59,872 nt of DNA from an uncultured Bacteroidia bacterium (GTDB taxonomy: Bacteria > Bacteroidota > Bacteroidia > Bacteroidales > F082). The stretch covers positions 1 to 59,872 of the forward strand of contig CADCJI010000021.1 in the NCBI GenBank assembly GCA_902801625.1, in the 5' to 3' direction. The notes beneath the pieces are model-generated. The model was not told the DNA's origin. It ran no database searches and was given only the letters and a program-made list of their open reading frames with translations. A program made the translations under genes and the position numbers. Position 1 is the stretch's first letter; every line of letters starts with the position of its first letter. Positions 1 to 59,872 of the stretch are shown in pieces.

Positions 1-246
1 TCCTTTTCTTCTCTTCTTCTTGAAAACGATAATCTTGTTGCCTTTGAGGTGCTGCATCACCGTGGCTTCGACACTGGCGCCGGCTACCGTCGGGGCTCCT
101 ATTTTGGTCGAACCGTCGTTTCCAATCAATAACACTTTGTCGAAAGAAACCTTGCTTCCTTCTTCTTCATGCAGCCTGTTGACGAAGATCTGCTGTCCCT
201 TCTCAACTTTGAACTGTTGTCCTGCGATTTCTACTATTGCGTACAT
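1..246 (-). CDS. rplU: 50S ribosomal protein L21, partial
   Basis: This is the N-terminal 82 codons of ribosomal protein L21, cut by the left edge of the window. L21 binds 23S rRNA in the large subunit. The reverse strand reads from ATG at 246 as MYAIVEIAGQQFKVEKGQ, followed by GAPTVAGASVEATV and a lysine/arginine-rich stretch, which is typical of L21 from residue 1. L21 is about 100 residues, so roughly 20 codons are missing. A TAnnTTTG box lies about 50 bases upstream on the same strand. rpmA usually follows rplU and would lie outside the window. Confidence 0.95.
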   Translation of the reverse strand, partial: MYAIVEIAGQQFKVEKGQQIFVNRLHEEEGSKVSFDKVLLIGNDGSTKIGAPTVAGASVEATVMQHLKGNKIIVFKKKRRKG

Positions 247-294
247 TTCTCGATATCTTTTAGTTAGATACTAACTCTCATTTTTTTCGGACTG

Positions 295-302
295 CAAAAA
301 TA
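295..302 (-). promoter_or_regulatory. -7 promoter box for rplU
   Basis: On the minus strand this reads TATTTTTG, matching the Bacteroidota -7 consensus TAnnTTTG, and is followed by GCAG. It lies 48 bases upstream of the L21 start. I see no clear -33 TTTG partner. Confidence 0.55.
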
Positions 303-433
303 CAACTTTTTTCAATCGGAAAAGATTTTCTTTTCGTTTTTCGCATTAATTTTCTTCAAAAAGTCGCAATACCAACTGCAAGTTGTTGATAAATAATTAA
401 ATATAAAAATGTATTTTGTTACATAAAAATGCG

Positions 434-441
434 TACATTTG
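434..441 (+). promoter_or_regulatory. -7 promoter box for the ECF sigma gene
   Basis: TACATTTG followed by GCAGCC, 40 bases before the sigma factor ATG. A TTTTG at 414-418 could act as the upstream box, but the 15-base spacing is shorter than the usual ~20. Confidence 0.55.
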
Positions 442-481
442 CAGCCAGTTTTGCCTTTGGCATTAATACCATTATTAATTA

Positions 482-1024
482 ATGAACGAAAACGAGCTTA
501 AGGTTCTTATCGACAAAATGAAAGGAGGCGACAGAGAGTCGTTCAACCAGATTTTCCGTCGCTATTATTCGCCTTTAACCCGTTTTTGTGTCCGCTTTGT
601 AGGCGACGGCGACCAAGCGGCAGAAATTGTTCAAGACCTCTTCGTTAAACTGTGGACCAGCCGCGAGAAGCTGACTTTCAACACCTCGTTTGAGTCGTAC
701 ATGCTGCGCTCAGTGCGTAACTCGGCCATCACCTATATTAATAAGGAGCGCACCCATGCCGATGTCAACGAGCGCATCTACACCGACGATTCGGATGCCA
801 ACGACCCGTCGGAGACCTTGCAGTCCAACAACTTGGAAGCCTCCTACCAGAAGGTCTTGGCCACCATGCCCGAAAAACGCCGCGAAGTGTTCCTGGCCAG
901 CCGTTTCGACGGACTGAAATACGCCGAAATCGCAGAAAAATTCGGGCTGTCGCAAAAGACCGTCGAGGCCCACATGAGTGCCGCCATCAAACAACTCAGG
1001 GAAGGCTTGAAAGAGTATCTATAA
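482..1024 (+). CDS. RNA polymerase ECF sigma-70 factor
   Basis: An extracytoplasmic-function sigma factor of 180 residues, the usual length. Region 2 (about residues 12-85) contains FNQIFRRYYSPLTRFC, an EIVQDLFVKLW motif, and the SFESYMLRSVRNSAITYI segment expected for -10 recognition. Region 4 (about 120-175) contains MPEKRREVFLASRFDG and a helix-turn-helix, YAEIAEKFGLSQKTVEAHMS. It is cytoplasmic and would direct RNA polymerase to a small regulon. The next gene on this strand is a FecR-type anti-sigma factor, so the pair most likely controls the downstream surface proteins. Start: ATG at 482 with a -7 box upstream. Confidence 0.93.
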   Translation: MNENELKVLIDKMKGGDRESFNQIFRRYYSPLTRFCVRFVGDGDQAAEIVQDLFVKLWTSREKLTFNTSFESYMLRSVRNSAITYINKERTHADVNERIYTDDSDANDPSETLQSNNLEASYQKVLATMPEKRREVFLASRFDGLKYAEIAEKFGLSQKTVEAHMSAAIKQLREGLKEYL

Positions 1025-1033
1025 CCCTCCTGT

Positions 1034-1082
1034 GGTCCCTGAGCCTGCGGTCCCTGAGGCCCATCGAAGGGTCGAAGGGCCA
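1034..1082. repeat. Dispersed repeat family 1 (GTCCCTGAGCC type)
   Basis: Contains GGTCCCTGAGCCTGCGGTCCCTGAGG followed by TCGAAGGGTCGAAGGGCC (split here only by description; two half-copies are joined). The same words, GGTCCCTGAGC and TCGAAGGGCC, recur at 47864, 52513-52620 and 58024-58089. It lies directly after the sigma factor stop codon. Confidence 0.7.
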
Positions 1083-1135
1083 CATTAATTTAGGCCACAT
1101 TAAGTAATCGTTCAAAAATAATGTATAGTATTATT

Positions 1136-1210
1136 GGCTGTAAGCTATCAGCCGTCAGCTATCAGCTCGGTAGCACCAAGGCTGACTGCTGATGGCTGAT
1201 AACTGATGGC
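1136..1210. repeat. Inverted repeat (CTATCAGCC type)
   Basis: Left arm AGCTATCAGCCGTCAG (1143-1158) faces right arm CTGCTGATGGCTGATAACT (1186-1204), forming an imperfect palindrome inside the 326-base sigma/FecR spacer. It probably forms a hairpin and looks like an intergenic repeat rather than a coding region. Confidence 0.6.
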
Positions 1211-1236
1211 CAAATTCTTTTGCCTTTTATGTAAAC

Positions 1237-1244
1237 TATATTTG
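1237..1244 (+). promoter_or_regulatory. -7-like box before the fecR-type gene
   Basis: TATATTTG matches TAnnTTTG, with TTTTG at 1218-1222 upstream at a short spacing. It lies 107 bases before the ATG, so the anti-sigma gene may have its own promoter as well as read-through from the sigma gene. Confidence 0.4.
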
Positions 1245-1350
1245 CTCATTTACTTATTAAATTAATTTCCAAAAATTTTCTTTTCCCGACTAAGGGTAAA
1301 ACCAAAGTTGTTAGTCATTTAGGTGAATCGAAGAGATAAAAACGATAGAA

Positions 1351-2373
1351 ATGTACTCGGCAAACGACAAATATGAGGCATTAATCATGAGCTACTTGGA
1401 CGGGCAATGCTCGGCTGAAGAAGCCCGTGAACTGCTTTTGTGGGTGGCCGAGTCTGAAGAGAATCGTCTTTATTTCAAGGCATTAAAGGATCAGTATGAG
1501 GTGTGGAACCTCACCGACTTCGCCATGCCTGAGCTTGACGAGGCCGATGTGGAAGCCGCACTCGATGCCGTCAATGACAAGATTGATGCTATCGAGGAGA
1601 TTGAGACCAAGGTGGTGCAGATGCCGTGGCTCCGCCGCAACTACAAATATGTTTCCGGTGTGGCCGCCGCCTTCCTCATCGCCCTGTTTGTTGGCTTCTT
1701 GGTACGCAACAACTTCAATTCAACCGTGACTTACGCCTTCAACGGACAAAACGAGTCATCATTTGTCCTTCCCGACAACACTTCGGTCAACTTCAATAGC
1801 GAAGGTTCGCTCAGCTATACCAAGCACTTTGCCGAGTCTGACCGTTCCGTCGACTTCGAAGGTGTGGCCTATTTCGATGTCGCCAAAGACGAAAGCCTGC
1901 CTTTCGTGCTCCATTGCAATAACATGGATGTGGAAGTGCTGGGTACCAGCTTCCTGCTGAATGCTGAAAAGAACGCCGAGCGTTGCACCCTCGACCTCTA
2001 CACGGGCAAGGTGAAGATGACCGCATTCGACAAAAAAGGCAACATCCTGTCGGTAGTGGAAATCAACCCAGGCGAACGCGGCGTGTGGAATGCCACAGCA
2101 AACGAGCTGAAAACGATGTCCTATTCCGAGGTGAAGGAAGATGAGTTGTTGACCGAGCATGTGCTGGTGTTCAACAACGAGAAGCTGTCGAAGATTGTCG
2201 AGGCTTTGGAGTACATCTACAAGGTTGAAATCGACCTTGGCGAGTCGTGCGCCTCCAAGAAACTCACCGCCCGCTTCTCCGACGACGAATCCATTGACGA
2301 AGTGCTCGAAACCATCGCCCTGGTGTCGGAAGTGACCGTCACCAAGGAAGGCGAAGTCTATCAGATTCGCTAA
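1351..2373 (+). CDS. FecR family anti-sigma factor
   Basis: An inner-membrane anti-sigma regulator of 340 residues. Residues 1-95 form the cytoplasmic sigma-binding part, with an early SYLDGQCSAEEARELLLWV motif typical of Bacteroidota FecR proteins. Residues about 99-118 are a single transmembrane helix (VAAAFLIALFVGFLV). The periplasmic FecR domain follows at about 140-235 (NGQNESSFVLPDNTSVNFN, then GVAYFDVAKDESLPFVL and VEVLGTSF). The last 75 residues resemble DUF4974 (FNNEKLSKIVEALEYIYKVEI). It should hold the neighbouring sigma factor inactive until an outer-membrane partner with an STN domain signals. Such a partner is encoded immediately downstream. Confidence 0.93.
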   Translation: MYSANDKYEALIMSYLDGQCSAEEARELLLWVAESEENRLYFKALKDQYEVWNLTDFAMPELDEADVEAALDAVNDKIDAIEEIETKVVQMPWLRRNYKYVSGVAAAFLIALFVGFLVRNNFNSTVTYAFNGQNESSFVLPDNTSVNFNSEGSLSYTKHFAESDRSVDFEGVAYFDVAKDESLPFVLHCNNMDVEVLGTSFLLNAEKNAERCTLDLYTGKVKMTAFDKKGNILSVVEINPGERGVWNATANELKTMSYSEVKEDELLTEHVLVFNNEKLSKIVEALEYIYKVEIDLGESCASKKLTARFSDDESIDEVLETIALVSEVTVTKEGEVYQIR

Positions 2374-2400
2374 TCAATCCATTTCCTAAGCTAACTAGCC

Positions 2401-2498
2401 AGCCCATAGATTCCTTGAAATCGACCGACTATGTCATTCTTAGCAAGGATATGTGCGAACGGAATCTATAGTCGGTCAATTTCGGAATGACATGGGCT
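2401..2498. repeat. Long imperfect hairpin after fecR
   Basis: A 98-base imperfect palindrome. Outer arms AGCCCAT/ATGGGCT enclose GAAAT...GACCGACTAT pairing with ATAGTCGGTC...ATTTC, with ATTCC/GGAAT steps between. The loop is 2440-2460. It is followed by a T-rich stretch and could end or attenuate the sigma/anti-sigma transcript. Confidence 0.6.
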
Positions 2499-2577
2499 TT
2501 TGCCATTTTTTCAATTAAATGAGAGTCCTCTCATTTTTTTGTCGTATCTTAGCGGCCTGTTTTGAATTATCTTGGAA

Positions 2578-3903
2578 ATGGAATACCCTCATCTCGATAT
2601 ATCTCTTGACAAACAAACAGCAAGAAAAACGGGATTGCGATGGCTGCCGCTGTTGTTCCTGTTTTTCCTCTCTCTGGCTCTCCCCCAACGCTCCCAAGCC
2701 CAATCGTTCAACCCGCTGATTTCATTCTCGGTCAAGTCGTGCACATTGGACAAAGCCTTGGAGAAACTCTTTGCCGAGTATGAACTGAATGTGGCCTTCA
2801 GCAAGGCAGAACTGAGCAAAATCCGCATCGAGAGCTATTCGTGTTCCTATAAATCCGTCGAGGAAGTGCTGACCGACCTGCTGAAAGGCACCGACTATGG
2901 CTTCAAGAAAGTCGGCAAGCAATATGTGATCCGAAAGAACCAACAACTCGTGAACGAACCCGAAGCCACAATAACAACTCCTGTTGAACCTATTACCGAA
3001 GTCACCAAGCCTAAACGCGACACCGTGGTCGACAAGACGGAAAAAACCATACACATCTACGACACCTTGCAGATCATCCGCACCGTGATGCGTTACGACA
3101 CCATTGTGCAAGTGAAACACGAGGTGCAGACCGACACGGTGTATCAGGTGAAATACAGAGGTCTGGAAATTCCTTGGCCTAAATTCCGCAACAACGGCTG
3201 GTTCATCACGCCTTCAATAGGTTTAGGCTCTGCCCAATTCAAGCACGAAGTCGACATGCCGAAACCCGAAGACGGCTCGGTAGACCTGACTCCAAGTCTA
3301 GTCTATGGCATCGGCCTTGACGGCGGCTACAAGCAAAACCGCCTCAGTGTAGGCATGAACCTTGGCTACCGCTCAGTGCGTTACCGTTTCCTGCTTGAGC
3401 AGACCGTTTTCTCCGGCGACTGCTATGTGAACGACACCTTGGACACCTATTATGTGGTGCATCCCACGAGCGACACCACCTACCAATACATCTTGGATTC
3501 AACCTACATCCCACTGACCACAACCCATTACGCCTACCGCGACATCAACCGTCTGGATTATTTGACCCTCGGGCTCTTTGCTTCATTCGACTTCGTTAAG
3601 ATGGAGCACTTCAGGGCCTTCGTCAAGGCGGGTGCTTCGATTGATTTCCTGGTCGATTATGCCGGTTCGCTCAATTCGACAGAGTCGCCTTTCCATACGC
3701 CCATCACCAAGGAACAAGTGGAAACGACCAAATTCTCCTATTACGGCGGGTTGGGTGTCGCTTGGAAGGTGGCCAACCGCATTGAATTCGTGCCCGAGGT
3801 CCACTACCGCGTGACCAGCGGTTCCTTGTATCGTGCCGACTTCCCCTTCGACATGCGCATGCGGCTTTGGGACTTCCGACTGGGTTTGACCTATTACTTC
3901 TAA
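2578..3903 (+). CDS. STN-domain outer-membrane beta-barrel protein
   Basis: Signal peptide: a basic start followed by WLPLLFLFFLSLALPQ and a cleavage-like SQAQ near residue 40. Residues about 45-118 form an STN (secretin/TonB N-terminal) domain: ISFSVKSCTLDKALEKLF, then NVAFSKAELSKIRI and VEEVLTDLLKGTDYGFKKV. A Thr/Asp-rich periplasmic linker follows. From about residue 200 there are alternating beta strands ending in GLTYYF, the aromatic end expected of an outer-membrane barrel. There is no TonB-dependent receptor plug. STN domains of transducer receptors contact FecR, so this protein may signal to the anti-sigma factor upstream. ATG 2578 is preferred over an in-frame TTG at 2572. Confidence 0.8.
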   Translation: MEYPHLDISLDKQTARKTGLRWLPLLFLFFLSLALPQRSQAQSFNPLISFSVKSCTLDKALEKLFAEYELNVAFSKAELSKIRIESYSCSYKSVEEVLTDLLKGTDYGFKKVGKQYVIRKNQQLVNEPEATITTPVEPITEVTKPKRDTVVDKTEKTIHIYDTLQIIRTVMRYDTIVQVKHEVQTDTVYQVKYRGLEIPWPKFRNNGWFITPSIGLGSAQFKHEVDMPKPEDGSVDLTPSLVYGIGLDGGYKQNRLSVGMNLGYRSVRYRFLLEQTVFSGDCYVNDTLDTYYVVHPTSDTTYQYILDSTYIPLTTTHYAYRDINRLDYLTLGLFASFDFVKMEHFRAFVKAGASIDFLVDYAGSLNSTESPFHTPITKEQVETTKFSYYGGLGVAWKVANRIEFVPEVHYRVTSGSLYRADFPFDMRMRLWDFRLGLTYYF

Positions 3904-3906
3904 ACC

Positions 3907-6900
3907 ATGAAACCGCTCAAGCACATAAGGCATCTCTTGCTCCTGCTCCTCTTGGCGCAGGGCGTGTGGGTCGAGGCACAGCATTATGTCCCGATCAACG
4001 GAGAGGTTGACTCGTTGCTGGTTTTGCCAAAGTTGGGCGGCGATTCGGTGTACTGGGTGAATGAGTCGCTATCCGTGCAGAACGGTGGCACCTTACGCGT
4101 GGAAAGCGGCGTGAAGATGTATTTCGGACAATCGGCCTATCTGCGCGTCGATGGCGGCAACCTCTTGCTTGAAGGACAACGCAACGACTCAATCTATCTG
4201 CTCTGTTACGAGATTTCGCACGACTGGGCAGGCATCCAGCTGAAAAACATCACCGAAGATGACACCGTGCGGATTTCCTATGTTGAAGTTGTGGGAGCGC
4301 TCACTGCTCTGAACGCTTCGACCAGCAATCATGTGACCGTCAGCCATTGCACATTCAATAACTACTATGCGGGCAAAGGCATCGAGCTCATTGACTGCAA
4401 CCAATTCCTGGTCGACAGCTGCTTCTTCTTCCAATGCGTGTCGGGCATCGAGTTGAAGGCCCGTGCCGCCGACAGCGAAGACAACACCTTTTCGCACAAC
4501 ATCTTCGACCAAGGTCAGATTAATATCGAGATCTCTAATGTGGAATACGGCTTCAAGTGCAACCGCAACCATATCACAGGCAACTGCTTCCAAGGCGCTG
4601 CCACAGCCATCAGTTTCGAGAATGTGGGCGGCATTTCCGACAAGGACGCGACCAACTACATTGAAGACAACTTGATTTCCTCTGACTTGCCGGAAGGCGG
4701 CTCAGGGTATTCCTCGTATGGCCTAAAGGCAGCCATGGATTCGGTCGTCATCCGCAACAATGTGTTCTGGAGCAACGACGAAGCCGTCCGCATGATGCGG
4801 GTGTGCCATCTTGATTTTGAACATAACACCTTCTTTGAGAACGAACTGACCATTGCCAATCTGATGGCAGCAGGGTCGATGCGTTTTGTCGGCAACACCA
4901 TCAGCGAGGCAAAGAAAAGGATTGTGAGCTTCCCCTCCGACAAGTCGCAGATGAACGGAAACAACTTTCTGCACTACAAGAAAGACGCGATACTCTTTGC
5001 CAATGTCGCGACTCAAGACATCGACATGCGCGGCAACTACTGGGATGCCGAAACCACAGCCGAGATTGAATCCGTTATTCTCGACGGACATGACACGCCT
5101 GCTTTGGGCACAATTGTTTATGAAAACTACCTGGCTGAATGCGACACCACAGCACCCATTGCGCCGCCATTCAATGTGAAGAAACAGTTTGTAAACAACA
5201 AATGGTTGATTTCGTGGGATGAGAACAAGGAGCGTGACATTGACCATTATGTGCTGTTTTATGGCGATTTCAACTACTACAAATTCGCCAACCATATCGA
5301 CGGCATCACCGACAATTCCTATCTTCTCAACCCTCAACAAGCTGAAAATGTAGCCGTTATGGCCTGCGACCGCGCCTATAATCCCGATGTGTATGCCTCG
5401 GTCGGACAAAGTGTCTACGCTTTTGCGACATATTATCCTTATGCAGGTCAAGATGATTTCCTATGTGCTTCATCATCAGGATATTCCATCAACGACGCAA
5501 ACATCCCTTACATCTATAGCAATTTCATTTGGCAGACCTCAGGCTCTGGCATGTTTTCCGACTCGACAGCACTGAGCACCACCTATTTCCCCTCGGATGA
5601 GGACTACGATGCTGGTCAGGTGACACTGACCCTGCGCGTAACCAGCAATGGCGTGACCAAGACGGATGCCTTGACGCTCAGTCTCTACAAAGCATTACAA
5701 GTGTTTGCAGGTGAAGACAGCTATAGTGGCATTAATCGCCCGTTGTCGCTCGACCAAGCTGAGGCCCAGTATTACGACACACTTCGATGGACCTCATTGG
5801 GAGATGGCCAATTTGAGGATGCGGCGGCACTACACACCCTGTACTATCCAGGTGAGAGGGACATAGAGCAGGGCTTTGTCAAGTTAATACTCGAGGCTTG
5901 GTCGTTATGTGGCCATTCATCAGATACAGTGCGTTTCGAGTTGTTTAAGGACTATGCCCTTGAAGGTCACACTTGGTCGGGTGGAATAATGCGACCTCAC
6001 ACTCAAGTGGTTGCCGTCGCTTTGAGCGATGACAATCCCTTTGTCTCTGGATTTTATCGGACGACTTCCGATGATGGAGGCTTCTTCAGATTCGATGCCT
6101 TGTTGCCCGACACCTATATCCTGTACGCCTTCCCCGACACTTTGGATGCCGAGGCGGGCGGCTGCTATTATCTCGGTGACCTGCAATGGAACGAGTCGAA
6201 TATGATCGAGGTGGACGGCGATGTCTACGATGTGGATATTGACTTGCCCCTTATGGAGCCTGGCTTCCATACGGGCAACGGCCTCATCAGCGGTGTGTTC
6301 GACTATCCCGATTGGACATTCAAGGCGCATGACTTCTATTGCCAACCTTGGTTGCAGGAAGGCAGCGACATCACTTATTGCTCCGACGGCCTTTCCAATG
6401 TCGGCGTGCTGTTGCTCAACGCCAGCAAACAACGCATTTTGGGCTTTGCCTTGACTGGTCCAGACGGCCATTTCAGCTTCAACAAGCTGCCTTTTGGCAC
6501 CTATTATGTGATGGCCGACTTGCCACGCTATGGCCGAGGGATGTGCGAAGAAATCACGCTCACACCTGACCAACCTTTGGTGGAAGGCTTGCATCTTTTT
6601 ATCACCCAAGAAGGTAGAGTGAGCATGAGATACCAAAGCGACCTTCCGCTTCCGACAGATTTTGAGGTGTATCCCAACCCTGCCGAAGAAACGGTTATGG
6701 TGAAAGGCTTGAGCGGCAATACGACCTACAGCGTTACTGTATTGAACAGCCTAGGGATGACCGTGTTGCCCGAAGCCCAAGTGAGTTCCGATTTGTTGGG
6801 TGAACTTCCGATTTCGGTGAACAGGCTGTCAAGCGGCATTTACTTTATCCAGGTGATAAGCAATAAGGGAACGATGATGGCCAAATTTGTTAAACGATAA
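3907..6900 (+). CDS. T9SS-sorted surface protein with parallel beta-helix region
   Basis: A 997-residue secreted protein, starting 3 bases after the STN gene. It has a signal peptide (HLLLLLLLAQGVWVEAQ). Residues about 60-400 show right-handed beta-helix character, with repeated N/D/C-rich strands (NHVTVSHCTFNNYYAGKG, DSCFFFQCVSGIEL, VVIRNNVFWSNDEAV). Middle residues contain fibronectin-like and carboxypeptidase-regulatory-like stretches (GFALTGPDGHFSFNKLPFG). From about residue 919 there is a type A sorting domain beginning FEVYPNPAEETV and ending GIYFIQVISNKG, which targets cargo to the T9SS and the cell surface. Function is unknown; adhesion or glycan binding is plausible. Confidence 0.85.
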   Translation: MKPLKHIRHLLLLLLLAQGVWVEAQHYVPINGEVDSLLVLPKLGGDSVYWVNESLSVQNGGTLRVESGVKMYFGQSAYLRVDGGNLLLEGQRNDSIYLLCYEISHDWAGIQLKNITEDDTVRISYVEVVGALTALNASTSNHVTVSHCTFNNYYAGKGIELIDCNQFLVDSCFFFQCVSGIELKARAADSEDNTFSHNIFDQGQINIEISNVEYGFKCNRNHITGNCFQGAATAISFENVGGISDKDATNYIEDNLISSDLPEGGSGYSSYGLKAAMDSVVIRNNVFWSNDEAVRMMRVCHLDFEHNTFFENELTIANLMAAGSMRFVGNTISEAKKRIVSFPSDKSQMNGNNFLHYKKDAILFANVATQDIDMRGNYWDAETTAEIESVILDGHDTPALGTIVYENYLAECDTTAPIAPPFNVKKQFVNNKWLISWDENKERDIDHYVLFYGDFNYYKFANHIDGITDNSYLLNPQQAENVAVMACDRAYNPDVYASVGQSVYAFATYYPYAGQDDFLCASSSGYSINDANIPYIYSNFIWQTSGSGMFSDSTALSTTYFPSDEDYDAGQVTLTLRVTSNGVTKTDALTLSLYKALQVFAGEDSYSGINRPLSLDQAEAQYYDTLRWTSLGDGQFEDAAALHTLYYPGERDIEQGFVKLILEAWSLCGHSSDTVRFELFKDYALEGHTWSGGIMRPHTQVVAVALSDDNPFVSGFYRTTSDDGGFFRFDALLPDTYILYAFPDTLDAEAGGCYYLGDLQWNESNMIEVDGDVYDVDIDLPLMEPGFHTGNGLISGVFDYPDWTFKAHDFYCQPWLQEGSDITYCSDGLSNVGVLLLNASKQRILGFALTGPDGHFSFNKLPFGTYYVMADLPRYGRGMCEEITLTPDQPLVEGLHLFITQEGRVSMRYQSDLPLPTDFEVYPNPAEETVMVKGLSGNTTYSVTVLNSLGMTVLPEAQVSSDLLGELPISVNRLSSGIYFIQVISNKGTMMAKFVKR

Positions 6901-6914
6901 GAAAGGGCAGCGAG

Positions 6915-9626
6915 ATGAAGAGACGGGCAATGGTTTTATTGGTTTTAGCCTTTTTCGCTTTAGGTCAACAGGCTTGGGCGCAAGATTCTGTCAACGGTAC
7001 TGTTCACTCACTGCGCGATCGGGGTCTACCAGTCCGATATGTGGCAGCACGCCAGTTTACCGATGATTTGGTACGCATCAGTTGGTCGATGCATGACCCG
7101 ATGCTTTTTGAAGACTTCGAGACAGGCGACTTCAGCCGATTCCCTTGGAACAACAACTTAAGTGACCATCCTTGGGCAATTGACACCGTCAATGCCTACG
7201 AAGGCGAGTTCTGCATGAAGTCGAGCTGCGAAGGTGTTGGAAACGGCATTTCCCAAATCGAGGTTTCCGTTTATGTGCCTTTGGAAGGACAAATGAGTTT
7301 TTATAGCAAGATTTCATCGGAGAGTCCTTGGGATATGGGCCGGTTTTATCTTGATGGTGTAAAGAAAATGGAATGTGCTGGTGAAGAGGATTGGACCGAG
7401 CATCGGTTTGATATTACCGTTGGCGAGCATGTGTTCCGCTGGGATTATGTTAAAGACGCCTCCACCGATGTGGGCGACGACTGCTTCTTTGTAGACTGCA
7501 TCCGCTTCTATCAGGAAGACAGCACGAAAACGATGCGATCTTTCCAATACTTCGAACTGCTTCGAAGCCGTTTCGAAGAAGAGCCCGTGATGATGGCTTC
7601 TCATCTGACCGATACGGTGTTTATGGACATGAATTGGAGCAGCCTGCCGTGGGGAAAATACCGCTGGGGCGTGAGCTGCTACTACGATGGCGACAGAGAT
7701 GTCTCTGACACCGTTTGGTCGGCCTACTTGGACCATGACATGACCACCAACTTTATCCTTGATGTCACCACCAATGTGGGCTTGTCGCCAGTTGGTGCCT
7801 TAGTGACGCTTTCTTCTCACAATGGTCAAGGCAATGACTATCAAGCAACCTTGGATGCCAATGGACATCTCATGTTGCCTACAGTCTACCGCGACGAATA
7901 TGACTTGAGGATACATCTCGACAGCTTTGTGGACTATGTTTCTGATTCAGCCCTTTCCGTTTTCGAGCCGACCGAAATCCAAGTGGAGTTGATGGAGGCG
8001 ACTAATGGCGTCGACAGTCTATATGTCTCTTCCACAGGTTGGGCGATTTGGTCTTTAGAAGAAGCACAGACTCGTGATTTACAGTATTTCGAAATCATGT
8101 TGAATGGAGAAGCTATGGGGCAAACCACCAACACTTCTTTCCAACTGGATATCAATAATTTGACTGAAGGCGACACTTGCATGGCTCAGGTGAGACCCGT
8201 TTACTTGTCCGACACCTGTGAATGGAAGACCTTCCAATGGATTTATCACCCGTGTTCCGACTACATGGGTGTTTCTGCTCTGACTTGGACTTTGCATAAC
8301 GAGGGGATTCAACTGTCATGGGAATACCCTGAAGGAGATTTCTTAGGTGTCATGTTGTTCCGCGATGGCGAGTTCCTTGGTTTCATAGAGGAGAGCACCT
8401 TCGTTGATGAGACTGTGGAGTTGCATGGCGAGGTGGAGTATTGCCTGCGCTTGGTGTATGACGGTCCAACGGACGGCACTTACTTTTCCATGTCGTGCGA
8501 GGTGTGTACCTTGGCCGTTTTCCCAGCCTATTGCGACCCGCCAGTGAAATTGGACGGCACGAACTATTACGAGGACAACAACGACCATGGCGCCTTGGTT
8601 TCGTGGGGAGAGCGTCCCGAGCCTATCAACCAATGGCTCTATCATGATGATGGTGTCTTCAAGCGTTCTTTAGGTGGTAATGATGAACCACGCATCTTTT
8701 GGGCCATTCGTTTTGAAGCCGAGGACTTGGCCGAGTATGTTGGGACTTATTTGAAGGAAGTGTCGCTTTACGATGTGGGTGCAGGCACCTACCAACTTTG
8801 GGTTTATGTCGGTGGCGACACGGCACCGCGCACCTTGGTCCGCTCCCAAAACATGACCTTGACCAATGCCCAAGCCTGGCATGAAGAAACCATAAGTCCT
8901 GCTTTCGAGATTCCAGAAAACGAGCCGCTATGGATTGTCGTCGGGCAGCAAGGCTTGTCGCGACCGGCAGCCGCTTGCCAAGACATGGGGAATGCCAACG
9001 GCCGATGGGTGTCGTTGGACGGTGAGACCTGGTCTGACATGCATACCTTCAACATGTACTACACCTGGATGCTGCGCGCCTTTGTCACCAATCAAGCGGG
9101 ACGCGAGATGGCACTCGGCAAGGACGGCTACATCTTGCAGCAATACAACTTGTATCGCTCATTTGACAATACGGATTACCAAATGACAGCATCGATACCT
9201 ACCGTAGATGGGCAACTTTATTATGAGTACCGCGACAACTTGGCCGATGATGACCACGAGAATGTCTATTACCGCTTGACGGCCTTCTATCTGGCCGACA
9301 ACGGCGAGACTTGTGAGTCGGACTATGCCGCCTCTTTGAACGATCCCGAGCAAAACTATGTGGCCATCGACCTCACTTCGACTGAAGAAAACCTTGCATC
9401 ATCGCTTAAGCTCTATCCCAATCCCACCAATGGACTTATTACCATCGAATTAGAAGGATTGCAAAAGGTGATGATTTACAATGCCTTGGGGCAGGCTTTG
9501 CTCAACAAAGAGGCCAACAGCGATATGTTACGACTCAATTTGTCTGGCTTCGGAAATGGCTTGTACTGGATTAAGGTAATGGCGCAAGACGAGATGGCGG
9601 TTAAACCTATAGTCATTTCAAGATAA
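6915..9626 (+). CDS. T9SS-sorted protein with cleaved-adhesin-like domain
   Basis: A 903-residue secreted protein 14 bases after the preceding cargo gene, so probably cotranscribed. It has a signal peptide (VLLVLAFFALGQQAWAQ). Near residues 55-200 an FEDFETGDFSRFPWNN motif and FVDCIRFYQ resemble the gingipain-type cleaved adhesin (galactose-binding-like) domain. Fibronectin III-like segments follow. A second jelly-roll-like block occurs around 550-700 (YVGTYLKEVSLYDVGAGTYQ). The type A sorting domain starts near residue 831 (LKLYPNPTNGLITIE) and ends GNGLYWIKV. It is a likely surface adhesin with no catalytic motif seen. Confidence 0.83.
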   Translation: MKRRAMVLLVLAFFALGQQAWAQDSVNGTVHSLRDRGLPVRYVAARQFTDDLVRISWSMHDPMLFEDFETGDFSRFPWNNNLSDHPWAIDTVNAYEGEFCMKSSCEGVGNGISQIEVSVYVPLEGQMSFYSKISSESPWDMGRFYLDGVKKMECAGEEDWTEHRFDITVGEHVFRWDYVKDASTDVGDDCFFVDCIRFYQEDSTKTMRSFQYFELLRSRFEEEPVMMASHLTDTVFMDMNWSSLPWGKYRWGVSCYYDGDRDVSDTVWSAYLDHDMTTNFILDVTTNVGLSPVGALVTLSSHNGQGNDYQATLDANGHLMLPTVYRDEYDLRIHLDSFVDYVSDSALSVFEPTEIQVELMEATNGVDSLYVSSTGWAIWSLEEAQTRDLQYFEIMLNGEAMGQTTNTSFQLDINNLTEGDTCMAQVRPVYLSDTCEWKTFQWIYHPCSDYMGVSALTWTLHNEGIQLSWEYPEGDFLGVMLFRDGEFLGFIEESTFVDETVELHGEVEYCLRLVYDGPTDGTYFSMSCEVCTLAVFPAYCDPPVKLDGTNYYEDNNDHGALVSWGERPEPINQWLYHDDGVFKRSLGGNDEPRIFWAIRFEAEDLAEYVGTYLKEVSLYDVGAGTYQLWVYVGGDTAPRTLVRSQNMTLTNAQAWHEETISPAFEIPENEPLWIVVGQQGLSRPAAACQDMGNANGRWVSLDGETWSDMHTFNMYYTWMLRAFVTNQAGREMALGKDGYILQQYNLYRSFDNTDYQMTASIPTVDGQLYYEYRDNLADDDHENVYYRLTAFYLADNGETCESDYAASLNDPEQNYVAIDLTSTEENLASSLKLYPNPTNGLITIELEGLQKVMIYNALGQALLNKEANSDMLRLNLSGFGNGLYWIKVMAQDEMAVKPIVISR

Positions 9627-9638
9627 GCCTTGAGAAAA

Positions 9639-10229
9639 ATGAAACGTTTTATAAGTATTATACCACCGGTACTATTCGTCTTTTTTGTTTCTTGCAATTG
9701 GCAGAGAAATACAGATACTTTAGTATGTGAACAAGGAACAGAAGGATATGATGAAATTATGCTTCTTAATGGCGACACGATGTTTGCCATGCCTTATCCT
9801 GATGGGGCAGGATACAGGCCGTTAAGGAGAGGTAAGTTTTACAATTTTCGTGCAGGAACAGATAACAAAAAGGCTTTTTTTGTTACAGAAGGAGGTTTTG
9901 TTATTGCTGGTCATATAGACAATTATGTAAAAACAGATTCCTTCTTATTGGCTGATCGCAAGCCATTAGATAGTATTTTCGGTTCGCTTCAAACACTTCC
10001 GTGCCCGTTTGACAGCAGTTCGACATACTTAGGAAGACCATTCGTTAACTATACCAATCGTAAAGATCGGGAACAACAGCTAAGGGAAAGCCCTATCCAT
10101 GACTTTTGGATAATTGACCAGAAAACTTCCGATGTTTACGGGCCGATGTCATTTGAGCAATACTTGAAAAAGAAAAAAGAGCTTAATGTTCCTAATGAAC
10201 TTAAATTGAAAAGCGAGTTAAACCAATAA
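9639..10229 (+). CDS. Small lipoprotein of unknown function
   Basis: A 196-residue protein starting MKRFISIIPPVLFVFFVSC, in which FVSC gives a lipobox, so it is probably a membrane-anchored lipoprotein. The rest is hydrophilic and matches no family I know. It starts 12 bases after the preceding T9SS cargo gene and may be the last gene of that operon, followed by a perfect hairpin at 10254-10277. It is more A/T-rich than its neighbours. ATG at 9639 is preferred to an in-frame TTG at 9630 because it gives a clean signal sequence. Confidence 0.75.
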   Translation: MKRFISIIPPVLFVFFVSCNWQRNTDTLVCEQGTEGYDEIMLLNGDTMFAMPYPDGAGYRPLRRGKFYNFRAGTDNKKAFFVTEGGFVIAGHIDNYVKTDSFLLADRKPLDSIFGSLQTLPCPFDSSSTYLGRPFVNYTNRKDREQQLRESPIHDFWIIDQKTSDVYGPMSFEQYLKKKKELNVPNELKLKSELNQ

Positions 10230-10253
10230 AAAGCCTCACCTTTGCCTTTTGTT

Positions 10254-10304
10254 CGGTCGGATTTCCGAATCCGACCGTCCTTGAATATCAGCATTTGCAA
10301 TGCG
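10254..10304. repeat. Hairpin plus dispersed repeat family 4
   Basis: A perfect 10-bp stem, CGGTCGGATT (10254-10263) with AATCCGACCG (10268-10277), loop TCCG, is followed by ATATCAGCATTTGCAATGCG (10285-10304). The same 20-nt word occurs inverted at 47955-47974, also beside a TTCCGAATT hairpin. The hairpin may terminate the upstream operon, but there is no T-run. Confidence 0.7.
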
Positions 10305-10331
10305 AAAATACACCAAACCGATAAAAATCCT

Positions 10332-10339
10332 TACCTTTG
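10332..10339 (+). promoter_or_regulatory. -7 promoter box for the ABC-F gene
   Basis: TACCTTTG followed by CCGC, 20 bases before the ABC-F ATG, matches TAnnTTTG. No convincing -33 box was found. Confidence 0.6.
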
Positions 10340-10358
10340 CCGCTCCAAACGGTAAGCG

Positions 10359-12311
10359 ATGATTTCAATCCAAAACCTGAGCATGCACTTCACCGGTGAA
10401 GACCTCTTCACCGACATTTCCTTTTTGATTCGCGAGAAGGACCGCATCGGCTTGGTGGGCAAAAACGGCGCAGGAAAAACCACCCTGCTGAAACTCATCT
10501 GTGGGTTGGAACAACCTTCCAAGGGCGATGTCATTATCCCTCAAGGTGTTACCATAGGTTATTTGCCTCAAGAAAAGAATGTCAACAGCACGAAAACCGT
10601 TTTGGATGAAGCGCTTTCCGCTTTTGATGAATACCATCAACTGGAGCGCGATGTGGAAAAGTTGCAGCAGGAATTAGCCGACCGCACCGATTACGAAAGC
10701 CCGCAATACGAAAAACTTATTGTCAAGCTGAACAATCTGAACGACCGTTTAGCTTTACTTGGTGGCAACAGCATCGAAGGCGAGGCGGAACGGATTTTGG
10801 TCGGTTTGGGCTTCGGTCACGAGGACATGCTGCGTCCTATGCGCGAGTTCAGCAACGGCTGGCAGATGCGCGTGGAGTTGGCCAAAATTCTGCTGAAAAA
10901 GCCCAATTTGCTCCTTCTTGACGAGCCCACCAACCACCTCGACATCGAGTCCATCCAATGGCTCGAAAGCTTCCTGAAAGCCTATTACGGTGCCATCCTG
11001 ATGGTCTCGCACGACCGTGCTTTCTTGGACAACATCACCATCCGCACGGTGGAGATTTCCAACGGCAAGATTTATGACTACAAGGTGCCATATTCCGATT
11101 ATGTCGGTCTGCGCGAGGAGCGTGTCGACATGCAACGCTCGGCCTACGAGAACCAACAGCGCGAAATCAAGAACATTGAGGCCTTCATCGAGCGGTTCCG
11201 CTATAAGGCAACCAAGGCCAAGCAGGTGCAAAGCCGCGTGAAGCTGCTCGAAAAGATGGATGAGATCGTCATTGACGACATCGACAGCACGGCCATCCAC
11301 TTCAAGTTCCCGCCTGCGCCACATTCGGGCAAGGTTACACTAGAGCTTAATCATGTTGGCAAGTCTTACGGCGACCAAGTCATCCTCAAAGACATCAACC
11401 TGCTGATTCCGAGAGGCGAGAAAATAGCTTTTGTGGGACGCAACGGCGAAGGTAAGTCCACGCTGTCTAAAATTATTTGCGGTGTACTCGACCACGAAGG
11501 CGAGGTGAAACTGGGCCACGAGGTCAAAATTGGGTATTATGCCCAAAACCAGCAGGACATGCTCGACATGAACAAGACCGTCTTCGAGACCCTGGATGAT
11601 GTGGCCGTTGGCGACATGCGCTTGAAAGTGAAAGCTCTGCTCGGGTCCTTCCTTTTCCGTGGCGACGACATCGACAAGAAGGTGAAAGTGCTCTCTGGCG
11701 GCGAGAAGGCCCGTCTTTCCTTGGCCAAGATGCTGCTTTTCCCGACCAACCTGTTGGTCCTCGACGAGCCGACCAACCACTTGGACATGCTTTCCAAAGA
11801 CATCTTGAAAAACGCCTTGATCCAATACGACGGCACCTTAATCATCGTCTCCCACGACCGTGACTTCCTGCAAGGCCTGACCAATAAAGTCTATGAGTTC
11901 CGCAAGCCCAACATCAAGGAATACATCGGCGACATCTATGACTTCTTGGAGCAAAAGAATCTCAGCCACTTGAAGGAGTTGGAAATCGCCGCCAAACAGA
12001 CCAAAGTCCAAGAAGCCGTCCCGCAGTCGCAGAACAAGATCAACTACGAGCGCAAAAAGCAGATTGATGCTAAGTTGCGTAAGGTCGACAAGGAAATCCA
12101 ACGCCTGGAGGAAGCCATCGGCAAATTAGAAGCCGAACTGGCCGAGCAGGACGCCATCATGGCCCATCCCGACCAACATCCTGACATCAAAATCGACAAC
12201 GACTGGTATTGGGCTTACGGACAGAAAAAAGAGCAACTCCAAGCCCTAATGGACGATTGGGGCGAGAAGCAGATGGAACGGGAAGAGATTTTGACAGAAT
12301 ATGAGAAATAA
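10359..12311 (+). CDS. ABC-F family ATPase
   Basis: A cytoplasmic ABC-F protein of 650 residues with two nucleotide-binding domains and no membrane segments. Domain 1 has Walker A GKNGAGKTT (34-42), a divergent signature FSNGWQMRVELAKILL, and Walker B LLLLDEPTNHLD. A charged linker (about 240-310) follows. Domain 2 has Walker A GRNGEGKST (near 358), signature LSGGEKARLSLAKML, and Walker B LLVLDEPTNHLD. The C-terminus is a lysine/glutamate-rich coiled coil. ABC-F proteins act on the ribosome in translation or antibiotic protection. Length and layout suggest the YdiF/Uup-like housekeeping branch rather than a specific resistance protein, but this is not certain. Confidence 0.93.
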   Translation: MISIQNLSMHFTGEDLFTDISFLIREKDRIGLVGKNGAGKTTLLKLICGLEQPSKGDVIIPQGVTIGYLPQEKNVNSTKTVLDEALSAFDEYHQLERDVEKLQQELADRTDYESPQYEKLIVKLNNLNDRLALLGGNSIEGEAERILVGLGFGHEDMLRPMREFSNGWQMRVELAKILLKKPNLLLLDEPTNHLDIESIQWLESFLKAYYGAILMVSHDRAFLDNITIRTVEISNGKIYDYKVPYSDYVGLREERVDMQRSAYENQQREIKNIEAFIERFRYKATKAKQVQSRVKLLEKMDEIVIDDIDSTAIHFKFPPAPHSGKVTLELNHVGKSYGDQVILKDINLLIPRGEKIAFVGRNGEGKSTLSKIICGVLDHEGEVKLGHEVKIGYYAQNQQDMLDMNKTVFETLDDVAVGDMRLKVKALLGSFLFRGDDIDKKVKVLSGGEKARLSLAKMLLFPTNLLVLDEPTNHLDMLSKDILKNALIQYDGTLIIVSHDRDFLQGLTNKVYEFRKPNIKEYIGDIYDFLEQKNLSHLKELEIAAKQTKVQEAVPQSQNKINYERKKQIDAKLRKVDKEIQRLEEAIGKLEAELAEQDAIMAHPDQHPDIKIDNDWYWAYGQKKEQLQALMDDWGEKQMEREEILTEYEK

Positions 12312-12316
12312 GATGT

Positions 12317-12428
12317 GATAAAGTGCTGTTAAGTGAAAATTTTTCTAACATAACAGCATTTTATCTGCAAAAAATGTTTGATAGCGTGCTGCTAAGTCGA
12401 ATTTTTAGGGACTTAACAGCACGCTATC
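12317..12428. repeat. Element A left palindromes (two 49-nt units)
   Basis: Unit 1, 12317-12365: arm GATAAAGTGCTGTTA, 19-nt centre AGTGAAAATTTTTCTAACA, arm TAACAGCATTTTATC. Unit 2, 12380-12428: arm GATAGCGTGCTGCTA, centre AGTCGAATTTTTAGGGACT, arm TAACAGCACGCTATC. Each arm pair has one mismatch. The ATPase stop codon (12424-12426) lies inside unit 2, so the palindrome is part of the coding end. Confidence 0.9.
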
Positions 12429-13848
12429 GTGACTCTTTGAACAAATCATCCATCGTCACTTCCGATTGGATGTTGTTCCAATAAGCATTATGAGCGACAC
12501 CGTATGTGGTAATCATGGTAAGGTGGATGGCTTTGCGGGTTTTGGTAACTTCTTGAAACACAGATTTCCGTCTCCGAAGTTTGTTGTCTTCCTCTTTGTC
12601 AATCCGATAAACATCATCCGAAAACTTCATTTCACAAAGATTGATGACGCCATCGTTACGGTCAAAAAGCAAGTCGATTTGCACACCCTCGTGTTCTTTG
12701 GTAGTTTCGACATGCCATGATTGGGCGTTGCTGATCACTCCAGCGATACCTAATGCAGACCTGATTTGTGGCAAATGCCACAAACATACCCGCTCAAAAG
12801 CCAGTCCTGCCCAAGCTGTGTGGATTGGAGTAGATAAGTTGTTGGTCCAGAAATGGTTGTCGTGGTGGTAGTTGTTCTCAATATAGCGGAAGTAGAACAA
12901 GGTGAAATGATCCATGAGTTGATAAATCGCATCGCGTTTTATCTTGCCAATGACCTGATACTTTCGAATGAAATTGCATTTCTCTAACTCCTCGGTCGCC
13001 TGTGTGAAAACCTTATTGTCGTCAAGTCCAGTGCTTTCGAGCAGCGCTTTTCGGGTCATGCCCGCTTTCTTGGTTGCCAAGGCAGTAACGATGGCAATGT
13101 AAGGTGCAGGTCGCTTGAACAAGGAGGCATATAGAGCATCGAATTCGTCAGCAAGGCGACCGTCCTCTTCAAAAAACAGTCGGTCGATGTTCTGTGCCAG
13201 ACTCTCATTACGTCGCAAGAGGCTCCAATAATAGGGTATGCCGCCCAAGATCATATAGGTTTCCACAAGGTCTTTTCTTGTCATGCTGAGTTTGAGTGAC
13301 TGGGCTAATTGTTCACATTCGTTGAGGTAGAAAGGCTGGAGGTAAATCTTATCAGTCAGTCGGTTGTGCAATCCGCCATGGTCGCGGATGATTTTCTTGA
13401 TAATCCATGAGGTGGCACTACCGCAAACGATGAGAACAATGTCTTTACGCATATTGGCCCAGCCATTCCAAAAATGTTCCAAGGCGCTGATGAGTTGTGA
13501 CTTTGGGGTATCCATCCACGGCAACTCATCCAAAAAGACCACCTTTTTCTTGTCGGGAGAAAGTTCCAAAACGCTTTCCAAGAGGTGGAAGGCCTCAAAC
13601 CATGTGCGCGGCATCTTGCAGCGCTTCAATCCGGCCTTGCGTAGCGATTCGCGAAACTCGGTCAGTTGTTCTTTTTTCGGGGCATTGGCTACACCTGTGT
13701 GATAAAATGCGAAATGGTTCTCAAAGGTCTCTTTGATAAGGTAGGTCTTGCCCACGCGTCGCCTCCCATAAACGGCGCAGAATTGCGATTCGTCTTTCTC
13801 CAACAGTTCAAAGAGTTCTCTTCTTTCTTCGTTGCGTCCAATCAGCAT
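12424..13848 (-). CDS. AAA ATPase with C-terminal nuclease-like (DUF234) domain
   Basis: A 474-residue P-loop ATPase of the archaeal-type ATP_bind family. Visible motifs are Walker A GRRRVGKT (about residues 23-30), Walker B KKVVFLDELPWMD, and sensor-like LIVCGSATSWIIKK. A winged-helix-like middle follows (MTRKALLESTGLDDNKV). The C-terminal part matches DUF234, with QIDLLFDRNDGVINLCEMKF; the D...ExK spacing resembles the PD-(D/E)xK nuclease fold. Substrate is unknown. ATG 13848 (MLIGRNEERREL) is chosen because its paralogue at 46148 starts the same way and an earlier TTG overlaps the -7 box. It stands alone, flanked by palindromes on both sides. Confidence 0.85.
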   Translation of the reverse strand: MLIGRNEERRELFELLEKDESQFCAVYGRRRVGKTYLIKETFENHFAFYHTGVANAPKKEQLTEFRESLRKAGLKRCKMPRTWFEAFHLLESVLELSPDKKKVVFLDELPWMDTPKSQLISALEHFWNGWANMRKDIVLIVCGSATSWIIKKIIRDHGGLHNRLTDKIYLQPFYLNECEQLAQSLKLSMTRKDLVETYMILGGIPYYWSLLRRNESLAQNIDRLFFEEDGRLADEFDALYASLFKRPAPYIAIVTALATKKAGMTRKALLESTGLDDNKVFTQATEELEKCNFIRKYQVIGKIKRDAIYQLMDHFTLFYFRYIENNYHHDNHFWTNNLSTPIHTAWAGLAFERVCLWHLPQIRSALGIAGVISNAQSWHVETTKEHEGVQIDLLFDRNDGVINLCEMKFSDDVYRIDKEEDNKLRRRKSVFQEVTKTRKAIHLTMITTYGVAHNAYWNNIQSEVTMDDLFKESR

Positions 13849-13872
13849 GGCGTTGTTTTTTGATTGATGCTG

Positions 13873-13880
13873 CAAAGAAA
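13873..13880 (-). promoter_or_regulatory. -7-like box for ATPase A
   Basis: The minus strand reads TTTCTTTG followed by CAGC, close to TAnnTTTG, 24 bases upstream of the start. The nearest palindrome begins 13 bases further upstream and would cover the -33 region, which suggests that binding to it could control this gene. Confidence 0.5.
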
Positions 13881-13893
13881 CGCATTTTTTTTC

Positions 13894-14005
13894 GATTATC
13901 TGCTGTTAAGTCGATTTTTTTTGCACTTAGCAGCAGATAATCTGCTATTTTTGATTGATTATCTGCTGCTAACTCGATTTTTTGAGGACTTAGCAGCAGA
14001 TAATC
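13894..14005. repeat. Element A right palindromes (two 49-nt units)
   Basis: Unit 3, 13894-13942: arm GATTATCTGCTGTTA, centre AGTCGATTTTTTTTGCACT, arm TAGCAGCAGATAATC. Unit 4, 13957-14005: arm GATTATCTGCTGCTA, centre ACTCGATTTTTTGAGGACT, arm TAGCAGCAGATAATC. The spacer is 14 bases, as in the left pair. The outer arm bases differ from the left pair, but the inner TGCTGyTA is constant. Confidence 0.9.
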
Positions 14006-14046
14006 GCAATAACATGGGCAGAACAAATGATGTGTTCTGATTATGT

Positions 14047-15072
14047 TTAGGACAGTAACCTGTTCCTAGACCTTGGTCGTTCTTGTTTTCTGATACAATA
14101 ATTTGTTTGATTGATTATTTCTTCATAAGCTTCTGTGTTAAAAATAAACCCTGGATATAGAATAGTAATTTTAGTTTCTTTTCCTGCTTTTGTATTAAGA
14201 TTTCTTCTATCTTTATAAAGAGCATCGAAACCAGCTCCTATTGTGATACTCGTGTAATTCGTGATAATATCTCTATCATGAAAGGCTTTATCATAGTTAT
14301 AATAAACCTCAATAATTATGTGTTCAGAAAGTTTCGGCCGTATTTCTCTAATCATTTCACTTAACAATTGCTTTTTGTTATCCGTCCATCTTTTTATTTC
14401 TTCTAAATTTTTATCATCCCATATTTCCACCCTAGAGTCTTTTTCTGACACAATTGTAAAATGAAAATCGCAACTTAAAGATTGTGGCAATATTAATTTC
14501 AAAACCTCTTTTAGATTTATTTCGTTATATTCTTGTTCGTTTTTAACAACCCAAGGATCAATAAACACCATGGAATTACAGTTGAACAACACCTTGTCCT
14601 CGTTTAGTATATTCGACCAACTGTTTTCTCTGCGCCTTTTAATTGGTTTATTTATTATTCCTTCGAACAGTACTTTTCTTTTCAAAAAATCATCATTTTC
14701 AGTGTGAATGTTTAATACACCATTGTTAACAGCCTCTCTTGTGTGATCAGTTTTCGTAAGAAAAACAGAATTCAAATCGTCAGGATCTGGATTAAAAAGC
14801 CTTTGTTCAATTACTTCACCTTGGATAGTTTGACCATATGGTTTACCACTCCAATTTCTAAGAAACAACATGTATAATTCATCCGGATTCTCGCTGATCT
14901 TTTCAATGCATGTATCTGATTCATAAATGAACTTATTCCACTTTTCCAATATTATTCTATTATCCACTCCCTCTGGATCGAAACTATTTCTACTTAAAAT
15001 GTATTCTTTCGCAAAACAATTCCAAAAGCCTGAGTCAACATAGACTTTTGTCTTAGACATCGTATTATTCAT
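14047..15072 (-). CDS. Unknown protein paired with an ABC-type ATPase
   Basis: A 341-residue protein I do not recognise. It opens with KVYVDSGFWNCFAKEY, reminiscent of the first acidic strand of PIN-like nucleases, but the remaining catalytic acids cannot be assigned by eye. No signal peptide or membrane segment is seen. Its ATG overlaps the stop of the ATPase gene by 4 bases (ATGA), implying translational coupling and a joint function. ATPase/effector pairs with this organisation are common in anti-phage defence. The strongly A/T-rich composition differs from the core genes and suggests acquisition. An alternative start MSKTKVYV is at 15060. Confidence 0.7.
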   Translation of the reverse strand: MNNTMSKTKVYVDSGFWNCFAKEYILSRNSFDPEGVDNRIILEKWNKFIYESDTCIEKISENPDELYMLFLRNWSGKPYGQTIQGEVIEQRLFNPDPDDLNSVFLTKTDHTREAVNNGVLNIHTENDDFLKRKVLFEGIINKPIKRRRENSWSNILNEDKVLFNCNSMVFIDPWVVKNEQEYNEINLKEVLKLILPQSLSCDFHFTIVSEKDSRVEIWDDKNLEEIKRWTDNKKQLLSEMIREIRPKLSEHIIIEVYYNYDKAFHDRDIITNYTSITIGAGFDALYKDRRNLNTKAGKETKITILYPGFIFNTEAYEEIINQTNYCIRKQERPRSRNRLLS

Positions 15073-17168
15073 CGCTTATAGGATTTTATTTGCATCAAAT
15101 CTAATATTAGTTTCTCAGACTCGTCAAAAAAGCCCGAACCAAAAGAATCTTCCAATCTGCCATCTTCTCGGATGCCTATTTTCTTTACTTGTGGCTCTCC
15201 TGTCGGTTGCTCTGTAGGTGAGAAAAGGTAATACATTGAAATACTCTCTCGGTCAACTCCTGTTTGACCTTGTTTCTTTTGTAGGACAAGCGTCATAAAT
15301 CTTCGAATAAGATATTCACTATGTGTCTCGATAATGAAATGAATATTCGCTCTCCTATAAGCTTCCAAAAACATCTCTGCCAAAAGCGATTGATACTTAG
15401 GGTGCAAGTGTGTTTCTGGTTCCTCTATTATAATTGTCGTTGGAGGAACTTCTTTTTCGGGCTTTTCATATAAGTCATAAGCATAGATGGCAGCCTGTAT
15501 TTCAATCAATATAGACACAAATTGAGTGATGCCATACCCTTCGTCAGCAAGCAATCTTCCTTTTTCAAAAGGGAACCCCTTCTGCAATCTTACAAAAAAG
15601 CCAGCACCTTCTTCAGTAGAAAGGATATCTAATCCTTTGCCTAATCCAAATTTTTCAATCCAATCGCTCAAGAATTTTCCTTTTATTGAATCAGTATTAT
15701 CATCATGATGCTTTGTCATAAAAGACTTTTGTGTTCTACAAAATCTACTTAGAGATTTCCCCAAAATATCTTCTGGACTATCAGAATAAATGCGGAGGAC
15801 ATCTGCTCTGTTCGAATTGACATATCGGAAACAATCCTCCTCCAATTCTTTTGGTAACACAACGGCAATCAGCCATTCTGAAAGGTATTCCATGAAAAGT
15901 CTATAGAATACAGGTATGTCGCTTTCAAAAGACAAGTGTCCAACTTTTTCACTCGGCATGTTCGCATTAATGCATAATTCATTAAGCGTGTCAAACACTG
16001 TTCCAAAATCAGCATCATATCCGGTTGGGAAATGACTAAATGGAATCCGATTAAAGGTTCCAGAGTTAATTACTATGTTGAAAAGAAAGAAAAACGATTC
16101 TGTAGAATGTACTTTATCATTACTGTCAAAAACTATAGGTCCATTTTTATTGACTTGAGGGTAGCTTAAACCTTCGTTTTCTTTATGTTTATAATACTCT
16201 AAAAAAGTTTGATATTCAGGTGTCTGCTCAAAATCATCCAAAACCCCAGAGAGCCACTCCTCTATACCTTTGGCATCGTATTTCTCTTTCTGAATTTTGT
16301 TCATTAATGCTTTGCGGGTTTCTGATTTGGAAACGCCTTCCAATAACCTAAACACTGGAAGACATCCCAATGTCTCATATTCAAGCATATCAACCACATC
16401 AGAAGGGTTTATGGTGCTTTGTTCTATTTCATCAATACTGCCAATTGGAATTTTCCGAATATCTGAATAAGCATAGCCTTTTTGTTTCTGTCGTTCTATT
16501 ATCTTTTCAAGTTGTTGTTTTTGCGTTAGAAAAGCAGCCACTTCTTTGGAACTGAAAGCCCAATCACTCCCATATATCAAATCTTTTTCTGGATCATTGA
16601 TGATATCTGCAAGTTCTTCTTTGTCAACCCCTTTAAACACTGTATTTATCTTTTCCAGCAATTGATGAGCGCACAAACTGAAGAAGTCCTCTTTTAATAC
16701 AGAAATGTTTAACTTATCTATGATAAACTTCCAGCCTTCGTTAACAAAACGAATATGAAGTACTTCTGTTCCTTCATTCGTTTTAACCATGATTTCTCTG
16801 AGTCGTCCATCATCTGAAGCGGGGTTTTCTCTTTCAAACAAATAATCAACTGTATAGTTATATTGGCTATAGGATAGAGTGATGTCTCTATTGGAAGAAG
16901 CATCACAATTCAAAATACTGTTGTAATTACCCAACTTCATTTCTTGGTTAGGAAGGCCAAGTGTCAAGTCTTCGGGACGACATTCTCCAGTCCTTTTATA
17001 CTCCGCTTTTATTTTTTGGACAAACTTGCTTAGCAATAGCAAGGATTTGGTCATAGAACTTTTTCCAGAACTGTTGCATCCGGTCAATATGGTGATAGGG
17101 GCAAGTTCGAAAGTCACTCCTTCTTTATCAAACACTTTGAAGTTCTTTACTGTAAATTTCTTTTTCAT
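15069..17168 (-). CDS. AAA ATPase, DUF3696-like (SMC/ABC-type)
   Basis: A 699-residue cytoplasmic ATPase. The start KKFTVKNFKVFDKEGVTFELAPITILTG is followed by Walker A GCNSSGKSS near residue 35. Near residue 590 there is a Walker B TTIIIEEPETHLHPKYQ, then IHFIIETHSEYLIRRF, the H-loop region of AAA_15/AAA_21 and OLD-like ATPases. The C-terminus (GSGFFDESEKLILDLM) fits DUF3696. No TOPRIM domain is evident, unlike OLD or GajA nucleases. ATG 17168 is used; the upstream extension would overlap the -7 box at 17190. It is coupled to the unknown gene downstream. Likely a defence-type module, but this is inferred from context. Confidence 0.85.
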   Translation of the reverse strand: MKKKFTVKNFKVFDKEGVTFELAPITILTGCNSSGKSSMTKSLLLLSKFVQKIKAEYKRTGECRPEDLTLGLPNQEMKLGNYNSILNCDASSNRDITLSYSQYNYTVDYLFERENPASDDGRLREIMVKTNEGTEVLHIRFVNEGWKFIIDKLNISVLKEDFFSLCAHQLLEKINTVFKGVDKEELADIINDPEKDLIYGSDWAFSSKEVAAFLTQKQQLEKIIERQKQKGYAYSDIRKIPIGSIDEIEQSTINPSDVVDMLEYETLGCLPVFRLLEGVSKSETRKALMNKIQKEKYDAKGIEEWLSGVLDDFEQTPEYQTFLEYYKHKENEGLSYPQVNKNGPIVFDSNDKVHSTESFFFLFNIVINSGTFNRIPFSHFPTGYDADFGTVFDTLNELCINANMPSEKVGHLSFESDIPVFYRLFMEYLSEWLIAVVLPKELEEDCFRYVNSNRADVLRIYSDSPEDILGKSLSRFCRTQKSFMTKHHDDNTDSIKGKFLSDWIEKFGLGKGLDILSTEEGAGFFVRLQKGFPFEKGRLLADEGYGITQFVSILIEIQAAIYAYDLYEKPEKEVPPTTIIIEEPETHLHPKYQSLLAEMFLEAYRRANIHFIIETHSEYLIRRFMTLVLQKKQGQTGVDRESISMYYLFSPTEQPTGEPQVKKIGIREDGRLEDSFGSGFFDESEKLILDLMQIKSYKR

Positions 17169-17189
17169 CTTGATGGTGTGTTTATGGTG

Positions 17190-17197
17190 CAAAGATA
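17190..17197 (-). promoter_or_regulatory. -7 promoter box for the ATPase pair
   Basis: The minus strand reads TATCTTTG followed by CACC, a perfect TAnnTTTG, 21 bases upstream of the ATPase start. It gives the ATPase/unknown pair its own promoter, separate from the YaaW operon that ends at 17248. Confidence 0.65.
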
Positions 17198-17247
17198 TGT
17201 TTTTTCTTTTTATGGTATTCAATTGTTGTGGCTCAATGTGCGGCTTT

Positions 17248-17991
17248 TCAACCGCACATCGAATACTCACCTTGCTCCAGCAGTTTATACTGCATCTTAG
17301 CCCGCATGTAGGCCACCTGAATCACTGCCGGAATGGTGACCCTATAGGCAGGACCGGCAATGTCGAGTAACGTCCACACTGCTGTCACCACCCAGCCGAT
17401 AGGTCCGGCAAAGATACACAGCGAGCGAGTGAGGGCTGCGTTGGCTGAGAGCGACAAACCGCGTCCCAACAGGAGTCGACAGATTGCGTTCGCTACAATT
17501 ACCGCTATTTTATAGCTTGCAAATCCGCCTTTCTTGATGGCAATCTGAAGGGCAGCTATCATGGCCTGCTTGCCGAATCCTTTGGTTGGGATGTTCATCT
17601 CGTCCATAAGTGATTTCAATTGCTCTTCGGTCATTTGGTCGAGTGATGATAGCAGCACCTTCTCCAAAAGATTGCGTTCAATCGACTCGACCGATGCGTA
17701 CTTGCTGAAGTTAACCTTCATCTTCTTACACACGTCAATAAGTACAGTCTTGTAGGATGGGCCGCCACCTCTGAAGATGTTGCGGAACGTGTTGCCTCCA
17801 AAGCACAGGAGTTCTTCGGCGATCTCGTCATACATCATGGGCAGTCTATCAGGGTAGTAGCTGCGGTAGTTTTGTGTGTAGGACAGGCATTCGGTAGCGC
17901 GGAAGTTTCCGTTCTTGTTCTTGGTGAGGTAGTCAACCAATACTTGAAGGTCGGCTGAATCGGCGCTTTTTAAAAATTCTAAGTCTTTCAT
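17248..17991 (-). CDS. YaaW-like (UPF0174/DUF3944) protein
   Basis: A 247-residue protein starting MKDLEFLKSADSADLQVLVDYL, the N-terminal signature of YaaW/DUF3944 proteins, followed by YDEIAEELLCFGGNTFRNIFRGG and YKTVLIDVCKKMKVNF, as in the ubiquinol-cytochrome-c-chaperone-like core. The C-terminal 80 residues are hydrophobic and glycine-rich (IAVIVANAICRLLLGRG, LCIFAGPIGWVVTAVW), suggesting membrane association. The function of YaaW is unknown. It is the last gene of a four-gene minus-strand operon with a DUF697-like and a DUF3825 protein. Confidence 0.85.
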   Translation of the reverse strand: MKDLEFLKSADSADLQVLVDYLTKNKNGNFRATECLSYTQNYRSYYPDRLPMMYDEIAEELLCFGGNTFRNIFRGGGPSYKTVLIDVCKKMKVNFSKYASVESIERNLLEKVLLSSLDQMTEEQLKSLMDEMNIPTKGFGKQAMIAALQIAIKKGGFASYKIAVIVANAICRLLLGRGLSLSANAALTRSLCIFAGPIGWVVTAVWTLLDIAGPAYRVTIPAVIQVAYMRAKMQYKLLEQGEYSMCG

Positions 17992-18018
17992 CTTTATAGT
18001 GTTTTTGGGTTTATTGTG

Positions 18019-18327
18019 TTATGCCGCTTTTTGGGCTGTGTTCTTGATTCTGACTTTGGCGCTGGTCTGACGGACAACTTTCCTCACCGTGCCTTTCGAC
18101 ATGTTGAAGAAAGTGCGGTTTTCGCGCCTCGGTTTTGCATTCTCCCGTTGGAGTTGCTTGATGATTTGATCTTTGTTTGACACCTTCTGTTTCAGCAGTT
18201 CTCCCTTAAGAATGCTGAGTTCTTTGTGCAAGCGCTTCACTTCTTGCTTTAAGAATGCGTTTTCTCGAATGAGAGTGTCGTTTGATAGGGCTGCGCCCTC
18301 AATGAATTCTTGTTTCTTGTTGTTCAT
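18019..18327 (-). CDS. Small coiled-coil basic protein
   Basis: A 102-residue protein with a heptad-like helix at about residues 20-65 (RENAFLKQEVKRLHKELSIL), then a basic tail rich in Arg/Lys. No domain is recognised. It starts 84 bases after the DUF697-like gene and ends 27 bases before the YaaW-like gene, so it is probably part of the operon. A scaffold or nucleic-acid-binding role is possible but not shown. Confidence 0.65.
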   Translation of the reverse strand: MNNKKQEFIEGAALSNDTLIRENAFLKQEVKRLHKELSILKGELLKQKVSNKDQIIKQLQRENAKPRRENRTFFNMSKGTVRKVVRQTSAKVRIKNTAQKAA

Positions 18328-18361
18328 ATTATTCCTTTTTTTGTGTGTTGTTTAACTTGTT

Positions 18362-18388
18362 CGGAAGCGTGGCTATTATCAGCCACGC
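18362..18388. terminator. Perfect hairpin inside the YaaW operon
   Basis: CGGAAGCGTGGCT and AGCCACGCTTCCG form a perfect stem with a short loop (ATTATC region), between the DUF697-like gene and the coiled-coil gene. It has no T-run on the minus strand, so it may be a processing or attenuation hairpin rather than a full stop. Confidence 0.5.
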
Positions 18389-18411
18389 TTCCGTTTCGGT
18401 TGCGAAAGGCT

Positions 18412-18780
18412 TTATGCGGCCATAGACCTCTGGTCGAAGTCGTTGGCCATGGCCCAGCCCGTAGCCTCAGCTATGCCGACGCTGATGCCAGCCGACAAAG
18501 CTTGTCCCGCAAACGGGATGAGCTTGCACAGCTCTTTCGCGAGTGCTTTGATGGGTTGTTTGAGGAGAATTCTCCTGAGGGTGGCCACTGCGATGCCTTT
18601 GGCCGCTGCGGCAGGCTTGTCTTCGCCGAAGACTCCAGCAAGTTCGCGGGCCATCATGGCAAGGGCTGTGACATCGGCGGCAAGTCCTGTGCCAGGAATA
18701 GGACTGAGGTTGCCTGCGCCAGCGGCTGCAGACCAGGAATGGATGATGCGTTTGCATCTTTGTCTTTGAGCTTCTGTCAT
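18412..18780 (-). CDS. DUF697-like small hydrophobic protein
   Basis: A 122-residue protein with IIHSWSAAAGAGNLSPIPGTGLAAD and MMARELAGVFGED, then ILLKQPIKALAKELCKLIPFAGQALSAG (described in pieces). This pattern of proline/glycine motifs between hydrophobic helices resembles DUF697, usually found at the C-terminus of small GTPases and thought to associate with membranes. Here it is free-standing with no GTPase domain. It lies between the DUF3825 gene (37 bases upstream) and the coiled-coil gene. Confidence 0.7.
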   Translation of the reverse strand: MTEAQRQRCKRIIHSWSAAAGAGNLSPIPGTGLAADVTALAMMARELAGVFGEDKPAAAAKGIAVATLRRILLKQPIKALAKELCKLIPFAGQALSAGISVGIAEATGWAMANDFDQRSMAA

Positions 18781-18817
18781 ATCTTTATTGTTTTTGGAGT
18801 GTGTGTTCTTATTTCAT

Positions 18818-19996
18818 TTATATTTTGTTTGGGTTCAACCATGACTCGTCAGGCTTGGCGATGAGTCTTGCGTTTTGATAGGCTGGGTCTAATGGGATGA
18901 TGGTCTCAGGCTTGTATATCTTGTGCATCTTGTCTGGCGTCAGGATTAGAGCAAAGTCTGGATGATCGCTATAGATGCCGTTCAAATAGATGGGCATCAA
19001 AAGTTGAATGATGTCGGTCTGTGGGCGGTACATGGGCGCGACGATGTTGTGGTTGCGTTTTGCGAGGATGACTGCCATGTCGATGGCTCGGTCAAGCATG
19101 CTTGCTAAAACTGCAGATGCTTTGCCTTGGTGCTCCAATGGGAAACGATTGCGTCGTTTGTCGATGATATGCTCGAAGGTGCTGAAGTCCCTCTCGACGA
19201 CCCATGAGGTTTGGAATATGACATCGTTGACGTCCTCGAAGTACTGGGGAGGTTGTGGGTTGACAGTACCATCAAATCCCAATTCGGTGAGGCCCCCTTT
19301 GACCATCTTTGGATTGTGGATTAGCGGCTCTCCTGTTGAATAGAATTCGACACGTCCGGCAATCAACACATCGTGGAAGTACTTGTCAAGCAAGTTGGAG
19401 TTGAAAAGAGCGGTTTTGCGGTTGTTTGAATACACCACCTTATCGGGTTTGTCACTACGGGATTCCTTGACCAATTTGTTCAAGGTGTTTTCAAGGTACG
19501 ATTTCAGAATGGGGTGATGTATCTGTGATTGACGGCTGTTGTATTCCCAGGTTTCAGGGATGATGGCATTCGCAATTTCGTCAAGGAAGTCCTGGCCTTG
19601 TTGATAATTGTCGAAGTACATCCTGCCGATGGAAAAACTCCTGGCAACCTTGACATATTTCTTGAAGTCGTCAGAGGTTCCCCATGATACGCCTTTGAAC
19701 ACATTGGAGTCGGGTGACTTTTGGAACCAGCCATAGATAATTTCTCCTTGGCTGTTCCTTAGTGGGAGGGCGAATCGGATGTACATTGCTTCGGCTTCGC
19801 ATACCCGTTGACCGTCGCGAGAAGGATATCCAGCGTGGTTCAAAAACTCTTTGGTGGCTTCCTCGACCATCTGATCAAGTTGGGCTCTGTTTATGGATTG
19901 TGTGTTGCCTGCGACAATCACACTTAACTCTTTTACGCAGGAGGCAATGTTCTCAACATAGCCGAGGGCCAAAAGGCCAGATTTTTGTTTCTTCAT
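18818..19996 (-). CDS. DUF3825 domain protein
   Basis: A 392-residue protein whose second half matches DUF3825: KTALFNSNLLDKYFHDVLIA, a RRNRFP motif in the middle, and the end IIQLLMPIYLNGIYSDHPDF...LDPAYQNARLIAKPDESWL. The first 150 residues contain EAMYIRFALPLRNSQGEIIYG and are unassigned. DUF3825 domains often accompany RNA-binding (cold-shock or LOTUS) domains; I see none here. It is the first gene of a four-gene operon, with a TAnnTTTG box upstream and a WYL regulator reading the other way. Confidence 0.82.
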   Translation of the reverse strand: MKKQKSGLLALGYVENIASCVKELSVIVAGNTQSINRAQLDQMVEEATKEFLNHAGYPSRDGQRVCEAEAMYIRFALPLRNSQGEIIYGWFQKSPDSNVFKGVSWGTSDDFKKYVKVARSFSIGRMYFDNYQQGQDFLDEIANAIIPETWEYNSRQSQIHHPILKSYLENTLNKLVKESRSDKPDKVVYSNNRKTALFNSNLLDKYFHDVLIAGRVEFYSTGEPLIHNPKMVKGGLTELGFDGTVNPQPPQYFEDVNDVIFQTSWVVERDFSTFEHIIDKRRNRFPLEHQGKASAVLASMLDRAIDMAVILAKRNHNIVAPMYRPQTDIIQLLMPIYLNGIYSDHPDFALILTPDKMHKIYKPETIIPLDPAYQNARLIAKPDESWLNPNKI

Positions 19997-20020
19997 ATCA
20001 TTTTTATTGTCATGTTATTT

Positions 20021-20041
20021 GATGCGGGAGTTTCCCGCATC
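20021..20041. promoter_or_regulatory. Leader hairpin before DUF3825 operon
   Basis: GATGCGGGA and TCCCGCATC with loop GTT lie between the -7 box (20053-20060) and the start codon, so in the 5' leader of the operon transcript. It could be an attenuator, a protein-binding site or an mRNA stabiliser. Confidence 0.5.
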
Positions 20042-20052
20042 ATTTTCGGCTG

Positions 20053-20060
20053 CAAAGATA
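20053..20060 (-). promoter_or_regulatory. -7 promoter box for DUF3825 operon
   Basis: The minus strand reads TATCTTTG then CAGCCG, a perfect Bacteroidota -7 box, 57 bases before the start codon. Confidence 0.65.
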
Positions 20061-20198
20061 CAACTTTTTTTAATCGGTGTATGCGATTTTGAGATGTTGT
20101 AATTTGTGAAAATTTGCTTCACAAATTAAATCTTTGACAAATAGTAAGAAAAAAATATATATTTTCTAAATAATATGCGATTTAATCTCAAATATAAG

Positions 20199-20206
20199 TA
20201 TTTTTG
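20199..20206 (+). promoter_or_regulatory. -7 promoter box for the WYL regulator
   Basis: TATTTTTG followed by CAGC, 22 bases before the WYL gene start. With the minus-strand box at 20053-20060 it defines a divergent, A/T-rich control region in which the WYL protein could regulate both sides. Confidence 0.6.
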
Positions 20207-20227
20207 CAGCACTAAATCTAATAAACT

Positions 20228-21349
20228 ATGGAAAACAAGCACAAAAGAATTGTAATTATTGATCGGATGCTAAAAGGGGATCCTGTTTCGTTCCTTCAAA
20301 TAGCAAAAGAATTGGAGAACGAATTGCAAGAGATTAAAAAGAAAAAGAAACACAAAGTAGAACTGAGTAGCTGGGATTTGACAAATCAGTATAGTGATGT
20401 TTTTCGCAAGGATATTCAAACAATTCGAGAAATCTTGAAAACAACTATGGGCTTGTCGCCAGATATGCTTGAGACTGTTGGCAACAATAGGAATAAGAAA
20501 TATCATTATAGAGATAACACATTTTCAATTCTTCCCTATTTAGATTACCGTTATTCGGCAAAAGACTACAAAAGTTTGGAAAGGGCAGTGGATTTAATGA
20601 GAGGCACTCTGCCCGAACAAGTTTTTGAGTTTGTGGAGTTTTCTTTGAAAAGCCGTGTGGAATATGATTTTGGCGAAACTGAAAAAAGCATTGACTATGG
20701 CGATAACCTTAGTTTGAAAGGTAGGGAGCGACTTCCAATTCTATATAAGGTGTTAAATAGAAAGGTTCTTAAGATTTCCTACAAGACTTTCAAAGATTTG
20801 ACCTTTGAGTTCGTTTTCCATCCATATTTACTAAAACAATTCAACAGTCGGTGGTTTTTGTTCGGAAGACATGAGGAAAAAGGCAATGATTATTGGAATG
20901 TGCCTGTCGATAGGATTACGAAAATGGAAGAGTTGAAAAATGTGGAGTTCATAAACAGACCAAATCAATATATGAGGTATTTTGACAATTTTATTGGGGT
21001 TTCCGAGAAAGTGTGGCTTGGTGAAGATGGCGATGAGAATGATAGATTGTTCTTAGGTGATGTTGGTGTTACTTCAAAAAAAATACTTATTGTTATAAGA
21101 GTTGAGGGCAAGGGAACCTGGGGCAGAATCAAAACCAAGCCCTTGCATATTTCCCAAGTGGAATTAGATACTGGTTTTAATGAAGTGGATAATTGTGGGA
21201 GAATTAGGCTCGATATTATTCCTAATGTTGAATTTTACAACAAAATCATGGAATTAGGCGAAAATGTCATAGTTGAGTCTCCACTTAGAGTTAGAAATAT
21301 TTTGAAAAACCGTTTGAAAAACACTCTAAAAAAATATGAAAAAGACTGA
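20228..21349 (+). CDS. WYL domain transcriptional regulator
   Basis: A 373-residue regulator. The N-terminal 110 residues form a helix-rich, probably winged-helix region (KRIVIIDRMLKGDPVSFLQIAKELE, described in parts, and FRKDIQTIREILKT). Around residues 180-235 there is a WYL core (LKISYKTFKDLTFEFVFHPYLLKQFNSRWFLFG in pieces: FHPYLLKQFN, SRWFLFGRH). A C-terminal WCX-like extension follows. WYL proteins sense ligands and often repress defence or DNA-damage genes. It is transcribed away from the DUF3825 operon across a 231-base A/T-rich spacer, which makes it the likely controller of that operon. It is A/T-rich compared with the housekeeping genes. Confidence 0.85.
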   Translation: MENKHKRIVIIDRMLKGDPVSFLQIAKELENELQEIKKKKKHKVELSSWDLTNQYSDVFRKDIQTIREILKTTMGLSPDMLETVGNNRNKKYHYRDNTFSILPYLDYRYSAKDYKSLERAVDLMRGTLPEQVFEFVEFSLKSRVEYDFGETEKSIDYGDNLSLKGRERLPILYKVLNRKVLKISYKTFKDLTFEFVFHPYLLKQFNSRWFLFGRHEEKGNDYWNVPVDRITKMEELKNVEFINRPNQYMRYFDNFIGVSEKVWLGEDGDENDRLFLGDVGVTSKKILIVIRVEGKGTWGRIKTKPLHISQVELDTGFNEVDNCGRIRLDIIPNVEFYNKIMELGENVIVESPLRVRNILKNRLKNTLKKYEKD

Positions 21350-21353
21350 TAAT

Positions 21354-21536
21354 ATGTTTCTTATTCGCACCTGCCCCCGCTGCCAAACCGAAATCAAGCT
21401 GTTCACCCTGCCAGAGGGCACGATGACAGATCCCGCGCCAGCCAAAACGCGGCTATTTGTCGTAAAACGTTGCCCCAACTGCGGCAAAAGGGTCGTCTTT
21501 TGGGTGGGATGGAAGCAGGTGGTGAATCATCCATAA
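21354..21536 (+). CDS. Small zinc-ribbon protein
   Basis: A 60-residue protein with two cysteine pairs, CPRC near residue 7 and CPNC near residue 45, forming a probable zinc ribbon. ATG 21354 is 4 bases after the WYL stop codon, so the two genes are likely cotranscribed. It may bind DNA or a partner protein; no closer identification is possible. It is more G/C-rich than the WYL gene. Confidence 0.55.
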   Translation: MFLIRTCPRCQTEIKLFTLPEGTMTDPAPAKTRLFVVKRCPNCGKRVVFWVGWKQVVNHP

Positions 21537-21832
21537 TTTTTTGAACCATTCTACGTTGCGAACACCCTCATCCTTAAAAATGCAAACAACCACAAAACCA
21601 ACAATACAAGTATCTGAAACCAAAGGCGAAAAGGCATCTGCCATTTTTGAATGCAAAACGGCCTTTACTTTTTGCAAAAAATCTGGATAATCCGCAAACG
21701 GCTTTGAAAATCAACGCTTTAAAAATGTAATAATCTTATTTTCAATTATTTATGAAAACTGTGGATTTTTTTCCTACCTTTGCGTTCGATTTTGAAAACG
21801 AACAACCAACAACAGTATAAATTCAACGGATT
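21537..21832. other. Intergenic stretch with one promoter box
   Basis: No gene is supported in these 296 bases. TACCTTTG at 21775-21782 is a -7 box for the small coiled-coil gene at 21833. Nothing else stands out. Confidence 0.5.
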
Positions 21833-22144
21833 ATGTACCAAATTTTTAAAGACCAACTCGACAAGTCAAAACTCATCATTTCGGGCGTAAAAAGAAACCA
21901 ACGTCTCGGTCGCGATGCCGGCGTGGAAGAAAGCGTGATGCAGAAGATGGAGGAAGACTGCAAGCGTTTGGAAGCCATTTCTGCCGAAATCGACAAACTT
22001 CAAGAAGAGCTTCGCAAGAAGAGCGATGAAGCCCATGTCGCCCTCAACACCTTGAAAAGCAGGACACAAATCGTGAAAAAATCCATCAAATCGAAGTATG
22101 ACCAAACTTGGTGGACCAAGTTCGGCATCCCTGACAGGAGATAA
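21833..22144 (+). CDS. Small coiled-coil protein of unknown function
   Basis: A 103-residue soluble protein that is mostly a charged helix (VMQKMEEDCKRLEAISAEI, KLQEELRKKSDEA), ending KYDQTWWTKFGIPDRR. No signal peptide. It has its own -7 box at 21775 and converges with the methyltransferase gene at 22151. Its codon use resembles that of core genes, so it is likely real, but no function can be given. Confidence 0.75.
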   Translation: MYQIFKDQLDKSKLIISGVKRNQRLGRDAGVEESVMQKMEEDCKRLEAISAEIDKLQEELRKKSDEAHVALNTLKSRTQIVKKSIKSKYDQTWWTKFGIPDRR

Positions 22145-22150
22145 GACAAT

Positions 22151-23353
22151 TTACTTATGAACCCTATGAGCCGCTTCTGATGAGGCGGCTTTTTTTGTGC
22201 GGATGATGACCTTCTCCTCCCCTTTCAAGGTAGTGGCAAAGAGATAGGTCTCATCGCCGTCACCAATCTTCAAGGACTTGCGCAACTCCACAACCGAAAG
22301 CGGGAAATTGCGCACAGCGATGCTGGCTTTTTCGACACCCTGAAGCAAGGTCTGGTTCACCTTTTTATTGTAAGGTGCCCAGTCCACCACTTCGAAGATA
22401 CGGCCTGGAAAATCGGTAATCAGCTGATTAGATGTGTACAAATTACTGTTTTTGTGTAGTTTACAAACACCAAAGCGTTCCGTCAACATTTTGAAGCATC
22501 CTGCTTTCATCACAGCGGGATTGGGTTCGTAGAGGTAGTTCAAAACACTGTCTGCAAGTCGGCTTGGGCACTGGCGTTCTTCCTCCTGCGTGAAACAGAC
22601 TTCTGGCTGGAAAGTCATCAAGTTGACACAGACAAATTGAGGTTCACTTTGGTAACCGCGTTCCAAAACGAAAACCAGTTCCTTGCACTCGTTGGCAACA
22701 GCCACCACATGCACCTCTTTCACATGATGCAACTCCTCCAAAGCCTTACTGATATCGAGCATCGGAGACAGCTTAATCATCACTTTTTGTGCCTTTTGTA
22801 GAAGCTCATCTTGTAATGTCGATACATCAGGTGTACAGTCAGCGATGGATACCGTCTTGCGACCATGCTCGTCTCTTCGGGCAGGGTCAATGAAGATGCA
22901 ATCCTTGGGTTCGCAGTGAGCTAAATACTCTTCTGCAGTTTCATTCCAAACTTTGACATTGGCATTCAAAACCTCAAAATTGTGCATCGACAAGTCGCAG
23001 AGCTCAGCTTGTCGCTCCACATAGTCGGCTTGTTGGAATTGTCGTGCAATAAAATAGGTGTCGATGCCCAAGCCGCCAGTCAAGTCGGCAAAGGTTTGGC
23101 CTTGTAATAATCCCGCTTTGTATTGTGCGCTGGCTTCCGAAGAGCATTGCTCAATGGAGAGGTGTGCGGGGAAAAGCAAATCTTCATTCTCGCTCCACGA
23201 AGGCACTTTCTTGCGCAACAACTGCCGTGCTTCGATTTGTCGCAGAGCCAATGAAACATCAGTGCCGACGGGCGCCTTTTTCAAGGCGAGCGTCGGCACA
23301 TCAGCATTCAGGTTTTCCCTGATGTATTGTCTAGTGATATCGTTCAAACTCAA
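22151..23353 (-). CDS. SAM-dependent methyltransferase with THUMP-like domain
   Basis: A 400-residue class I methyltransferase. Around residues 85-105 FADLTGGLGIDTYFIA is the SAM-binding motif I; CIFIDPARRDEHGRK near 155 is the motif IV/catalytic loop; MIKLSPMLDIS follows. The C-terminal part (CKLHKNSNLYTSNQLITDFPG, in part, and SIAVRNFPLSV) resembles the THUMP-like domain of predicted RNA methyltransferases. Substrate RNA is unknown. Its ATG overlaps the upstream pseudouridine synthase stop by 4 bases, so the two RNA-modification genes are translationally coupled. Confidence 0.85.
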   Translation of the reverse strand: MSLNDITRQYIRENLNADVPTLALKKAPVGTDVSLALRQIEARQLLRKKVPSWSENEDLLFPAHLSIEQCSSEASAQYKAGLLQGQTFADLTGGLGIDTYFIARQFQQADYVERQAELCDLSMHNFEVLNANVKVWNETAEEYLAHCEPKDCIFIDPARRDEHGRKTVSIADCTPDVSTLQDELLQKAQKVMIKLSPMLDISKALEELHHVKEVHVVAVANECKELVFVLERGYQSEPQFVCVNLMTFQPEVCFTQEEERQCPSRLADSVLNYLYEPNPAVMKAGCFKMLTERFGVCKLHKNSNLYTSNQLITDFPGRIFEVVDWAPYNKKVNQTLLQGVEKASIAVRNFPLSVVELRKSLKIGDGDETYLFATTLKGEEKVIIRTKKAASSEAAHRVHK

Positions 23354-24807
23354 ATCTTCTTCAGATTGTTCACCTCAAGGTCGGTGAGGAAACGCCATTC
23401 ACCACGAGGCAGTCTGTACTTGTCGAGACCAGCAAACATCACGCGGTCGAGCTTGGTCACTTCGTAACCGAGGTGTTCGAAGATACGGCGCACGATGCGG
23501 TTGCGGCCTGAATGGAGTTCGATACCGATACTCTTCTTGCTGTCGTCATCCTGGTCGTAGGCGATATTGTCAGCGGCAATAGGACCATCATCTAATTCAA
23601 TGCCTTCTGCGATGCGCAGCATATCGTTCTTGGTCAAGGGCTTGTTCAAGATGACATGATAGAGTTTCGGAATCTCGCTGCTCGGATGGGTCAGCTTCTT
23701 GGCCAAGTCACCGTCGTTGGTGAACAGCAACAGACCTGTAGTTTGCTTGTCGAGACGGCCAACGGGATAGACGCGCTCTGGGCAAGCGTTCTTGACGAGT
23801 TCCATCACGGTGTCACGCTCATACGGATCGTCAGAAGTGGTGATATAACCTTTGGGTTTATTGAGCAAGATGTAGCGAAGCTTCTCGCGGTTGAGGGTCT
23901 GTCCTCCATAAACCACCTTGTCTTCAGTCTTCACCTTATAGCCCATTGTGGTAATCACTTCACCGTTCACCTCCACGCAGCCGGCCTTGATGAGGTCGTC
24001 GGCTTCGCGGCGTGAGCAGATGCCACAGTCGGCCAAATATTTGTTCAAACGGATTTCGCCAGTGGCTTTCGGGCGGTCGTACAGCGGGTCTTTCTCACGG
24101 ACATAGCCCTTGCGGCCACGGCGCGGCTCTTCTTCATCTTCAAAACCGCGACGCGGGCGGTCGTCAAAGCGGCGATTGCCACCACGCGGTCTGTCTTCAT
24201 CAAAGCGACGGCGAGGTCTGTCTTCGTCGTTGAATCTGCGACGTGGACGCTCGTCATCGTCAAAACGGCGGCGGGGTCTATCGTCGTCATGGAAACGGCG
24301 CTCACGCGGCTTGTCTTCATCGAAACGACGGCGGGGACGCTCATCATCATCGAATCTGCGGCGAGGACGGTCGTCGAAACGGCGTTCGCCACGAGATTTG
24401 TCATCATCAAAACGGCGGCGGGGTCTGTCTTCATCGTCAAATCTACGACGCGGACGGTCGTCGTCGTGGAAACGGCGTTCACGCGGTTTGTTGTCATCAA
24501 AACGACGGCGTGGACGCTCGTCATCGTCGAAACGGCGGCGAGGACGGTCATCACGACGGCCTTCACCGTGTTCGTCATCAAAGCGGCGGCGGGGACGATC
24601 ACCAAACTTACGGTCGCCGAACCTGCGGTCGCCACGATTGTCATCAAATCGGCGCTCACCTCTCGGCTTGTCGCCAAAACTTCTCTCTTCGCGTCCTTCC
24701 TCGTCACCGTCGCGGTGATAGAACTTGAAGGACCTTCTCTGCTGGAATTCTTCATCAGCAGGCTTTCTGGTGCGCGGACGCTTGCCAGATCTTTCGTTTT
24801 CAGTCAT
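23350..24807 (-). CDS. RluB/RluE-type pseudouridine synthase with long RFDD-repeat N-terminus
   Basis: A 485-residue protein. Residues about 15-235 are a low-complexity array of RPRRRFDD(D/E) units, far longer than usual N-terminal tails. An S4 RNA-binding domain follows at about 247-300 (IRLNKYLADCGICSRREAD). The catalytic domain contains YPVGRLDKQTTGLLLFTNDGD, with the catalytic Asp in GRLD, and ends with ELHSGRNRIVRRIFEHLGY. It isomerises a uridine in large-subunit rRNA. The arginine-rich tail could bind RNA or phase-separate. It is coupled to the downstream methyltransferase. Confidence 0.9.
   Translation of the reverse strand: MTENERSGKRPRTRKPADEEFQQRRSFKFYHRDGDEEGREERSFGDKPRGERRFDDNRGDRRFGDRKFGDRPRRRFDDEHGEGRRDDRPRRRFDDDERPRRRFDDNKPRERRFHDDDRPRRRFDDEDRPRRRFDDDKSRGERRFDDRPRRRFDDDERPRRRFDEDKPRERRFHDDDRPRRRFDDDERPRRRFNDEDRPRRRFDEDRPRGGNRRFDDRPRRGFEDEEEPRRGRKGYVREKDPLYDRPKATGEIRLNKYLADCGICSRREADDLIKAGCVEVNGEVITTMGYKVKTEDKVVYGGQTLNREKLRYILLNKPKGYITTSDDPYERDTVMELVKNACPERVYPVGRLDKQTTGLLLFTNDGDLAKKLTHPSSEIPKLYHVILNKPLTKNDMLRIAEGIELDDGPIAADNIAYDQDDDSKKSIGIELHSGRNRIVRRIFEHLGYEVTKLDRVMFAGLDKYRLPRGEWRFLTDLEVNNLKKI
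24090..24690. repeat. Tandem repeats encoding RPRRRFDD units
   Basis: Degenerate in-frame tandem repeats, with words such as CGGCGGCGGGGTCTGTC and CGTCATCGTCGAAAC on the plus strand, encode about 20 copies of (R)PRRRFDD in the pseudouridine synthase. Copy number in such arrays often varies between strains. Long reverse-frame ORFs here are artefacts of the repeat. Confidence 0.9.
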
Positions 24808-24836
24808 TTATAATTATGTATTAGTGATAAAAAATC

Positions 24837-24866
24837 CATTCCGTCGCGGAATGGGCGGCAAAAGTA
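24837..24866 (-). promoter_or_regulatory. -7 box and leader hairpin for the pseudouridine synthase operon
   Basis: The minus strand reads TACTTTTG at 24859-24866, a TAnnTTTG match. Immediately downstream in the leader is the perfect hairpin CCATTCCG/CGGAATGG with loop TCG (24837-24855), about 30 bases before the start codon. Confidence 0.55.
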
Positions 24867-24968
24867 CGAATAATTTGGGAATATGCCATTGTTTTAGGTG
24901 AATTATTTGTTTTTCTTGATATTACTTCATATCGAGAAACACTTAGAAAATCCATTGTTCCAAATCTG

Positions 24969-25001
24969 GTTCACAACTTTGTGGACCACAGATTTGTGAA
25001 C
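24969..25001. repeat. Element B upstream palindrome
   Basis: GTTCACAA...TGTGGACCACA...TTGTGAAC, a 33-base dyad. Its first 22 bases are identical to the palindrome after the ATPase gene (26214-26261); the difference is explained by loss of 15 bases between two GACCACA words. It overlaps the -33 box of the promoter. Confidence 0.88.
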
Positions 25002-25024
25002 TAATGAAAAAAGTTGTATCTTTG
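24993..25024 (+). promoter_or_regulatory. Promoter of ATPase B
   Basis: TTTG (24993-24996), a 20-base spacer, then TATCTTTG (25017-25024): a textbook Bacteroidota promoter, 25 bases before the ATG. The -33 box lies inside the right half of the palindrome at 24969-25001, so a protein bound there should block transcription. Confidence 0.75.
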
Positions 25025-25049
25025 CAGCGAATAAAAGGGATTTCTCATT

Positions 25050-26174
25050 ATGAAAAAAACATTTATCTATGGCGTGGCGGTTGAAGGTACCAACTTTACA
25101 GACCGTAAGAAAGAGACAAGACGTCTCAAACAGGACTTTGAAAACGGGCAGAATGTGATACTTATCTCTCCTCGAAGAATGGGCAAGACTTCTCTTGTGA
25201 GGAAAGTTCAAACTCTAGTTGACAAAGACATCGTGACGGTTTACATGGACATCTACGACTGTCGCAACGAATATGAATTCTATAACAAATTTGCAGCCGA
25301 GCTCCTTAAACAAACCGCTGGCAAAGCCGAAGCCGTCATGAAAAACATCAAGGAATTCCTGGTCCGATTGTCACCAACTATTTCCTTCGGTCCCGACCCC
25401 AACAACGAGTTTTCCCTATCTCTTGGCATTACATCCAAAAACTATTCTCCAGAAGAAATCCTACAATTACCCGAACGCATGGCCGAAAAAATGGGCAAGC
25501 ACATTGTGGTTTGCATCGACGAGTTCCAACAGATTGGCGAATTCCCAGACTCACTGAAAGTACAGAAAAAAATGCGCGGCATTTGGCAACTGCAAAGTAA
25601 TGCTTCCTATTGCCTGTTTGGAAGCAAAAAGCATTTGCTTGCCAATCTCTTTCAAAGCAAGAAGATGCCATTTTACCAATTTGGCGACATTCTGTTTCTC
25701 CAACCCATCCCTACAGAAGACTGGATTCCTTTTATCAGCCAGAAGTTCGAGGAAAAAAACATGAGCATTTCTGATGCCATCATCGAAAAGATTTGCTCTA
25801 CAGTGCAAAGCCAATCCTCATACGTTCAGCAACTGGCATGGAATGTCATGCTCAACACCACAAAAAAAGCGGATGAAGCCGCATTGGAAACTGCCATTGA
25901 AGACCTGCTGAATCAAAACTCACTGCTGTTTCTGCAGCAAATCGAGAATCTGACTGCCTACCAAATGAACTTCCTAAAAGCCGTCGCAAAAGGCGTACAC
26001 ACCGACTTCACTTCCAAAGAGGTACTATCCACCTATGATTTAGGGTCAAAATCCAATATTTCAAGAATCAAGACCGTATTGACCCAAAAAGAGTTGATAG
26101 AAAAAACGCCCAACGGAATCGTGTTCTCAGACCCTGTTTTTGAGCTTTGGTTTACCAAAGAATGGTGTAAATAA
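25050..26174 (+). CDS. AAA ATPase (archaeal-type P-loop) without nuclease domain
   Basis: A 374-residue ATPase. It begins with a GVAVEGTNFTDRKKETRRL motif, followed by Walker A SPRRMGKTS near residue 45, Walker B IVVCIDEFQQIGEF near 155, and SYCLFGSKKHLL as a sensor-like strand. A lid and a C-terminal winged helix follow (FTSKEVLSTYDLGSKSNISRI). It belongs to the same broad ATPase family as the genes at 12424 and 46148 but is shorter and lacks their DxxK-type C-terminal domain. It sits alone between housekeeping genes, flanked on both sides by matching palindromes. Role unknown. Confidence 0.85.
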   Translation: MKKTFIYGVAVEGTNFTDRKKETRRLKQDFENGQNVILISPRRMGKTSLVRKVQTLVDKDIVTVYMDIYDCRNEYEFYNKFAAELLKQTAGKAEAVMKNIKEFLVRLSPTISFGPDPNNEFSLSLGITSKNYSPEEILQLPERMAEKMGKHIVVCIDEFQQIGEFPDSLKVQKKMRGIWQLQSNASYCLFGSKKHLLANLFQSKKMPFYQFGDILFLQPIPTEDWIPFISQKFEEKNMSISDAIIEKICSTVQSQSSYVQQLAWNVMLNTTKKADEAALETAIEDLLNQNSLLFLQQIENLTAYQMNFLKAVAKGVHTDFTSKEVLSTYDLGSKSNISRIKTVLTQKELIEKTPNGIVFSDPVFELWFTKEWCK

Positions 26175-26213
26175 CAAATTGTTATTTAAGTAATTACAAA
26201 TTACATATCAAAA

Positions 26214-26261
26214 GTTCACAACTTTGTGGACCACAAAATTGTAGACCACAAGATTGTGAAC
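26214..26261. repeat. Element B downstream palindrome
   Basis: GTTCACAACTTTGTG, an 18-base centre with GACCACAAAATTGTAGAC, then CACAAGATTGTGAAC: 48 bases, near the size of the 49-nt palindromes of elements A and C. Its last base touches the TAG stop codon of the GSCFA gene. A smaller palindrome, AATAACAAATTGTTATT, covers the ATPase stop at 26170-26186. Confidence 0.88.
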
Positions 26262-27208
26262 TAAATATAATCAAGACAAATACTCGGGAAAGACCTCTTC
26301 AATTCACTCATTTTCAACTCTTTCTGCAACTCAAACTTCTTGAAAGCCTCACTCTCAGGAAACAGAGGCTTATGCTGCAGCATCAGCTTCAACTCGGCAG
26401 CAGCCTTCATGGCAGGCTTTTCTTTAGGGTCAATGGCAAAGTCCGTAAAACGCTCCCAAATGTAGCGCACAGCCTGCTCAGTGGGATGCACCATGTCTTC
26501 CTTGTAGAAACGATAGTCGCGCAACTCGTCCAAGAGAATTTCGTAGGCAGGGAAATAATGTGCATTATCGAAATGCTTGCAAACTTGGTCAACCGCCAAA
26601 AGCAATGCCGCTTTGCTCAGTTGGTTCTCATGCAATCCGTCCTTCAAATGGCGCAAGGGCGACACAGTGAAAATGAATTGTTTGGCAGGATGGGCTTGTA
26701 GCATATTGGCAAGGCAATCCTCCGTTTGTTCTACAGAGAGAAATTCCCTGTCAAATTGTCGGGCAGGCAACTTATGGCAATTGGAGACCACCAGACCAGT
26801 TTCTTTATGCCTAAAAACCCACGAGGTACCCAGACTGATAACAATCCATTTGGCCTGCAAAAACCGCTCATGCGCCTCCTTTAAGCCATTATTGACCGTT
26901 TCCAAAAGCATCTGTTCGTCGGACTGCCAAAACGCCGTATTGTGGCTAAAAGTGCAGTACTGCCCCTCGCCTACTTGGACCACTTCCTCATGACAAAACG
27001 GATTGCCACTATGGAGTCGTTCCACCGACTGTGAGATGCTTGCTGGGTTGTATAGCACACCAAAAGGATTCACCAGAGCATCGAAACCCAAGCCACGGCA
27101 AATACCACCCACTTCATCAGCGAAACAAGAACCTAGGAAGAGCAGACCGTCGCCGTAGGAGATGGCCTGCTCTAAAGGTTGAATCTTTATTTCTGTCTGA
27201 AAAATCAT
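26261..27208 (-). CDS. GSCFA family protein (SGNH-hydrolase-like)
   Basis: A 315-residue GSCFA domain protein. The family motif is seen as LLFLGSCFADEVGG near residue 25, followed by NPFGVLYNPASI and later SLGTSWVFRH and TVSPLRHLKDG. It belongs to the SGNH/GDSL hydrolase superfamily; substrates are unknown. The end HPTEQAVRYIWERF resembles the SGNH block V. Its ATG overlaps the trxB stop by 4 bases, so it is coupled to thioredoxin reductase. Element B's palindrome abuts its stop codon. Confidence 0.9.
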   Translation of the reverse strand: MIFQTEIKIQPLEQAISYGDGLLFLGSCFADEVGGICRGLGFDALVNPFGVLYNPASISQSVERLHSGNPFCHEEVVQVGEGQYCTFSHNTAFWQSDEQMLLETVNNGLKEAHERFLQAKWIVISLGTSWVFRHKETGLVVSNCHKLPARQFDREFLSVEQTEDCLANMLQAHPAKQFIFTVSPLRHLKDGLHENQLSKAALLLAVDQVCKHFDNAHYFPAYEILLDELRDYRFYKEDMVHPTEQAVRYIWERFTDFAIDPKEKPAMKAAAELKLMLQHKPLFPESEAFKKFELQKELKMSELKRSFPSICLDYI

Positions 27209-28146
27209 TTATGCTCCGCCAAGAACCTTTCCACCTCAATGCCCGCCATGGCACCCGTGCCGGCAGCCACGATGGCCTGACGGTAGATGCGATCCTGACA
27301 ATCGCCACAAGCGAAAATGCCATCCACATTGGTGGCCGTCGATTTTGGCTTGGTGATGATATAGCCTTCCTCATCCATGTCGAGGATGCCCTTGAATGGC
27401 TCAGTATTAGGGGTGTGACCAATGGCCTCGAAGAAACCATCCACATAGATGGTGCGCTCTTCTTTGGTGTCACTATGATAGAGCACTGCGCCCTTCAATT
27501 TCTTCATGAAGCCTTGTTGCTCACCAAAGAGTTCCTTGGTCTGGTGCTTCCATAACACCTCAATGTTGGGCGTATTCAGCACACGGTGTTGCATGGCCTT
27601 GGAGGCGCGCAGCACATCACGACGGACGATGAGATAGACCTTATTACAGAGCTTGGCCAGATAAGTGGCATCTTCGCAAGCCGTGTCACCACCGCCAACG
27701 ACCGCGACATCTTTACCTTTATAGAAGAAGCCATCACAAGTGGCACATGCCGACACACCGCCACCTTTGAATTCCTCTTCGGTAGGCAAGCCCAGATAAC
27801 GAGCTGCAGCACCCGTGGAAACGATGATAGAATCGGCCAATAGTTCGCCGTCGTATTCCGTTGTCACCTTAAAAGGACGCTGGCTGACATCAATGCCAGT
27901 GACTTCGCCTTCGCGTATCTCAGCGCCAAACCGCAAGGCCTGCTGACGGATGTCTTCCATCATGTCGGGACCGTTAATGCCCTTGGGATAGCCAGGGAAA
28001 TTCTCGATTTCGGTGGTCTGGGTGAGCTGTCCACCAGGTTGCATGCCTTCGTAGACGACGGTTTTCACATCAGCACGGCAGGTGTAGATAGCAGCAGTGT
28101 AGCCCGCAGGACCTGAACCAATTATCAGACATTCAATATGTTCCAT
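27205..28146 (-). CDS. trxB: Thioredoxin reductase
   Basis: A 313-residue FAD/NADPH-dependent reductase that reduces thioredoxin. FAD-binding GSGPAGYTAAIYTCRAD is at residues 11-27; the redox-active CATC lies near residue 135 (SACATCDGFF); the NADPH motif VVGGGDTACEDA follows. It ends DGIFACGDCQDRIYRQ, typical of TrxB. Length is normal. A TACCTTTG box is 48 bases upstream on the minus strand, divergent from the tRNA-Pro promoter. Confidence 0.95.
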   Translation of the reverse strand: MEHIECLIIGSGPAGYTAAIYTCRADVKTVVYEGMQPGGQLTQTTEIENFPGYPKGINGPDMMEDIRQQALRFGAEIREGEVTGIDVSQRPFKVTTEYDGELLADSIIVSTGAAARYLGLPTEEEFKGGGVSACATCDGFFYKGKDVAVVGGGDTACEDATYLAKLCNKVYLIVRRDVLRASKAMQHRVLNTPNIEVLWKHQTKELFGEQQGFMKKLKGAVLYHSDTKEERTIYVDGFFEAIGHTPNTEPFKGILDMDEEGYIITKPKSTATNVDGIFACGDCQDRIYRQAIVAAGTGAMAGIEVERFLAEHK

Positions 28147-28193
28147 TTTCTTAAGTTTAGAGTTTAGTGTTTAGTGTTTAGAGTTATACCTTG

Positions 28194-28201
28194 CAAAGGT
28201 A
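28194..28201 (-). promoter_or_regulatory. -7 promoter box for trxB
   Basis: The minus strand reads TACCTTTG then CAAGG. The leader between it and trxB contains short repeated words (AGTTTAGAG, GTGTTTAG). Confidence 0.6.
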
Positions 28202-28243
28202 ACTTTTTTTTCGGAAATTGAACATCAATTCAAAAAACATTCG

Positions 28244-28251
28244 TATCTTTG
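28244..28251 (+). promoter_or_regulatory. -7 promoter box for tRNA-Pro
   Basis: TATCTTTG followed by CAGC, 16 bases before the mature tRNA 5' end. Confidence 0.65.
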
Positions 28252-28267
28252 CAGCCGCTAAGGCAAT

Positions 28268-28341
28268 CGGGGTGTGGTGCAGTTGGCTAGCATTCTTGCA
28301 TGGGGTGCAAGCGGTCGCCCGTTCGAGTCGGGCCACTCCGA
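28268..28341 (+). tRNA. tRNA-Pro (anticodon GGG)
   Basis: A 74-base cloverleaf. The acceptor stem CGGGGTG pairs with CACTCCG (one G-T pair). The D arm is GTGC...GCAT. The anticodon stem CTTGC/GCAAG holds loop ATGGGGT, giving anticodon GGG for CCC codons. The T arm is GCCCG-TTCGAGT-CGGGC and the discriminator base is A. The CCA end is not encoded. A promoter box precedes it and an intrinsic terminator follows at once. Confidence 0.93.
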
Positions 28342-28344
28342 CGG

Positions 28345-28374
28345 AAAGCAGCAGAATTCTCTGCTGCTTTTTTT
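28345..28374 (+). terminator. Intrinsic terminator after tRNA-Pro
   Basis: AAAGCAGCAGA and TCTGCTGCTTT form an 11-bp stem with loop ATTC, followed by a T-run to 28374. Confidence 0.9.
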
Positions 28375-28379
28375 GTGCC

Positions 28380-28473
28380 GTCATTGCGAGGCACGAAGCA
28401 ATCCAGGACATATACATTTACTCTAGATTGCTTCGTCGTTTTCCGTTTTCACGGAATGAGGCCTCGCAATGAC
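28380..28473. repeat. Dispersed repeat family 3 (GTCATTGCGAGG type)
   Basis: Outer arms GTCATTGCGAGGC (28380-28392) and GCCTCGCAATGAC (28461-28473) enclose GAAGCAATC/GATTGCTTC inner arms. A related copy is at 44424-44503. This sequence type is familiar from many Bacteroidota intergenic regions. Confidence 0.8.
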
Positions 28474-28489
28474 GCGAAGCGACAACAAC

Positions 28490-28519
28490 AAAAAAAGGAC
28501 GCCCGAAGACGTCCTTTTT
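28490..28519 (-). terminator. Intrinsic terminator of the gld operon
   Basis: On the minus strand AAAAAGGACG, loop TCTTCGGG, CGTCC and a T8 run: a strong terminator 20 bases after the gldN stop codon. Confidence 0.88.
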
Positions 28520-28538
28520 CATTGTCATTAGCAAACCA

Positions 28539-29381
28539 TCAATACTCCCAGAGGCTCTGCTCGAAGTCGAACATTTCGTTCTTGATGCGCTCCGATTCGT
28601 AGAGGGCGTCAATATTGAAAGCATAGGCATTGATGTAACGGTCGTAAACGTTCTCTTCTTTGATGATATAGCTATCGAAGATACGTTTTTGCAAGACTTC
28701 GTCGTATGTGCGACGCTGGGCCGAGTTGTTGCGGTTGAAGGCAAAAGCCTTGGCCAACACGTCACGAGATTCTTCGTAAGGAATCCAGCACACCTGCGAG
28801 AGACCGCCGTCATCATCGACGACGATGGGACCCAAAGCAATGATGCGGACAAGGAACTGCGACAATTTCTTGTCGAAATACCAGTCTTCCTTGATTCTCA
28901 AACGAGTCACATTAATCATACGATCTTTGAAGACAATCTCATTCGGAACCTCTTCACCGTCCTTCCAAATGACCGGCGGATCGCCAATCTTCACGTTTTC
29001 CTTTTCAAAGTCGTCGCGAGTCAAAGGCGTTACCATGTCGTCGATGTTGTTTTCCACACGGTAAGGAGTGATGTCACCGCTATTGATGCCATCATAAATC
29101 ACTGTGATGAGGTTTCTCCAATCCTCGGTCGGATTGATCGGATAGTAGAACACTTGATTGATCTTCTGACGGAAGTCGATTTCCCTAATCACCGTCTTCT
29201 TCCACATGACGTTAGACTCATCAATGACCGGAAGCGGCGAAGGGGCCTTTTCGTTCATGATTTGCTGCTGACCTGAGAGGATGCTGTTCTTCGGCGGCTT
29301 GATGTCAGTCGTCTGGGCATTCAAGCACAGACTGCCGAAGAGCGCCACAAGGGTCAACATGGAAACAAGTGTCTTTTTCAT
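28539..29381 (-). CDS. gldN: T9SS core protein GldN/PorN
   Basis: A 280-residue periplasmic T9SS component. It has a signal peptide (KKTLVSMLTLVALFGSLCLNAQ) and family motifs: VMWKKTVIREIDFRQKINQVF (in part), FYYPINPTEDWRNLITVIYDG, IKEDWYFDKKLSQFLVRIIAL (in part). It partners GldK in a ring under the outer membrane. ATG 29381 gives a proper signal peptide; an upstream ATG at 29405 overlaps the gldM stop (TAATG) and would add eight residues. It is the last gene before a strong terminator. Confidence 0.93.
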   Translation of the reverse strand: MKKTLVSMLTLVALFGSLCLNAQTTDIKPPKNSILSGQQQIMNEKAPSPLPVIDESNVMWKKTVIREIDFRQKINQVFYYPINPTEDWRNLITVIYDGINSGDITPYRVENNIDDMVTPLTRDDFEKENVKIGDPPVIWKDGEEVPNEIVFKDRMINVTRLRIKEDWYFDKKLSQFLVRIIALGPIVVDDDGGLSQVCWIPYEESRDVLAKAFAFNRNNSAQRRTYDEVLQKRIFDSYIIKEENVYDRYINAYAFNIDALYESERIKNEMFDFEQSLWEY

Positions 29382-29404
29382 CTTATAAAGGTTTAAATTG
29401 TTCA

Positions 29405-31123
29405 TTACTTGATTTCAACACCGATAGGCGTGTCGAGGGTCTTGACCTTACCGTCGTTACCTCTCACCTGGATGGCAGTGAAGACGAACATGTCACCAAC
29501 ATTGGATTGGCTGATGGCATTCTTGATCTCATCGTTGAAAGCGCCGCTGCTGGCCTTAGCTTCCTTGGTGGTACCGCTCTTGGTCTTGTAACGGAAGGTG
29601 TAGCTGACCACATCATAGTGGACACCATCGAAGTCGAAGTCCTTCATCTCAGCTTCCACGCGGTTGGCGGCAAGCAAAGCACTCTTCGACACCACACCAT
29701 TAACAACGTTACGGATGATAGCGGTAGGCTTCGGCAGGTCTTTCACGCGGAACTTCATGCTACCCAAACTGGAACCACCAGAAGTAACATTAATGGTCAC
29801 CTCGTTGGCTTCACCGGGACGCAAGTTATAAGTACCATTACCCGTTCTGCTCAATGAACCGCTGCTGGCCGTGGCATTGATTTCGCCACCGACACCACCA
29901 CCGACAGCAATCGGGTTGTCGATACCACGATACACCACATTCATCTTGGTGGCAGAAACGCTCACCGCAGGAGGAGCCACAGTGAAGGCACCTTCAAACG
30001 GGAACTCTTCAATCTGATTGGTGGCAGGATCGAGCATGTCGATGACACCGGTGTATTTGTGCGAGCCAACGCCGACGTTCCATTCCAACGGAATCACGCC
30101 TTGGGCATTGCTGGTGTATTCTTTTTCGGCACCGCCATCAAGTTTGACACGAGCGGTCAGTTGTGAGTTCTTCCATGCGGTCACCATGGCCTGAGCCTTA
30201 TAGGTCTGGCCAGAGAGGAGGTAACCGCTTTCAGCAAACACACGGGCACCAATCTCATCGAAGGTGAAGTCTTGGGCATGGATGTTGGTCATCAATTGGG
30301 TGACAGCATTCAACTCAGCGGTTTCAGCCTCGGAGATGATCTTGTTCAACAAGGTGACGTCAGCAACCAACACCGTGTGGTGGAAGTTGTGGTACTCCCA
30401 GCTGTCTTGCACTGGGTCGGTCACACCAGGATAGTAGCCGATTTTAGCACCATAATACTCACCTTCAAGCGGAAGTCTCTTAAGTTGGGCATCCTTATAG
30501 CCGTTTTCCTCAAGATAAGCTTTCGTTCCATAGATACTGTCAGTAATCAAGCCGATTTCGTGGATGTGTTGAGGTCCCATAGCTTTGACCACTTCACCAC
30601 GGAAACGTCTGATCTTCTCGGAAAGCTCGTAGGCCTTACCGCCACTGCTGGGACCTTCTGGGTCACCCATCATATAAGCAGTAGGTTTGTTGTAGTTGTC
30701 TCTCGATTTGACCTTCGAGGTGTTGATATCGTAAATCTTACGACCATTGCGGACAGTATCAGCTGATTTCAGCAGACCGTCGGTGAGAGCAGTAGTAGCA
30801 TCCTTCTCTTCAATCTTCTTCACCAAGTCCCACTTGAGGGCCTCGACGTAGTTGATGAGGTCGGTGGCTTCCTCTCTCAGGGCTTGAGCCTGTTCCCAAT
30901 AAGGACCGACTTTTTCCTGATCGAGGCCATATTGCTCCTCGAAGGCAGCGTATTTCTGATTAATCTGATTCGAAAGGGTGATGTTAGTGGTTTGTACACC
31001 GCTGTTCACTGTGTCGAAGGCATCCAAGATGTCCTTCGAGACATTCATGGCTAACAAGGCAGTGTAGACCAGGTACATCATACCGATCATTTTCTGTCTT
31101 GGGGTTTCTTTTGCGCCTGACAT
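29405..31123 (-). CDS. gldM: T9SS/gliding motor protein GldM/PorM
   Basis: A 572-residue protein with an N-terminal transmembrane helix (KMIGMMYLVYTALLAMNVS) and a long periplasmic part. GldM dimers couple the GldL proton-driven motor in the inner membrane to the GldK/N ring. Family motifs include SKDILDAFDTVNSGVQTTN at the start and GGVGGEINATASSGSLS in the C-terminal domains. Length is close to the usual ~515-570. It lies 44 bases after gldL. Confidence 0.95.
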   Translation of the reverse strand: MSGAKETPRQKMIGMMYLVYTALLAMNVSKDILDAFDTVNSGVQTTNITLSNQINQKYAAFEEQYGLDQEKVGPYWEQAQALREEATDLINYVEALKWDLVKKIEEKDATTALTDGLLKSADTVRNGRKIYDINTSKVKSRDNYNKPTAYMMGDPEGPSSGGKAYELSEKIRRFRGEVVKAMGPQHIHEIGLITDSIYGTKAYLEENGYKDAQLKRLPLEGEYYGAKIGYYPGVTDPVQDSWEYHNFHHTVLVADVTLLNKIISEAETAELNAVTQLMTNIHAQDFTFDEIGARVFAESGYLLSGQTYKAQAMVTAWKNSQLTARVKLDGGAEKEYTSNAQGVIPLEWNVGVGSHKYTGVIDMLDPATNQIEEFPFEGAFTVAPPAVSVSATKMNVVYRGIDNPIAVGGGVGGEINATASSGSLSRTGNGTYNLRPGEANEVTINVTSGGSSLGSMKFRVKDLPKPTAIIRNVVNGVVSKSALLAANRVEAEMKDFDFDGVHYDVVSYTFRYKTKSGTTKEAKASSGAFNDEIKNAISQSNVGDMFVFTAIQVRGNDGKVKTLDTPIGVEIK

Positions 31124-31167
31124 AATTTTACTCCTTTTTTATATTAAACAATCAGGTTTGAGTAGAA

Positions 31168-32019
31168 TTATGCCTTGATGTTCATTGCTGACAACATTCC
31201 ACCATAGACATTGTTCAAAGCGGACAAGCGCTGTTGCAACTGGGTCAACTGTTGGTTGAGTTGGCCGGCGTTCTGTGATGAAGCGTTGAGGTTATCCATG
31301 TACTTGTTCATAGTTTCGGTCAACTTCTTGCTGGCAGCTGAAGTCTGCTCGGCACCTTGGAGCTGGAGCTCGTAGATGGAGTTGAGCGAGGTCATGCTGT
31401 TAGCCACTTTCTTGATGGTGTTGGCATCGAGGGCACTGAAGTCGAGTTTGCCCAAAGAATCAGAAAGTTTCTGGTTGGTCTGGACGTATGCGTTCGAGAA
31501 GTCGGCGATTGACTTCGTGGCGCGATCCATAGCGTTGGCATAGTTGGTGGTAGCGGCCATAGCATTGGAAATATCGGCCATCTGACCAGCGTTCTCAGCC
31601 AATTTGTCAATACCTCTACCGAGTTTCTTGAAGGTATCTTCGCTGACGTTCATCTTTTCAAACATCTTGCTCAACATAGCTTCTTCAGCATCCGTAACAG
31701 CAGGCTTACCGGCAGCGCCACCGCCCGTTGTGGCAAATTGTGTACGCGTCTTTCCATCCCAATCCTCTTCAAGTTCAACGAAAACATTGTCCCATGCATA
31801 GTCGACATGCTGAGGCTCGAAAGCCGACATGAAGAAAATCAATGCTTCGATACCCAAACCGAGAGCCAACATGAAGTCAGCACCGGGAATGTGGGTCAGT
31901 TTAAAATATGCACCGATCATAACCACGGAAGCGCCCCAACCATAGAGGTAGCCCATAAAGGTTTTAAACTTTCTCGAAACGAGGAATTGTTGGAATTTGC
32001 TAAGTTCTTTTTTTGCCAT
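31168..32019 (-). CDS. gldL: T9SS/gliding motor protein GldL/PorL
   Basis: A 283-residue inner-membrane protein with two N-terminal helices (TFMGYLYGWGASVVMIGAYF and FMLALGLGIEALIFFMSAF) and a glutamate in the second, expected for proton conduction. A cytoplasmic helical tail follows. With GldM it forms the motor that powers T9SS and, in gliding species, surface movement. The HIPGAD motif between the helices is conserved in the family. It lies between gldK and gldM. Confidence 0.95.
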   Translation of the reverse strand: MAKKELSKFQQFLVSRKFKTFMGYLYGWGASVVMIGAYFKLTHIPGADFMLALGLGIEALIFFMSAFEPQHVDYAWDNVFVELEEDWDGKTRTQFATTGGGAAGKPAVTDAEEAMLSKMFEKMNVSEDTFKKLGRGIDKLAENAGQMADISNAMAATTNYANAMDRATKSIADFSNAYVQTNQKLSDSLGKLDFSALDANTIKKVANSMTSLNSIYELQLQGAEQTSAASKKLTETMNKYMDNLNASSQNAGQLNQQLTQLQQRLSALNNVYGGMLSAMNIKA

Positions 32020-32080
32020 GACAATTGTAATTTAAAAGATTGTTATTCTGTTATTTTTTAATTTGTTGATTTCTTGATAA

Positions 32081-33490
32081 TTATCTATAAACCCTCGACA
32101 ATCTCGGGTTGTCGCCCTTGTTGCGGCCTAAGTAAGGCTGGATGCAACGGAAGCCTGTGTAGCAGTTGGCAGTATCTTGGTACTGATAGTCACGAGTGGT
32201 AACTTGCATATAGTAAGACACATCCTTCCAAGAACCGCCACGGACGACCTTACGCTTCATGACCGGCGGGTCGTCATTTTTGGCGTTATAGGTGTAATTC
32301 GGGTTCATGTCCCAAGTGAAATTGTAAGAGTTGGGATCGTAGGCCGTATTGGTCCATTCAGCCACATTACCAGCCATGTCGTAAAGACCCCAGCCATTGG
32401 GAGGATAGCAGCCCACCACGAGGGTGCGCAGACCACCGTCGGCGAGGTAGTTACCTCTTCTAGGCTTGAAATTGGCCAGGAAGCAACCCTTGGCATTGCT
32501 AGCGTTAGGACCACCCCACGGATATGGATTCAACATCTTGCCGCCACGAGCAGCCCATTCCCATTCAGCCTCGGTGGGCAAGCGGAACTCCGACACATCG
32601 ACATCCTTTTTCGAACGCATGTAAGAGTTGAGCAACTCGGTACGCCACACACAGAAGGCACGTGCCTGCTGCCATGTGACACCCACTACCGGATAGTTGT
32701 CGTAGGCCGGATGCCAAAAATACTTCTCGGTCATCGGGTCGTTGAATGAGTAACTATAATCGTGAATCCAGCAAAGCGTGTCAGGATAGACATTAATGAC
32801 CTCAGCACGGGCATACACCGAACGATCGGTATAACCCTGCTTACGGTTCGACCAAGCACCCTTACGGTCGACATTAATGCCTGCATCAGCCTCTCCCAAC
32901 GAATAGTCGTTCGGGGCTAATTTGCCATCAGCAAAGTCTTTCTTTGCAGCGGCCACCATGTCGAACCAGAAATAGGAATAATACAACTTTCTGGTATCGA
33001 TTTCCTTACGTCGGAAATATCTCTCATGCTCAGGGAGATACATAGGTTCAAGAGCCTCACGCACGTCCTGCTCTTTGCTGTTCCAGTCGAGTTTTTCTTT
33101 CCAATTCAGCCTCGGTGGGTCGTACACCTCACCCGTTTTGCTCTCGGTGATGGCGAAACGATCCGGGAACTGGTCGGCAAGAATTCTTCTTGCGATAGAG
33201 TCTCTTACCCAATTTACGAATTGGCGATACTCATTATTGGTGATTTCGGTCTCGTCCATAAAGAACGCCGACACCGAAACTGTTTTGGGCTCAATGAGAT
33301 AAGAACCGGTGATGTCTTCACCACCTGCACCCATCGTAAAACTGCCTTGCGGGACAAAAACCATCCCGTAAGGATCCGGTTGATTGAAGGTCTTGTTGGA
33401 CTTGCGCACTCCAACCAACTCGCCTTGGTTTGAATTGCCGCAGGCTGTGAGCAGCAACGCTACGGAAAACATGAACAATAGTCTTTTCAT
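32081..33490 (-). CDS. gldK: T9SS lipoprotein GldK/PorK
   Basis: A 469-residue outer-membrane lipoprotein: MKRLLFMFSVALLLTAC gives the lipobox LTAC. The body is a formylglycine-generating-enzyme-like (FGE/SUMF1) fold, with MVFVPQGSFTMGAGG, EITNNEYRQFVNWV, RLPTEAEWEWAARGG and YDMAGNVAEWTN. GldK forms the periplasmic ring with GldN. The FGE fold is structural here, not catalytic, according to what is known of the family. It begins the gldKLMN run, 208 bases after porP. Confidence 0.94.
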   Translation of the reverse strand: MKRLLFMFSVALLLTACGNSNQGELVGVRKSNKTFNQPDPYGMVFVPQGSFTMGAGGEDITGSYLIEPKTVSVSAFFMDETEITNNEYRQFVNWVRDSIARRILADQFPDRFAITESKTGEVYDPPRLNWKEKLDWNSKEQDVREALEPMYLPEHERYFRRKEIDTRKLYYSYFWFDMVAAAKKDFADGKLAPNDYSLGEADAGINVDRKGAWSNRKQGYTDRSVYARAEVINVYPDTLCWIHDYSYSFNDPMTEKYFWHPAYDNYPVVGVTWQQARAFCVWRTELLNSYMRSKKDVDVSEFRLPTEAEWEWAARGGKMLNPYPWGGPNASNAKGCFLANFKPRRGNYLADGGLRTLVVGCYPPNGWGLYDMAGNVAEWTNTAYDPNSYNFTWDMNPNYTYNAKNDDPPVMKRKVVRGGSWKDVSYYMQVTTRDYQYQDTANCYTGFRCIQPYLGRNKGDNPRLSRVYR

Positions 33491-33698
33491 CTTCTTGACA
33501 ATGATATGATTACTATTTATTTTTCTTTATTTTTTCTATTCAATCTCGCTGACATTTCAAGACAGCGATTCTTATTAAAAACCGCCAAAATTAGAAAATA
33601 TTATAATCCCCTCCATTTTTTTTCCAACTTTTTTCCCTCAAATCCCTCCTAAATCATCATTAATCTATTCCAAAACGTCTACATCCTCTTCCCAAAAA

Positions 33699-34676
33699 TT
33701 ACAGATAACGCACACTGCGATAGTCGCGCGGCGTCCGGTCGAGGTCAAGCTTGAAGCAATAACTCAGACCTATTTCATGTGAGCCTGGCAATCCCAAGCC
33801 CAAAGTATTAATATCGTATGAATAAGCAATGGTCAAATCCTTGATACTGATGCCCGCCATCAAGCCGACGGATTCCTGAAAGCGGTAATTGACACCCAAG
33901 GAAAACACATTATTGTATATTACACGAGCACTGGCATTGAACTGAGTCGAGGCAATATCGCTCATCACGCTGACCGACGGGACGAAGGTCAGATAAGGAA
34001 GGTCCTCAAACTGGAACGGATAGCCGGCAATCGCATAAAACGTGCGGTCGGTGGTGAAACTGGCACTAGTCTCAGAGTTGTCATTAAGCGCCTCGCTCAT
34101 CGATTCCAGCACATTGACGACCGAAAAGCCCAAGAAGAACGAATCGGGGATTTGCCAGAAAAGGCCTACATTGAAGTCGAACATCATGGCACTTTCTTCG
34201 CCCAAGCCCGCCAAAATCGGGTCACCCTCCTGATTGGGGTGCAACTGTCCGAAATCGACGGAGCGGTTAAGCAAGGTGCCCGCCACGCCGATGCCAAGAG
34301 TAGAGCCTCCAAGGTCCATGTGGTAGGAATAGCCCAAACCCACATTGACATTGTTCTCAAAGCCCAACTTGTCTTGCATGATGGAAAACTCCATGCCTCC
34401 ATGCAGCTTGCGAAAAGGCATATCGCCCGACAAAAGGAAGGTCGTCGGCGCAATCTCGTTACCATCCATATCGGTGAAGCCCGCCCATTGCATGCGATAA
34501 AGACCCAACACATTAATGCCTTCGCTCATACCCGCAAATCCAGCATTGGCGTAAGCATAGGAATTCGCGTAATTGGTGAAGATGGGCGCCTGTTGTGCTT
34601 GGGCTCCCATGCCTGCCGAAAACAGCATCACAATGAGTATAACGATATGTGTTATTTTCGTCTTCAAATTCAACAA
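33699..34676 (-). CDS. porP: PorP/SprF family outer-membrane protein
   Basis: A 325-residue type IX membrane-family barrel. It has a signal peptide (HIVILIVMLFSAGMGAQAQ) and then the family start QQAPIFTNYANSYAYANAGFAG (in part), followed by alternating strands (GVAGTLLNRSVDFGQL, YRFQESVGLMAGISIKDLTI in part). PorP helps assemble the PorK/N ring at the outer membrane. Its place directly before gldKLMN is the classic T9SS order. The 208-base A/T-rich spacer to gldK shows no gene and no clear promoter. Confidence 0.93.
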   Translation of the reverse strand: MLNLKTKITHIVILIVMLFSAGMGAQAQQAPIFTNYANSYAYANAGFAGMSEGINVLGLYRMQWAGFTDMDGNEIAPTTFLLSGDMPFRKLHGGMEFSIMQDKLGFENNVNVGLGYSYHMDLGGSTLGIGVAGTLLNRSVDFGQLHPNQEGDPILAGLGEESAMMFDFNVGLFWQIPDSFFLGFSVVNVLESMSEALNDNSETSASFTTDRTFYAIAGYPFQFEDLPYLTFVPSVSVMSDIASTQFNASARVIYNNVFSLGVNYRFQESVGLMAGISIKDLTIAYSYDINTLGLGLPGSHEIGLSYCFKLDLDRTPRDYRSVRYL

Positions 34677-34780
34677 TACTGCTGCGATTGAAACCGCGAA
34701 TTTACGAAAATAGTATTTATCTAAACAAATTAATTTTCGAGCGGTTGAACTAATACTTTGTTTTTCAGTATGATATTTTT

Positions 34781-36271
34781 TTATTTGAACAATCTGATGA
34801 TGTCATTGCCATTGGCCAAGATGACCAATCCCAACACGAGGATGAGACCCACCGTTTCGGCCACTTCCATGAACTTGTCGGAGGGTTTGCGGCGCGTGAT
34901 GATTTCCACCAACAGGAAAAGGATATGGCCGCCGTCCAAAGCCGGAATGGGCAAAATGTTCATCACGGCGAGGGCAATGGAGAGGAAGGCCGTCATACGC
35001 CAGAACAAACTCCAAATCCAGGTTTCAGGGAATATCTTGCCAATGGAGATGAAGCCTCCTACACTTTCATAGGCCTTGGTCTTGGGACTGAAAATAAGCT
35101 TCACCTGTTTCCAATAGTCGCTCAACCCACTGAAGGTCTCAGAGAAACCTGCGGGAATGGCCTGGAAGAAGGTGTATTGCTTCACTGCCATGTCAAACGA
35201 CTTGACGGTGGCTCCGATGATGGGTTGTTCGCCAAGGTGCATATCCAAAGCAATCGTATCTCTTGCACGAAGTGCCAACAGCTTGAGATCCTGATTCCTA
35301 AACTTTACAATCGTATTTTTGAAATCATGGAAATAGGGTGTGGCTTCATCATTAATGCCGATGATCTGGTCACCTTTTCTCAGGCCTGCCTTACGGGCGG
35401 GGCTCACCTCCATTTTGCCATTGACCGCAATGCTATCGGCCACGCTGTCAATCACAAAAGGCAATCGGGTTGAAATAAACTCTGCGTCTTGTGTGCTAAG
35501 CAAGGTAGCCGTGGCATCTTCAGGCAGTTCGACGACGACATTTTTGCCTTCGCGTTCTACCTCAACGGTTTTTGCTTTGTCGATGATGATTTGCAACGGT
35601 ATCTTGGCAAAGTCTTCATAATACTTTCCGTCAACAGACAATATCTTGTCGCCATCACGGAAACCCAACTCATAGCCCAAGCTATCGACCGCTATACCGT
35701 ATTTGTTGACTTCGGCTGTGGGCAGGTATGTCTTACCCTCCGAGGTCAGCAGGCCAATATAGATGATGAAGGCCAATACCACATTCATGAATACACCTGC
35801 CACCATGATGATGAAACGCTGCCAAGCAGGTTTGCTGCGGAACTCCCATTCCTTCGGAGGCTGCTGCATCTGCGACTTGTCCATCGATTCGTCAACCATG
35901 CCAGCAATTTTGTTATAGCCTCCCAACGGGAACCAACCGATGCCGTATTCCGTCTCGTCGCTACGACGCCAGTCGTCCTCAGGCAAGGTATTCAGGTCAA
36001 TAGGCTCGTAGTTCTTTTGCTTCTTTCCGGCTGCGTCCCTATATTCGGTGACGGTATATTTCTCTGGCACATTCTTCGAGAAAAACTTGAAGCGCCACTT
36101 GCCGTTCACCTTTTTGCAACGGAAGAGCGAAAAGCCCCAATCGAAGAAAAGATAGAACTTCTCGACACGAGTCTTAAAGGCCTTGGCAGCAAGGAAATGC
36201 CCCAATTCGTGGACAAAGATTAATATGGAAAGAGAAAGGAAAAATTGTAATACCTTTATTAATATAGTCAT
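34781..36271 (-). CDS. rseP: RseP-like site-2 membrane metalloprotease
   Basis: A 496-residue intramembrane zinc protease. The HExxH motif is HELGH at residues about 21-25 in the first helix; a GGYNKIAGMVDES segment follows. PDZ domains lie around 195-330 (GYELGFRDGDKILSVDG and ARKAGLRKGDQIIGIND). The second catalytic motif NILPIPALDGGH is near 440. RseP cleaves anti-sigma factors and signal peptides within the membrane and might act on FecR-type proteins such as the one at 1351. A perfect -7 box is at 36305. Confidence 0.94.
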   Translation of the reverse strand: MTILIKVLQFFLSLSILIFVHELGHFLAAKAFKTRVEKFYLFFDWGFSLFRCKKVNGKWRFKFFSKNVPEKYTVTEYRDAAGKKQKNYEPIDLNTLPEDDWRRSDETEYGIGWFPLGGYNKIAGMVDESMDKSQMQQPPKEWEFRSKPAWQRFIIMVAGVFMNVVLAFIIYIGLLTSEGKTYLPTAEVNKYGIAVDSLGYELGFRDGDKILSVDGKYYEDFAKIPLQIIIDKAKTVEVEREGKNVVVELPEDATATLLSTQDAEFISTRLPFVIDSVADSIAVNGKMEVSPARKAGLRKGDQIIGINDEATPYFHDFKNTIVKFRNQDLKLLALRARDTIALDMHLGEQPIIGATVKSFDMAVKQYTFFQAIPAGFSETFSGLSDYWKQVKLIFSPKTKAYESVGGFISIGKIFPETWIWSLFWRMTAFLSIALAVMNILPIPALDGGHILFLLVEIITRRKPSDKFMEVAETVGLILVLGLVILANGNDIIRLFK

Positions 36272-36304
36272 AGTCGATTTTGTTTATCGGTGAAAAAAAC
36301 GGCG

Positions 36305-36312
36305 CAAAGATA
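36305..36312 (-). promoter_or_regulatory. -7 promoter box for rseP
   Basis: The minus strand reads TATCTTTG, 33 bases before the start codon and directly after the M23 peptidase stop region. Confidence 0.6.
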
Positions 36313-36319
36313 GTGATTT

Positions 36320-37255
36320 TTAGTTTTCGTCGGGATGATTAATGGTCATATAATCAATAGGGTTGACAGCGATGCCGCTGTGCCATAGCTCAAAATGCAG
36401 GTGCTCGGTTTCTTCTTGGTCACCCGAGCGACCCAAAATGGCGATGGCCTCCCCTGCCCTGACATAGTCACCTTCTTTCTTGAGCAGCGTTGCATTGTGC
36501 TTATAGACTGAGAAATAGCTGTCAGAATGCTGAATGCCGATGCAATAGCCGTTATTGATGCTCCATGTGGAGAAGACCACAGTGCCGTCGTATGTTGCGT
36601 TGATGATTTGGTCGCCGTCAGAGATAATGTCGACGCCAAAATGTCCGTTATCGGGATTGAAACCATTAATCACTGTGCCATTAATGGGGACAAAGAAATT
36701 CTTCACCAACGAACTCGGCTTGGTGGGCGGCAGATAGTCGGGGCCAAAGAGGTTGTATTGGTTTTGGGCCTCATATTCGGCGCGAAGCAGGCTGTCCTCC
36801 ACCGATTTCTTCAGCGTAATGGTATCCGTGACACCTTTCGGCAATGGCTCATAAATATTCAATGATGCCAAAGCACTATCGGCGGCAAAGTCATAGCCTT
36901 CGACGATTTTCTTCAGGTTCTCGAAGTAGACATCCTTTTTCCGCATCTCGCGACTGAGCGAATCGGCGCGAAGATTGAGTTCGTACACCTCACGGTCCAA
37001 GCTAGTGTCAGTGTAGCCTGGGATGTATTCGCGCAAAGGCGTAAAGGCGATGATAAAAGTGGTAATGACAATAAGCAACAAAGCGATGCCGATAATGACG
37101 AGGATTAGGTTGAGTAAGTTCAGCTTGAAGTTGAGTATGGGCCGGCCGCTTTCATCGTGCGACATCAGGAAGTCGTATTTCCGGTTCAGCTTCTTGAGGG
37201 AGACATTGCGCAACTTGGGCCTCTTCGGCTTTGTATTTTGGGGTGTTTCTGACAT
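36320..37255 (-). CDS. M23 family murein peptidase
   Basis: A 311-residue membrane-anchored peptidase. The cytoplasmic basic N-terminus is followed by a transmembrane helix (LLNLILVIIGIALLLIVITTF in part, residues about 50-75), a coiled-coil segment, and a LytM domain: GHFGVDIISDG supplies the HxxxD zinc ligands and EHLHFEL the HxH motif, so it should be catalytically intact. It probably trims peptidoglycan crosslinks in the periplasm. ATG 37255 is used because an upstream in-frame ATG overlaps the promoter box at 37286. Confidence 0.9.
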   Translation of the reverse strand: MSETPQNTKPKRPKLRNVSLKKLNRKYDFLMSHDESGRPILNFKLNLLNLILVIIGIALLLIVITTFIIAFTPLREYIPGYTDTSLDREVYELNLRADSLSREMRKKDVYFENLKKIVEGYDFAADSALASLNIYEPLPKGVTDTITLKKSVEDSLLRAEYEAQNQYNLFGPDYLPPTKPSSLVKNFFVPINGTVINGFNPDNGHFGVDIISDGDQIINATYDGTVVFSTWSINNGYCIGIQHSDSYFSVYKHNATLLKKEGDYVRAGEAIAILGRSGDQEETEHLHFELWHSGIAVNPIDYMTINHPDEN

Positions 37256-37285
37256 TTTGCTATGTGATAGGTCATTAATAACCTG

Positions 37286-37293
37286 CAAAAATA
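37286..37293 (-). promoter_or_regulatory. -7 promoter box for the M23 peptidase
   Basis: The minus strand reads TATTTTTG then CAGG, 31 bases before the chosen start. Confidence 0.6.
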
Positions 37294-37315
37294 GGAAAAA
37301 ATTGCGACATACACG

Positions 37316-37349
37316 AAAAAAGGCCGACCGCTCACGCAGTCAGCCTTTT
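37316..37349 (-). terminator. Intrinsic terminator of the T9SS cargo pair
   Basis: On the minus strand AAAAGGC-GAC and GTC-GCC arms are followed by TTTTTT. It lies 22 bases after the stop of the gene at 37371 and separates that operon from the M23 gene. Confidence 0.85.
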
Positions 37350-37370
37350 GCTCGTTTTGAAAAGGAATCC

Positions 37371-40300
37371 CTATTCTTTCACCACTACCCGCGCCGTATG
37401 GTTTCTCCCTTCTGCATCCGTAATGCGCAGCAGATAAATTCCTTTCACCAAAACCGCCACTTCAATCTCATTCGTTCCCCGCACCGTCTTCACCATCTGT
37501 CCAAGCGCATTGTAAACCTGCACTTCTTTAGCTTCAACTCCTTCTATTGTTACCTTTTCATTGGCGGGATTGGGATATAGTATAACATGCTCGTTCTCAA
37601 CAGTCTCATCAATGCTCCATGTATCGCAAACCTCTGCCCAGTCGATGGATGGGTCTTCGGCATTGGGTGCAGGTTGCGACTCGCAAAGGTGGCCATATTC
37701 ATCGCGGAATGTTATGGTGACTTTGTAGTTGTAGCAGGAATATTCTGTTTCGTCAATCGGGTCAAAATAACGCACATGGCTCCAATAGCCCGGGTAGGGG
37801 AATTGCGCGATTTTCTCGTAACTTCCATTGTCGTGCGAGCGATACAGATTGTAGTGCAGTTCGCCCATGGAAGGCTCCTCTAATAGCAGCAAATCTTCCC
37901 CTTCCATTTGGTTGTCGATGTCGGCCCTGACCATGAAGGAGCCATTCATTTCAGGCTTGTACCAATAGCCATCGAGGCAAACCCATCGTCCATCATCCGT
38001 TGAGCCGTCGTCGTGCGCGTAGGCAGCTGGATTCTCAATGCCTTGTTGGTGGATGATGATCCAGATTGGCCAAGTCATAATCTGGTATGGGTGTTCAAAG
38101 TTCACAGTGTGCCATTGGTTTACGCCAGTGAGTTGCACGGTCTGTTGCCAAACAATCGTAGTGGGCGAATTGTAGCCAGAATAGATCAAAATGTCGTATT
38201 CCCCATCGGCAACGCTGTAAAGCGATACGCTTTTTACGAAAGAGCCCAACATGTCTGCCCCCGTTGCTTTAAAGCCCCAAGAAAGGTTTCCCTCATAGCC
38301 CACCGCATCGATGAATTCCCCATTTTCATACTGGCAATGCGCTTTGCGAAGGTCTTCACCCCATTTCAACCTTACGCCGTCAGTGCCTTGGCACCAATCG
38401 GCCTCGGCTGCTATGCTACCTATAATCACACATTCACCGTACTGATTGGCAAAACCGCTTTGGCATGAACCCGTGGGGAAAATATTGTAGTCGTTCACTT
38501 TGTAATAATAGGTGCCTTGAGGAACTGTGTCCAAGTATTCAAAGGAATCCGATGTGTTGTCCTTGGCCAAAGCGCCAATCAAAGCATATTGATTATCCAA
38601 AATGCTCTTGCGGTAAATCTCATAGTAAGTTTTTACATCGTCGCGCAAAGGGATGTCATCTTCCTTGTCCCACGTCAGGCGGTTGAGTTCGTCCGTTCCG
38701 TTCAACGGCTCGGTGCTGACTTCGAGGTTCTTTGGCGGATAGCAAGGTCTGACCTCAACGCTTTGCAGGCAGGCTTTGGTAGGATAGTCGAAGAAAAGGT
38801 GGTCGTAATAGACATTTTGGATGCTGTAGGTGTGGATGCCGTGAGGGACATTCTCATCGATATAGTAACATTGGTTCACGCCGTGGGCGATGAGTTCTCC
38901 ATCGCGGAAGATGTCGCTATAGGCCACGCCGAAATAAAGAGGTATATAACCAATGATGTCGAAAGCAATGCCTTGTTGGGTTTGTGTCCCTGGATCAATC
39001 ATGGGCTGCCACCCCGTAGCCTCGGAATAGATGCGAGCCTCGCCCGTAGTGGTTTCGCCCAATCGAGTGACGGGAATCACATGCACATCGTCGCGCAACG
39101 AGCCTTTGAACGATGCCACAAACCAATAGGTATGATTTGGCTCCAATTGCATTCCCATTCCAACATACTCCAAATTAGCAAGGGTATAAAAAACGGGCCG
39201 ACGGACATCCGAAAAATCGTCCTCGCCGGTGCGGTAGATGTGTGCCCATTCGTAGCAGTCCAACCAACCTTGATATAGGCAGTTGATGCCATCCCCACCG
39301 CCTATAGGATTTCCACCATTCAATGGGTCGCCGTCATAAATGGTAAGGTAGGCAGCCGTAATGGTTGAAGTCGGTGTTGGGCCTTCATAGACATAAAAGC
39401 GGAGGCCGGCAAAACTGGTGGGAGCACCTTCGGTAATGGTGAACTTGTCCATCACCTTGAAACCTGCTTCTTTATCGGCGTTGAAACCGTAAGCTGTTAA
39501 GCCGTCATGCAATGCACTGACATCCCAACCATCGTTGTAGCCCGCGCCCGGATGGGTGATAACATCGGGCTCACCAATGAACCACTTCTGATTTTCTCCG
39601 TCTTTGGATTTGAAAATCTCATACGGCGTATCCCAAGTCAGTTCCACATGGGTCGAGTCGATAAACTCGCCGTGAAATTCGTAAACGCCATCAAAATTGG
39701 AGCAGGAAGAATAAGTGAAAGTGAACGCTGTTGTGTCAGAGATGCCGTCAGTGAGGATGCTGGCCACCGAAAGGGTGTAGTCGTGACCATCCTGCAAAGT
39801 GTCCGTATCGATTTGGTACTCGTTTTCAATAATATCGCCAATCAGAACATCATCCAGCCACAACCTGAAACCGAGGATGTTGTTGGAAACAGGTTCTTCC
39901 GTTTCACCAATAATGCACACATTGTCGATGGCAAAATGGTCTTGGGGGTAGCGACTCTTGAAGCGGAAACGCATCTCGAAATGATGTGAAATCATCTCGG
40001 TTATTTCGCCAAGGAACCTTCCTGATTGGGCGTTCCAAGGCAAGAAAAGACTTTCCCATGACCAAGACACGCCATCACTTCTCATTTGACACTCGCCCTC
40101 GGTATCGCTCCAATTCTCCATATAATCATAGTCGAACATGACGAAAGCCCTTTTGTAGCCACGCAAATCTATAGCGGGTGAATGGAAACACTCTTCCATG
40201 TAATCTGTGCTGTTCAATTGGTTGGATTGGACATAGAGGTATGTAGAACCGTCAGGCGGAAAGTTGAGTTGCGGATTGGTGGCAGGCGACTCAAAACGCC

Positions 40301-40520
40301 ATGGCTCCACAATATTGCCTTCGCTGTAAATGGTCCAGCCTTCAGGCAGTTGGCCATCATTAAAGTCGAAAACGGTTTGTTCAAAAAAATCAGGACTCAC
40401 CCAGGTGGCATACCCCGTAGCACCCACTTCCAGTTTGAACGGTTTCTGCGCCTGAATATGCATCATCCCTCCTGCCATCAGCAGGAGCGCAAGCAGGGTG
40501 TAAAACTTCAAGTGTTTCAT
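37371..40520 (-). CDS. Large T9SS-sorted protein with cleaved-adhesin-like domain
   Basis: A 1049-residue secreted protein. It has a signal peptide (YTLLALLLMAGGMMHIQAQ). Residues about 45-205 resemble the gingipain cleaved adhesin domain: FDFNDGQLPEGWTIYSEGN, then FVMFDYDYMENWSD and HFAIDNVCIIGE. Several fibronectin III-like blocks follow, with a jelly-roll-like segment near 770-860. The type A sorting domain starts about residue 979 (VILYPNPANEKVTIEG). Its ATG overlaps the preceding cargo gene by 4 bases, so they form an operon. Likely an adhesin; no catalytic site is seen. Confidence 0.85.
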   Translation of the reverse strand: MKHLKFYTLLALLLMAGGMMHIQAQKPFKLEVGATGYATWVSPDFFEQTVFDFNDGQLPEGWTIYSEGNIVEPWRFESPATNPQLNFPPDGSTYLYVQSNQLNSTDYMEECFHSPAIDLRGYKRAFVMFDYDYMENWSDTEGECQMRSDGVSWSWESLFLPWNAQSGRFLGEITEMISHHFEMRFRFKSRYPQDHFAIDNVCIIGETEEPVSNNILGFRLWLDDVLIGDIIENEYQIDTDTLQDGHDYTLSVASILTDGISDTTAFTFTYSSCSNFDGVYEFHGEFIDSTHVELTWDTPYEIFKSKDGENQKWFIGEPDVITHPGAGYNDGWDVSALHDGLTAYGFNADKEAGFKVMDKFTITEGAPTSFAGLRFYVYEGPTPTSTITAAYLTIYDGDPLNGGNPIGGGDGINCLYQGWLDCYEWAHIYRTGEDDFSDVRRPVFYTLANLEYVGMGMQLEPNHTYWFVASFKGSLRDDVHVIPVTRLGETTTGEARIYSEATGWQPMIDPGTQTQQGIAFDIIGYIPLYFGVAYSDIFRDGELIAHGVNQCYYIDENVPHGIHTYSIQNVYYDHLFFDYPTKACLQSVEVRPCYPPKNLEVSTEPLNGTDELNRLTWDKEDDIPLRDDVKTYYEIYRKSILDNQYALIGALAKDNTSDSFEYLDTVPQGTYYYKVNDYNIFPTGSCQSGFANQYGECVIIGSIAAEADWCQGTDGVRLKWGEDLRKAHCQYENGEFIDAVGYEGNLSWGFKATGADMLGSFVKSVSLYSVADGEYDILIYSGYNSPTTIVWQQTVQLTGVNQWHTVNFEHPYQIMTWPIWIIIHQQGIENPAAYAHDDGSTDDGRWVCLDGYWYKPEMNGSFMVRADIDNQMEGEDLLLLEEPSMGELHYNLYRSHDNGSYEKIAQFPYPGYWSHVRYFDPIDETEYSCYNYKVTITFRDEYGHLCESQPAPNAEDPSIDWAEVCDTWSIDETVENEHVILYPNPANEKVTIEGVEAKEVQVYNALGQMVKTVRGTNEIEVAVLVKGIYLLRITDAEGRNHTARVVVKE

Positions 40521-42079
40521 CGTATCATTATCTTATTCGTGTAAACATTTCCATCCGCATCCATAATGCGCACCAGATAAACCCCTTCCACCAATCCACT
40601 CAAATCAATCTCATTCGTCCTCCGAACCTTCTTCACCATCTGCCCAAGGGCATTGTAAACCCGCACCTCATCAGCAACAACACCTTCAATGCAAACAAGC
40701 CCATTGGCAGGATTGGGGAAAACAGCAACCTTTGTTCCATTTTCATTTTCGCCAACACCTTCCGTCTGTTTACAATACACAATGTTGTATGATTTTGAGG
40801 TTTCACCGTCGCTATAAACCGCCAAAACATGGTAATTCAATCGCCCTCCGCCTGAGTAGTTGTCGGTGTATTCCGTTTCGGTAATCAAGTCTTCACTGAC
40901 CAAGGTCACACCTCTATAAATCTGATAACCAACAAGCACCTCATCGGGTTTCAATTCTGGCTCATTCCAACGAAGCGTAACGCTGTTTTCACCAAAATTT
41001 GTTATCTCACAATCCATAACAGGCGTATGGTGTTCCAACCAATCAGGCTTGAAATCGTGGAAATAGGTGGTTACCAAAGTATCGCCGTAGGAACGGTAAT
41101 AGGCAATATAGCATCTGTCGCCTTGGGGTTCTTCAACTGGCGTACCCCACTCGGTAAAATTGTATGAAAGCGTGTCAAGGCAAACATAGAACACACCTGG
41201 CTCCCTGTCCAAAAACACAATTCCTCCATTCCTTATGTCAAAAAGGCAAAATATACTGTCATCAACTATAATGTCAATCGGATTCGATTCGGAATCAATC
41301 AAGGTTCGGAAATTGGTACCGTAATCGTCGCTGTAATATAATTTGGTGAATTTAGATGAATATCTTTGGCCGTATAACTCGCCTTCCATCGGCCCAATTC
41401 CAATATGATAGTTCCTCAATTCGTGAGGAAATGTCAGCGTATCTACGGTTTGGGAAAAATCTGTCGTGTAGAACCACCTGTCCGTACCTCCAATTTCTTT
41501 GTAATAGAACTCTCCGTGATTCCAACCTGCAACCTGTTTTGTGTAGACAGGTGTCGTAAAAGTGATGATTGTATCATCGAAGTGGGTGCCGTAATCATAA
41601 CTTGCAATAAAGGAATAATTATACTCCTCGTCAGGTTCTAACTTGACAATCTCACCAGGCACATTCGCGAAACACCAATACGATGGTGGAGATGGAACCA
41701 TATAATCGTCAACCGCTCTCCAAGTTTGTCCACAATCCTCGGTTACAAGGACTTTCTCCGCGACAGAATAATCCAAGTTGTAGAAATGTCCAGGAGCCCC
41801 ATCATATAACACTTCTCCCATTCCCGACATGGTGGCAGTGTCAATCACCCATGTTAAATCGTCGTAAGTGGCGATAACATCAATATGGGCACCATGGTCG
41901 GTGAATCTGCAAAGATTGTATTTGTATCCCATAAAGGTATATTCATACCATTGTTTTTGGATGATGATTTCGCCTGGTTCCGTACCGATGAAAAGTTGCT
42001 CGGAGGATTGCGCTTGCATCGTCACCTCTCCCGTCATCAGCAGGAGCGTAAATAGGGTGTAAAGTCTTGTTGCTTTCAT
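40517..42079 (-). CDS. T9SS-sorted surface protein
   Basis: A 520-residue secreted protein: signal peptide (LYTLFTLLLMTGEVTMQAQ), beta-rich middle with aspartate box-like phrases (YYSDDYGTNFRTL, VTEDCGQTWRAVDD) reminiscent of BNR/sialidase-type propeller repeats, a fibronectin III-like block near 360-440, and a type A sorting domain from about residue 450 (VAVFPNPANGLVCIEG) ending VEGVYLVRIMDADG. The sorting domain is closely related to that of the next gene. No sialidase catalytic residues can be assigned. A TAATTTTG box lies at 42108 upstream. Confidence 0.83.
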   Translation of the reverse strand: MKATRLYTLFTLLLMTGEVTMQAQSSEQLFIGTEPGEIIIQKQWYEYTFMGYKYNLCRFTDHGAHIDVIATYDDLTWVIDTATMSGMGEVLYDGAPGHFYNLDYSVAEKVLVTEDCGQTWRAVDDYMVPSPPSYWCFANVPGEIVKLEPDEEYNYSFIASYDYGTHFDDTIITFTTPVYTKQVAGWNHGEFYYKEIGGTDRWFYTTDFSQTVDTLTFPHELRNYHIGIGPMEGELYGQRYSSKFTKLYYSDDYGTNFRTLIDSESNPIDIIVDDSIFCLFDIRNGGIVFLDREPGVFYVCLDTLSYNFTEWGTPVEEPQGDRCYIAYYRSYGDTLVTTYFHDFKPDWLEHHTPVMDCEITNFGENSVTLRWNEPELKPDEVLVGYQIYRGVTLVSEDLITETEYTDNYSGGGRLNYHVLAVYSDGETSKSYNIVYCKQTEGVGENENGTKVAVFPNPANGLVCIEGVVADEVRVYNALGQMVKKVRRTNEIDLSGLVEGVYLVRIMDADGNVYTNKIMIR

Positions 42080-42375
42080 TTCAAAGTGTTTTTCTGTGTT
42101 ATGCAGGCAAAATTATTCAAAAAAACACCAAAAAAGCTATCTGTCAAGCCCTAAAACGGTTTTGTCCCTATTATTTTCGGTTTTGAAATTTTCAATGTAT
42201 TGAAATTCAAATGTTTATGGAAAATCGGATTTTGGGTTTGTCCCTATTTTTTTCTTGGTTTCAAGAGAAAAGACGAAACAATATACTGTCTGCAGCGGCC
42301 ATAGATCCCAAGCCACCGCACTGCCAGCGCAGGGATGACATGTCCGCTGCAGCCTTGATGCTGAAGGTCAATAAC

Positions 42376-42411
42376 GCAAAAGACCCACCCCTTTCGAGGC
42401 AGGTCTTTTGC
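42376..42411. terminator. Probable terminator downstream of groEL
   Basis: Perfect 10-bp stem GCAAAAGACC/GGTCTTTTGC, loop of 16 bases, T-rich flank on both strands. Confidence 0.6.
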
Positions 42412-42426
42412 TCGTTTTCTATTTAG

Positions 42427-42486
42427 GAACACGGATCCCACGGATTTAACGGAAATCCATCCGTGTCATCCGTGCTATCCGTGTTC
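42427..42486. repeat. ATCCGTG inverted repeat
   Basis: Repeated ATCCGTG words face CACGGAT words on the other arm, giving an imperfect palindrome between the terminator and the groEL stop codon. Confidence 0.65.
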
Positions 42487-42508
42487 AATGATTATCCGCG
42501 TTTCAGGA

Positions 42509-44023
42509 TTACATCATCCCGTCCATTCCGCCGCCCATGGGCATAGGAGGTGTGGGAGGCGTAGGCTCCTTGTGGTTGCTGATGACGCACTCGGTGGTCA
42601 GCAGCATACCGGCGATGGAAGCAGCGTTCTCCAAAGCGACTCTCGACACCTTGACGGGGTCAATGACACCAGTGCTGAGCAAGTTCTCATAGACCTCAGT
42701 GCGGGCATTGAAACCGAAGTCGTTCTTGCCTTCCATGACCTTGTTGACCACGACCGAGCCTTCCAAGCCGGCGTTTTCAACAATCTGACGCAGCGGCTCT
42801 TCCAAGGCGCGCTTGATGATGGCGATACCCGTGGTCTCGTCCTCGTTTTCACCCTTCATCTTCTCGATGGCCTTGATGGCGCGGATGAAACCGACACCGC
42901 CGCCGGGGATGATACCCTCTTCGATGGCAGCGCGGGTGGCGTTCAAAGCGTCCTCAACGCGGTCTTTCTTTTCCTTCATCTCGACCTCGGAAGCGGCGCC
43001 CACGTAAATGACTGCCACGCCACCGGCCAACTTGGCCAAGCGCTCTTGCAGTTTCTCGCGGTCGTAGTCGCTCGTGGTGGTCTTGATTTGGGCCTTGATT
43101 TGGTTGGTGCGGCCTTCGATGTCCTTCTTGGCACCGTGACCGTTCACGATGGTGGTGTTGTCCTTGTTGATGCTGACCTTATCGGCCTGACCCAGCATTT
43201 GCAGGGTGGCATCCTCAAGTTTGTAGCCCTTCTCTTCGCTGATGACAGTTCCACCAGTCAGAATGGCGATGTCTTCCAGCATCTCTTTACGACGGTCACC
43301 GAAGCCAGGAGCCTTGACAGCAGCGACTTTCAGCGAGCCACGCAGACGGTTGACCACCAAGGTAGCCAAAGCTTCACCATCGATGTCCTCAGCGATGATG
43401 ATGAGGGCACGACCCGTTTGCAAGGTCTTTTCGAGCACGGGCAGCAAGTCCTTCATCACGGAGATCTTCTTGTCGTAGATCAAGATGTAAGGATTCTCAT
43501 AAACGGCTTCCATCTTCTCGGTGTTGGTGACGAAGTAAGGCGAGATGTAGCCACGGTCGAACTGCATACCTTCGACGACGTCGACATAGGTGTTGATGCC
43601 CTTGGCATCCTCAACAGTGATGACACCTTCTTGTTTCACCTTGCTCATAGCCTCGGCGATGAGACCGCCGATTTCGCTGTCGTTGTTGGCAGAGATGGTA
43701 GCCACTTGTTTAATCTTCTCGTTGTCGCCATCGACCTTCACTGACATCTTCTTCAGCGAAGCAACCACAGCGGCAACAGCCTTGTCGATACCGCGCTTCA
43801 GGTCGAGCGGGTTGGCACCGGCGGTGACGTTTTTCAGACCCGTAGCCACGATGCTCTGAGCCAATACGGTGGCGGTGGTGGTACCATCACCAGCGAGGTC
43901 GTTGGTCTTGGAAGCGACTTCCTTCACCAACTGGGCGCCCATGTTCTCAACGGGGTCGATGAGTTCGATTTCCTTGGCGACCGTCACACCGTCCTTGGTG
44001 ATTTGGGGAGCGCCATACGACTT
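42509..44023 (-). pseudogene. groEL: Chaperonin GroEL, 5'-truncated
   Basis: About 505 codons match GroEL from [20 protein letters not shown] through [11 protein letters not shown] (ATP site) to the GGM-rich end [12 protein letters not shown]. The first ~41 residues, including the nucleotide-binding LGPKG loop, are absent. The reading frame upstream of codon 42 runs into a palindromic repeat and a TAG at 44075-44077. Only 69 bases separate it from groES, too few for the missing codons. The only in-frame start is a GTG at 43987. The remaining sequence is intact with no frameshift. Either an assembly error or a real disruption; if this is the only copy, a real break should be lethal. Confidence 0.88.
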
Positions 44024-44057
44024 ATTTGTTGACTGTTGAAGTGTTGAATTGTTGTTT

Positions 44058-44087
44058 TGTAGAGACGTAGCGCGCTACGTCTTTACA
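44058..44087. repeat. GTAGAGACG-type palindrome fused to groEL
   Basis: Core AGACGTAGCGCGCTACGTCT (44063-44082) is a perfect 20-base palindrome, extended by TGTA/TACA to 30 bases with one mismatch. It lies immediately after the groES stop codon and upstream of the broken groEL start. Confidence 0.88.
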
Positions 44088-44092
44088 CCAGA

Positions 44093-44371
44093 TTAGATGA
44101 TTGCAATGACATCGTTTTCACGCATAATCATATAATCTTTGCCGTCGAGGTGGAACTCGGTGCCAGCGTATTTGCCATAGATGACAGTGTCGCCGACCTT
44201 CAGGGTCATTTGGTTGTCTTTCGTGCCAGGACCCACGGCTACGACGGTTCCTTGTTGGGGTTTCTCTTTGGCGGTGTCGGGGATGATGATACCGCTAGCG
44301 GTTTTCTGTTCGGCGGCGGCGGGCTCGATGACCACGCGGTCAGCCAAAGGTTTAATTGATAATTTTGCCAT
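44093..44371 (-). CDS. groES: Co-chaperonin GroES
   Basis: A 92-residue co-chaperonin, full length. It starts [20 protein letters not shown], with the mobile-loop region [16 protein letters not shown] and the conserved GTVVAVGPG. It caps the GroEL cavity during protein folding. groES-groEL order is normal, but groEL downstream lacks its start (see that entry). No TAnnTTTG or CIRCE element was found upstream; the 240-base upstream region instead contains repeat family 3. Confidence 0.95.
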
Positions 44372-44423
44372 TTTATTTGATGTTTAATTGTTGATTGTTT
44401 AATCGTTGAACTGTTGTCGCTTC

Positions 44424-44503
44424 GCGTCATTGCGAGGAGGAACGACAAAGCAATCTAGAATTATAGTTCTTTGTCTGGACTGCTTCGTGCCTCGCAGTGA
44501 CGC
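44424..44503. repeat. Dispersed repeat family 3, second copy
   Basis: GCGTCATTGCGAGG (44424-44437) and CCTCGCAGTGACGC (44490-44503) are the outer arms; AAAGCAATCTAGA lies inside. Related to the copy at 28380-28473. Confidence 0.8.
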
Positions 44504-44607
44504 AAAGCGCGTCAAAAAGACGACGCCTTTGTTAGTCATAATTCGTGCCAAAGTGGAAAATGGCAGGGTTTTGTCAGTCGGGGTGACAAAGTGACACAAA
44601 AAGGGCT

Positions 44608-44615
44608 TATCTTTG
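44608..44615 (+). promoter_or_regulatory. -7 promoter box for the MATE gene
   Basis: TATCTTTG followed by CGCTC, 18 bases before the ATG at 44634. An in-frame TTG start at 44613 overlaps the box and is therefore rejected. Confidence 0.6.
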
Positions 44616-44633
44616 CGCTCGAATTCGACAACC

Positions 44634-46025
44634 ATGTCCAACATTAACGACGAGCGGAAACTCAACGAGCGGTATAAGATGATGACGGAGCAGCCCGTCA
44701 GGCGGCTGATCCTCAAGATGGCTGTGCCGACCATCATTAGCATGCTCGTGACTACCATTTACAATATGGTGGATTCGTTTTATGTGGGTCATCTGAGCAC
44801 CGAAGCCGTGGCAGGCGTGGGCGTTTCGTTTGCCTACATGGCCTTTATTAATGCTTGCGGATTCTTCTTTGGGCATGGCTCGGGCAACTACATCTCACGT
44901 GCCTTGGGAGCCAAGCAGGGACAGAATGCGGGGCGCATGGCTGCCACGGGGTTCTTCTCCCCTTTGATTCTGGGCGCTATTGCAGGCCTCATCTGCATGT
45001 TTTTCATATCGCCTTTGTCGCGGGCCATGGGCGCCACTGACAGCATCCTCCCCTACGCCAACAACTACCTCCGCTTCATCCTCCTTGCCACGCCTTTCAT
45101 GATGTCGTCGCTGACGCTCAACAACCAACTGCGGTTGCAAGGCAACGCCCGCTTCGGCATGATTGGCATCGCCTCGGGTGCCATCCTCAACATCATTCTC
45201 GACCCCATCTTTATCTTTGTGCTTGACTTGGGTGTCAGTGGGGCTTCGTTGGCCACGGCAGTGAGCCAGTGCTTCGGCTGGTGCGTGCTGCTTTGGGGCA
45301 CTTCGCGACCCGGCAATGTGCATATCAAGTTCAAGAACTTCACTCCTACCCTATACTATTACATAGAAATCACGCGGGGCGGCTTGCCTTCGTTGGCGCG
45401 ACAGGCGTTGTCGGTAGTGGCCACCATCAGCCTCAACCGAATGGCTGTGCATTATGCCTTGCCCGGCAATGAAGCCTCCACCGTTGCGGCCTTCACCATC
45501 GTTTCGCGTATCACCCTGTTCTGCTTCGCCATCGTCATCGGGTTTGGACAAGGGTTCCAGCCCGTGTGTGGCTATAACTACGGTGCCAAACTCTATGCAC
45601 GTGTCAAGGAGAGTTATATGTTTTGCATCACGCTTTCCACGGCATTTCTAATTGTCTTAGCCACCGTAGTCTATATCTTCGCTCCCGACATCATCTCATG
45701 GTTCCGTGGCGAGGACCCCGAGCTCATCCGCGTGGGCAGTCAGGCCTTGCGCTGGCAGTGCATTGCTTTCCCGCTGATGGGTATGTGCACTGCGACCAAC
45801 ATGCTGTTCCAGAACATCGGATACACTTGGCAGGCCACACTGCTCTCGATGTGCCGCCAAGGCTTGTATTTCCTGCCTGCGGTCTTCATCATGTCGTGGC
45901 TTTGGGGCATCACGGGTCTTGAAGCCGCCCAAGCCGTCGCTGATGTTTGCACCTTCTTGACCTCGTTGCCGTTTGCTGTGTGGATTAGTCGGATTCTCAC
46001 CGTGAAGTCACAGCATAATGCGTGA
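44634..46025 (+). CDS. MATE family efflux transporter
   Basis: A 463-residue multidrug and toxic compound extrusion transporter with about 12 hydrophobic helices. Family features include LILKMAVPTIISMLVTTIYN, MVDSFYVGHLSTEAVAGVGV in the first half, LRLQGNARFGMIGIASGAILNIILDP (in pieces) and VIGFGQGFQPVCGYNYGAKL in the second. It exports cations or drugs using a Na+ or H+ gradient; the substrate is unknown. It converges with ATPase element C at 46090. Confidence 0.93.
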   Translation: MSNINDERKLNERYKMMTEQPVRRLILKMAVPTIISMLVTTIYNMVDSFYVGHLSTEAVAGVGVSFAYMAFINACGFFFGHGSGNYISRALGAKQGQNAGRMAATGFFSPLILGAIAGLICMFFISPLSRAMGATDSILPYANNYLRFILLATPFMMSSLTLNNQLRLQGNARFGMIGIASGAILNIILDPIFIFVLDLGVSGASLATAVSQCFGWCVLLWGTSRPGNVHIKFKNFTPTLYYYIEITRGGLPSLARQALSVVATISLNRMAVHYALPGNEASTVAAFTIVSRITLFCFAIVIGFGQGFQPVCGYNYGAKLYARVKESYMFCITLSTAFLIVLATVVYIFAPDIISWFRGEDPELIRVGSQALRWQCIAFPLMGMCTATNMLFQNIGYTWQATLLSMCRQGLYFLPAVFIMSWLWGITGLEAAQAVADVCTFLTSLPFAVWISRILTVKSQHNA

Positions 46026-46089
46026 AGATGGAAGACAAATTCAGCCGAATGAGGTTCTGAAAACAATAAATGGTTCCGAAAAAAAGTTC

Positions 46090-46138
46090 CCATACTCAGC
46101 GGAAAGTGGAAAAATTTGATAGATTCCGCTGAGTATAG
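46090..46138. repeat. Element C left palindrome
   Basis: Arm ATACTCAGCGGAA (46092-46104), 19-nt centre AGTGGAAAAATTTGATAGA, arm TTCCGCTGAGTAT (46124-46136). It differs from the right copy by one base in the centre and a slip at the outer end. Confidence 0.9.
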
Positions 46139-46147
46139 GTATGCTTT

Positions 46148-47566
46148 TTATTTTTCAAAAAGAGCTTCTGAGGTGATTACTGCTTGAAATTCATCAGAAT
46201 ATGGATTTGGCTTCACACCACTGGCTGAAACAAGGATAAGATGGACAGCTTTGTCAGTGCCAGTCTCGGCGATGAGGCGGGAACGGCGGTTCTGGACTTT
46301 CTGTTCTTCCTCAGATGTCATTTCGTATGGTTGCTTGGTGTACTTCATCTCGCAGATGTCGATAACATTGTCATCGCGATCGATAAGCAAATCTATCTGC
46401 GCGCCTTTTCCATCAGAGGTGGCAGGCTGATGCCAGGAGCACACACGGCTAATAATACCGAAAATACTGAGGGCTTTCTTAATCTGAGTGACATGCAGAA
46501 GACAAACACGCTCAAAAGCGAGTCCGCACCAGTTATAATAAATTGGCGAACCCATCTGACGCGACCAAAAATACTCATCGCCGCCAGTGTTCTGTTGTAT
46601 GAAACGATAATAGAAGAGTGTGTAAGAGTCGATGAGTTGGAAGACAGCACTTTTTATTTTCAGCCCGAAGTTGGTGTACTTTCTGACAAAACCACAAGCT
46701 TCGAGGTCTTGCAATATCTCGGAAAGCCGTCCGTTGTCTTGGAGATGTGCCTCGCTGATGATTTCATCACGGGTCATGCCGATACGTTTGCTGCCTAAAG
46801 TCTGAACGACAGTAATGTAAGGGTCGGGATTTTTGAACAGCGAAGCGTAGAGTGCATCAAATTCATCGTGGAGTTCCCCATCGGGATTAAAAAAAAGATT
46901 GTCGATATTCTGGGCAAGACTAAAGCTGCGCTCGAGTTTTGACCAATAATAAGGAATGCCACCCATAATCATGTAACACTCCATAAGTTGTCGGCGGTTC
47001 ATACCAAGTTTGCGGTGGGTGGCATACCGCTCGCATTCGTTGAGCGTGAATGGCTGCAGGTGAATCTTTGTATTGACACGGTTATGCAAGCCTCCTTTGT
47101 TTTTGAGTATTTTCTTGATAATCCAAGAGGTGGCACTACCGCAAACGATAAGCACCACGTCCTTACGGGCCGACGCCCATCCGTTCCAGAAGTTCTCGAG
47201 TGCGGGAATAAATCCGGAACGCTGAGTGTCCATCCAAGGCAGCTCATCAATGAAGATGATTTTTTTGGATTCCGTTGACTGGCGTATGATCTCCTTTAGA
47301 GCTTCGAAAGCATCGAGCCATGTGCGAGGCAGGGTGGCTTTTTTGAGCCCGTACTCGCGTAGGGAAAGGCGCCACGCTGCGAGTTGTTTCTTCATAGGAG
47401 ACTTGGCCAGTCCAGTATGGTAGAAGGTAAAACTATTGTTGAATGTTTCGCGTATCAAGTAGGTTTTTCCGACACGACGACGGCCATAAACTGCCACAAA
47501 CATCGAGTCCTCTTCGCCAATGGCCTGAAGCAGGCGTTGTTGTTCTTTTTCTCTTCCAATAAGCAT
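46148..47566 (-). CDS. AAA ATPase with C-terminal nuclease-like (DUF234) domain
   Basis: A 472-residue paralogue of the gene at 12424: Walker A GRRRVGKT, Walker B KKIIFIDELPWMD, LIVCGSATSWIIKK and ECYMIMGGIPYYWSKLE all match it. The C-terminal DUF234 part contains AQIDLLIDRDDNVIDICEMKY, again with the D...ExK arrangement of PD-(D/E)xK nucleases. ATG 47566 (MLIGREKEQQRL) matches the paralogue's start and falls after the -7 box. It is monocistronic and flanked on both sides by the same palindrome. Function unknown; possibilities are discussed in the findings. Confidence 0.87.
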   Translation of the reverse strand: MLIGREKEQQRLLQAIGEEDSMFVAVYGRRRVGKTYLIRETFNNSFTFYHTGLAKSPMKKQLAAWRLSLREYGLKKATLPRTWLDAFEALKEIIRQSTESKKIIFIDELPWMDTQRSGFIPALENFWNGWASARKDVVLIVCGSATSWIIKKILKNKGGLHNRVNTKIHLQPFTLNECERYATHRKLGMNRRQLMECYMIMGGIPYYWSKLERSFSLAQNIDNLFFNPDGELHDEFDALYASLFKNPDPYITVVQTLGSKRIGMTRDEIISEAHLQDNGRLSEILQDLEACGFVRKYTNFGLKIKSAVFQLIDSYTLFYYRFIQQNTGGDEYFWSRQMGSPIYYNWCGLAFERVCLLHVTQIKKALSIFGIISRVCSWHQPATSDGKGAQIDLLIDRDDNVIDICEMKYTKQPYEMTSEEEQKVQNRRSRLIAETGTDKAVHLILVSASGVKPNPYSDEFQAVITSEALFEK

Positions 47567-47586
47567 AACGATAGTGTTTTTCGTCT

Positions 47587-47594
47587 GCAAAGAT
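47587..47594 (-). promoter_or_regulatory. -7 promoter box for ATPase C
   Basis: The minus strand reads TATCTTTG then CAGACG, 20 bases before the ATG. The right palindrome begins 13 bases upstream of the box, the same distance as in element A. Confidence 0.65.
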
Positions 47595-47607
47595 ATGAAA
47601 AAATATG

Positions 47608-47656
47608 CCTATACTCAGCGGAAAGTGTAAAAATTTGATAGATTCCGCTGAGTATA
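47608..47656. repeat. Element C right palindrome
   Basis: Perfect 15-base arms CTATACTCAGCGGAA and TTCCGCTGAGTATAG around the 19-nt centre AGTGTAAAAATTTGATAGA. Confidence 0.93.
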
Positions 47657-47659
47657 GAC

Positions 47660-47721
47660 ACTTTTTTCTGTTTTTCGAAAAGAGCTTCAGAAGTGATTAC
47701 AGCTTGAAATTCAACGGAAAA
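47660..47721 (-). pseudogene. 3' remnant of a second DUF234 ATPase gene
   Basis: The minus strand encodes SVEFQAVITSEALFEK, nearly identical to the C-terminus of the intact ATPase (SDEFQAVITSEALFEK), but the rest of the gene is missing and the stop codon is lost. It lies in the same position relative to the 47608-47656 palindrome as the intact gene end does to the 46090 copy. Confidence 0.85.
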
Positions 47722-47757
47722 GGAAAGGATTTCATTTTATTCTGATCCTAAAATTCC

Positions 47758-47804
47758 CAAAAGTGTCCATAACTCGAAATTTTGTTGAGATATGGACACT
47801 TTTG
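47758..47804. repeat. Solo palindrome with the same architecture
   Basis: Arms CAAAAGTGTCCATA and TATGGACACTTTTG (14 bp, perfect) around a 19-nt centre ACTCGAAATTTTGTTGAGA. The arm sequence differs from elements A and C but the centre is related. No gene adjoins it on the right. Confidence 0.8.
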
Positions 47805-47848
47805 AATGTTATGGTCAGAACAAATGGGACATAACAACCATAAACAAA

Positions 47849-47942
47849 GCGGCTGCCACGGTGCTTCGACAGGCTCAGCAACCTTGTGACAGCCCTACAC
47901 CATCCCGCCCAGGCTGTAGGGCTATCGTACCACGGCAACCGC
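47849..47942. repeat. Dispersed repeat family 2 with embedded family 1 core
   Basis: GTGACAGCCCTACA (47886-47899) and TGTAGGGCTATC (47915-47926) with GCGGCTGCC and GGCAACCGC outer words form a palindrome; CTTCGACAGGCTCAG of family 1 lies within. Relatives are at 57873-57947 and 59584-59610. Confidence 0.75.
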
Positions 47943-47954
47943 ATTATTCATTCG

Positions 47955-48003
47955 CGCATTGCAAATGCTGATATTTTGGCCTTCCGAATTGTAAATTCGG
48001 AAG
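47955..48003. repeat. Dispersed repeat family 4, second copy
   Basis: CGCATTGCAAATGCTGATAT (47955-47974) is the exact reverse complement of 10285-10304, and both lie beside a hairpin: here CTTCCGAATT/AATTCGGAAG (47981-47990, 47994-48003). Confidence 0.8.
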
Positions 48004-48111
48004 AACGGGAGGACGGGGAAAAGGAAAAAAAAGCCACCCTTTTGCTCCATTATAGAGTCTTTAGATGGCTTTGGAAATTACTTGAATGGTAAGCTCTGCT
48101 TTGCTTAGGGT

Positions 48112-49752
48112 TTATTCCGCATTGCAGACAAGACGGACAGATAACCCTTCGTACCGATTATTACGAGATAGGAACGAAGTATAATTATATATATCGCTAA
48201 ATGTTAAATTACATGAAAAAAAGTTATAATCAATATGATATGAAGCAGACCAATAATGGCCAAATGAACCAGGAGACTCTATTGATGTTCCATTTCGTTT
48301 ACCAGCTGCAGGAAGAAATATTGCTCCGTTTGATTCAAAAAACTCAGTCCATTCCGAACCCGAAATTGTATTATTATATGTAGTTCCGGCTTCATTTGTA
48401 TGGATTAAACCATAGATTGAACTATCCCAATTATCTGGCAGTAAAATAACACCTTTTACTCCATTTACTTTTGCTTTTGCAAAGCGTATGCCTAAAGACG
48501 TACTCCTTGTATCAAACACATATTCCCACTCATCTTTAGTTAAAGTTCTCCACATGTTTTCCTGACCTCCACCGTTGCTAATTGGATTAAAGCCCCAATC
48601 AGCCATACCAGTTTCATCATTTAGATTAAAATTAAAGAAACCATACGCATAATAATGATTATAACTACTGCTAATTGACCAAGGCTGATAACACTCTGCT
48701 CCATGATTATAACCACTTGTTCCCCAACCAAATAGATCAATCCACCCACTATATGTGGATGAAATACTGTTGTTACTGCTTCCACCAACATTTCCGTAAT
48801 TATATCCATCTGATAAAGTACCTCCAACATAATTCCATTGAAGTTCCGCAAAACGCCAAGTATTTGTGTTTGCTTGATATTGCAGATTACCTTTTGAGAA
48901 ATAGACTTGCTTTGTATCACTTACCGAAAACAAGCCTTTTATTGCACCAACAGGAATACTACCACATCCGATTGTCAAAGAAATGCCCTCTGCCAAATAA
49001 CCATTTTCAGTAATTGCAGGAATCTCTGGTCGTATTCCAGAACAAGACCCGCTCTCTGAATAAACCGATCCCTCCCCTCCTTCCTCCAAAGCCTCTTGCG
49101 GCAGCAAGATAACCCATTTCTCAACATTCTCGCCACTTCCAGCAGGCAACATAATCACGCCTTCGCCATCTTTGCTGGGTGTCATCGTGTTTTGCGTGAA
49201 ATCCACCGTCACTTTGTTTTTCATTCCAGTAACGCATATTGGTGAATTTGAAGGCGTAGTTACATTGAACTTCACCAAAGCACACTTGTTCAACAAATGG
49301 GCGGAATAGGCAGTTACTCCAGAAACATAGTTTTCGTTAGATGCAGCACAAGAAATCACGGGCAAATGCTCCGTTTGGTCACTGATGATGACAGAACATT
49401 CTTCCGTTGTGCCAACGGAAAGGGTTTCTTGTGGGGTTACATTGCCGAGGAAATAGAACTGCAAAGGTTGGTTTTCAGTCGGGTTGGTGATGTTGCCACT
49501 GAAATTGGTGCCATTGTGAGTCAAGAATCCGACATATTTGCTACCACTGCCCACATAAATCTTGTCGCTAGTTTCAAAATCGACCGTGCCCGTATTGGGA
49601 TTCACCACCACTTTTGAACCGTTGTTTTGTTTCACATCAAGAGTGATGGTCACGACCTCATCGTTGGAAGTCAGTTGTCCTTCGTTTTTCTTGCATTGCG
49701 ACATCATCATGGCCAATGCAAAAGCCATCAGAATCATACTGATTTTCTTCAT
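48112..49752 (-). CDS. Lipoprotein with fimbrillin-like and FISUMP-like regions
   Basis: A 546-residue protein. MKKISMILMAFALAMMMSQC has a lipobox-like end. Residues about 25-260 resemble fimbrillin-type beta domains (TITLDVKQNNGSKVVVN, ITNPTENQPLQFYFLGN). The C-terminal half (FSVSDTKQVYFSKGNLQYQ, WIDLFGWGTSGYN, WRTLTKDEWEYVF, ending NNRYEGLSVRLVCNAE) resembles the FISUMP / C-type-lectin-like modules common in Bacteroidales surface proteins. The far C-terminus is more A/T-rich than the rest. It is probably displayed on the surface. It follows a small anchored protein gene by 15 bases. Confidence 0.75.
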   Translation of the reverse strand: MKKISMILMAFALAMMMSQCKKNEGQLTSNDEVVTITLDVKQNNGSKVVVNPNTGTVDFETSDKIYVGSGSKYVGFLTHNGTNFSGNITNPTENQPLQFYFLGNVTPQETLSVGTTEECSVIISDQTEHLPVISCAASNENYVSGVTAYSAHLLNKCALVKFNVTTPSNSPICVTGMKNKVTVDFTQNTMTPSKDGEGVIMLPAGSGENVEKWVILLPQEALEEGGEGSVYSESGSCSGIRPEIPAITENGYLAEGISLTIGCGSIPVGAIKGLFSVSDTKQVYFSKGNLQYQANTNTWRFAELQWNYVGGTLSDGYNYGNVGGSSNNSISSTYSGWIDLFGWGTSGYNHGAECYQPWSISSSYNHYYAYGFFNFNLNDETGMADWGFNPISNGGGQENMWRTLTKDEWEYVFDTRSTSLGIRFAKAKVNGVKGVILLPDNWDSSIYGLIHTNEAGTTYNNTISGSEWTEFFESNGAIFLPAAGKRNGTSIESPGSFGHYWSASYHIDYNFFSCNLTFSDIYNYTSFLSRNNRYEGLSVRLVCNAE

Positions 49753-49767
49753 TTTATTTTCTCCTTT

Positions 49768-50103
49768 TTACTTTTGTTGTTTCTTTTGCTTGTTTATTGC
49801 TGCATAGCCTGCACTGGCCAAAAGCAGGGTGAATAGTCCACTTCCAAGCGGTGCGCCAAAGGTTTGGTTGGTAACATTCACGCCATCGGTCGGATTGCCG
49901 AAAGTCTGATTGGTGACAATGCTTCCGTCAAAGGGATTGCCAAAGGCTTGGTTGGTCAAGGATGTCGCAACGCTGTTCTGAGGTCCCGCAGGTTCCTCGC
50001 CGCGTTGGAACAAACTGCCTTGAGCAGTTGCTGCCATCGGAATAGACAATGTCATTACCATTGCCAACATTTGCAGTTTCTTCTTTGTCTTTATGTTTCG
50101 CAT
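49768..50103 (-). CDS. Small secreted repeat protein with C-terminal anchor
   Basis: A 111-residue protein: signal peptide (MLAMVMTLSIPMAATAQ), three repeats of the form (T)NQ-(A/T)-FGNP-x-DG at about residues 50-85, then GSGLFTLLLASAGYAAI and a lysine-rich tail. The end resembles a small glycine-hydrophobic-basic membrane anchor. No known domain. It lies 15 bases upstream of the fimbrillin-like lipoprotein gene, so they are probably cotranscribed and may act together on the surface. Confidence 0.7.
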   Translation of the reverse strand: MRNIKTKKKLQMLAMVMTLSIPMAATAQGSLFQRGEEPAGPQNSVATSLTNQAFGNPFDGSIVTNQTFGNPTDGVNVTNQTFGAPLGSGLFTLLLASAGYAAINKQKKQQK

Positions 50104-50526
50104 GTTTTGAAACCATTTTTTGCCCTTTGGCTCGAATGGGCAGTTATGAAAAAGACTACAGAGCGGAGCCTCCCAAACTTATCCTTATTTCTGTCAGTTG
50201 GGTCTGGACTCCCATAAGAAGGAAAATACGAATAAAGGTACTGCTCCGCTGTTTATGTTGTGTTTGTGAAACGCAACACAACAGCGAAAGCAACCTCTTC
50301 TCTTAACCTCCTTCTTAAGCAAATTGTCCAGATTCACTGACAAGGAATAAAGCGAAGAATGCGCTTTCTCTGGCCGTTCCGATTTCTCCCGGAATGGCAG
50401 GGGCAAAAATAGGTAAAATTTCTTTTGGGTGGAAGGAAAAGTAGCAAATCTTTCATAAATCTGCCAGAAATGCCGTTTCCATTTGGAGAATATTGGTATT
50501 TTTGCGGCATAAAACAAATTGGAAAC
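50104..50526. other. Intergenic stretch before vapB-like gene
   Basis: No gene is supported. TATTTTTG at 50497-50504 is a -7 box 22 bases before the antitoxin ATG. GTTGTGTT at about 50258 and AACACAAC near 50275 form a small inverted repeat. No clear promoter for the gene at 50103 was seen. Confidence 0.5.
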
Positions 50527-50778
50527 ATGACAGCATTAGAATTAAATGCGGAATTGTACCGCGCAATGGGTGAGATTGCCGATGATGAGACTTTGTTGGT
50601 CAAGGTGCTGAATTTTGTGAAGGGACTTACCCCCACAAAAAAAGGCAAGGATGAGGAACCAAAATCTGACTGGGCCAATCGTTTTTCGGGTGCCTGGAAA
50701 GATAGCCGGTCAGCAGAAGAGATCATCCAAGACATCCGCGAAAGCAGGACTGACAACAGCAGGGAGGTTAGTCTATGA
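50527..50778 (+). CDS. VapB-like antitoxin
   Basis: An 83-residue protein starting MTALELNAELYRAMGEIADD, a type seen in Bacteroidota antitoxins next to PIN-domain toxins. The C-terminus (SAEEIIQDIRESRTDNSREV) is the usual toxin-binding tail. Its TGA overlaps the ATG of a vapC stub (ATGA), the standard toxin-antitoxin arrangement. A longer in-frame reading from 50425 is rejected because it would begin upstream of the -7 box. Confidence 0.75.
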   Translation: MTALELNAELYRAMGEIADDETLLVKVLNFVKGLTPTKKGKDEEPKSDWANRFSGAWKDSRSAEEIIQDIRESRTDNSREVSL

Positions 50779-50855
50779 ACGGGTATTTGCTTGACACAAG
50801 CATCTGTGTTTACCTCTTTCGAGGAAATCGCGATGTAATGCAACGGTTGGCATAA
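50775..50855 (+). pseudogene. Truncated VapC PIN-domain toxin
   Basis: Twenty-six codons reading MNGYLLDTSICVYLFRGN then a TAA. This is the first strand and helix of a PIN-domain RNase, with the first catalytic Asp in LLDTS, but the remaining ~105 residues are gone. It overlaps the antitoxin gene by 4 bases. The toxin is therefore inactive, leaving an orphan antitoxin. Confidence 0.8.
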
Positions 50856-50890
50856 ACAACGACTAAGCCAAAGATAAACCTCCAAAAACC

Positions 50891-53182
50891 TTACCGCGAA
50901 GTCACTTTATAACGCGTGACCTTCCCATCTTTCCAAGTACATTCCACCACCTTATTACCACGGGCGCATAGCCCTTTGAAATGACCGTCTTTCCATACCG
51001 AAGGTAAGGCGGGCAGCAATTCTATTTCGCCATCATGGCTTTGCAGCAACATCTCGGCAATGCCTGCCGCGCCGCCGAAGTTGCCGTCAATCTGGAAAGG
51101 CGGATGGGCGCAGAAAAGGTTGGGATAGGTGCCTGCTGAATGGCTCCCGTCAAGATGGACTGCCGGTTCGAGTAAGTTCCTTAAAAGCCGATAGGCATGG
51201 TCGCCGTCGTGAAGTCGTGCCCAGAAGCAGATTTTCCATGCTCTTGACCAGCCTGTGCCTTCATCGCCACGATGACGTAAGGTCTCGCGGCAGGCATCCA
51301 TTAATTCTGGCGTTTTCGATTGGGTCAGCATTGTGCCAGGATACAAGCCAAACAAGTGCGAAACATGGCGGTGTTGTGGCTCCACTTCCTTGTAGTCTTT
51401 CAGCCATTCCTGCAAATACCCCTGCCCACTGACCTGCATAGGTGGAAAATGGGATTTGGCGTCGCGGATGCTGTCGGAAAAAGCCTCATCGATACCCAAA
51501 ATCTCTGCTGACTGACAAACAGCATCATACAACTCGCTTACAATCTGCACATCCATAGTGCTGCCCATGCACACACTGACAACAGTGCTGTCGTTAAGCC
51601 AGAAAGCGTTTTCGGGTGATGTAGTCGGGGCAGTGACAAGCCAGCCGTGTTCGGGTTCCTCTATCATCGCATCAAGGAAAAACTGCGCCGCCTCTTTCAT
51701 TAATGGATAGGCTTCTCGCAAAAATGCCGTGTCCTGCGTGAACTCAAAATGCTGCCATGCGTGGAGGGCAAGCCAAGCCCCGCCGGTGTTGGTGGCGCCC
51801 CATGAAGGGTGCTCGCCAGGTGCCGTGAAGCCCCATGGGTTGCAGACCACATGGGCGGTCCAGCCTCGTGCACCGTAGAAATCGCGAGCCGTCTTACTTC
51901 CTGAAGGCATTAATCCCTCAGCAAAGTGAATTAATGGCAAATGCAGTTCCGAGAGGTTGCAAACCTCGCAGGGCCAGTGGTTCATCTCCACATTGATATT
52001 CAGGTGGTAGTCACCATTCCATGGGGTCTGGATGGTATTGGCCCACAGCCCTTGCAGGTTGGGTGGCAGCAAGTCCTCGCGTGTGGAGCTGATGAGCAGA
52101 TAACGCCCGTAATGAAAATAACAGGTAGGCAGCCATGGGTCGTCGTTGACAAGGAAGTCTTTCCAATGGTCTTCCAAAGTCAGGTCTTGTTTTTCTTTTG
52201 GGTCGCCAATTACCAACTCCACGCGGTCGAACAGCTCGTGATGGGCTTTCAGATGGTCGTTTTTCACGGCATCAAAGCCTTTATTAATGGCTTTTTGCAG
52301 GTGCTCGTTGACGTATACCTTGGGGTCGGCGCATAGAAAATCGGTGGCGGCACAAAAGTAGATAATCGTTTCGTGGTCTGTGGTGACCGTTTGTGCTTTG
52401 GCGTAGTAATGCATCCCTTCCACGCCTTCCACGTTGCTGTCCAGCTGGCCAAACATAATGACGCTGTCAGCATAGGTGAAAACCTCTGCTTTTTCAGGAC
52501 GGGAGAGGTTTATCGTAAAAGAAGAGCAGGTCGTTGAGCCTGTCGATACGCCGTCAATAATTACGGTCGGCCCTTCGACAGGCTTAGGGACCCTAGATTC
52601 AACGGGCTCAGGGACCTTAACTCTTATTACTGCCACATCATCCAAACGGGAGATAAAAGACTCTCGTTCGTAATGCTGGCCGCCTTTATCAAAAGAAACC
52701 TTCTGGATGGCATCATTGAGGCAAAGCGTTCGCCTATAATTGGTTCCAGTATCGGCATTGGGATAATGATATTCTATTGTCATATTGCCCAAAGTCTGAT
52801 AGCACCCAAAAGGCACCTTGGCGCCTTGGCCATGACCCGAGCCTTCGCCACCACAGACAAAGGTTTCGTACATCAGGTTTTGGGCTTCGTCGTTTTTGCC
52901 TTCCTTCAAAAGTCGTTGGATTTCGGGTAGCGACTGCAAAGCCTTGGGGTTGCTGTCGTCACTCGGTGCGCCCGACCATAAAGTGATGTCATTCAGCACG
53001 ATGGTCTCCTGCTCCACCCCACCATCGGGCATCATACCGAGGTGACCGTTGCCCAAAGGGAAACACTCTTCCCAAATTTGGGCGGGGGCGGTACAAGTCA
53101 GGTTCCAGAGCTCTTTCGAGGGATGTTTTTGGCAACCGAAAAACACGAACAAGGGGATGATGAAATGAAGGAGGCGCTTCAT
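50891..53182 (-). CDS. GH95 family alpha-L-fucosidase-like lipoprotein
   Basis: A 763-residue glycoside hydrolase of family 95. It begins [17 protein letters not shown] (lipobox FFGC). N-terminal motifs are [15 protein letters not shown] and [14 protein letters not shown]; the (alpha/alpha)6 domain has [20 protein letters not shown], containing the region of the catalytic Asn/Asp, and the end has [22 protein letters not shown]95 enzymes release alpha-1,2-fucose or related sugars from host or plant glycans. About 34 residues near 188-222 are encoded by a dispersed repeat and are foreign to the family. ATG 53182 is chosen because the TATTTTTG box at 53200 precedes it. Confidence 0.9.
52513..52620. 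repeat. Dispersed repeat family 1 inside the GH95 gene
   Basis: TTGAGCCTGTCGA, then GGCCCTTCGACAGGCTTAGG and CGGGCTCAGGGACC: two or more half-copies of the family at 58024 and 1034. The insertion is in frame (multiple of three) and is read as VPEPVES and VPKPVEG. Confidence 0.85.
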
Positions 53183-53199
53183 GGATGGATTGTTTCCTG

Positions 53200-53207
53200 C
53201 AAAAATA
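53200..53207 (-). promoter_or_regulatory. -7 promoter box for the GH95 gene
   Basis: The minus strand reads TATTTTTG then CAGG, 18 bases before the ATG at 53182. Confidence 0.65.
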
Positions 53208-53400
53208 CCAAAAAAAAGACACCAAATATGCCCAATTATACACTCATTGTTCATTAAAAAATAAACAACTGTTATCCAACAATTTATCCGACAACAAATG
53301 ACAACAAACGATTACAGTCGACTACAAACGTTTAATCAACGGTTAGTTCTTGACTATTGGTGTTTCTTTGTGGCACAATCCTAAATATAAATAAACGACT

Positions 53401-53835
53401 ATGGAAGCACAAGACAACAAGACCATTGAAGTCCCTAGGGGAAACACCAAAGAGGACATCAAAGCAAGAGAACACATTATTTCCGATGTCTATAGACGTT
53501 GGTATGAAACGAACCCTTCAAAAGCAGTTTTTAATGCTAATCTAAACGATAGCATAAATGTCAGGTATTTGTCAATTACTGAAACCATTCGTCATGCTGC
53601 AAAGAACTTTCTTTCAACATTGGCGGTACTGCAACTTGATATCATCTTAAAAAGTGCCTATCAAGTCGGTGAACCTTCCCCAATAAAAAAGGGCATCAAG
53701 AATCAGAGTGAGTTTTCAGAAATGATCATTATGGAATGCCCTTTGATTGGCATAGGAACCGCGAAACTTACCGTTGGGGTCAAAAAGAAGTCAGGAATGA
53801 AGATTCAGTATTGTATCACCGCGCTAAATACATAA
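53401..53835 (+). CDS. Conserved-looking protein of unknown function
   Basis: A 144-residue soluble protein with no signal peptide. Sequence such as KAREHIISDVYRRWYETNP and VRYLSITETIRHAAKNFLST suggests a compact alpha/beta fold, but I recognise no domain. ATG 53401 follows an A/T-rich region; TTTCTTTG at 53363-53370 may be a -7 box. It is followed by a hairpin at 53839-53889. It converges with the carrier gene at 53982. Moderately A/T-rich. Confidence 0.7.
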   Translation: MEAQDNKTIEVPRGNTKEDIKAREHIISDVYRRWYETNPSKAVFNANLNDSINVRYLSITETIRHAAKNFLSTLAVLQLDIILKSAYQVGEPSPIKKGIKNQSEFSEMIIMECPLIGIGTAKLTVGVKKKSGMKIQYCITALNT

Positions 53836-53838
53836 AAA

Positions 53839-53889
53839 ACCGACGGAGTTACAAAGGGGCTTGCTATCCGGCATTTCCCGTCCGTCGGT
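53839..53889. terminator. Hairpin between convergent genes
   Basis: ACCGACGGA and TCCGTCGGT form a 9-bp stem; the loop of 33 bases contains GGGGCTTGC...TTTCCC. It lies between the stops of two convergent genes and may serve both. Confidence 0.6.
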
Positions 53890-53981
53890 GTATAATCAAA
53901 ACGCAGTTAATCCATGCCGAAGCCAATCTGCGTTTCACGCTGCAAAAATACAACTATTTTCTCAATCCACAAGTTTTTGCT

Positions 53982-55595
53982 TCAAAATCCCGCCAACTGC
54001 ATGGTCACGGTAGGAATCAGCAGCAAAGCCCCGATAACAACCAACACGAGGATGAACTTCCAGATGAAACGCACCCACTTTTCCCACGGGATGCGGGCCA
54101 CGCCGAGGGCAGCCATCAAGACGCCGCTGGTGGGGGTAATCATATTGGTGAAACCGTCGCCGAACTGGAACGCCACCACCGTGGCCTGCCGCGAGATGCC
54201 GATCAAGTCGCTGAAAGGTGCCATGATGGGCATGGTAATGGCAGCCTTGGCCGAACCGCTCGGAATGACAATATTAATCAAGGTCTGGATGCCATACATG
54301 ATTTCCGCCGAGGCGATCTTGCCCATGTTGCTCATCGACTTGGAGAGGCCATAAAGGATGGTGTCGATGATGCCGCCGTCCTGTAGGATAATGACGATGC
54401 CGCCCGCCAAACCCACGATGACTGCCGCAGAAAGAATGTCGCCCATGCCTTCGAGAAACAGCTTCGCAATATCGCTCGCGCTTTTGTCGACGGACAAGCC
54501 GCTTGCGATGCCGAGCACCAAGAACAGCGATGCGATTTCCATGATATACCACTCATAACCCAACACACCAACCACCAAGAAATACACCGTGGCAAAGAGC
54601 AAGGTAAGGACAAAATAATGCACCGTTTTGCGAAGCGTGATGATGCTCAACAGGACAAATACTGCCGTTCCGATGGGGAGCAAGGGCAATGTAGTTTCGC
54701 TATTGCCGATTTTCAAGGTAGTCATCGGATAAAGCACCGAGAACACGATTAATACTGCCGTCAAGAAGGCGAAGACAAACCAGGCCTTGCGGGGCGTGTA
54801 GCGCTCCAATTCCTCTTCCTTCACCTCCGCCGACTTGCGCCAATAGACATCGTCTTCGTACATGATGGACGACTGCGGGTTTTTCTTCACCTTGTTGGCA
54901 TACCACAACACGAAAATGATGCCCACCACGGTCAAAATGGCCCAACAGACTGCACGATAACCAATACCCGTGAATAGCGGAATCTCTGCGATGCCTTGTG
55001 CGATGCCGATGGTGAACGGATTAAGCATGGCACCCGAGAAACCAATGTGGGCGGCCACGTACACCATGCAAAGACCCACGATGCTGTCGTAACCCATCGA
55101 GACCGCCAAAGGTATGATAATCAAAGCAAAGGCAATGGTCTCCTCACTCATGCCGAACACGCTACCGAAGAGGCTGAACAAGAGCATAATAAGGATGATG
55201 ACGACATTGTTCACCCCTATCTTGCGCATCAGCTTCCAGCGTTCGAGGCGCTTAGTGAACTTCAGAAACGACAAGATGCCCATATCAATGGCCTTGCTCT
55301 TGTTCATGATCCAGAAAGCGCCACCAATGATTAATATGAACACGATGATGTTACCCTGCTTGACGAAACCTTTGTAGAATGCCGAAAAAATCTGCCAAGT
55401 TTGGGGCTCGGCATGGAACTCATTGCCGCCAATTGCCTCCGGCAATTGGTCAGCATAATAAAATGTCATCACCGTCTCATCGCCAACCTGCTCCGAGACA
55501 TATTTCCCTGGTGGGATAATCCAAGTGAGCACCGCAGCAATAACGATGATAAAGAAAACGATAACGAAGGTATGTGGGACTTTGCGCTTTTTCAT
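53982..55595 (-). CDS. YfcC family carrier (DcuC / amino-acid antiporter-like)
   Basis: A 537-residue inner-membrane carrier with about 12-13 helices. It starts MKKRKVPHTFVIVFFIIVIA with an IIPPGKY motif, typical of YfcC proteins; SVFGMSEETIAFALIIIPLA and IVIPSGSAKAAITMPIMAP are the re-entrant loop motifs of the ion transporter superfamily. Substrate is probably a dicarboxylate or basic amino acid, but it cannot be fixed. A TACCTTTG box lies at 55638 on its strand, back to back with that of the DPP IV-type gene. The peptidase next door may supply peptides or amino acids for it. Confidence 0.88.
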   Translation of the reverse strand: MKKRKVPHTFVIVFFIIVIAAVLTWIIPPGKYVSEQVGDETVMTFYYADQLPEAIGGNEFHAEPQTWQIFSAFYKGFVKQGNIIVFILIIGGAFWIMNKSKAIDMGILSFLKFTKRLERWKLMRKIGVNNVVIILIMLLFSLFGSVFGMSEETIAFALIIIPLAVSMGYDSIVGLCMVYVAAHIGFSGAMLNPFTIGIAQGIAEIPLFTGIGYRAVCWAILTVVGIIFVLWYANKVKKNPQSSIMYEDDVYWRKSAEVKEEELERYTPRKAWFVFAFLTAVLIVFSVLYPMTTLKIGNSETTLPLLPIGTAVFVLLSIITLRKTVHYFVLTLLFATVYFLVVGVLGYEWYIMEIASLFLVLGIASGLSVDKSASDIAKLFLEGMGDILSAAVIVGLAGGIVIILQDGGIIDTILYGLSKSMSNMGKIASAEIMYGIQTLINIVIPSGSAKAAITMPIMAPFSDLIGISRQATVVAFQFGDGFTNMITPTSGVLMAALGVARIPWEKWVRFIWKFILVLVVIGALLLIPTVTMQLAGF

Positions 55596-55637
55596 CGTGT
55601 TCCAAATTTAACTATGTTTAATCTTTGATTTGTGGGG

Positions 55638-55666
55638 CAAAGGTATTGAAATAATCCCTATTTTTG
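55638..55666. promoter_or_regulatory. Divergent -7 boxes for the carrier and peptidase genes
   Basis: On the minus strand TACCTTTG (55638-55645) drives the carrier; on the plus strand TATTTTTG (55659-55666) drives the peptidase. The two boxes are 13 bases apart, so expression could be mutually exclusive. Confidence 0.6.
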
Positions 55667-55713
55667 CACCAAATTGAAAATTCAACGGAGTTAAATCTTA
55701 AATTTGAACAAAA

Positions 55714-57867
55714 ATGAAGAAAATTCTGACTCTCTTATTGATGGCCGTCTTAGCGACTTTTGCCATGCCTGCCACGGCTCAAGAAAAGAAGATGTTCACT
55801 CCTGCCGACGCTTCCTACAACAACCGCGCAGTCTATGCCCAACGACCCAACCAACTGAAATGGATTGGCAACTCTGAGATTCTGATGCAGGTGAAGGACA
55901 AAGAAATAGTAACCACAATGCCTAGCAGCAAGAAAGAAGCCACTTTCCTCACCCTTGACGAACTGAACGGCTACAAAAAAGGAGAAAGCGTCAACGACCT
56001 GACACGCATTCCCCAATTGACATGGATCAACGATTACCAGGCCTATTATTATGGCTTAAGCGAGAGTGGCATCACGCTTAATAAGATGGACATAAAGAGC
56101 AAAACCATCGAATCCATCACATCGATTCCTTCAGGTGTTGCAAACCAGAATATCTGTGAGTCCACGCTGAATGTAGCCTATACCATTGACAACAACCTCT
56201 ATGTGGCCAAAGGTGACAAACAGATTCAAATCACCGACAATCCTGAAGGTGTGGTGGCCGGACAAAGCGTGCACCGCAACGAGTTCGCCATCAACGGCGG
56301 CATTTTTTGGTCGCCAGACGGCAAACTCCTCGCCTACTACAGCATGGACGAGCGCATGGTGACCGACTATCCTTTAGTAGACATCACTGCACGCATCGCC
56401 ACGGCCAAACCCATCAAATACCCCATGGCGGGCATGACAAGCCACCAGGTGACGCTGCACATCTACAACATCGCCACGGGTAAAGAGGTTGTCGTCAAGA
56501 CTGGCGAACCGGCTGAGCAATACCTCACCGCCATCACTTGGAACCCAGACAACAAGCGCATCTACATCGGCGTGCTCAACCGCGAGCAGAACTATCTGAA
56601 ATTCAACGAATACAGTGCCATCACAGGCGACTTCATCCAAACCATTTTCGAAGACCGCGACGAGCAATATGTGGAACCCCAAGGTCCCGCCTACTTCCTG
56701 CCCAACAACTCCGACCAGTTCATCTGGAAAGCTCAGCGCGACGGCTACTATCACCTCTATCTTTACAGCATCAGCAAGAAGGCCGTGAAGCAACTCACCC
56801 ATGGCGACTTCGTCATCACCGACTTTAACGGCTTCTCGAAAGACGGCAGCAAGATCTACTACCGCTCCACTGAGGTCAGCCCGCTCGAGCGCCACTGCTA
56901 CATGATGGACATCAAGAGTGGCAAGGTGACAAAACTCACCAAGGAACACGGCACCCACAACATCGTGCCTTCGGGCAACGGCAAGTATTTCCTTGACTTC
57001 TACACCAGCACCGATGTACCTTACAATGTCGACCTTCAAGACAACAATGGAAAACTGGTCAAACGCCTGCATGAGGCCGAGAACCCGCTGAAAGACTACA
57101 ACATCGGTGTGACCGAACTTGGCACGCTGAAAGCCGAAGACGGCCAGACGCTCTACACCCGCCTCATCAAGCCTTATAACTTCGACGCTTCAAAGAAATA
57201 CCCTGTCATCGTTTATGTGTATGGCGGTCCTCATGCCCAACTCATCACCGATGAATGGACAGCTGGTGCAGGCATCTACCTCAACTACCTCGCCCAAGAA
57301 GGCTTCCTCGTCTTCACCCTCGACAACCGTGGCTCCGCCGACCGTGGCGAGGCCTTTGAGCAGTGCATCCACCGCCAGTGCGGTCAACTTGAGATGCGCG
57401 ACCAGTTGGTGGGCATCAATTGGCTGAAGACCCTGCCCTTTGTTGATGCCAACCGCATCGGCAGCGACGGCTGGAGCTATGGCGGCTTCATGTCGACCTC
57501 GCTGAAGATCAACCACCCCGAAGTGTTTAAGGTAAGCGTGGCAGGCGGCCCCGTGTTGGATTGGAAGTACTACGAAATCATGTACGGTGAGCGTTACATG
57601 GACACGCCACAAGAGAACCCTGATGGCTACGAACTGACCAGCCTCGAAAACAAGACCGACAAGCTGGAAGGTAAGCTCCTGATGATTCACTGCACTACTG
57701 ACGATGTCGTAATGTGGCAACACAGCCTCGTCTTTGTTGAAAACTGCATCCACAACGGCAAGCAGTTAGACTATTTCGTCTATCCCGGCCACGGCCACAA
57801 TGTTGCTGGTCCCGACAGAGCACATCTGATTACTAAGATTACGCAGTATTTTAAGGATAATTTGTAA
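55714..57867 (+). CDS. Dipeptidyl peptidase IV-type serine peptidase (S9)
   Basis: A 717-residue secreted/periplasmic peptidase that removes N-terminal dipeptides, probably after proline. It has a signal peptide (ILTLLLMAVLATFAMPATAQ), then a beta-propeller (about 30-470) with DPP IV phrases (WIGNSEILMQV, FFWSPDGKLLAYY-like text at 200). The alpha/beta hydrolase follows: nucleophile GWSYGGFM near 590, acid TTDDVV near 655, and histidine in GHGHNVAG near 690. All three catalytic residues are present. Length is normal. A terminator and two repeats lie downstream. Confidence 0.93.
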   Translation: MKKILTLLLMAVLATFAMPATAQEKKMFTPADASYNNRAVYAQRPNQLKWIGNSEILMQVKDKEIVTTMPSSKKEATFLTLDELNGYKKGESVNDLTRIPQLTWINDYQAYYYGLSESGITLNKMDIKSKTIESITSIPSGVANQNICESTLNVAYTIDNNLYVAKGDKQIQITDNPEGVVAGQSVHRNEFAINGGIFWSPDGKLLAYYSMDERMVTDYPLVDITARIATAKPIKYPMAGMTSHQVTLHIYNIATGKEVVVKTGEPAEQYLTAITWNPDNKRIYIGVLNREQNYLKFNEYSAITGDFIQTIFEDRDEQYVEPQGPAYFLPNNSDQFIWKAQRDGYYHLYLYSISKKAVKQLTHGDFVITDFNGFSKDGSKIYYRSTEVSPLERHCYMMDIKSGKVTKLTKEHGTHNIVPSGNGKYFLDFYTSTDVPYNVDLQDNNGKLVKRLHEAENPLKDYNIGVTELGTLKAEDGQTLYTRLIKPYNFDASKKYPVIVYVYGGPHAQLITDEWTAGAGIYLNYLAQEGFLVFTLDNRGSADRGEAFEQCIHRQCGQLEMRDQLVGINWLKTLPFVDANRIGSDGWSYGGFMSTSLKINHPEVFKVSVAGGPVLDWKYYEIMYGERYMDTPQENPDGYELTSLENKTDKLEGKLLMIHCTTDDVVMWQHSLVFVENCIHNGKQLDYFVYPGHGHNVAGPDRAHLITKITQYFKDNL

Positions 57868-57872
57868 TGGAT

Positions 57873-57947
57873 TGTAGGACTGTCGTACCACAGCAGCCAC
57901 CTTGGGTTTTCCAAGTGCGGCTGCCACAGTGTGACAGCCCTACAGCC
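57873..57947. repeat. Dispersed repeat family 2 (TGTAGGGCTGTC type)
   Basis: TGTAGGACTGTCGTACCACA at the left faces TGTGACAGCCCTACA at the right, with GCAGCC/GGCTGC inside: a palindrome of about 75 bases. Relatives are at 47849-47942 and 59584-59610. Confidence 0.8.
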
Positions 57948-57957
57948 AACAAACAAC

Positions 57958-57993
57958 AAAGCCCTCCGCTGTAATAATAGCAGAGGGCTTTTT
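57958..57993 (+). terminator. Terminator after the peptidase gene
   Basis: AAAGCCCTC-GCT and AGC-GAGGGCTTT arms with loop GTAATAAT, followed by TTTTT. It may work in both directions and also terminate the hydG transcript. Confidence 0.85.
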
Positions 57994-58023
57994 CACTATC
58001 TAATAATCTTAAATGGATGGTTG

Positions 58024-58089
58024 GGTCCTTGAGCTTGTCGAAAGGCCCGACTTGTAATAAACCGGCCCTTCGACTGGCTCAGGGACCTT
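58024..58089. repeat. Dispersed repeat family 1 (full copy)
   Basis: GGTCCTTGAGCTTGTCGAAA (58024-58043) and the inverted CCCTTCGACTGGCTCAGGGACC near the right end form a palindrome of about 66 bases (arms described in part), directly after the hydG stop codon. Confidence 0.8.
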
Positions 58090-58093
58090 GACT

Positions 58094-59548
58094 TTAGAAA
58101 TAAAGGTCTCTCTCGCCCTTCTTGATGCGCTCAATACGGCTCTTCAACTCGTCCAAGAACTTCGGGTCGACATTCTTGAAGTTGTTCTCGATGCACTTCC
58201 AACCTTTGGCAGCGACTTCAGGAGTGGCATAGTCCACCAGATACTCGCTCAAAGTGAGGATGGCATTCGGAGTGCAGTAACGCTTGATGAAGCCTGGCAC
58301 ACTGAATTCCATGAAGTGCTCGCCCGTGCGACCCAGACGGTAGCAGGCAGTGCAGAAGCTCGGGATGAAGTCGTGGTCGAGGAGCTTGTCGATGATGTCG
58401 CCCAATGAGCGGTCGTCACCGATCTTGAACTGTTCGCGGTGGAGGTTCTGGTCCTCCTGCTTGTCGCTGTTCTTCTCCTCTTCCTCGTGGTGGTATTTGT
58501 AGTCACCAATCTGCAGGTTGGTGCCACCGTCGATTTGCGAGATGCCGTATTCGATGGCCTTGGCGCGGAAGGCGGCGTCCTCACGGGCGGTCAGAATCAT
58601 GCCAGTGTAAGGAACAGCCAGACGGAAGATGGCAATGATCTTCTCGAAGGTGTCGTCGTCGACAAAATATTTCTTGTCGATGTTCAGGCCCGAAGCGTCC
58701 TTGATACGCGGGAACGAGATGGTGTGCGGACCCACATTGAAGCAAGCCTCCAAGTGGTTGGTGTGACGAATCATGGCCAACACCTCATAACGCCAGTCGT
58801 ACAAACCGAAGAGGATGCCAAGGCCGTTGTCGTCGATGCCGGCCTGCTGGGCTCGGTCCATCGAGGTGAGGCGGTAGTTGTAGTCGCCTTTCTTGGTATT
58901 AATGGGGTGGTATTCGTTGTAGATCTCGGGGCAATAGGTCTCCTGGAAGATCTGATAGGTGCCGATGCCCGCCTCTTTCACGATGCGGAAGCCTTCCACA
59001 TCCAAAGGAGCGGCGTTGATGTTGACACGACGGATGCTGCCCTTGCCTTTCTTGGTGGCGTAGGTCACCTTCACGGTGTGAGCGATGTACTCGGGCGAAT
59101 ATTTCGGCGACTCGCCATAAACGAGGATGAGGCGTTTCTGGCCGTCGTCTTCAAGAGCCTCCACATTGCGGATGAGTTCTTCATCGGTCAGCGTGGTGCG
59201 GATCTGCTCCTTGTTGGAGGAACGGAATCCGCAATAAACGCAGTTGTTGACGCAATAGTTACCCACATACAGCGGGGCAAACAGCACGATGCGGTTGCCA
59301 TAGATACGGCGTTTCAGCTCGCGGGCACCTTCCTTAATCTCTTCCACCAGCGCGGGGTCGGTGGTGTTGACGAGGACGGCTGTCTCCTCCATCGTCAGGC
59401 GGTTCTTGTCCAACGACTTCTGGATGATTTCGTGCACACGCTCAGGAGTGCTCTTGGTGTTGTTGATGTAGTCCCAAATCTCTTCCGAGGAGATAAACGG
59501 GCGGTTAGGCTCGTCGGGGATACGACATTTTTCGGGATGGAATTGCAT
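58094..59548 (-). CDS. hydG: [FeFe]-hydrogenase maturase HydG (tyrosine lyase)
   Basis: A 484-residue radical-SAM enzyme that splits tyrosine into CO and CN for the [FeFe]-hydrogenase H-cluster. The CxxxCxxC SAM cluster is CVNNCVYC near residue 97, and the second, C-terminal cluster motif is CTACYRLGRTGEHFMEF with a later CTPN. Both are complete. Around residues 365-390 there is a charged insert (HHEEEEKNSDKQEDQN). It follows a TM1266-type gene. hydE, hydF and the hydrogenase presumably lie beyond the right edge or elsewhere. Confidence 0.95.
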   Translation of the reverse strand: MQFHPEKCRIPDEPNRPFISSEEIWDYINNTKSTPERVHEIIQKSLDKNRLTMEETAVLVNTTDPALVEEIKEGARELKRRIYGNRIVLFAPLYVGNYCVNNCVYCGFRSSNKEQIRTTLTDEELIRNVEALEDDGQKRLILVYGESPKYSPEYIAHTVKVTYATKKGKGSIRRVNINAAPLDVEGFRIVKEAGIGTYQIFQETYCPEIYNEYHPINTKKGDYNYRLTSMDRAQQAGIDDNGLGILFGLYDWRYEVLAMIRHTNHLEACFNVGPHTISFPRIKDASGLNIDKKYFVDDDTFEKIIAIFRLAVPYTGMILTAREDAAFRAKAIEYGISQIDGGTNLQIGDYKYHHEEEEKNSDKQEDQNLHREQFKIGDDRSLGDIIDKLLDHDFIPSFCTACYRLGRTGEHFMEFSVPGFIKRYCTPNAILTLSEYLVDYATPEVAAKGWKCIENNFKNVDPKFLDELKSRIERIKKGERDLYF

Positions 59549-59583
59549 ATCAGTTGTCAGTTTTAAGTTGTTCAGTTGTCAGT

Positions 59584-59610
59584 TGTAGGGCTGTCACACT
59601 GTGGCAACCG
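59584..59610. repeat. Dispersed repeat family 2, half copy
   Basis: TGTAGGGCTGTCACACTGTG and GGCAACCG, matching one arm of the copies at 47849 and 57873. It fills most of the short spacer between hydG and the gene upstream. Confidence 0.75.
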
Positions 59611-59617
59611 TACATTT

Positions 59618-59866
59618 TTAATTATACACGTTTTTCAGCAGCGCCGACTTCACCTCGATGCCTTCGATGCGACCCAACTGGCCCGTGAGGGAACCAATCT
59701 CATCGGTGGTACCTTCGAAAATGACGGAAATGATGCTGTAATTACCACGGGGAAAGCCTTGGCGGCAGATGATGATGCCTGCGTGACGAGATAGCACCGC
59801 GTTGACTTGTGGCGCGGCTTCACGGTTTCCCACATAAATAAGGACTGAGCCTATTCTCCTTTCCAT
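59618..59866 (-). CDS. TM1266-type iron-only hydrogenase system regulator
   Basis: An 82-residue ACT/NikR-like protein: ERRIGSVLIYVGNREAAPQV, LSRHAGIIICRQGFP and GTTDEIGSLTGQLGRIEGIEVKS (in part) match the putative regulator that accompanies hydrogenase maturation genes. It may sense a small ligand and control hydrogenase gene expression; DNA binding is unproven in the family. It is complete, starting at ATG 59866, six bases from the window edge. hydG follows 69 bases downstream. Confidence 0.9.
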   Translation of the reverse strand: MERRIGSVLIYVGNREAAPQVNAVLSRHAGIIICRQGFPRGNYSIISVIFEGTTDEIGSLTGQLGRIEGIEVKSALLKNVYN

Positions 59867-59872
59867 TTGAAT

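Follow-up and report, generated by a model that had tools for sequence, protein, structure and literature searches.

Two ATPase genes bounded by 49-bp palindromes

The window, a 59,872-nucleotide stretch of contig CADCJI010000021.1 from an uncultured Bacteroidia bacterium, carries two related ATPase genes on the minus strand, ATPase A (12424–13848) and ATPase C (46148–47566; 53% identity to A), together with seven 49-bp dyads (no strand assigned), which we confirmed where the preliminary description had placed them: four at ATPase A, two at ATPase C and one alone. All seven units aligned end to end to a 49-nt model consisting of a 15-nt arm, a 19-nt centre and a second 15-nt arm (E 6e-13 to 9e-7, better strand), and the next-best match in the window reached E 0.034. 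Three of the 35 training sites of this model are the window's own, and independent support comes from relatives. As inverted repeats the palindromes are strong, their loops are rich in T, and some of them directly follow stop codons.

ATPase A is preceded by an outer (13957–14005) and an inner (13894–13942) palindrome, the latter directly upstream of the putative promoter, and followed by an inner unit that overlaps the stop codon (12380–12428) and an outer one (12317–12365). Synteny with the relative L172 stops at the outer edge of the 13957–14005 unit. The arms, previously described as alike within each element, agree at ATPase A in their inner part (TGCTGyTAAGT, with single changes) but not in their outer bases, in which the upstream and downstream pairs differ. 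At ATPase C, one palindrome (47609–47657) lies directly upstream of a putative -7 box, TATCTTTGC, and another (46090–46138) lies downstream of the gene. The solo palindrome (47758–47804; 49-nt match 47757–47805) is the same as the downstream palindrome of a third ATPase, D, found in genomes G351 and G352.

The ATPases belong to the PDC-S27 family

ATPase A combines an AAA+/STAND-like (ATPase_2) domain, a winged helix and a PD-(D/E)XK-like C terminus, and ATPase C is of the same family. Both match the PADLOC profile of PDC-S27 (PDLC04984), an uncharacterised candidate family, over their full length (E 1.6e-204 and 6e-199, residues 2–470), and ATPase D of a relative matches it at E 6.7e-204; the family itself is already catalogued. 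By contrast, the DUF234 type first proposed for A and C has to be withdrawn, as PF03008 gave no Pfam match to either protein even at E ≤ 10. Both pass the ATPase_2 (PF01637) cut-off, with 57.3 and 57.8 bits against 33.2. Three other family genes of the window genome do score above the DUF234 cut-off, a close relative barely (24.2 versus 22.5 bits) and two distant members (23–29% identity) comfortably.

Across 67 sequences, residues D392, E406 and K408 do not vary, nor do the two Walker motifs. The three C-terminal residues lie on model strands 389–397 and 401–408, and nuclease activity of this domain is a prediction, the fold comparison having been made with the whole model. Foldseek placed the model nearest to the Pyrococcus STAND ATPase 2qen (E 1.6e-11, TM 0.48 by query), followed by ORC/Cdc6 proteins including origin-bound 2qby; a sequence search found no solved structure for the ATPases themselves. 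Neither an HUH-tyrosine nor a DDE-type transposase domain had a Pfam match in ATPases A and C. A phylum-wide search recovered close family members (E ≤ 1e-100) in 15 of 296 genomes, the window genome counted, and a genus-level search recovered members (E ≤ 1e-120) in 68 of 99.

The available text of PMC12988326 describes PDC-S27 as a fusion of an ATPase with a PD-(D/E)XK domain, with 3,503 archaeal and 4,562 bacterial instances, and states that the antiviral activity of most PDCs is unvalidated; that of PMC13356809 counts 2,865 instances in cattle rumen genomes.

Sites cluster upstream of family genes

We located matching sites at 87 family loci, the window's two counted (88 sources minus L028, which has no intact frame). 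An upstream site within 300 bp was present at 63 of them, and 23 of those 63 had another directly downstream. The near flanks (up to 300 bp ahead of the gene and 150 bp behind it), which make up 38.7 of 548 kb, held 105 of the 107 sites found, 81 of the 105 being upstream of the gene. Outside the training set, 33 of 57 loci had an upstream site, some of these loci being close kin of training loci. The window genome gave 14 sites at E ≤ 0.02, of which 13 were gene-associated. No upstream site was detected at 24 of the 87 loci and no downstream site at 64.

In Bacteroidales the upstream site lies at the promoter, and in Lachnospiraceae and Coriobacteria it lies a short way ahead of the start codon; because of this position an operator role is likely, judging from the sequences compared. 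In a rival account, to which we give substantial though minority weight, the palindrome is an operator and nothing else: the ATPase would serve defence or otherwise benefit the host, its winged helix would bind the palindrome at its own promoter for autoregulation, downstream and solo copies would stem from tandem duplication and deletion, and cassettes would be passed on through normal homologous recombination and horizontal transfer. The excess of upstream over downstream sites (63 versus 23 of 87 loci), their placement and the PADLOC listing of the family as a candidate defence system all favour it.

Residue 277 predicts arm base 12

In the structure model, residue 277 directly precedes the recognition helix of the winged helix, and it predicts arm base 12: D goes with G, N with T, and S or T with C. 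The training set followed this rule in 33 of 36 (D to G), 16 of 16 (N to T) and 13 of 13 cases (S, T, G or a gap to C), and a blind test was correct in 25 of 27 covered cases. ATPase C, with D at this position, is predicted to pair with G12, which is what its arms contain. Five loci whose half-site was judged misread (L031, L048, L071, L151 and L232) were left out of the training counts, the coupling scan and the training side of the blind test. Among 178 loci with a half-site, none dropped, base 12 was the same on both arms in 173, and the pairings were D to G in 102 of 109, N to T in 30 of 31, S to C in 9 of 10 and T to C in 9 of 10.

A tree test with all loci kept placed 19 of 28 base-12 changes on the same branch as a change of residue 277 (p 4.4e-16); the next-best of 437 residues in the tree test reached only p 2.4e-5. 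With the five loci above and L293 removed, all six of which are restored in the fuller test, 19 of 25 changes were shared (p 3.4e-17). Among 461 windows of 12 residues, the best coupling to arm bases 9–14 was that of residues 274–285 (r 0.41, sd 0.084). Outer bases 2–8 couple best to the ATPase domain rather than to the winged helix. For inner bases 16–18 a wing window (r 0.28) stood barely above an ATPase-domain window (0.26), and for base 13 residue 277 fell outside the top residues of the tree test with six loci removed.

The residue-to-base code, together with the blind and tree tests, strongly supports the earlier proposal that each ATPase recognizes its own palindrome, and the protein very probably binds it. 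The code would fit an operator equally well. An incompatibility comparison, in which a 7-nt core was common to 0 of 87 within-genome pairs and to 142 of 3,234 between-genome pairs, the latter figure confounded by orthologues, was set aside for that reason.

Information in the aligned sites peaks at positions 5, 15, 25, 35 and 45. This spacing of about 10 bp fits binding on one face of the DNA, though positions 11 and 39 in between are also high. This periodicity and the code both speak against palindromes that act as RNA hairpins or terminators with no protein recognition, an account suggested by the strength of the repeats, their T-rich loops and the location of some just past stop codons. 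G-U pairs are also rare in the sites, a figure biased by their selection through Watson–Crick matching, and most near sites lie upstream of the gene (81 of 105). Because of the code in particular, a hairpin as the sole role is very improbable.

Full, empty and differently filled loci

Comparison of loci gave one clean full/empty pair (L184/L156), in which the difference is one unit of palindrome plus gene. For the C locus we examined 20 loci: 12 have no insert, and the two in G351 and G352 carry ATPase D instead. The palindrome of ATPase D, intact at the C locus in those two genomes, is the one that stands alone in the window. Elsewhere, L020 and L021 share 99% identity between -102 and +77 while their flanks, as far as compared, are unrelated, the cargo differs at one palindrome between L181 and L153, and the solo site of L173 resembles a crossover of the two palindromes of L034; the crossover reading rests on arm differences and one base of the centre, and this solo is separated from the right flank by 2.1 kb of other DNA. 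The L148/L175 full/empty pair was set aside as a clean example, its interior being also inverted. The ATPase A locus yielded no clean empty pair, as the relatives compared that lack ATPase A have different downstream neighbours.

Remnants of genes accompany the palindromes. A stretch of about 55 nt (47665–47719, minus strand), 85% identical to the 3′ end of ATPase C, abuts the upstream palindrome of C, and tblastn found the same remnant beside a palindrome in L015 and L016. A probable short remnant of a D-type 3′ end (47805–47840, minus strand) was recognized by comparison with G351 and G352, in which a similar remnant follows the upstream palindrome of ATPase D. The C locus also lies within a 4.9-kb insert flanked by a 16-nt duplication, a candidate target-site duplication with the sequence CTYACCGyGAAGTCAC (45996–46011 and 50890–50905, plus strand); the duplication is present in the window, G351, G352 and G319 and occurs as a single copy at the junction of 12 loci without the insert, all at the one locus examined.

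Together, the clean pair, the empty or differently filled C locus and the near-identical copies in unrelated contexts support, by comparison of sequences, mobility of the palindrome-bounded unit, a cassette that appears to come and go at the palindrome. The 3′-end remnants suggest tandem copies, which an operator-only origin would accommodate, but that origin by itself leaves unexplained the matching palindromes at both ends, homology that stops at a palindrome or stop codon where the contexts are unrelated, the presence of different ATPases at one locus and an apparent crossover inside a palindrome. Cleavage or homing, raised initially as a function of the palindrome, gains no support from the sites: complete palindromes persist on both sides of the gene and insertion does not interrupt the site, unlike at a classical homing site.

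Solo sites

Palindromes also occur on their own. Among at least 78 sites in 15 genomes, 33 had no family gene or fragment within 300 bp; the total is a lower bound, since at most 150 candidates per genome were scored and a like search missed the window site at 12317. This agrees in part with an outcome named at the outset as refuting the reading, the presence of these palindromes at many unrelated loci without such ATPases. When the 33 solo sites were examined, 15 had at least one arm with an 8-nt core exactly matching that of an ATPase-linked site, and for the left arm alone 13 did so against about 4 expected; a few solo sites are demonstrably relics. In the window genome, a RhuM gene has one at its promoter. 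Sites also flank DUF4143 ATPases at two loci, L181 and L166. That family was rejected as a general palindrome carrier, with strong sites at only 2 of 30 loci and a third, L225, at E 0.0025.

Solo sites, the invariance of the PD-(D/E)XK-like residues in 67 sequences and a code that ties protein to site would each suit a palindrome that is the target of the nuclease, in self/non-self or homing-like cutting of incoming DNA or empty alleles. We consider this improbable: a genome with the gene keeps uncut sites on either side of it and as solos too, which would make cutting suicidal without a control, and the window genome retains both the solo D site and the RhuM-promoter site.

Proposed role of the palindromes

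We propose, with slightly better than even confidence in the whole, that the genes of PDC-S27 ATPases lie in small cassettes delimited by complete 49-bp palindromes, each cassette comprising a palindrome, a promoter, the gene and, in a good part of cases, a second palindrome. The winged helix would bind the palindrome with residue 277 reading arm base 12, a step that is strongly supported, so that each lineage would have its own arms. The palindrome ahead of the gene, which lies at the promoter or just before it, would probably act as an operator through which the protein controls its own gene. Comparison supports gain, loss and exchange of the cassette through recombination within or at the palindromes, which would leave solo sites and 3′-end remnants. 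We infer that the protein itself may promote this recombination: an ATP-dependent ORC/Cdc6-like complex would assemble on both palindromes and the PD-(D/E)XK-like domain would nick or cut near them, which would make the cassette a selfish element of a single gene, with no known transposase.

Several observations weigh against this proposal. RecA could delete between direct repeats and spread the DNA carrying them, the downstream site went undetected at 64 of 87 loci and the upstream site at 24, and 33 of at least 78 sites in 15 genomes have no family gene nearby, one of them at the RhuM promoter; at two loci the sites flank DUF4143 ATPases. Neither a circular form nor a fresh insertion was seen in the sequences compared. 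The alternative to self-driven movement is that host recombination moves the cassette while the ATPase is only autoregulated. We suggest more tentatively, as a conjecture somewhat short of even, that PDC-S27, an abundant candidate defence gene of rumen bacteria and archaea, may be selfish DNA of a new class. Such an element would consist of one gene and no transposase; its ORC/Cdc6-like ATPase–nuclease would recognize complete 49-bp palindromes at the element's ends by a one-residue/one-base code, the palindromes would be operator and recombination site at once, and new arms would found a new, non-cross-reacting element.

PDC-S27 genes are counted by the thousands as antiviral defence, a function so far only guessed, and the code, the defined 49-bp site and the full and empty alleles make the family directly testable. 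Should the cassette prove to move on its own, inventories of defence genes would be listing a selfish element as immunity. A recombination enzyme that joins an ORC/Cdc6-type ATPase to a nuclease would also be a new principle, with a specificity that looks easily reprogrammed.

Comparison with known systems

The published descriptions of PDC-S27, in the available text of PMC12988326 and PMC13356809, contain no binding site, code or mobility, and the stem 'palindrom' is absent from the main text of PMC12988326 as available, which discusses the family. A literature search (subscription papers excepted) found no description of palindromes beside this ATPase family. PDC-S01 (AAA_14-DUF4143) ATPases share the architecture of an ATPase with PD-(D/E)XK (available text of PMC12988326). 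The two at L181 and L166 lie between the same kind of palindromes, but the palindrome is not theirs in general.

The Pyrococcus ATPase 2qen and then ORC/Cdc6 proteins came nearest to the model by fold in Foldseek; for ORC/Cdc6 we know of no nuclease domain or flanking-site cassette. IS200/IS605 and RAYT/REP are single-gene elements whose enzyme recognizes element-specific palindromes beside its own gene. The enzyme of IS200/IS605 and RAYT is, however, an HUH-tyrosine transposase acting on single-stranded hairpins, whereas here an ATPase_2/winged-helix/PD-(D/E)XK-like protein goes with signs of double-stranded recognition. Last, in phage repressor–operator immunity groups, operator specificity depends on recognition-helix residues and co-resident systems differ in their operators; the palindromes described here additionally delimit a cassette, and its protein has ATPase and nuclease-like domains.

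Palindromes accompany a family of ATPase genes

All seven palindromic units of the window fit the 49-nt layout (two 15-nt arms around a 19-nt centre) set out in the preliminary description. ATPase A (13848–12424, minus strand) has two units on each side and ATPase C (47566–46148, minus strand) has one on each side, and the seventh unit (47758–47804) is a solo. The two proteins share 53% identity, and in a Pfam search both matched ATPase_2 with no DUF234 match; the PADLOC profile PDC-S27 covers both over their whole length.

We compared the best 80 of 247 relatives from public genomes, with record titles naming Bacteroidales, Lachnospiraceae, Coriobacteriaceae, Kiritimatiellae, Verrucomicrobia and others, together with eight copies from the window's genome, including A and C. 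Sites were searched for with a covariance model built on 35 sites, in which 93% of cells were paired and 14 of 15 pairs showed changes on both sides. A site lay within 300 bp upstream of the gene in 63 of the 87 loci with an intact gene; 23 of the 87 had a downstream site (within 150 bp), and all 23 had an upstream site too. The near flanks, 38.7 of 548 kb, contained 105 of the 107 sites found in the 87 loci, and one of the other two was directly 5′ of a second ATPase gene. An upstream site was also present in 33 of the 57 loci outside the training set, a group that includes close kin of training loci. Within the window's genome, 13 of 14 sites (E ≤ 0.02) were within 300 bp of a family gene, and the remaining one (L111:5281–5329, equal to C23:20280–20328) is an intact 49-nt unit in promoter position, about 50 bp 5′ of a RhuM-family gene. 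Places related to this one in two other genomes carry a site with an ATPase 3′ remnant (L194 in G012) or a site only (L167 in G002).

The occurrence of sites at loci lacking the ATPase bears against this association. Across 15 genus genomes, that of the window among them, 33 of the 78 sites found had neither a family gene nor a gene fragment from the profile search within 300 bp. Of these 33 solos, 15 carry on one or both arms an 8-nt core identical to that of an ATPase-linked site. For the left arm alone, the core was exact in 13 solos, against about four expected from shuffled cores. One solo (G007:C129) has a short family-gene piece found by tblastn, and approximately three of the remaining solos resemble ordinary hairpins. 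A site at E ≤ 0.01 accompanied only 22 of the 36 full-length genes in these genomes, a count in which the model may overlook diverged sites.

Probable palindrome recognition and putative autoregulation

Comparison alone lends good support to the proposal that a family ATPase recognises its own palindrome. ATPase D, a different family gene found at the C locus of two relatives, also follows the code in which residue 277 predicts arm base 12 (D, G; N, T; S/T, C): its base 12 is C, and its region around residue 277, which aligns as a gap, is of the serine type. Repeating the tree test with every row included left the assessment unchanged. The AlphaFold2 model of ATPase C (pLDDT 92.7, pTM 0.90) comprises an ATPase domain, a helix-turn-helix with a wing (helices 266–273 and 280–290; strands 294–297 and 308–311) and a C-terminal domain. 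Three residues of the latter, D392, E406 and K408, were invariant across 67 sequences.

In Bacteroidales loci, the upstream palindrome is directly 5′ of what we take, from the promoter consensus, to be a −7 box (TATCTTTGC in ATPase C), and at several loci of Lachnospiraceae and Coriobacteria its end falls some 5–15 bp ahead of the start codon. Because of these positions, the family gene is likely to be autoregulated through its upstream palindrome.

Filled and empty alleles at the C locus

The MATE gene neighbouring ATPase C, used as a query, matched 38 of 99 genus genomes, and 20 returned loci, the window's included, were examined. Twelve are empty: the MATE gene adjoins the convergent gene (GH95 in the window, by Pfam), whose identity was checked by DNA homology in three and by eye in the rest. 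ATPase C is present at four (the window and three relatives), and ATPase D, with 47% identity to its best query, lies between two palindromes at two (G351 and G352); G319 carries two solo copies of palindrome D, and G358 has another ATPase with no site detected. A 16-nt sequence is single-copy at the junction in empty loci; in the window, G351, G352 and G319 it stands on both sides of the insert. The window insert (46026–50889) contains other genes too, which indicates that the locus was enlarged through several events.

The window's solo unit is identical to the downstream palindrome of ATPase D at the same locus in G351 and G352, and is therefore best interpreted as what remains of a D element; it is followed by a short 3′-end piece like that after D's upstream palindrome in those genomes. 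The stretch behind palindrome D in the window (47841–47960) also contains a hairpin-like repeat (GGTGCTTCGACAGGCTCAGCAACC...), which is found in L341 as well and in two copies in G319, each behind the palindrome.

Evidence for cassette movement across relatives

In many compared pairs of related genes in different contexts, the shared sequence starts a little beyond the upstream palindrome and runs as far as the stop codon or the downstream palindrome. Loci L020 and L021, for example, show 99% identity between −102 and +77 but have unrelated flanks over the lengths compared, and synteny between the window's A locus and L172 stops at the outer edge of the palindrome. A full and an empty locus could be paired, L156 reading flank–P1–gene–P1–P2–flank and its relative L184 flank–P1–P2–flank, where P1 and P2 are palindromes. 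The solo site of L173 joins the left arm of the upstream palindrome of L034 to the centre of its downstream palindrome, as would be expected from a single crossover within the palindrome, in either direction. The two centres differ at just a single base, and between the solo and the right flank lie 2.1 kb of other DNA. L181 and L153 share a palindrome and right flank but differ in cargo: one genome has a DUF4143 ATPase there, the other a PDC-S27 ATPase. In L181 (G007) and L166 (G010), palindromes of the PDC-S27 kind enclose AAA_14/DUF4143 (PDC-S01) genes, as though such sites also served a second ATPase family.

Several loci thus support one part of the mobility suggested earlier, namely that palindromes bound the cassette and are the places where it is gained and lost; that the ATPase-nuclease itself would drive this gain and loss is our best guess.

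Seven genus genomes (G324, G355, G358, G359, G360, G364 and G384) each have 40–64 first-look family candidates, not all scored, indicating a large within-genome expansion, and other genomes of the genus gave no family match in the genus search. In a distant clade (f18/g49; L229–L235 and L237), the single close ATPase copy appears with one in-frame TGA in eight of nine genomes, which may reflect decay, recoding or a match extending past the stop.

Relation to known systems

Adjoining ATPase A, genes at 14047–17991 match AAA_15/DUF3696 and DUF3944 (Pfam), possibly a small defence-type cluster; locus comparison found no counterpart of this group at that place in the relatives L355 and L356. The closest solved folds to the ATPase C model are the Pyrococcus STAND ATPase 2qen and then ORC/Cdc6 initiators. 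In the portion of the open-access literature searched, we found no description of a palindrome, code or cassette for the PDC-S27 family, which is on record there as a candidate defence gene (PDLC04984; PMC12988326).
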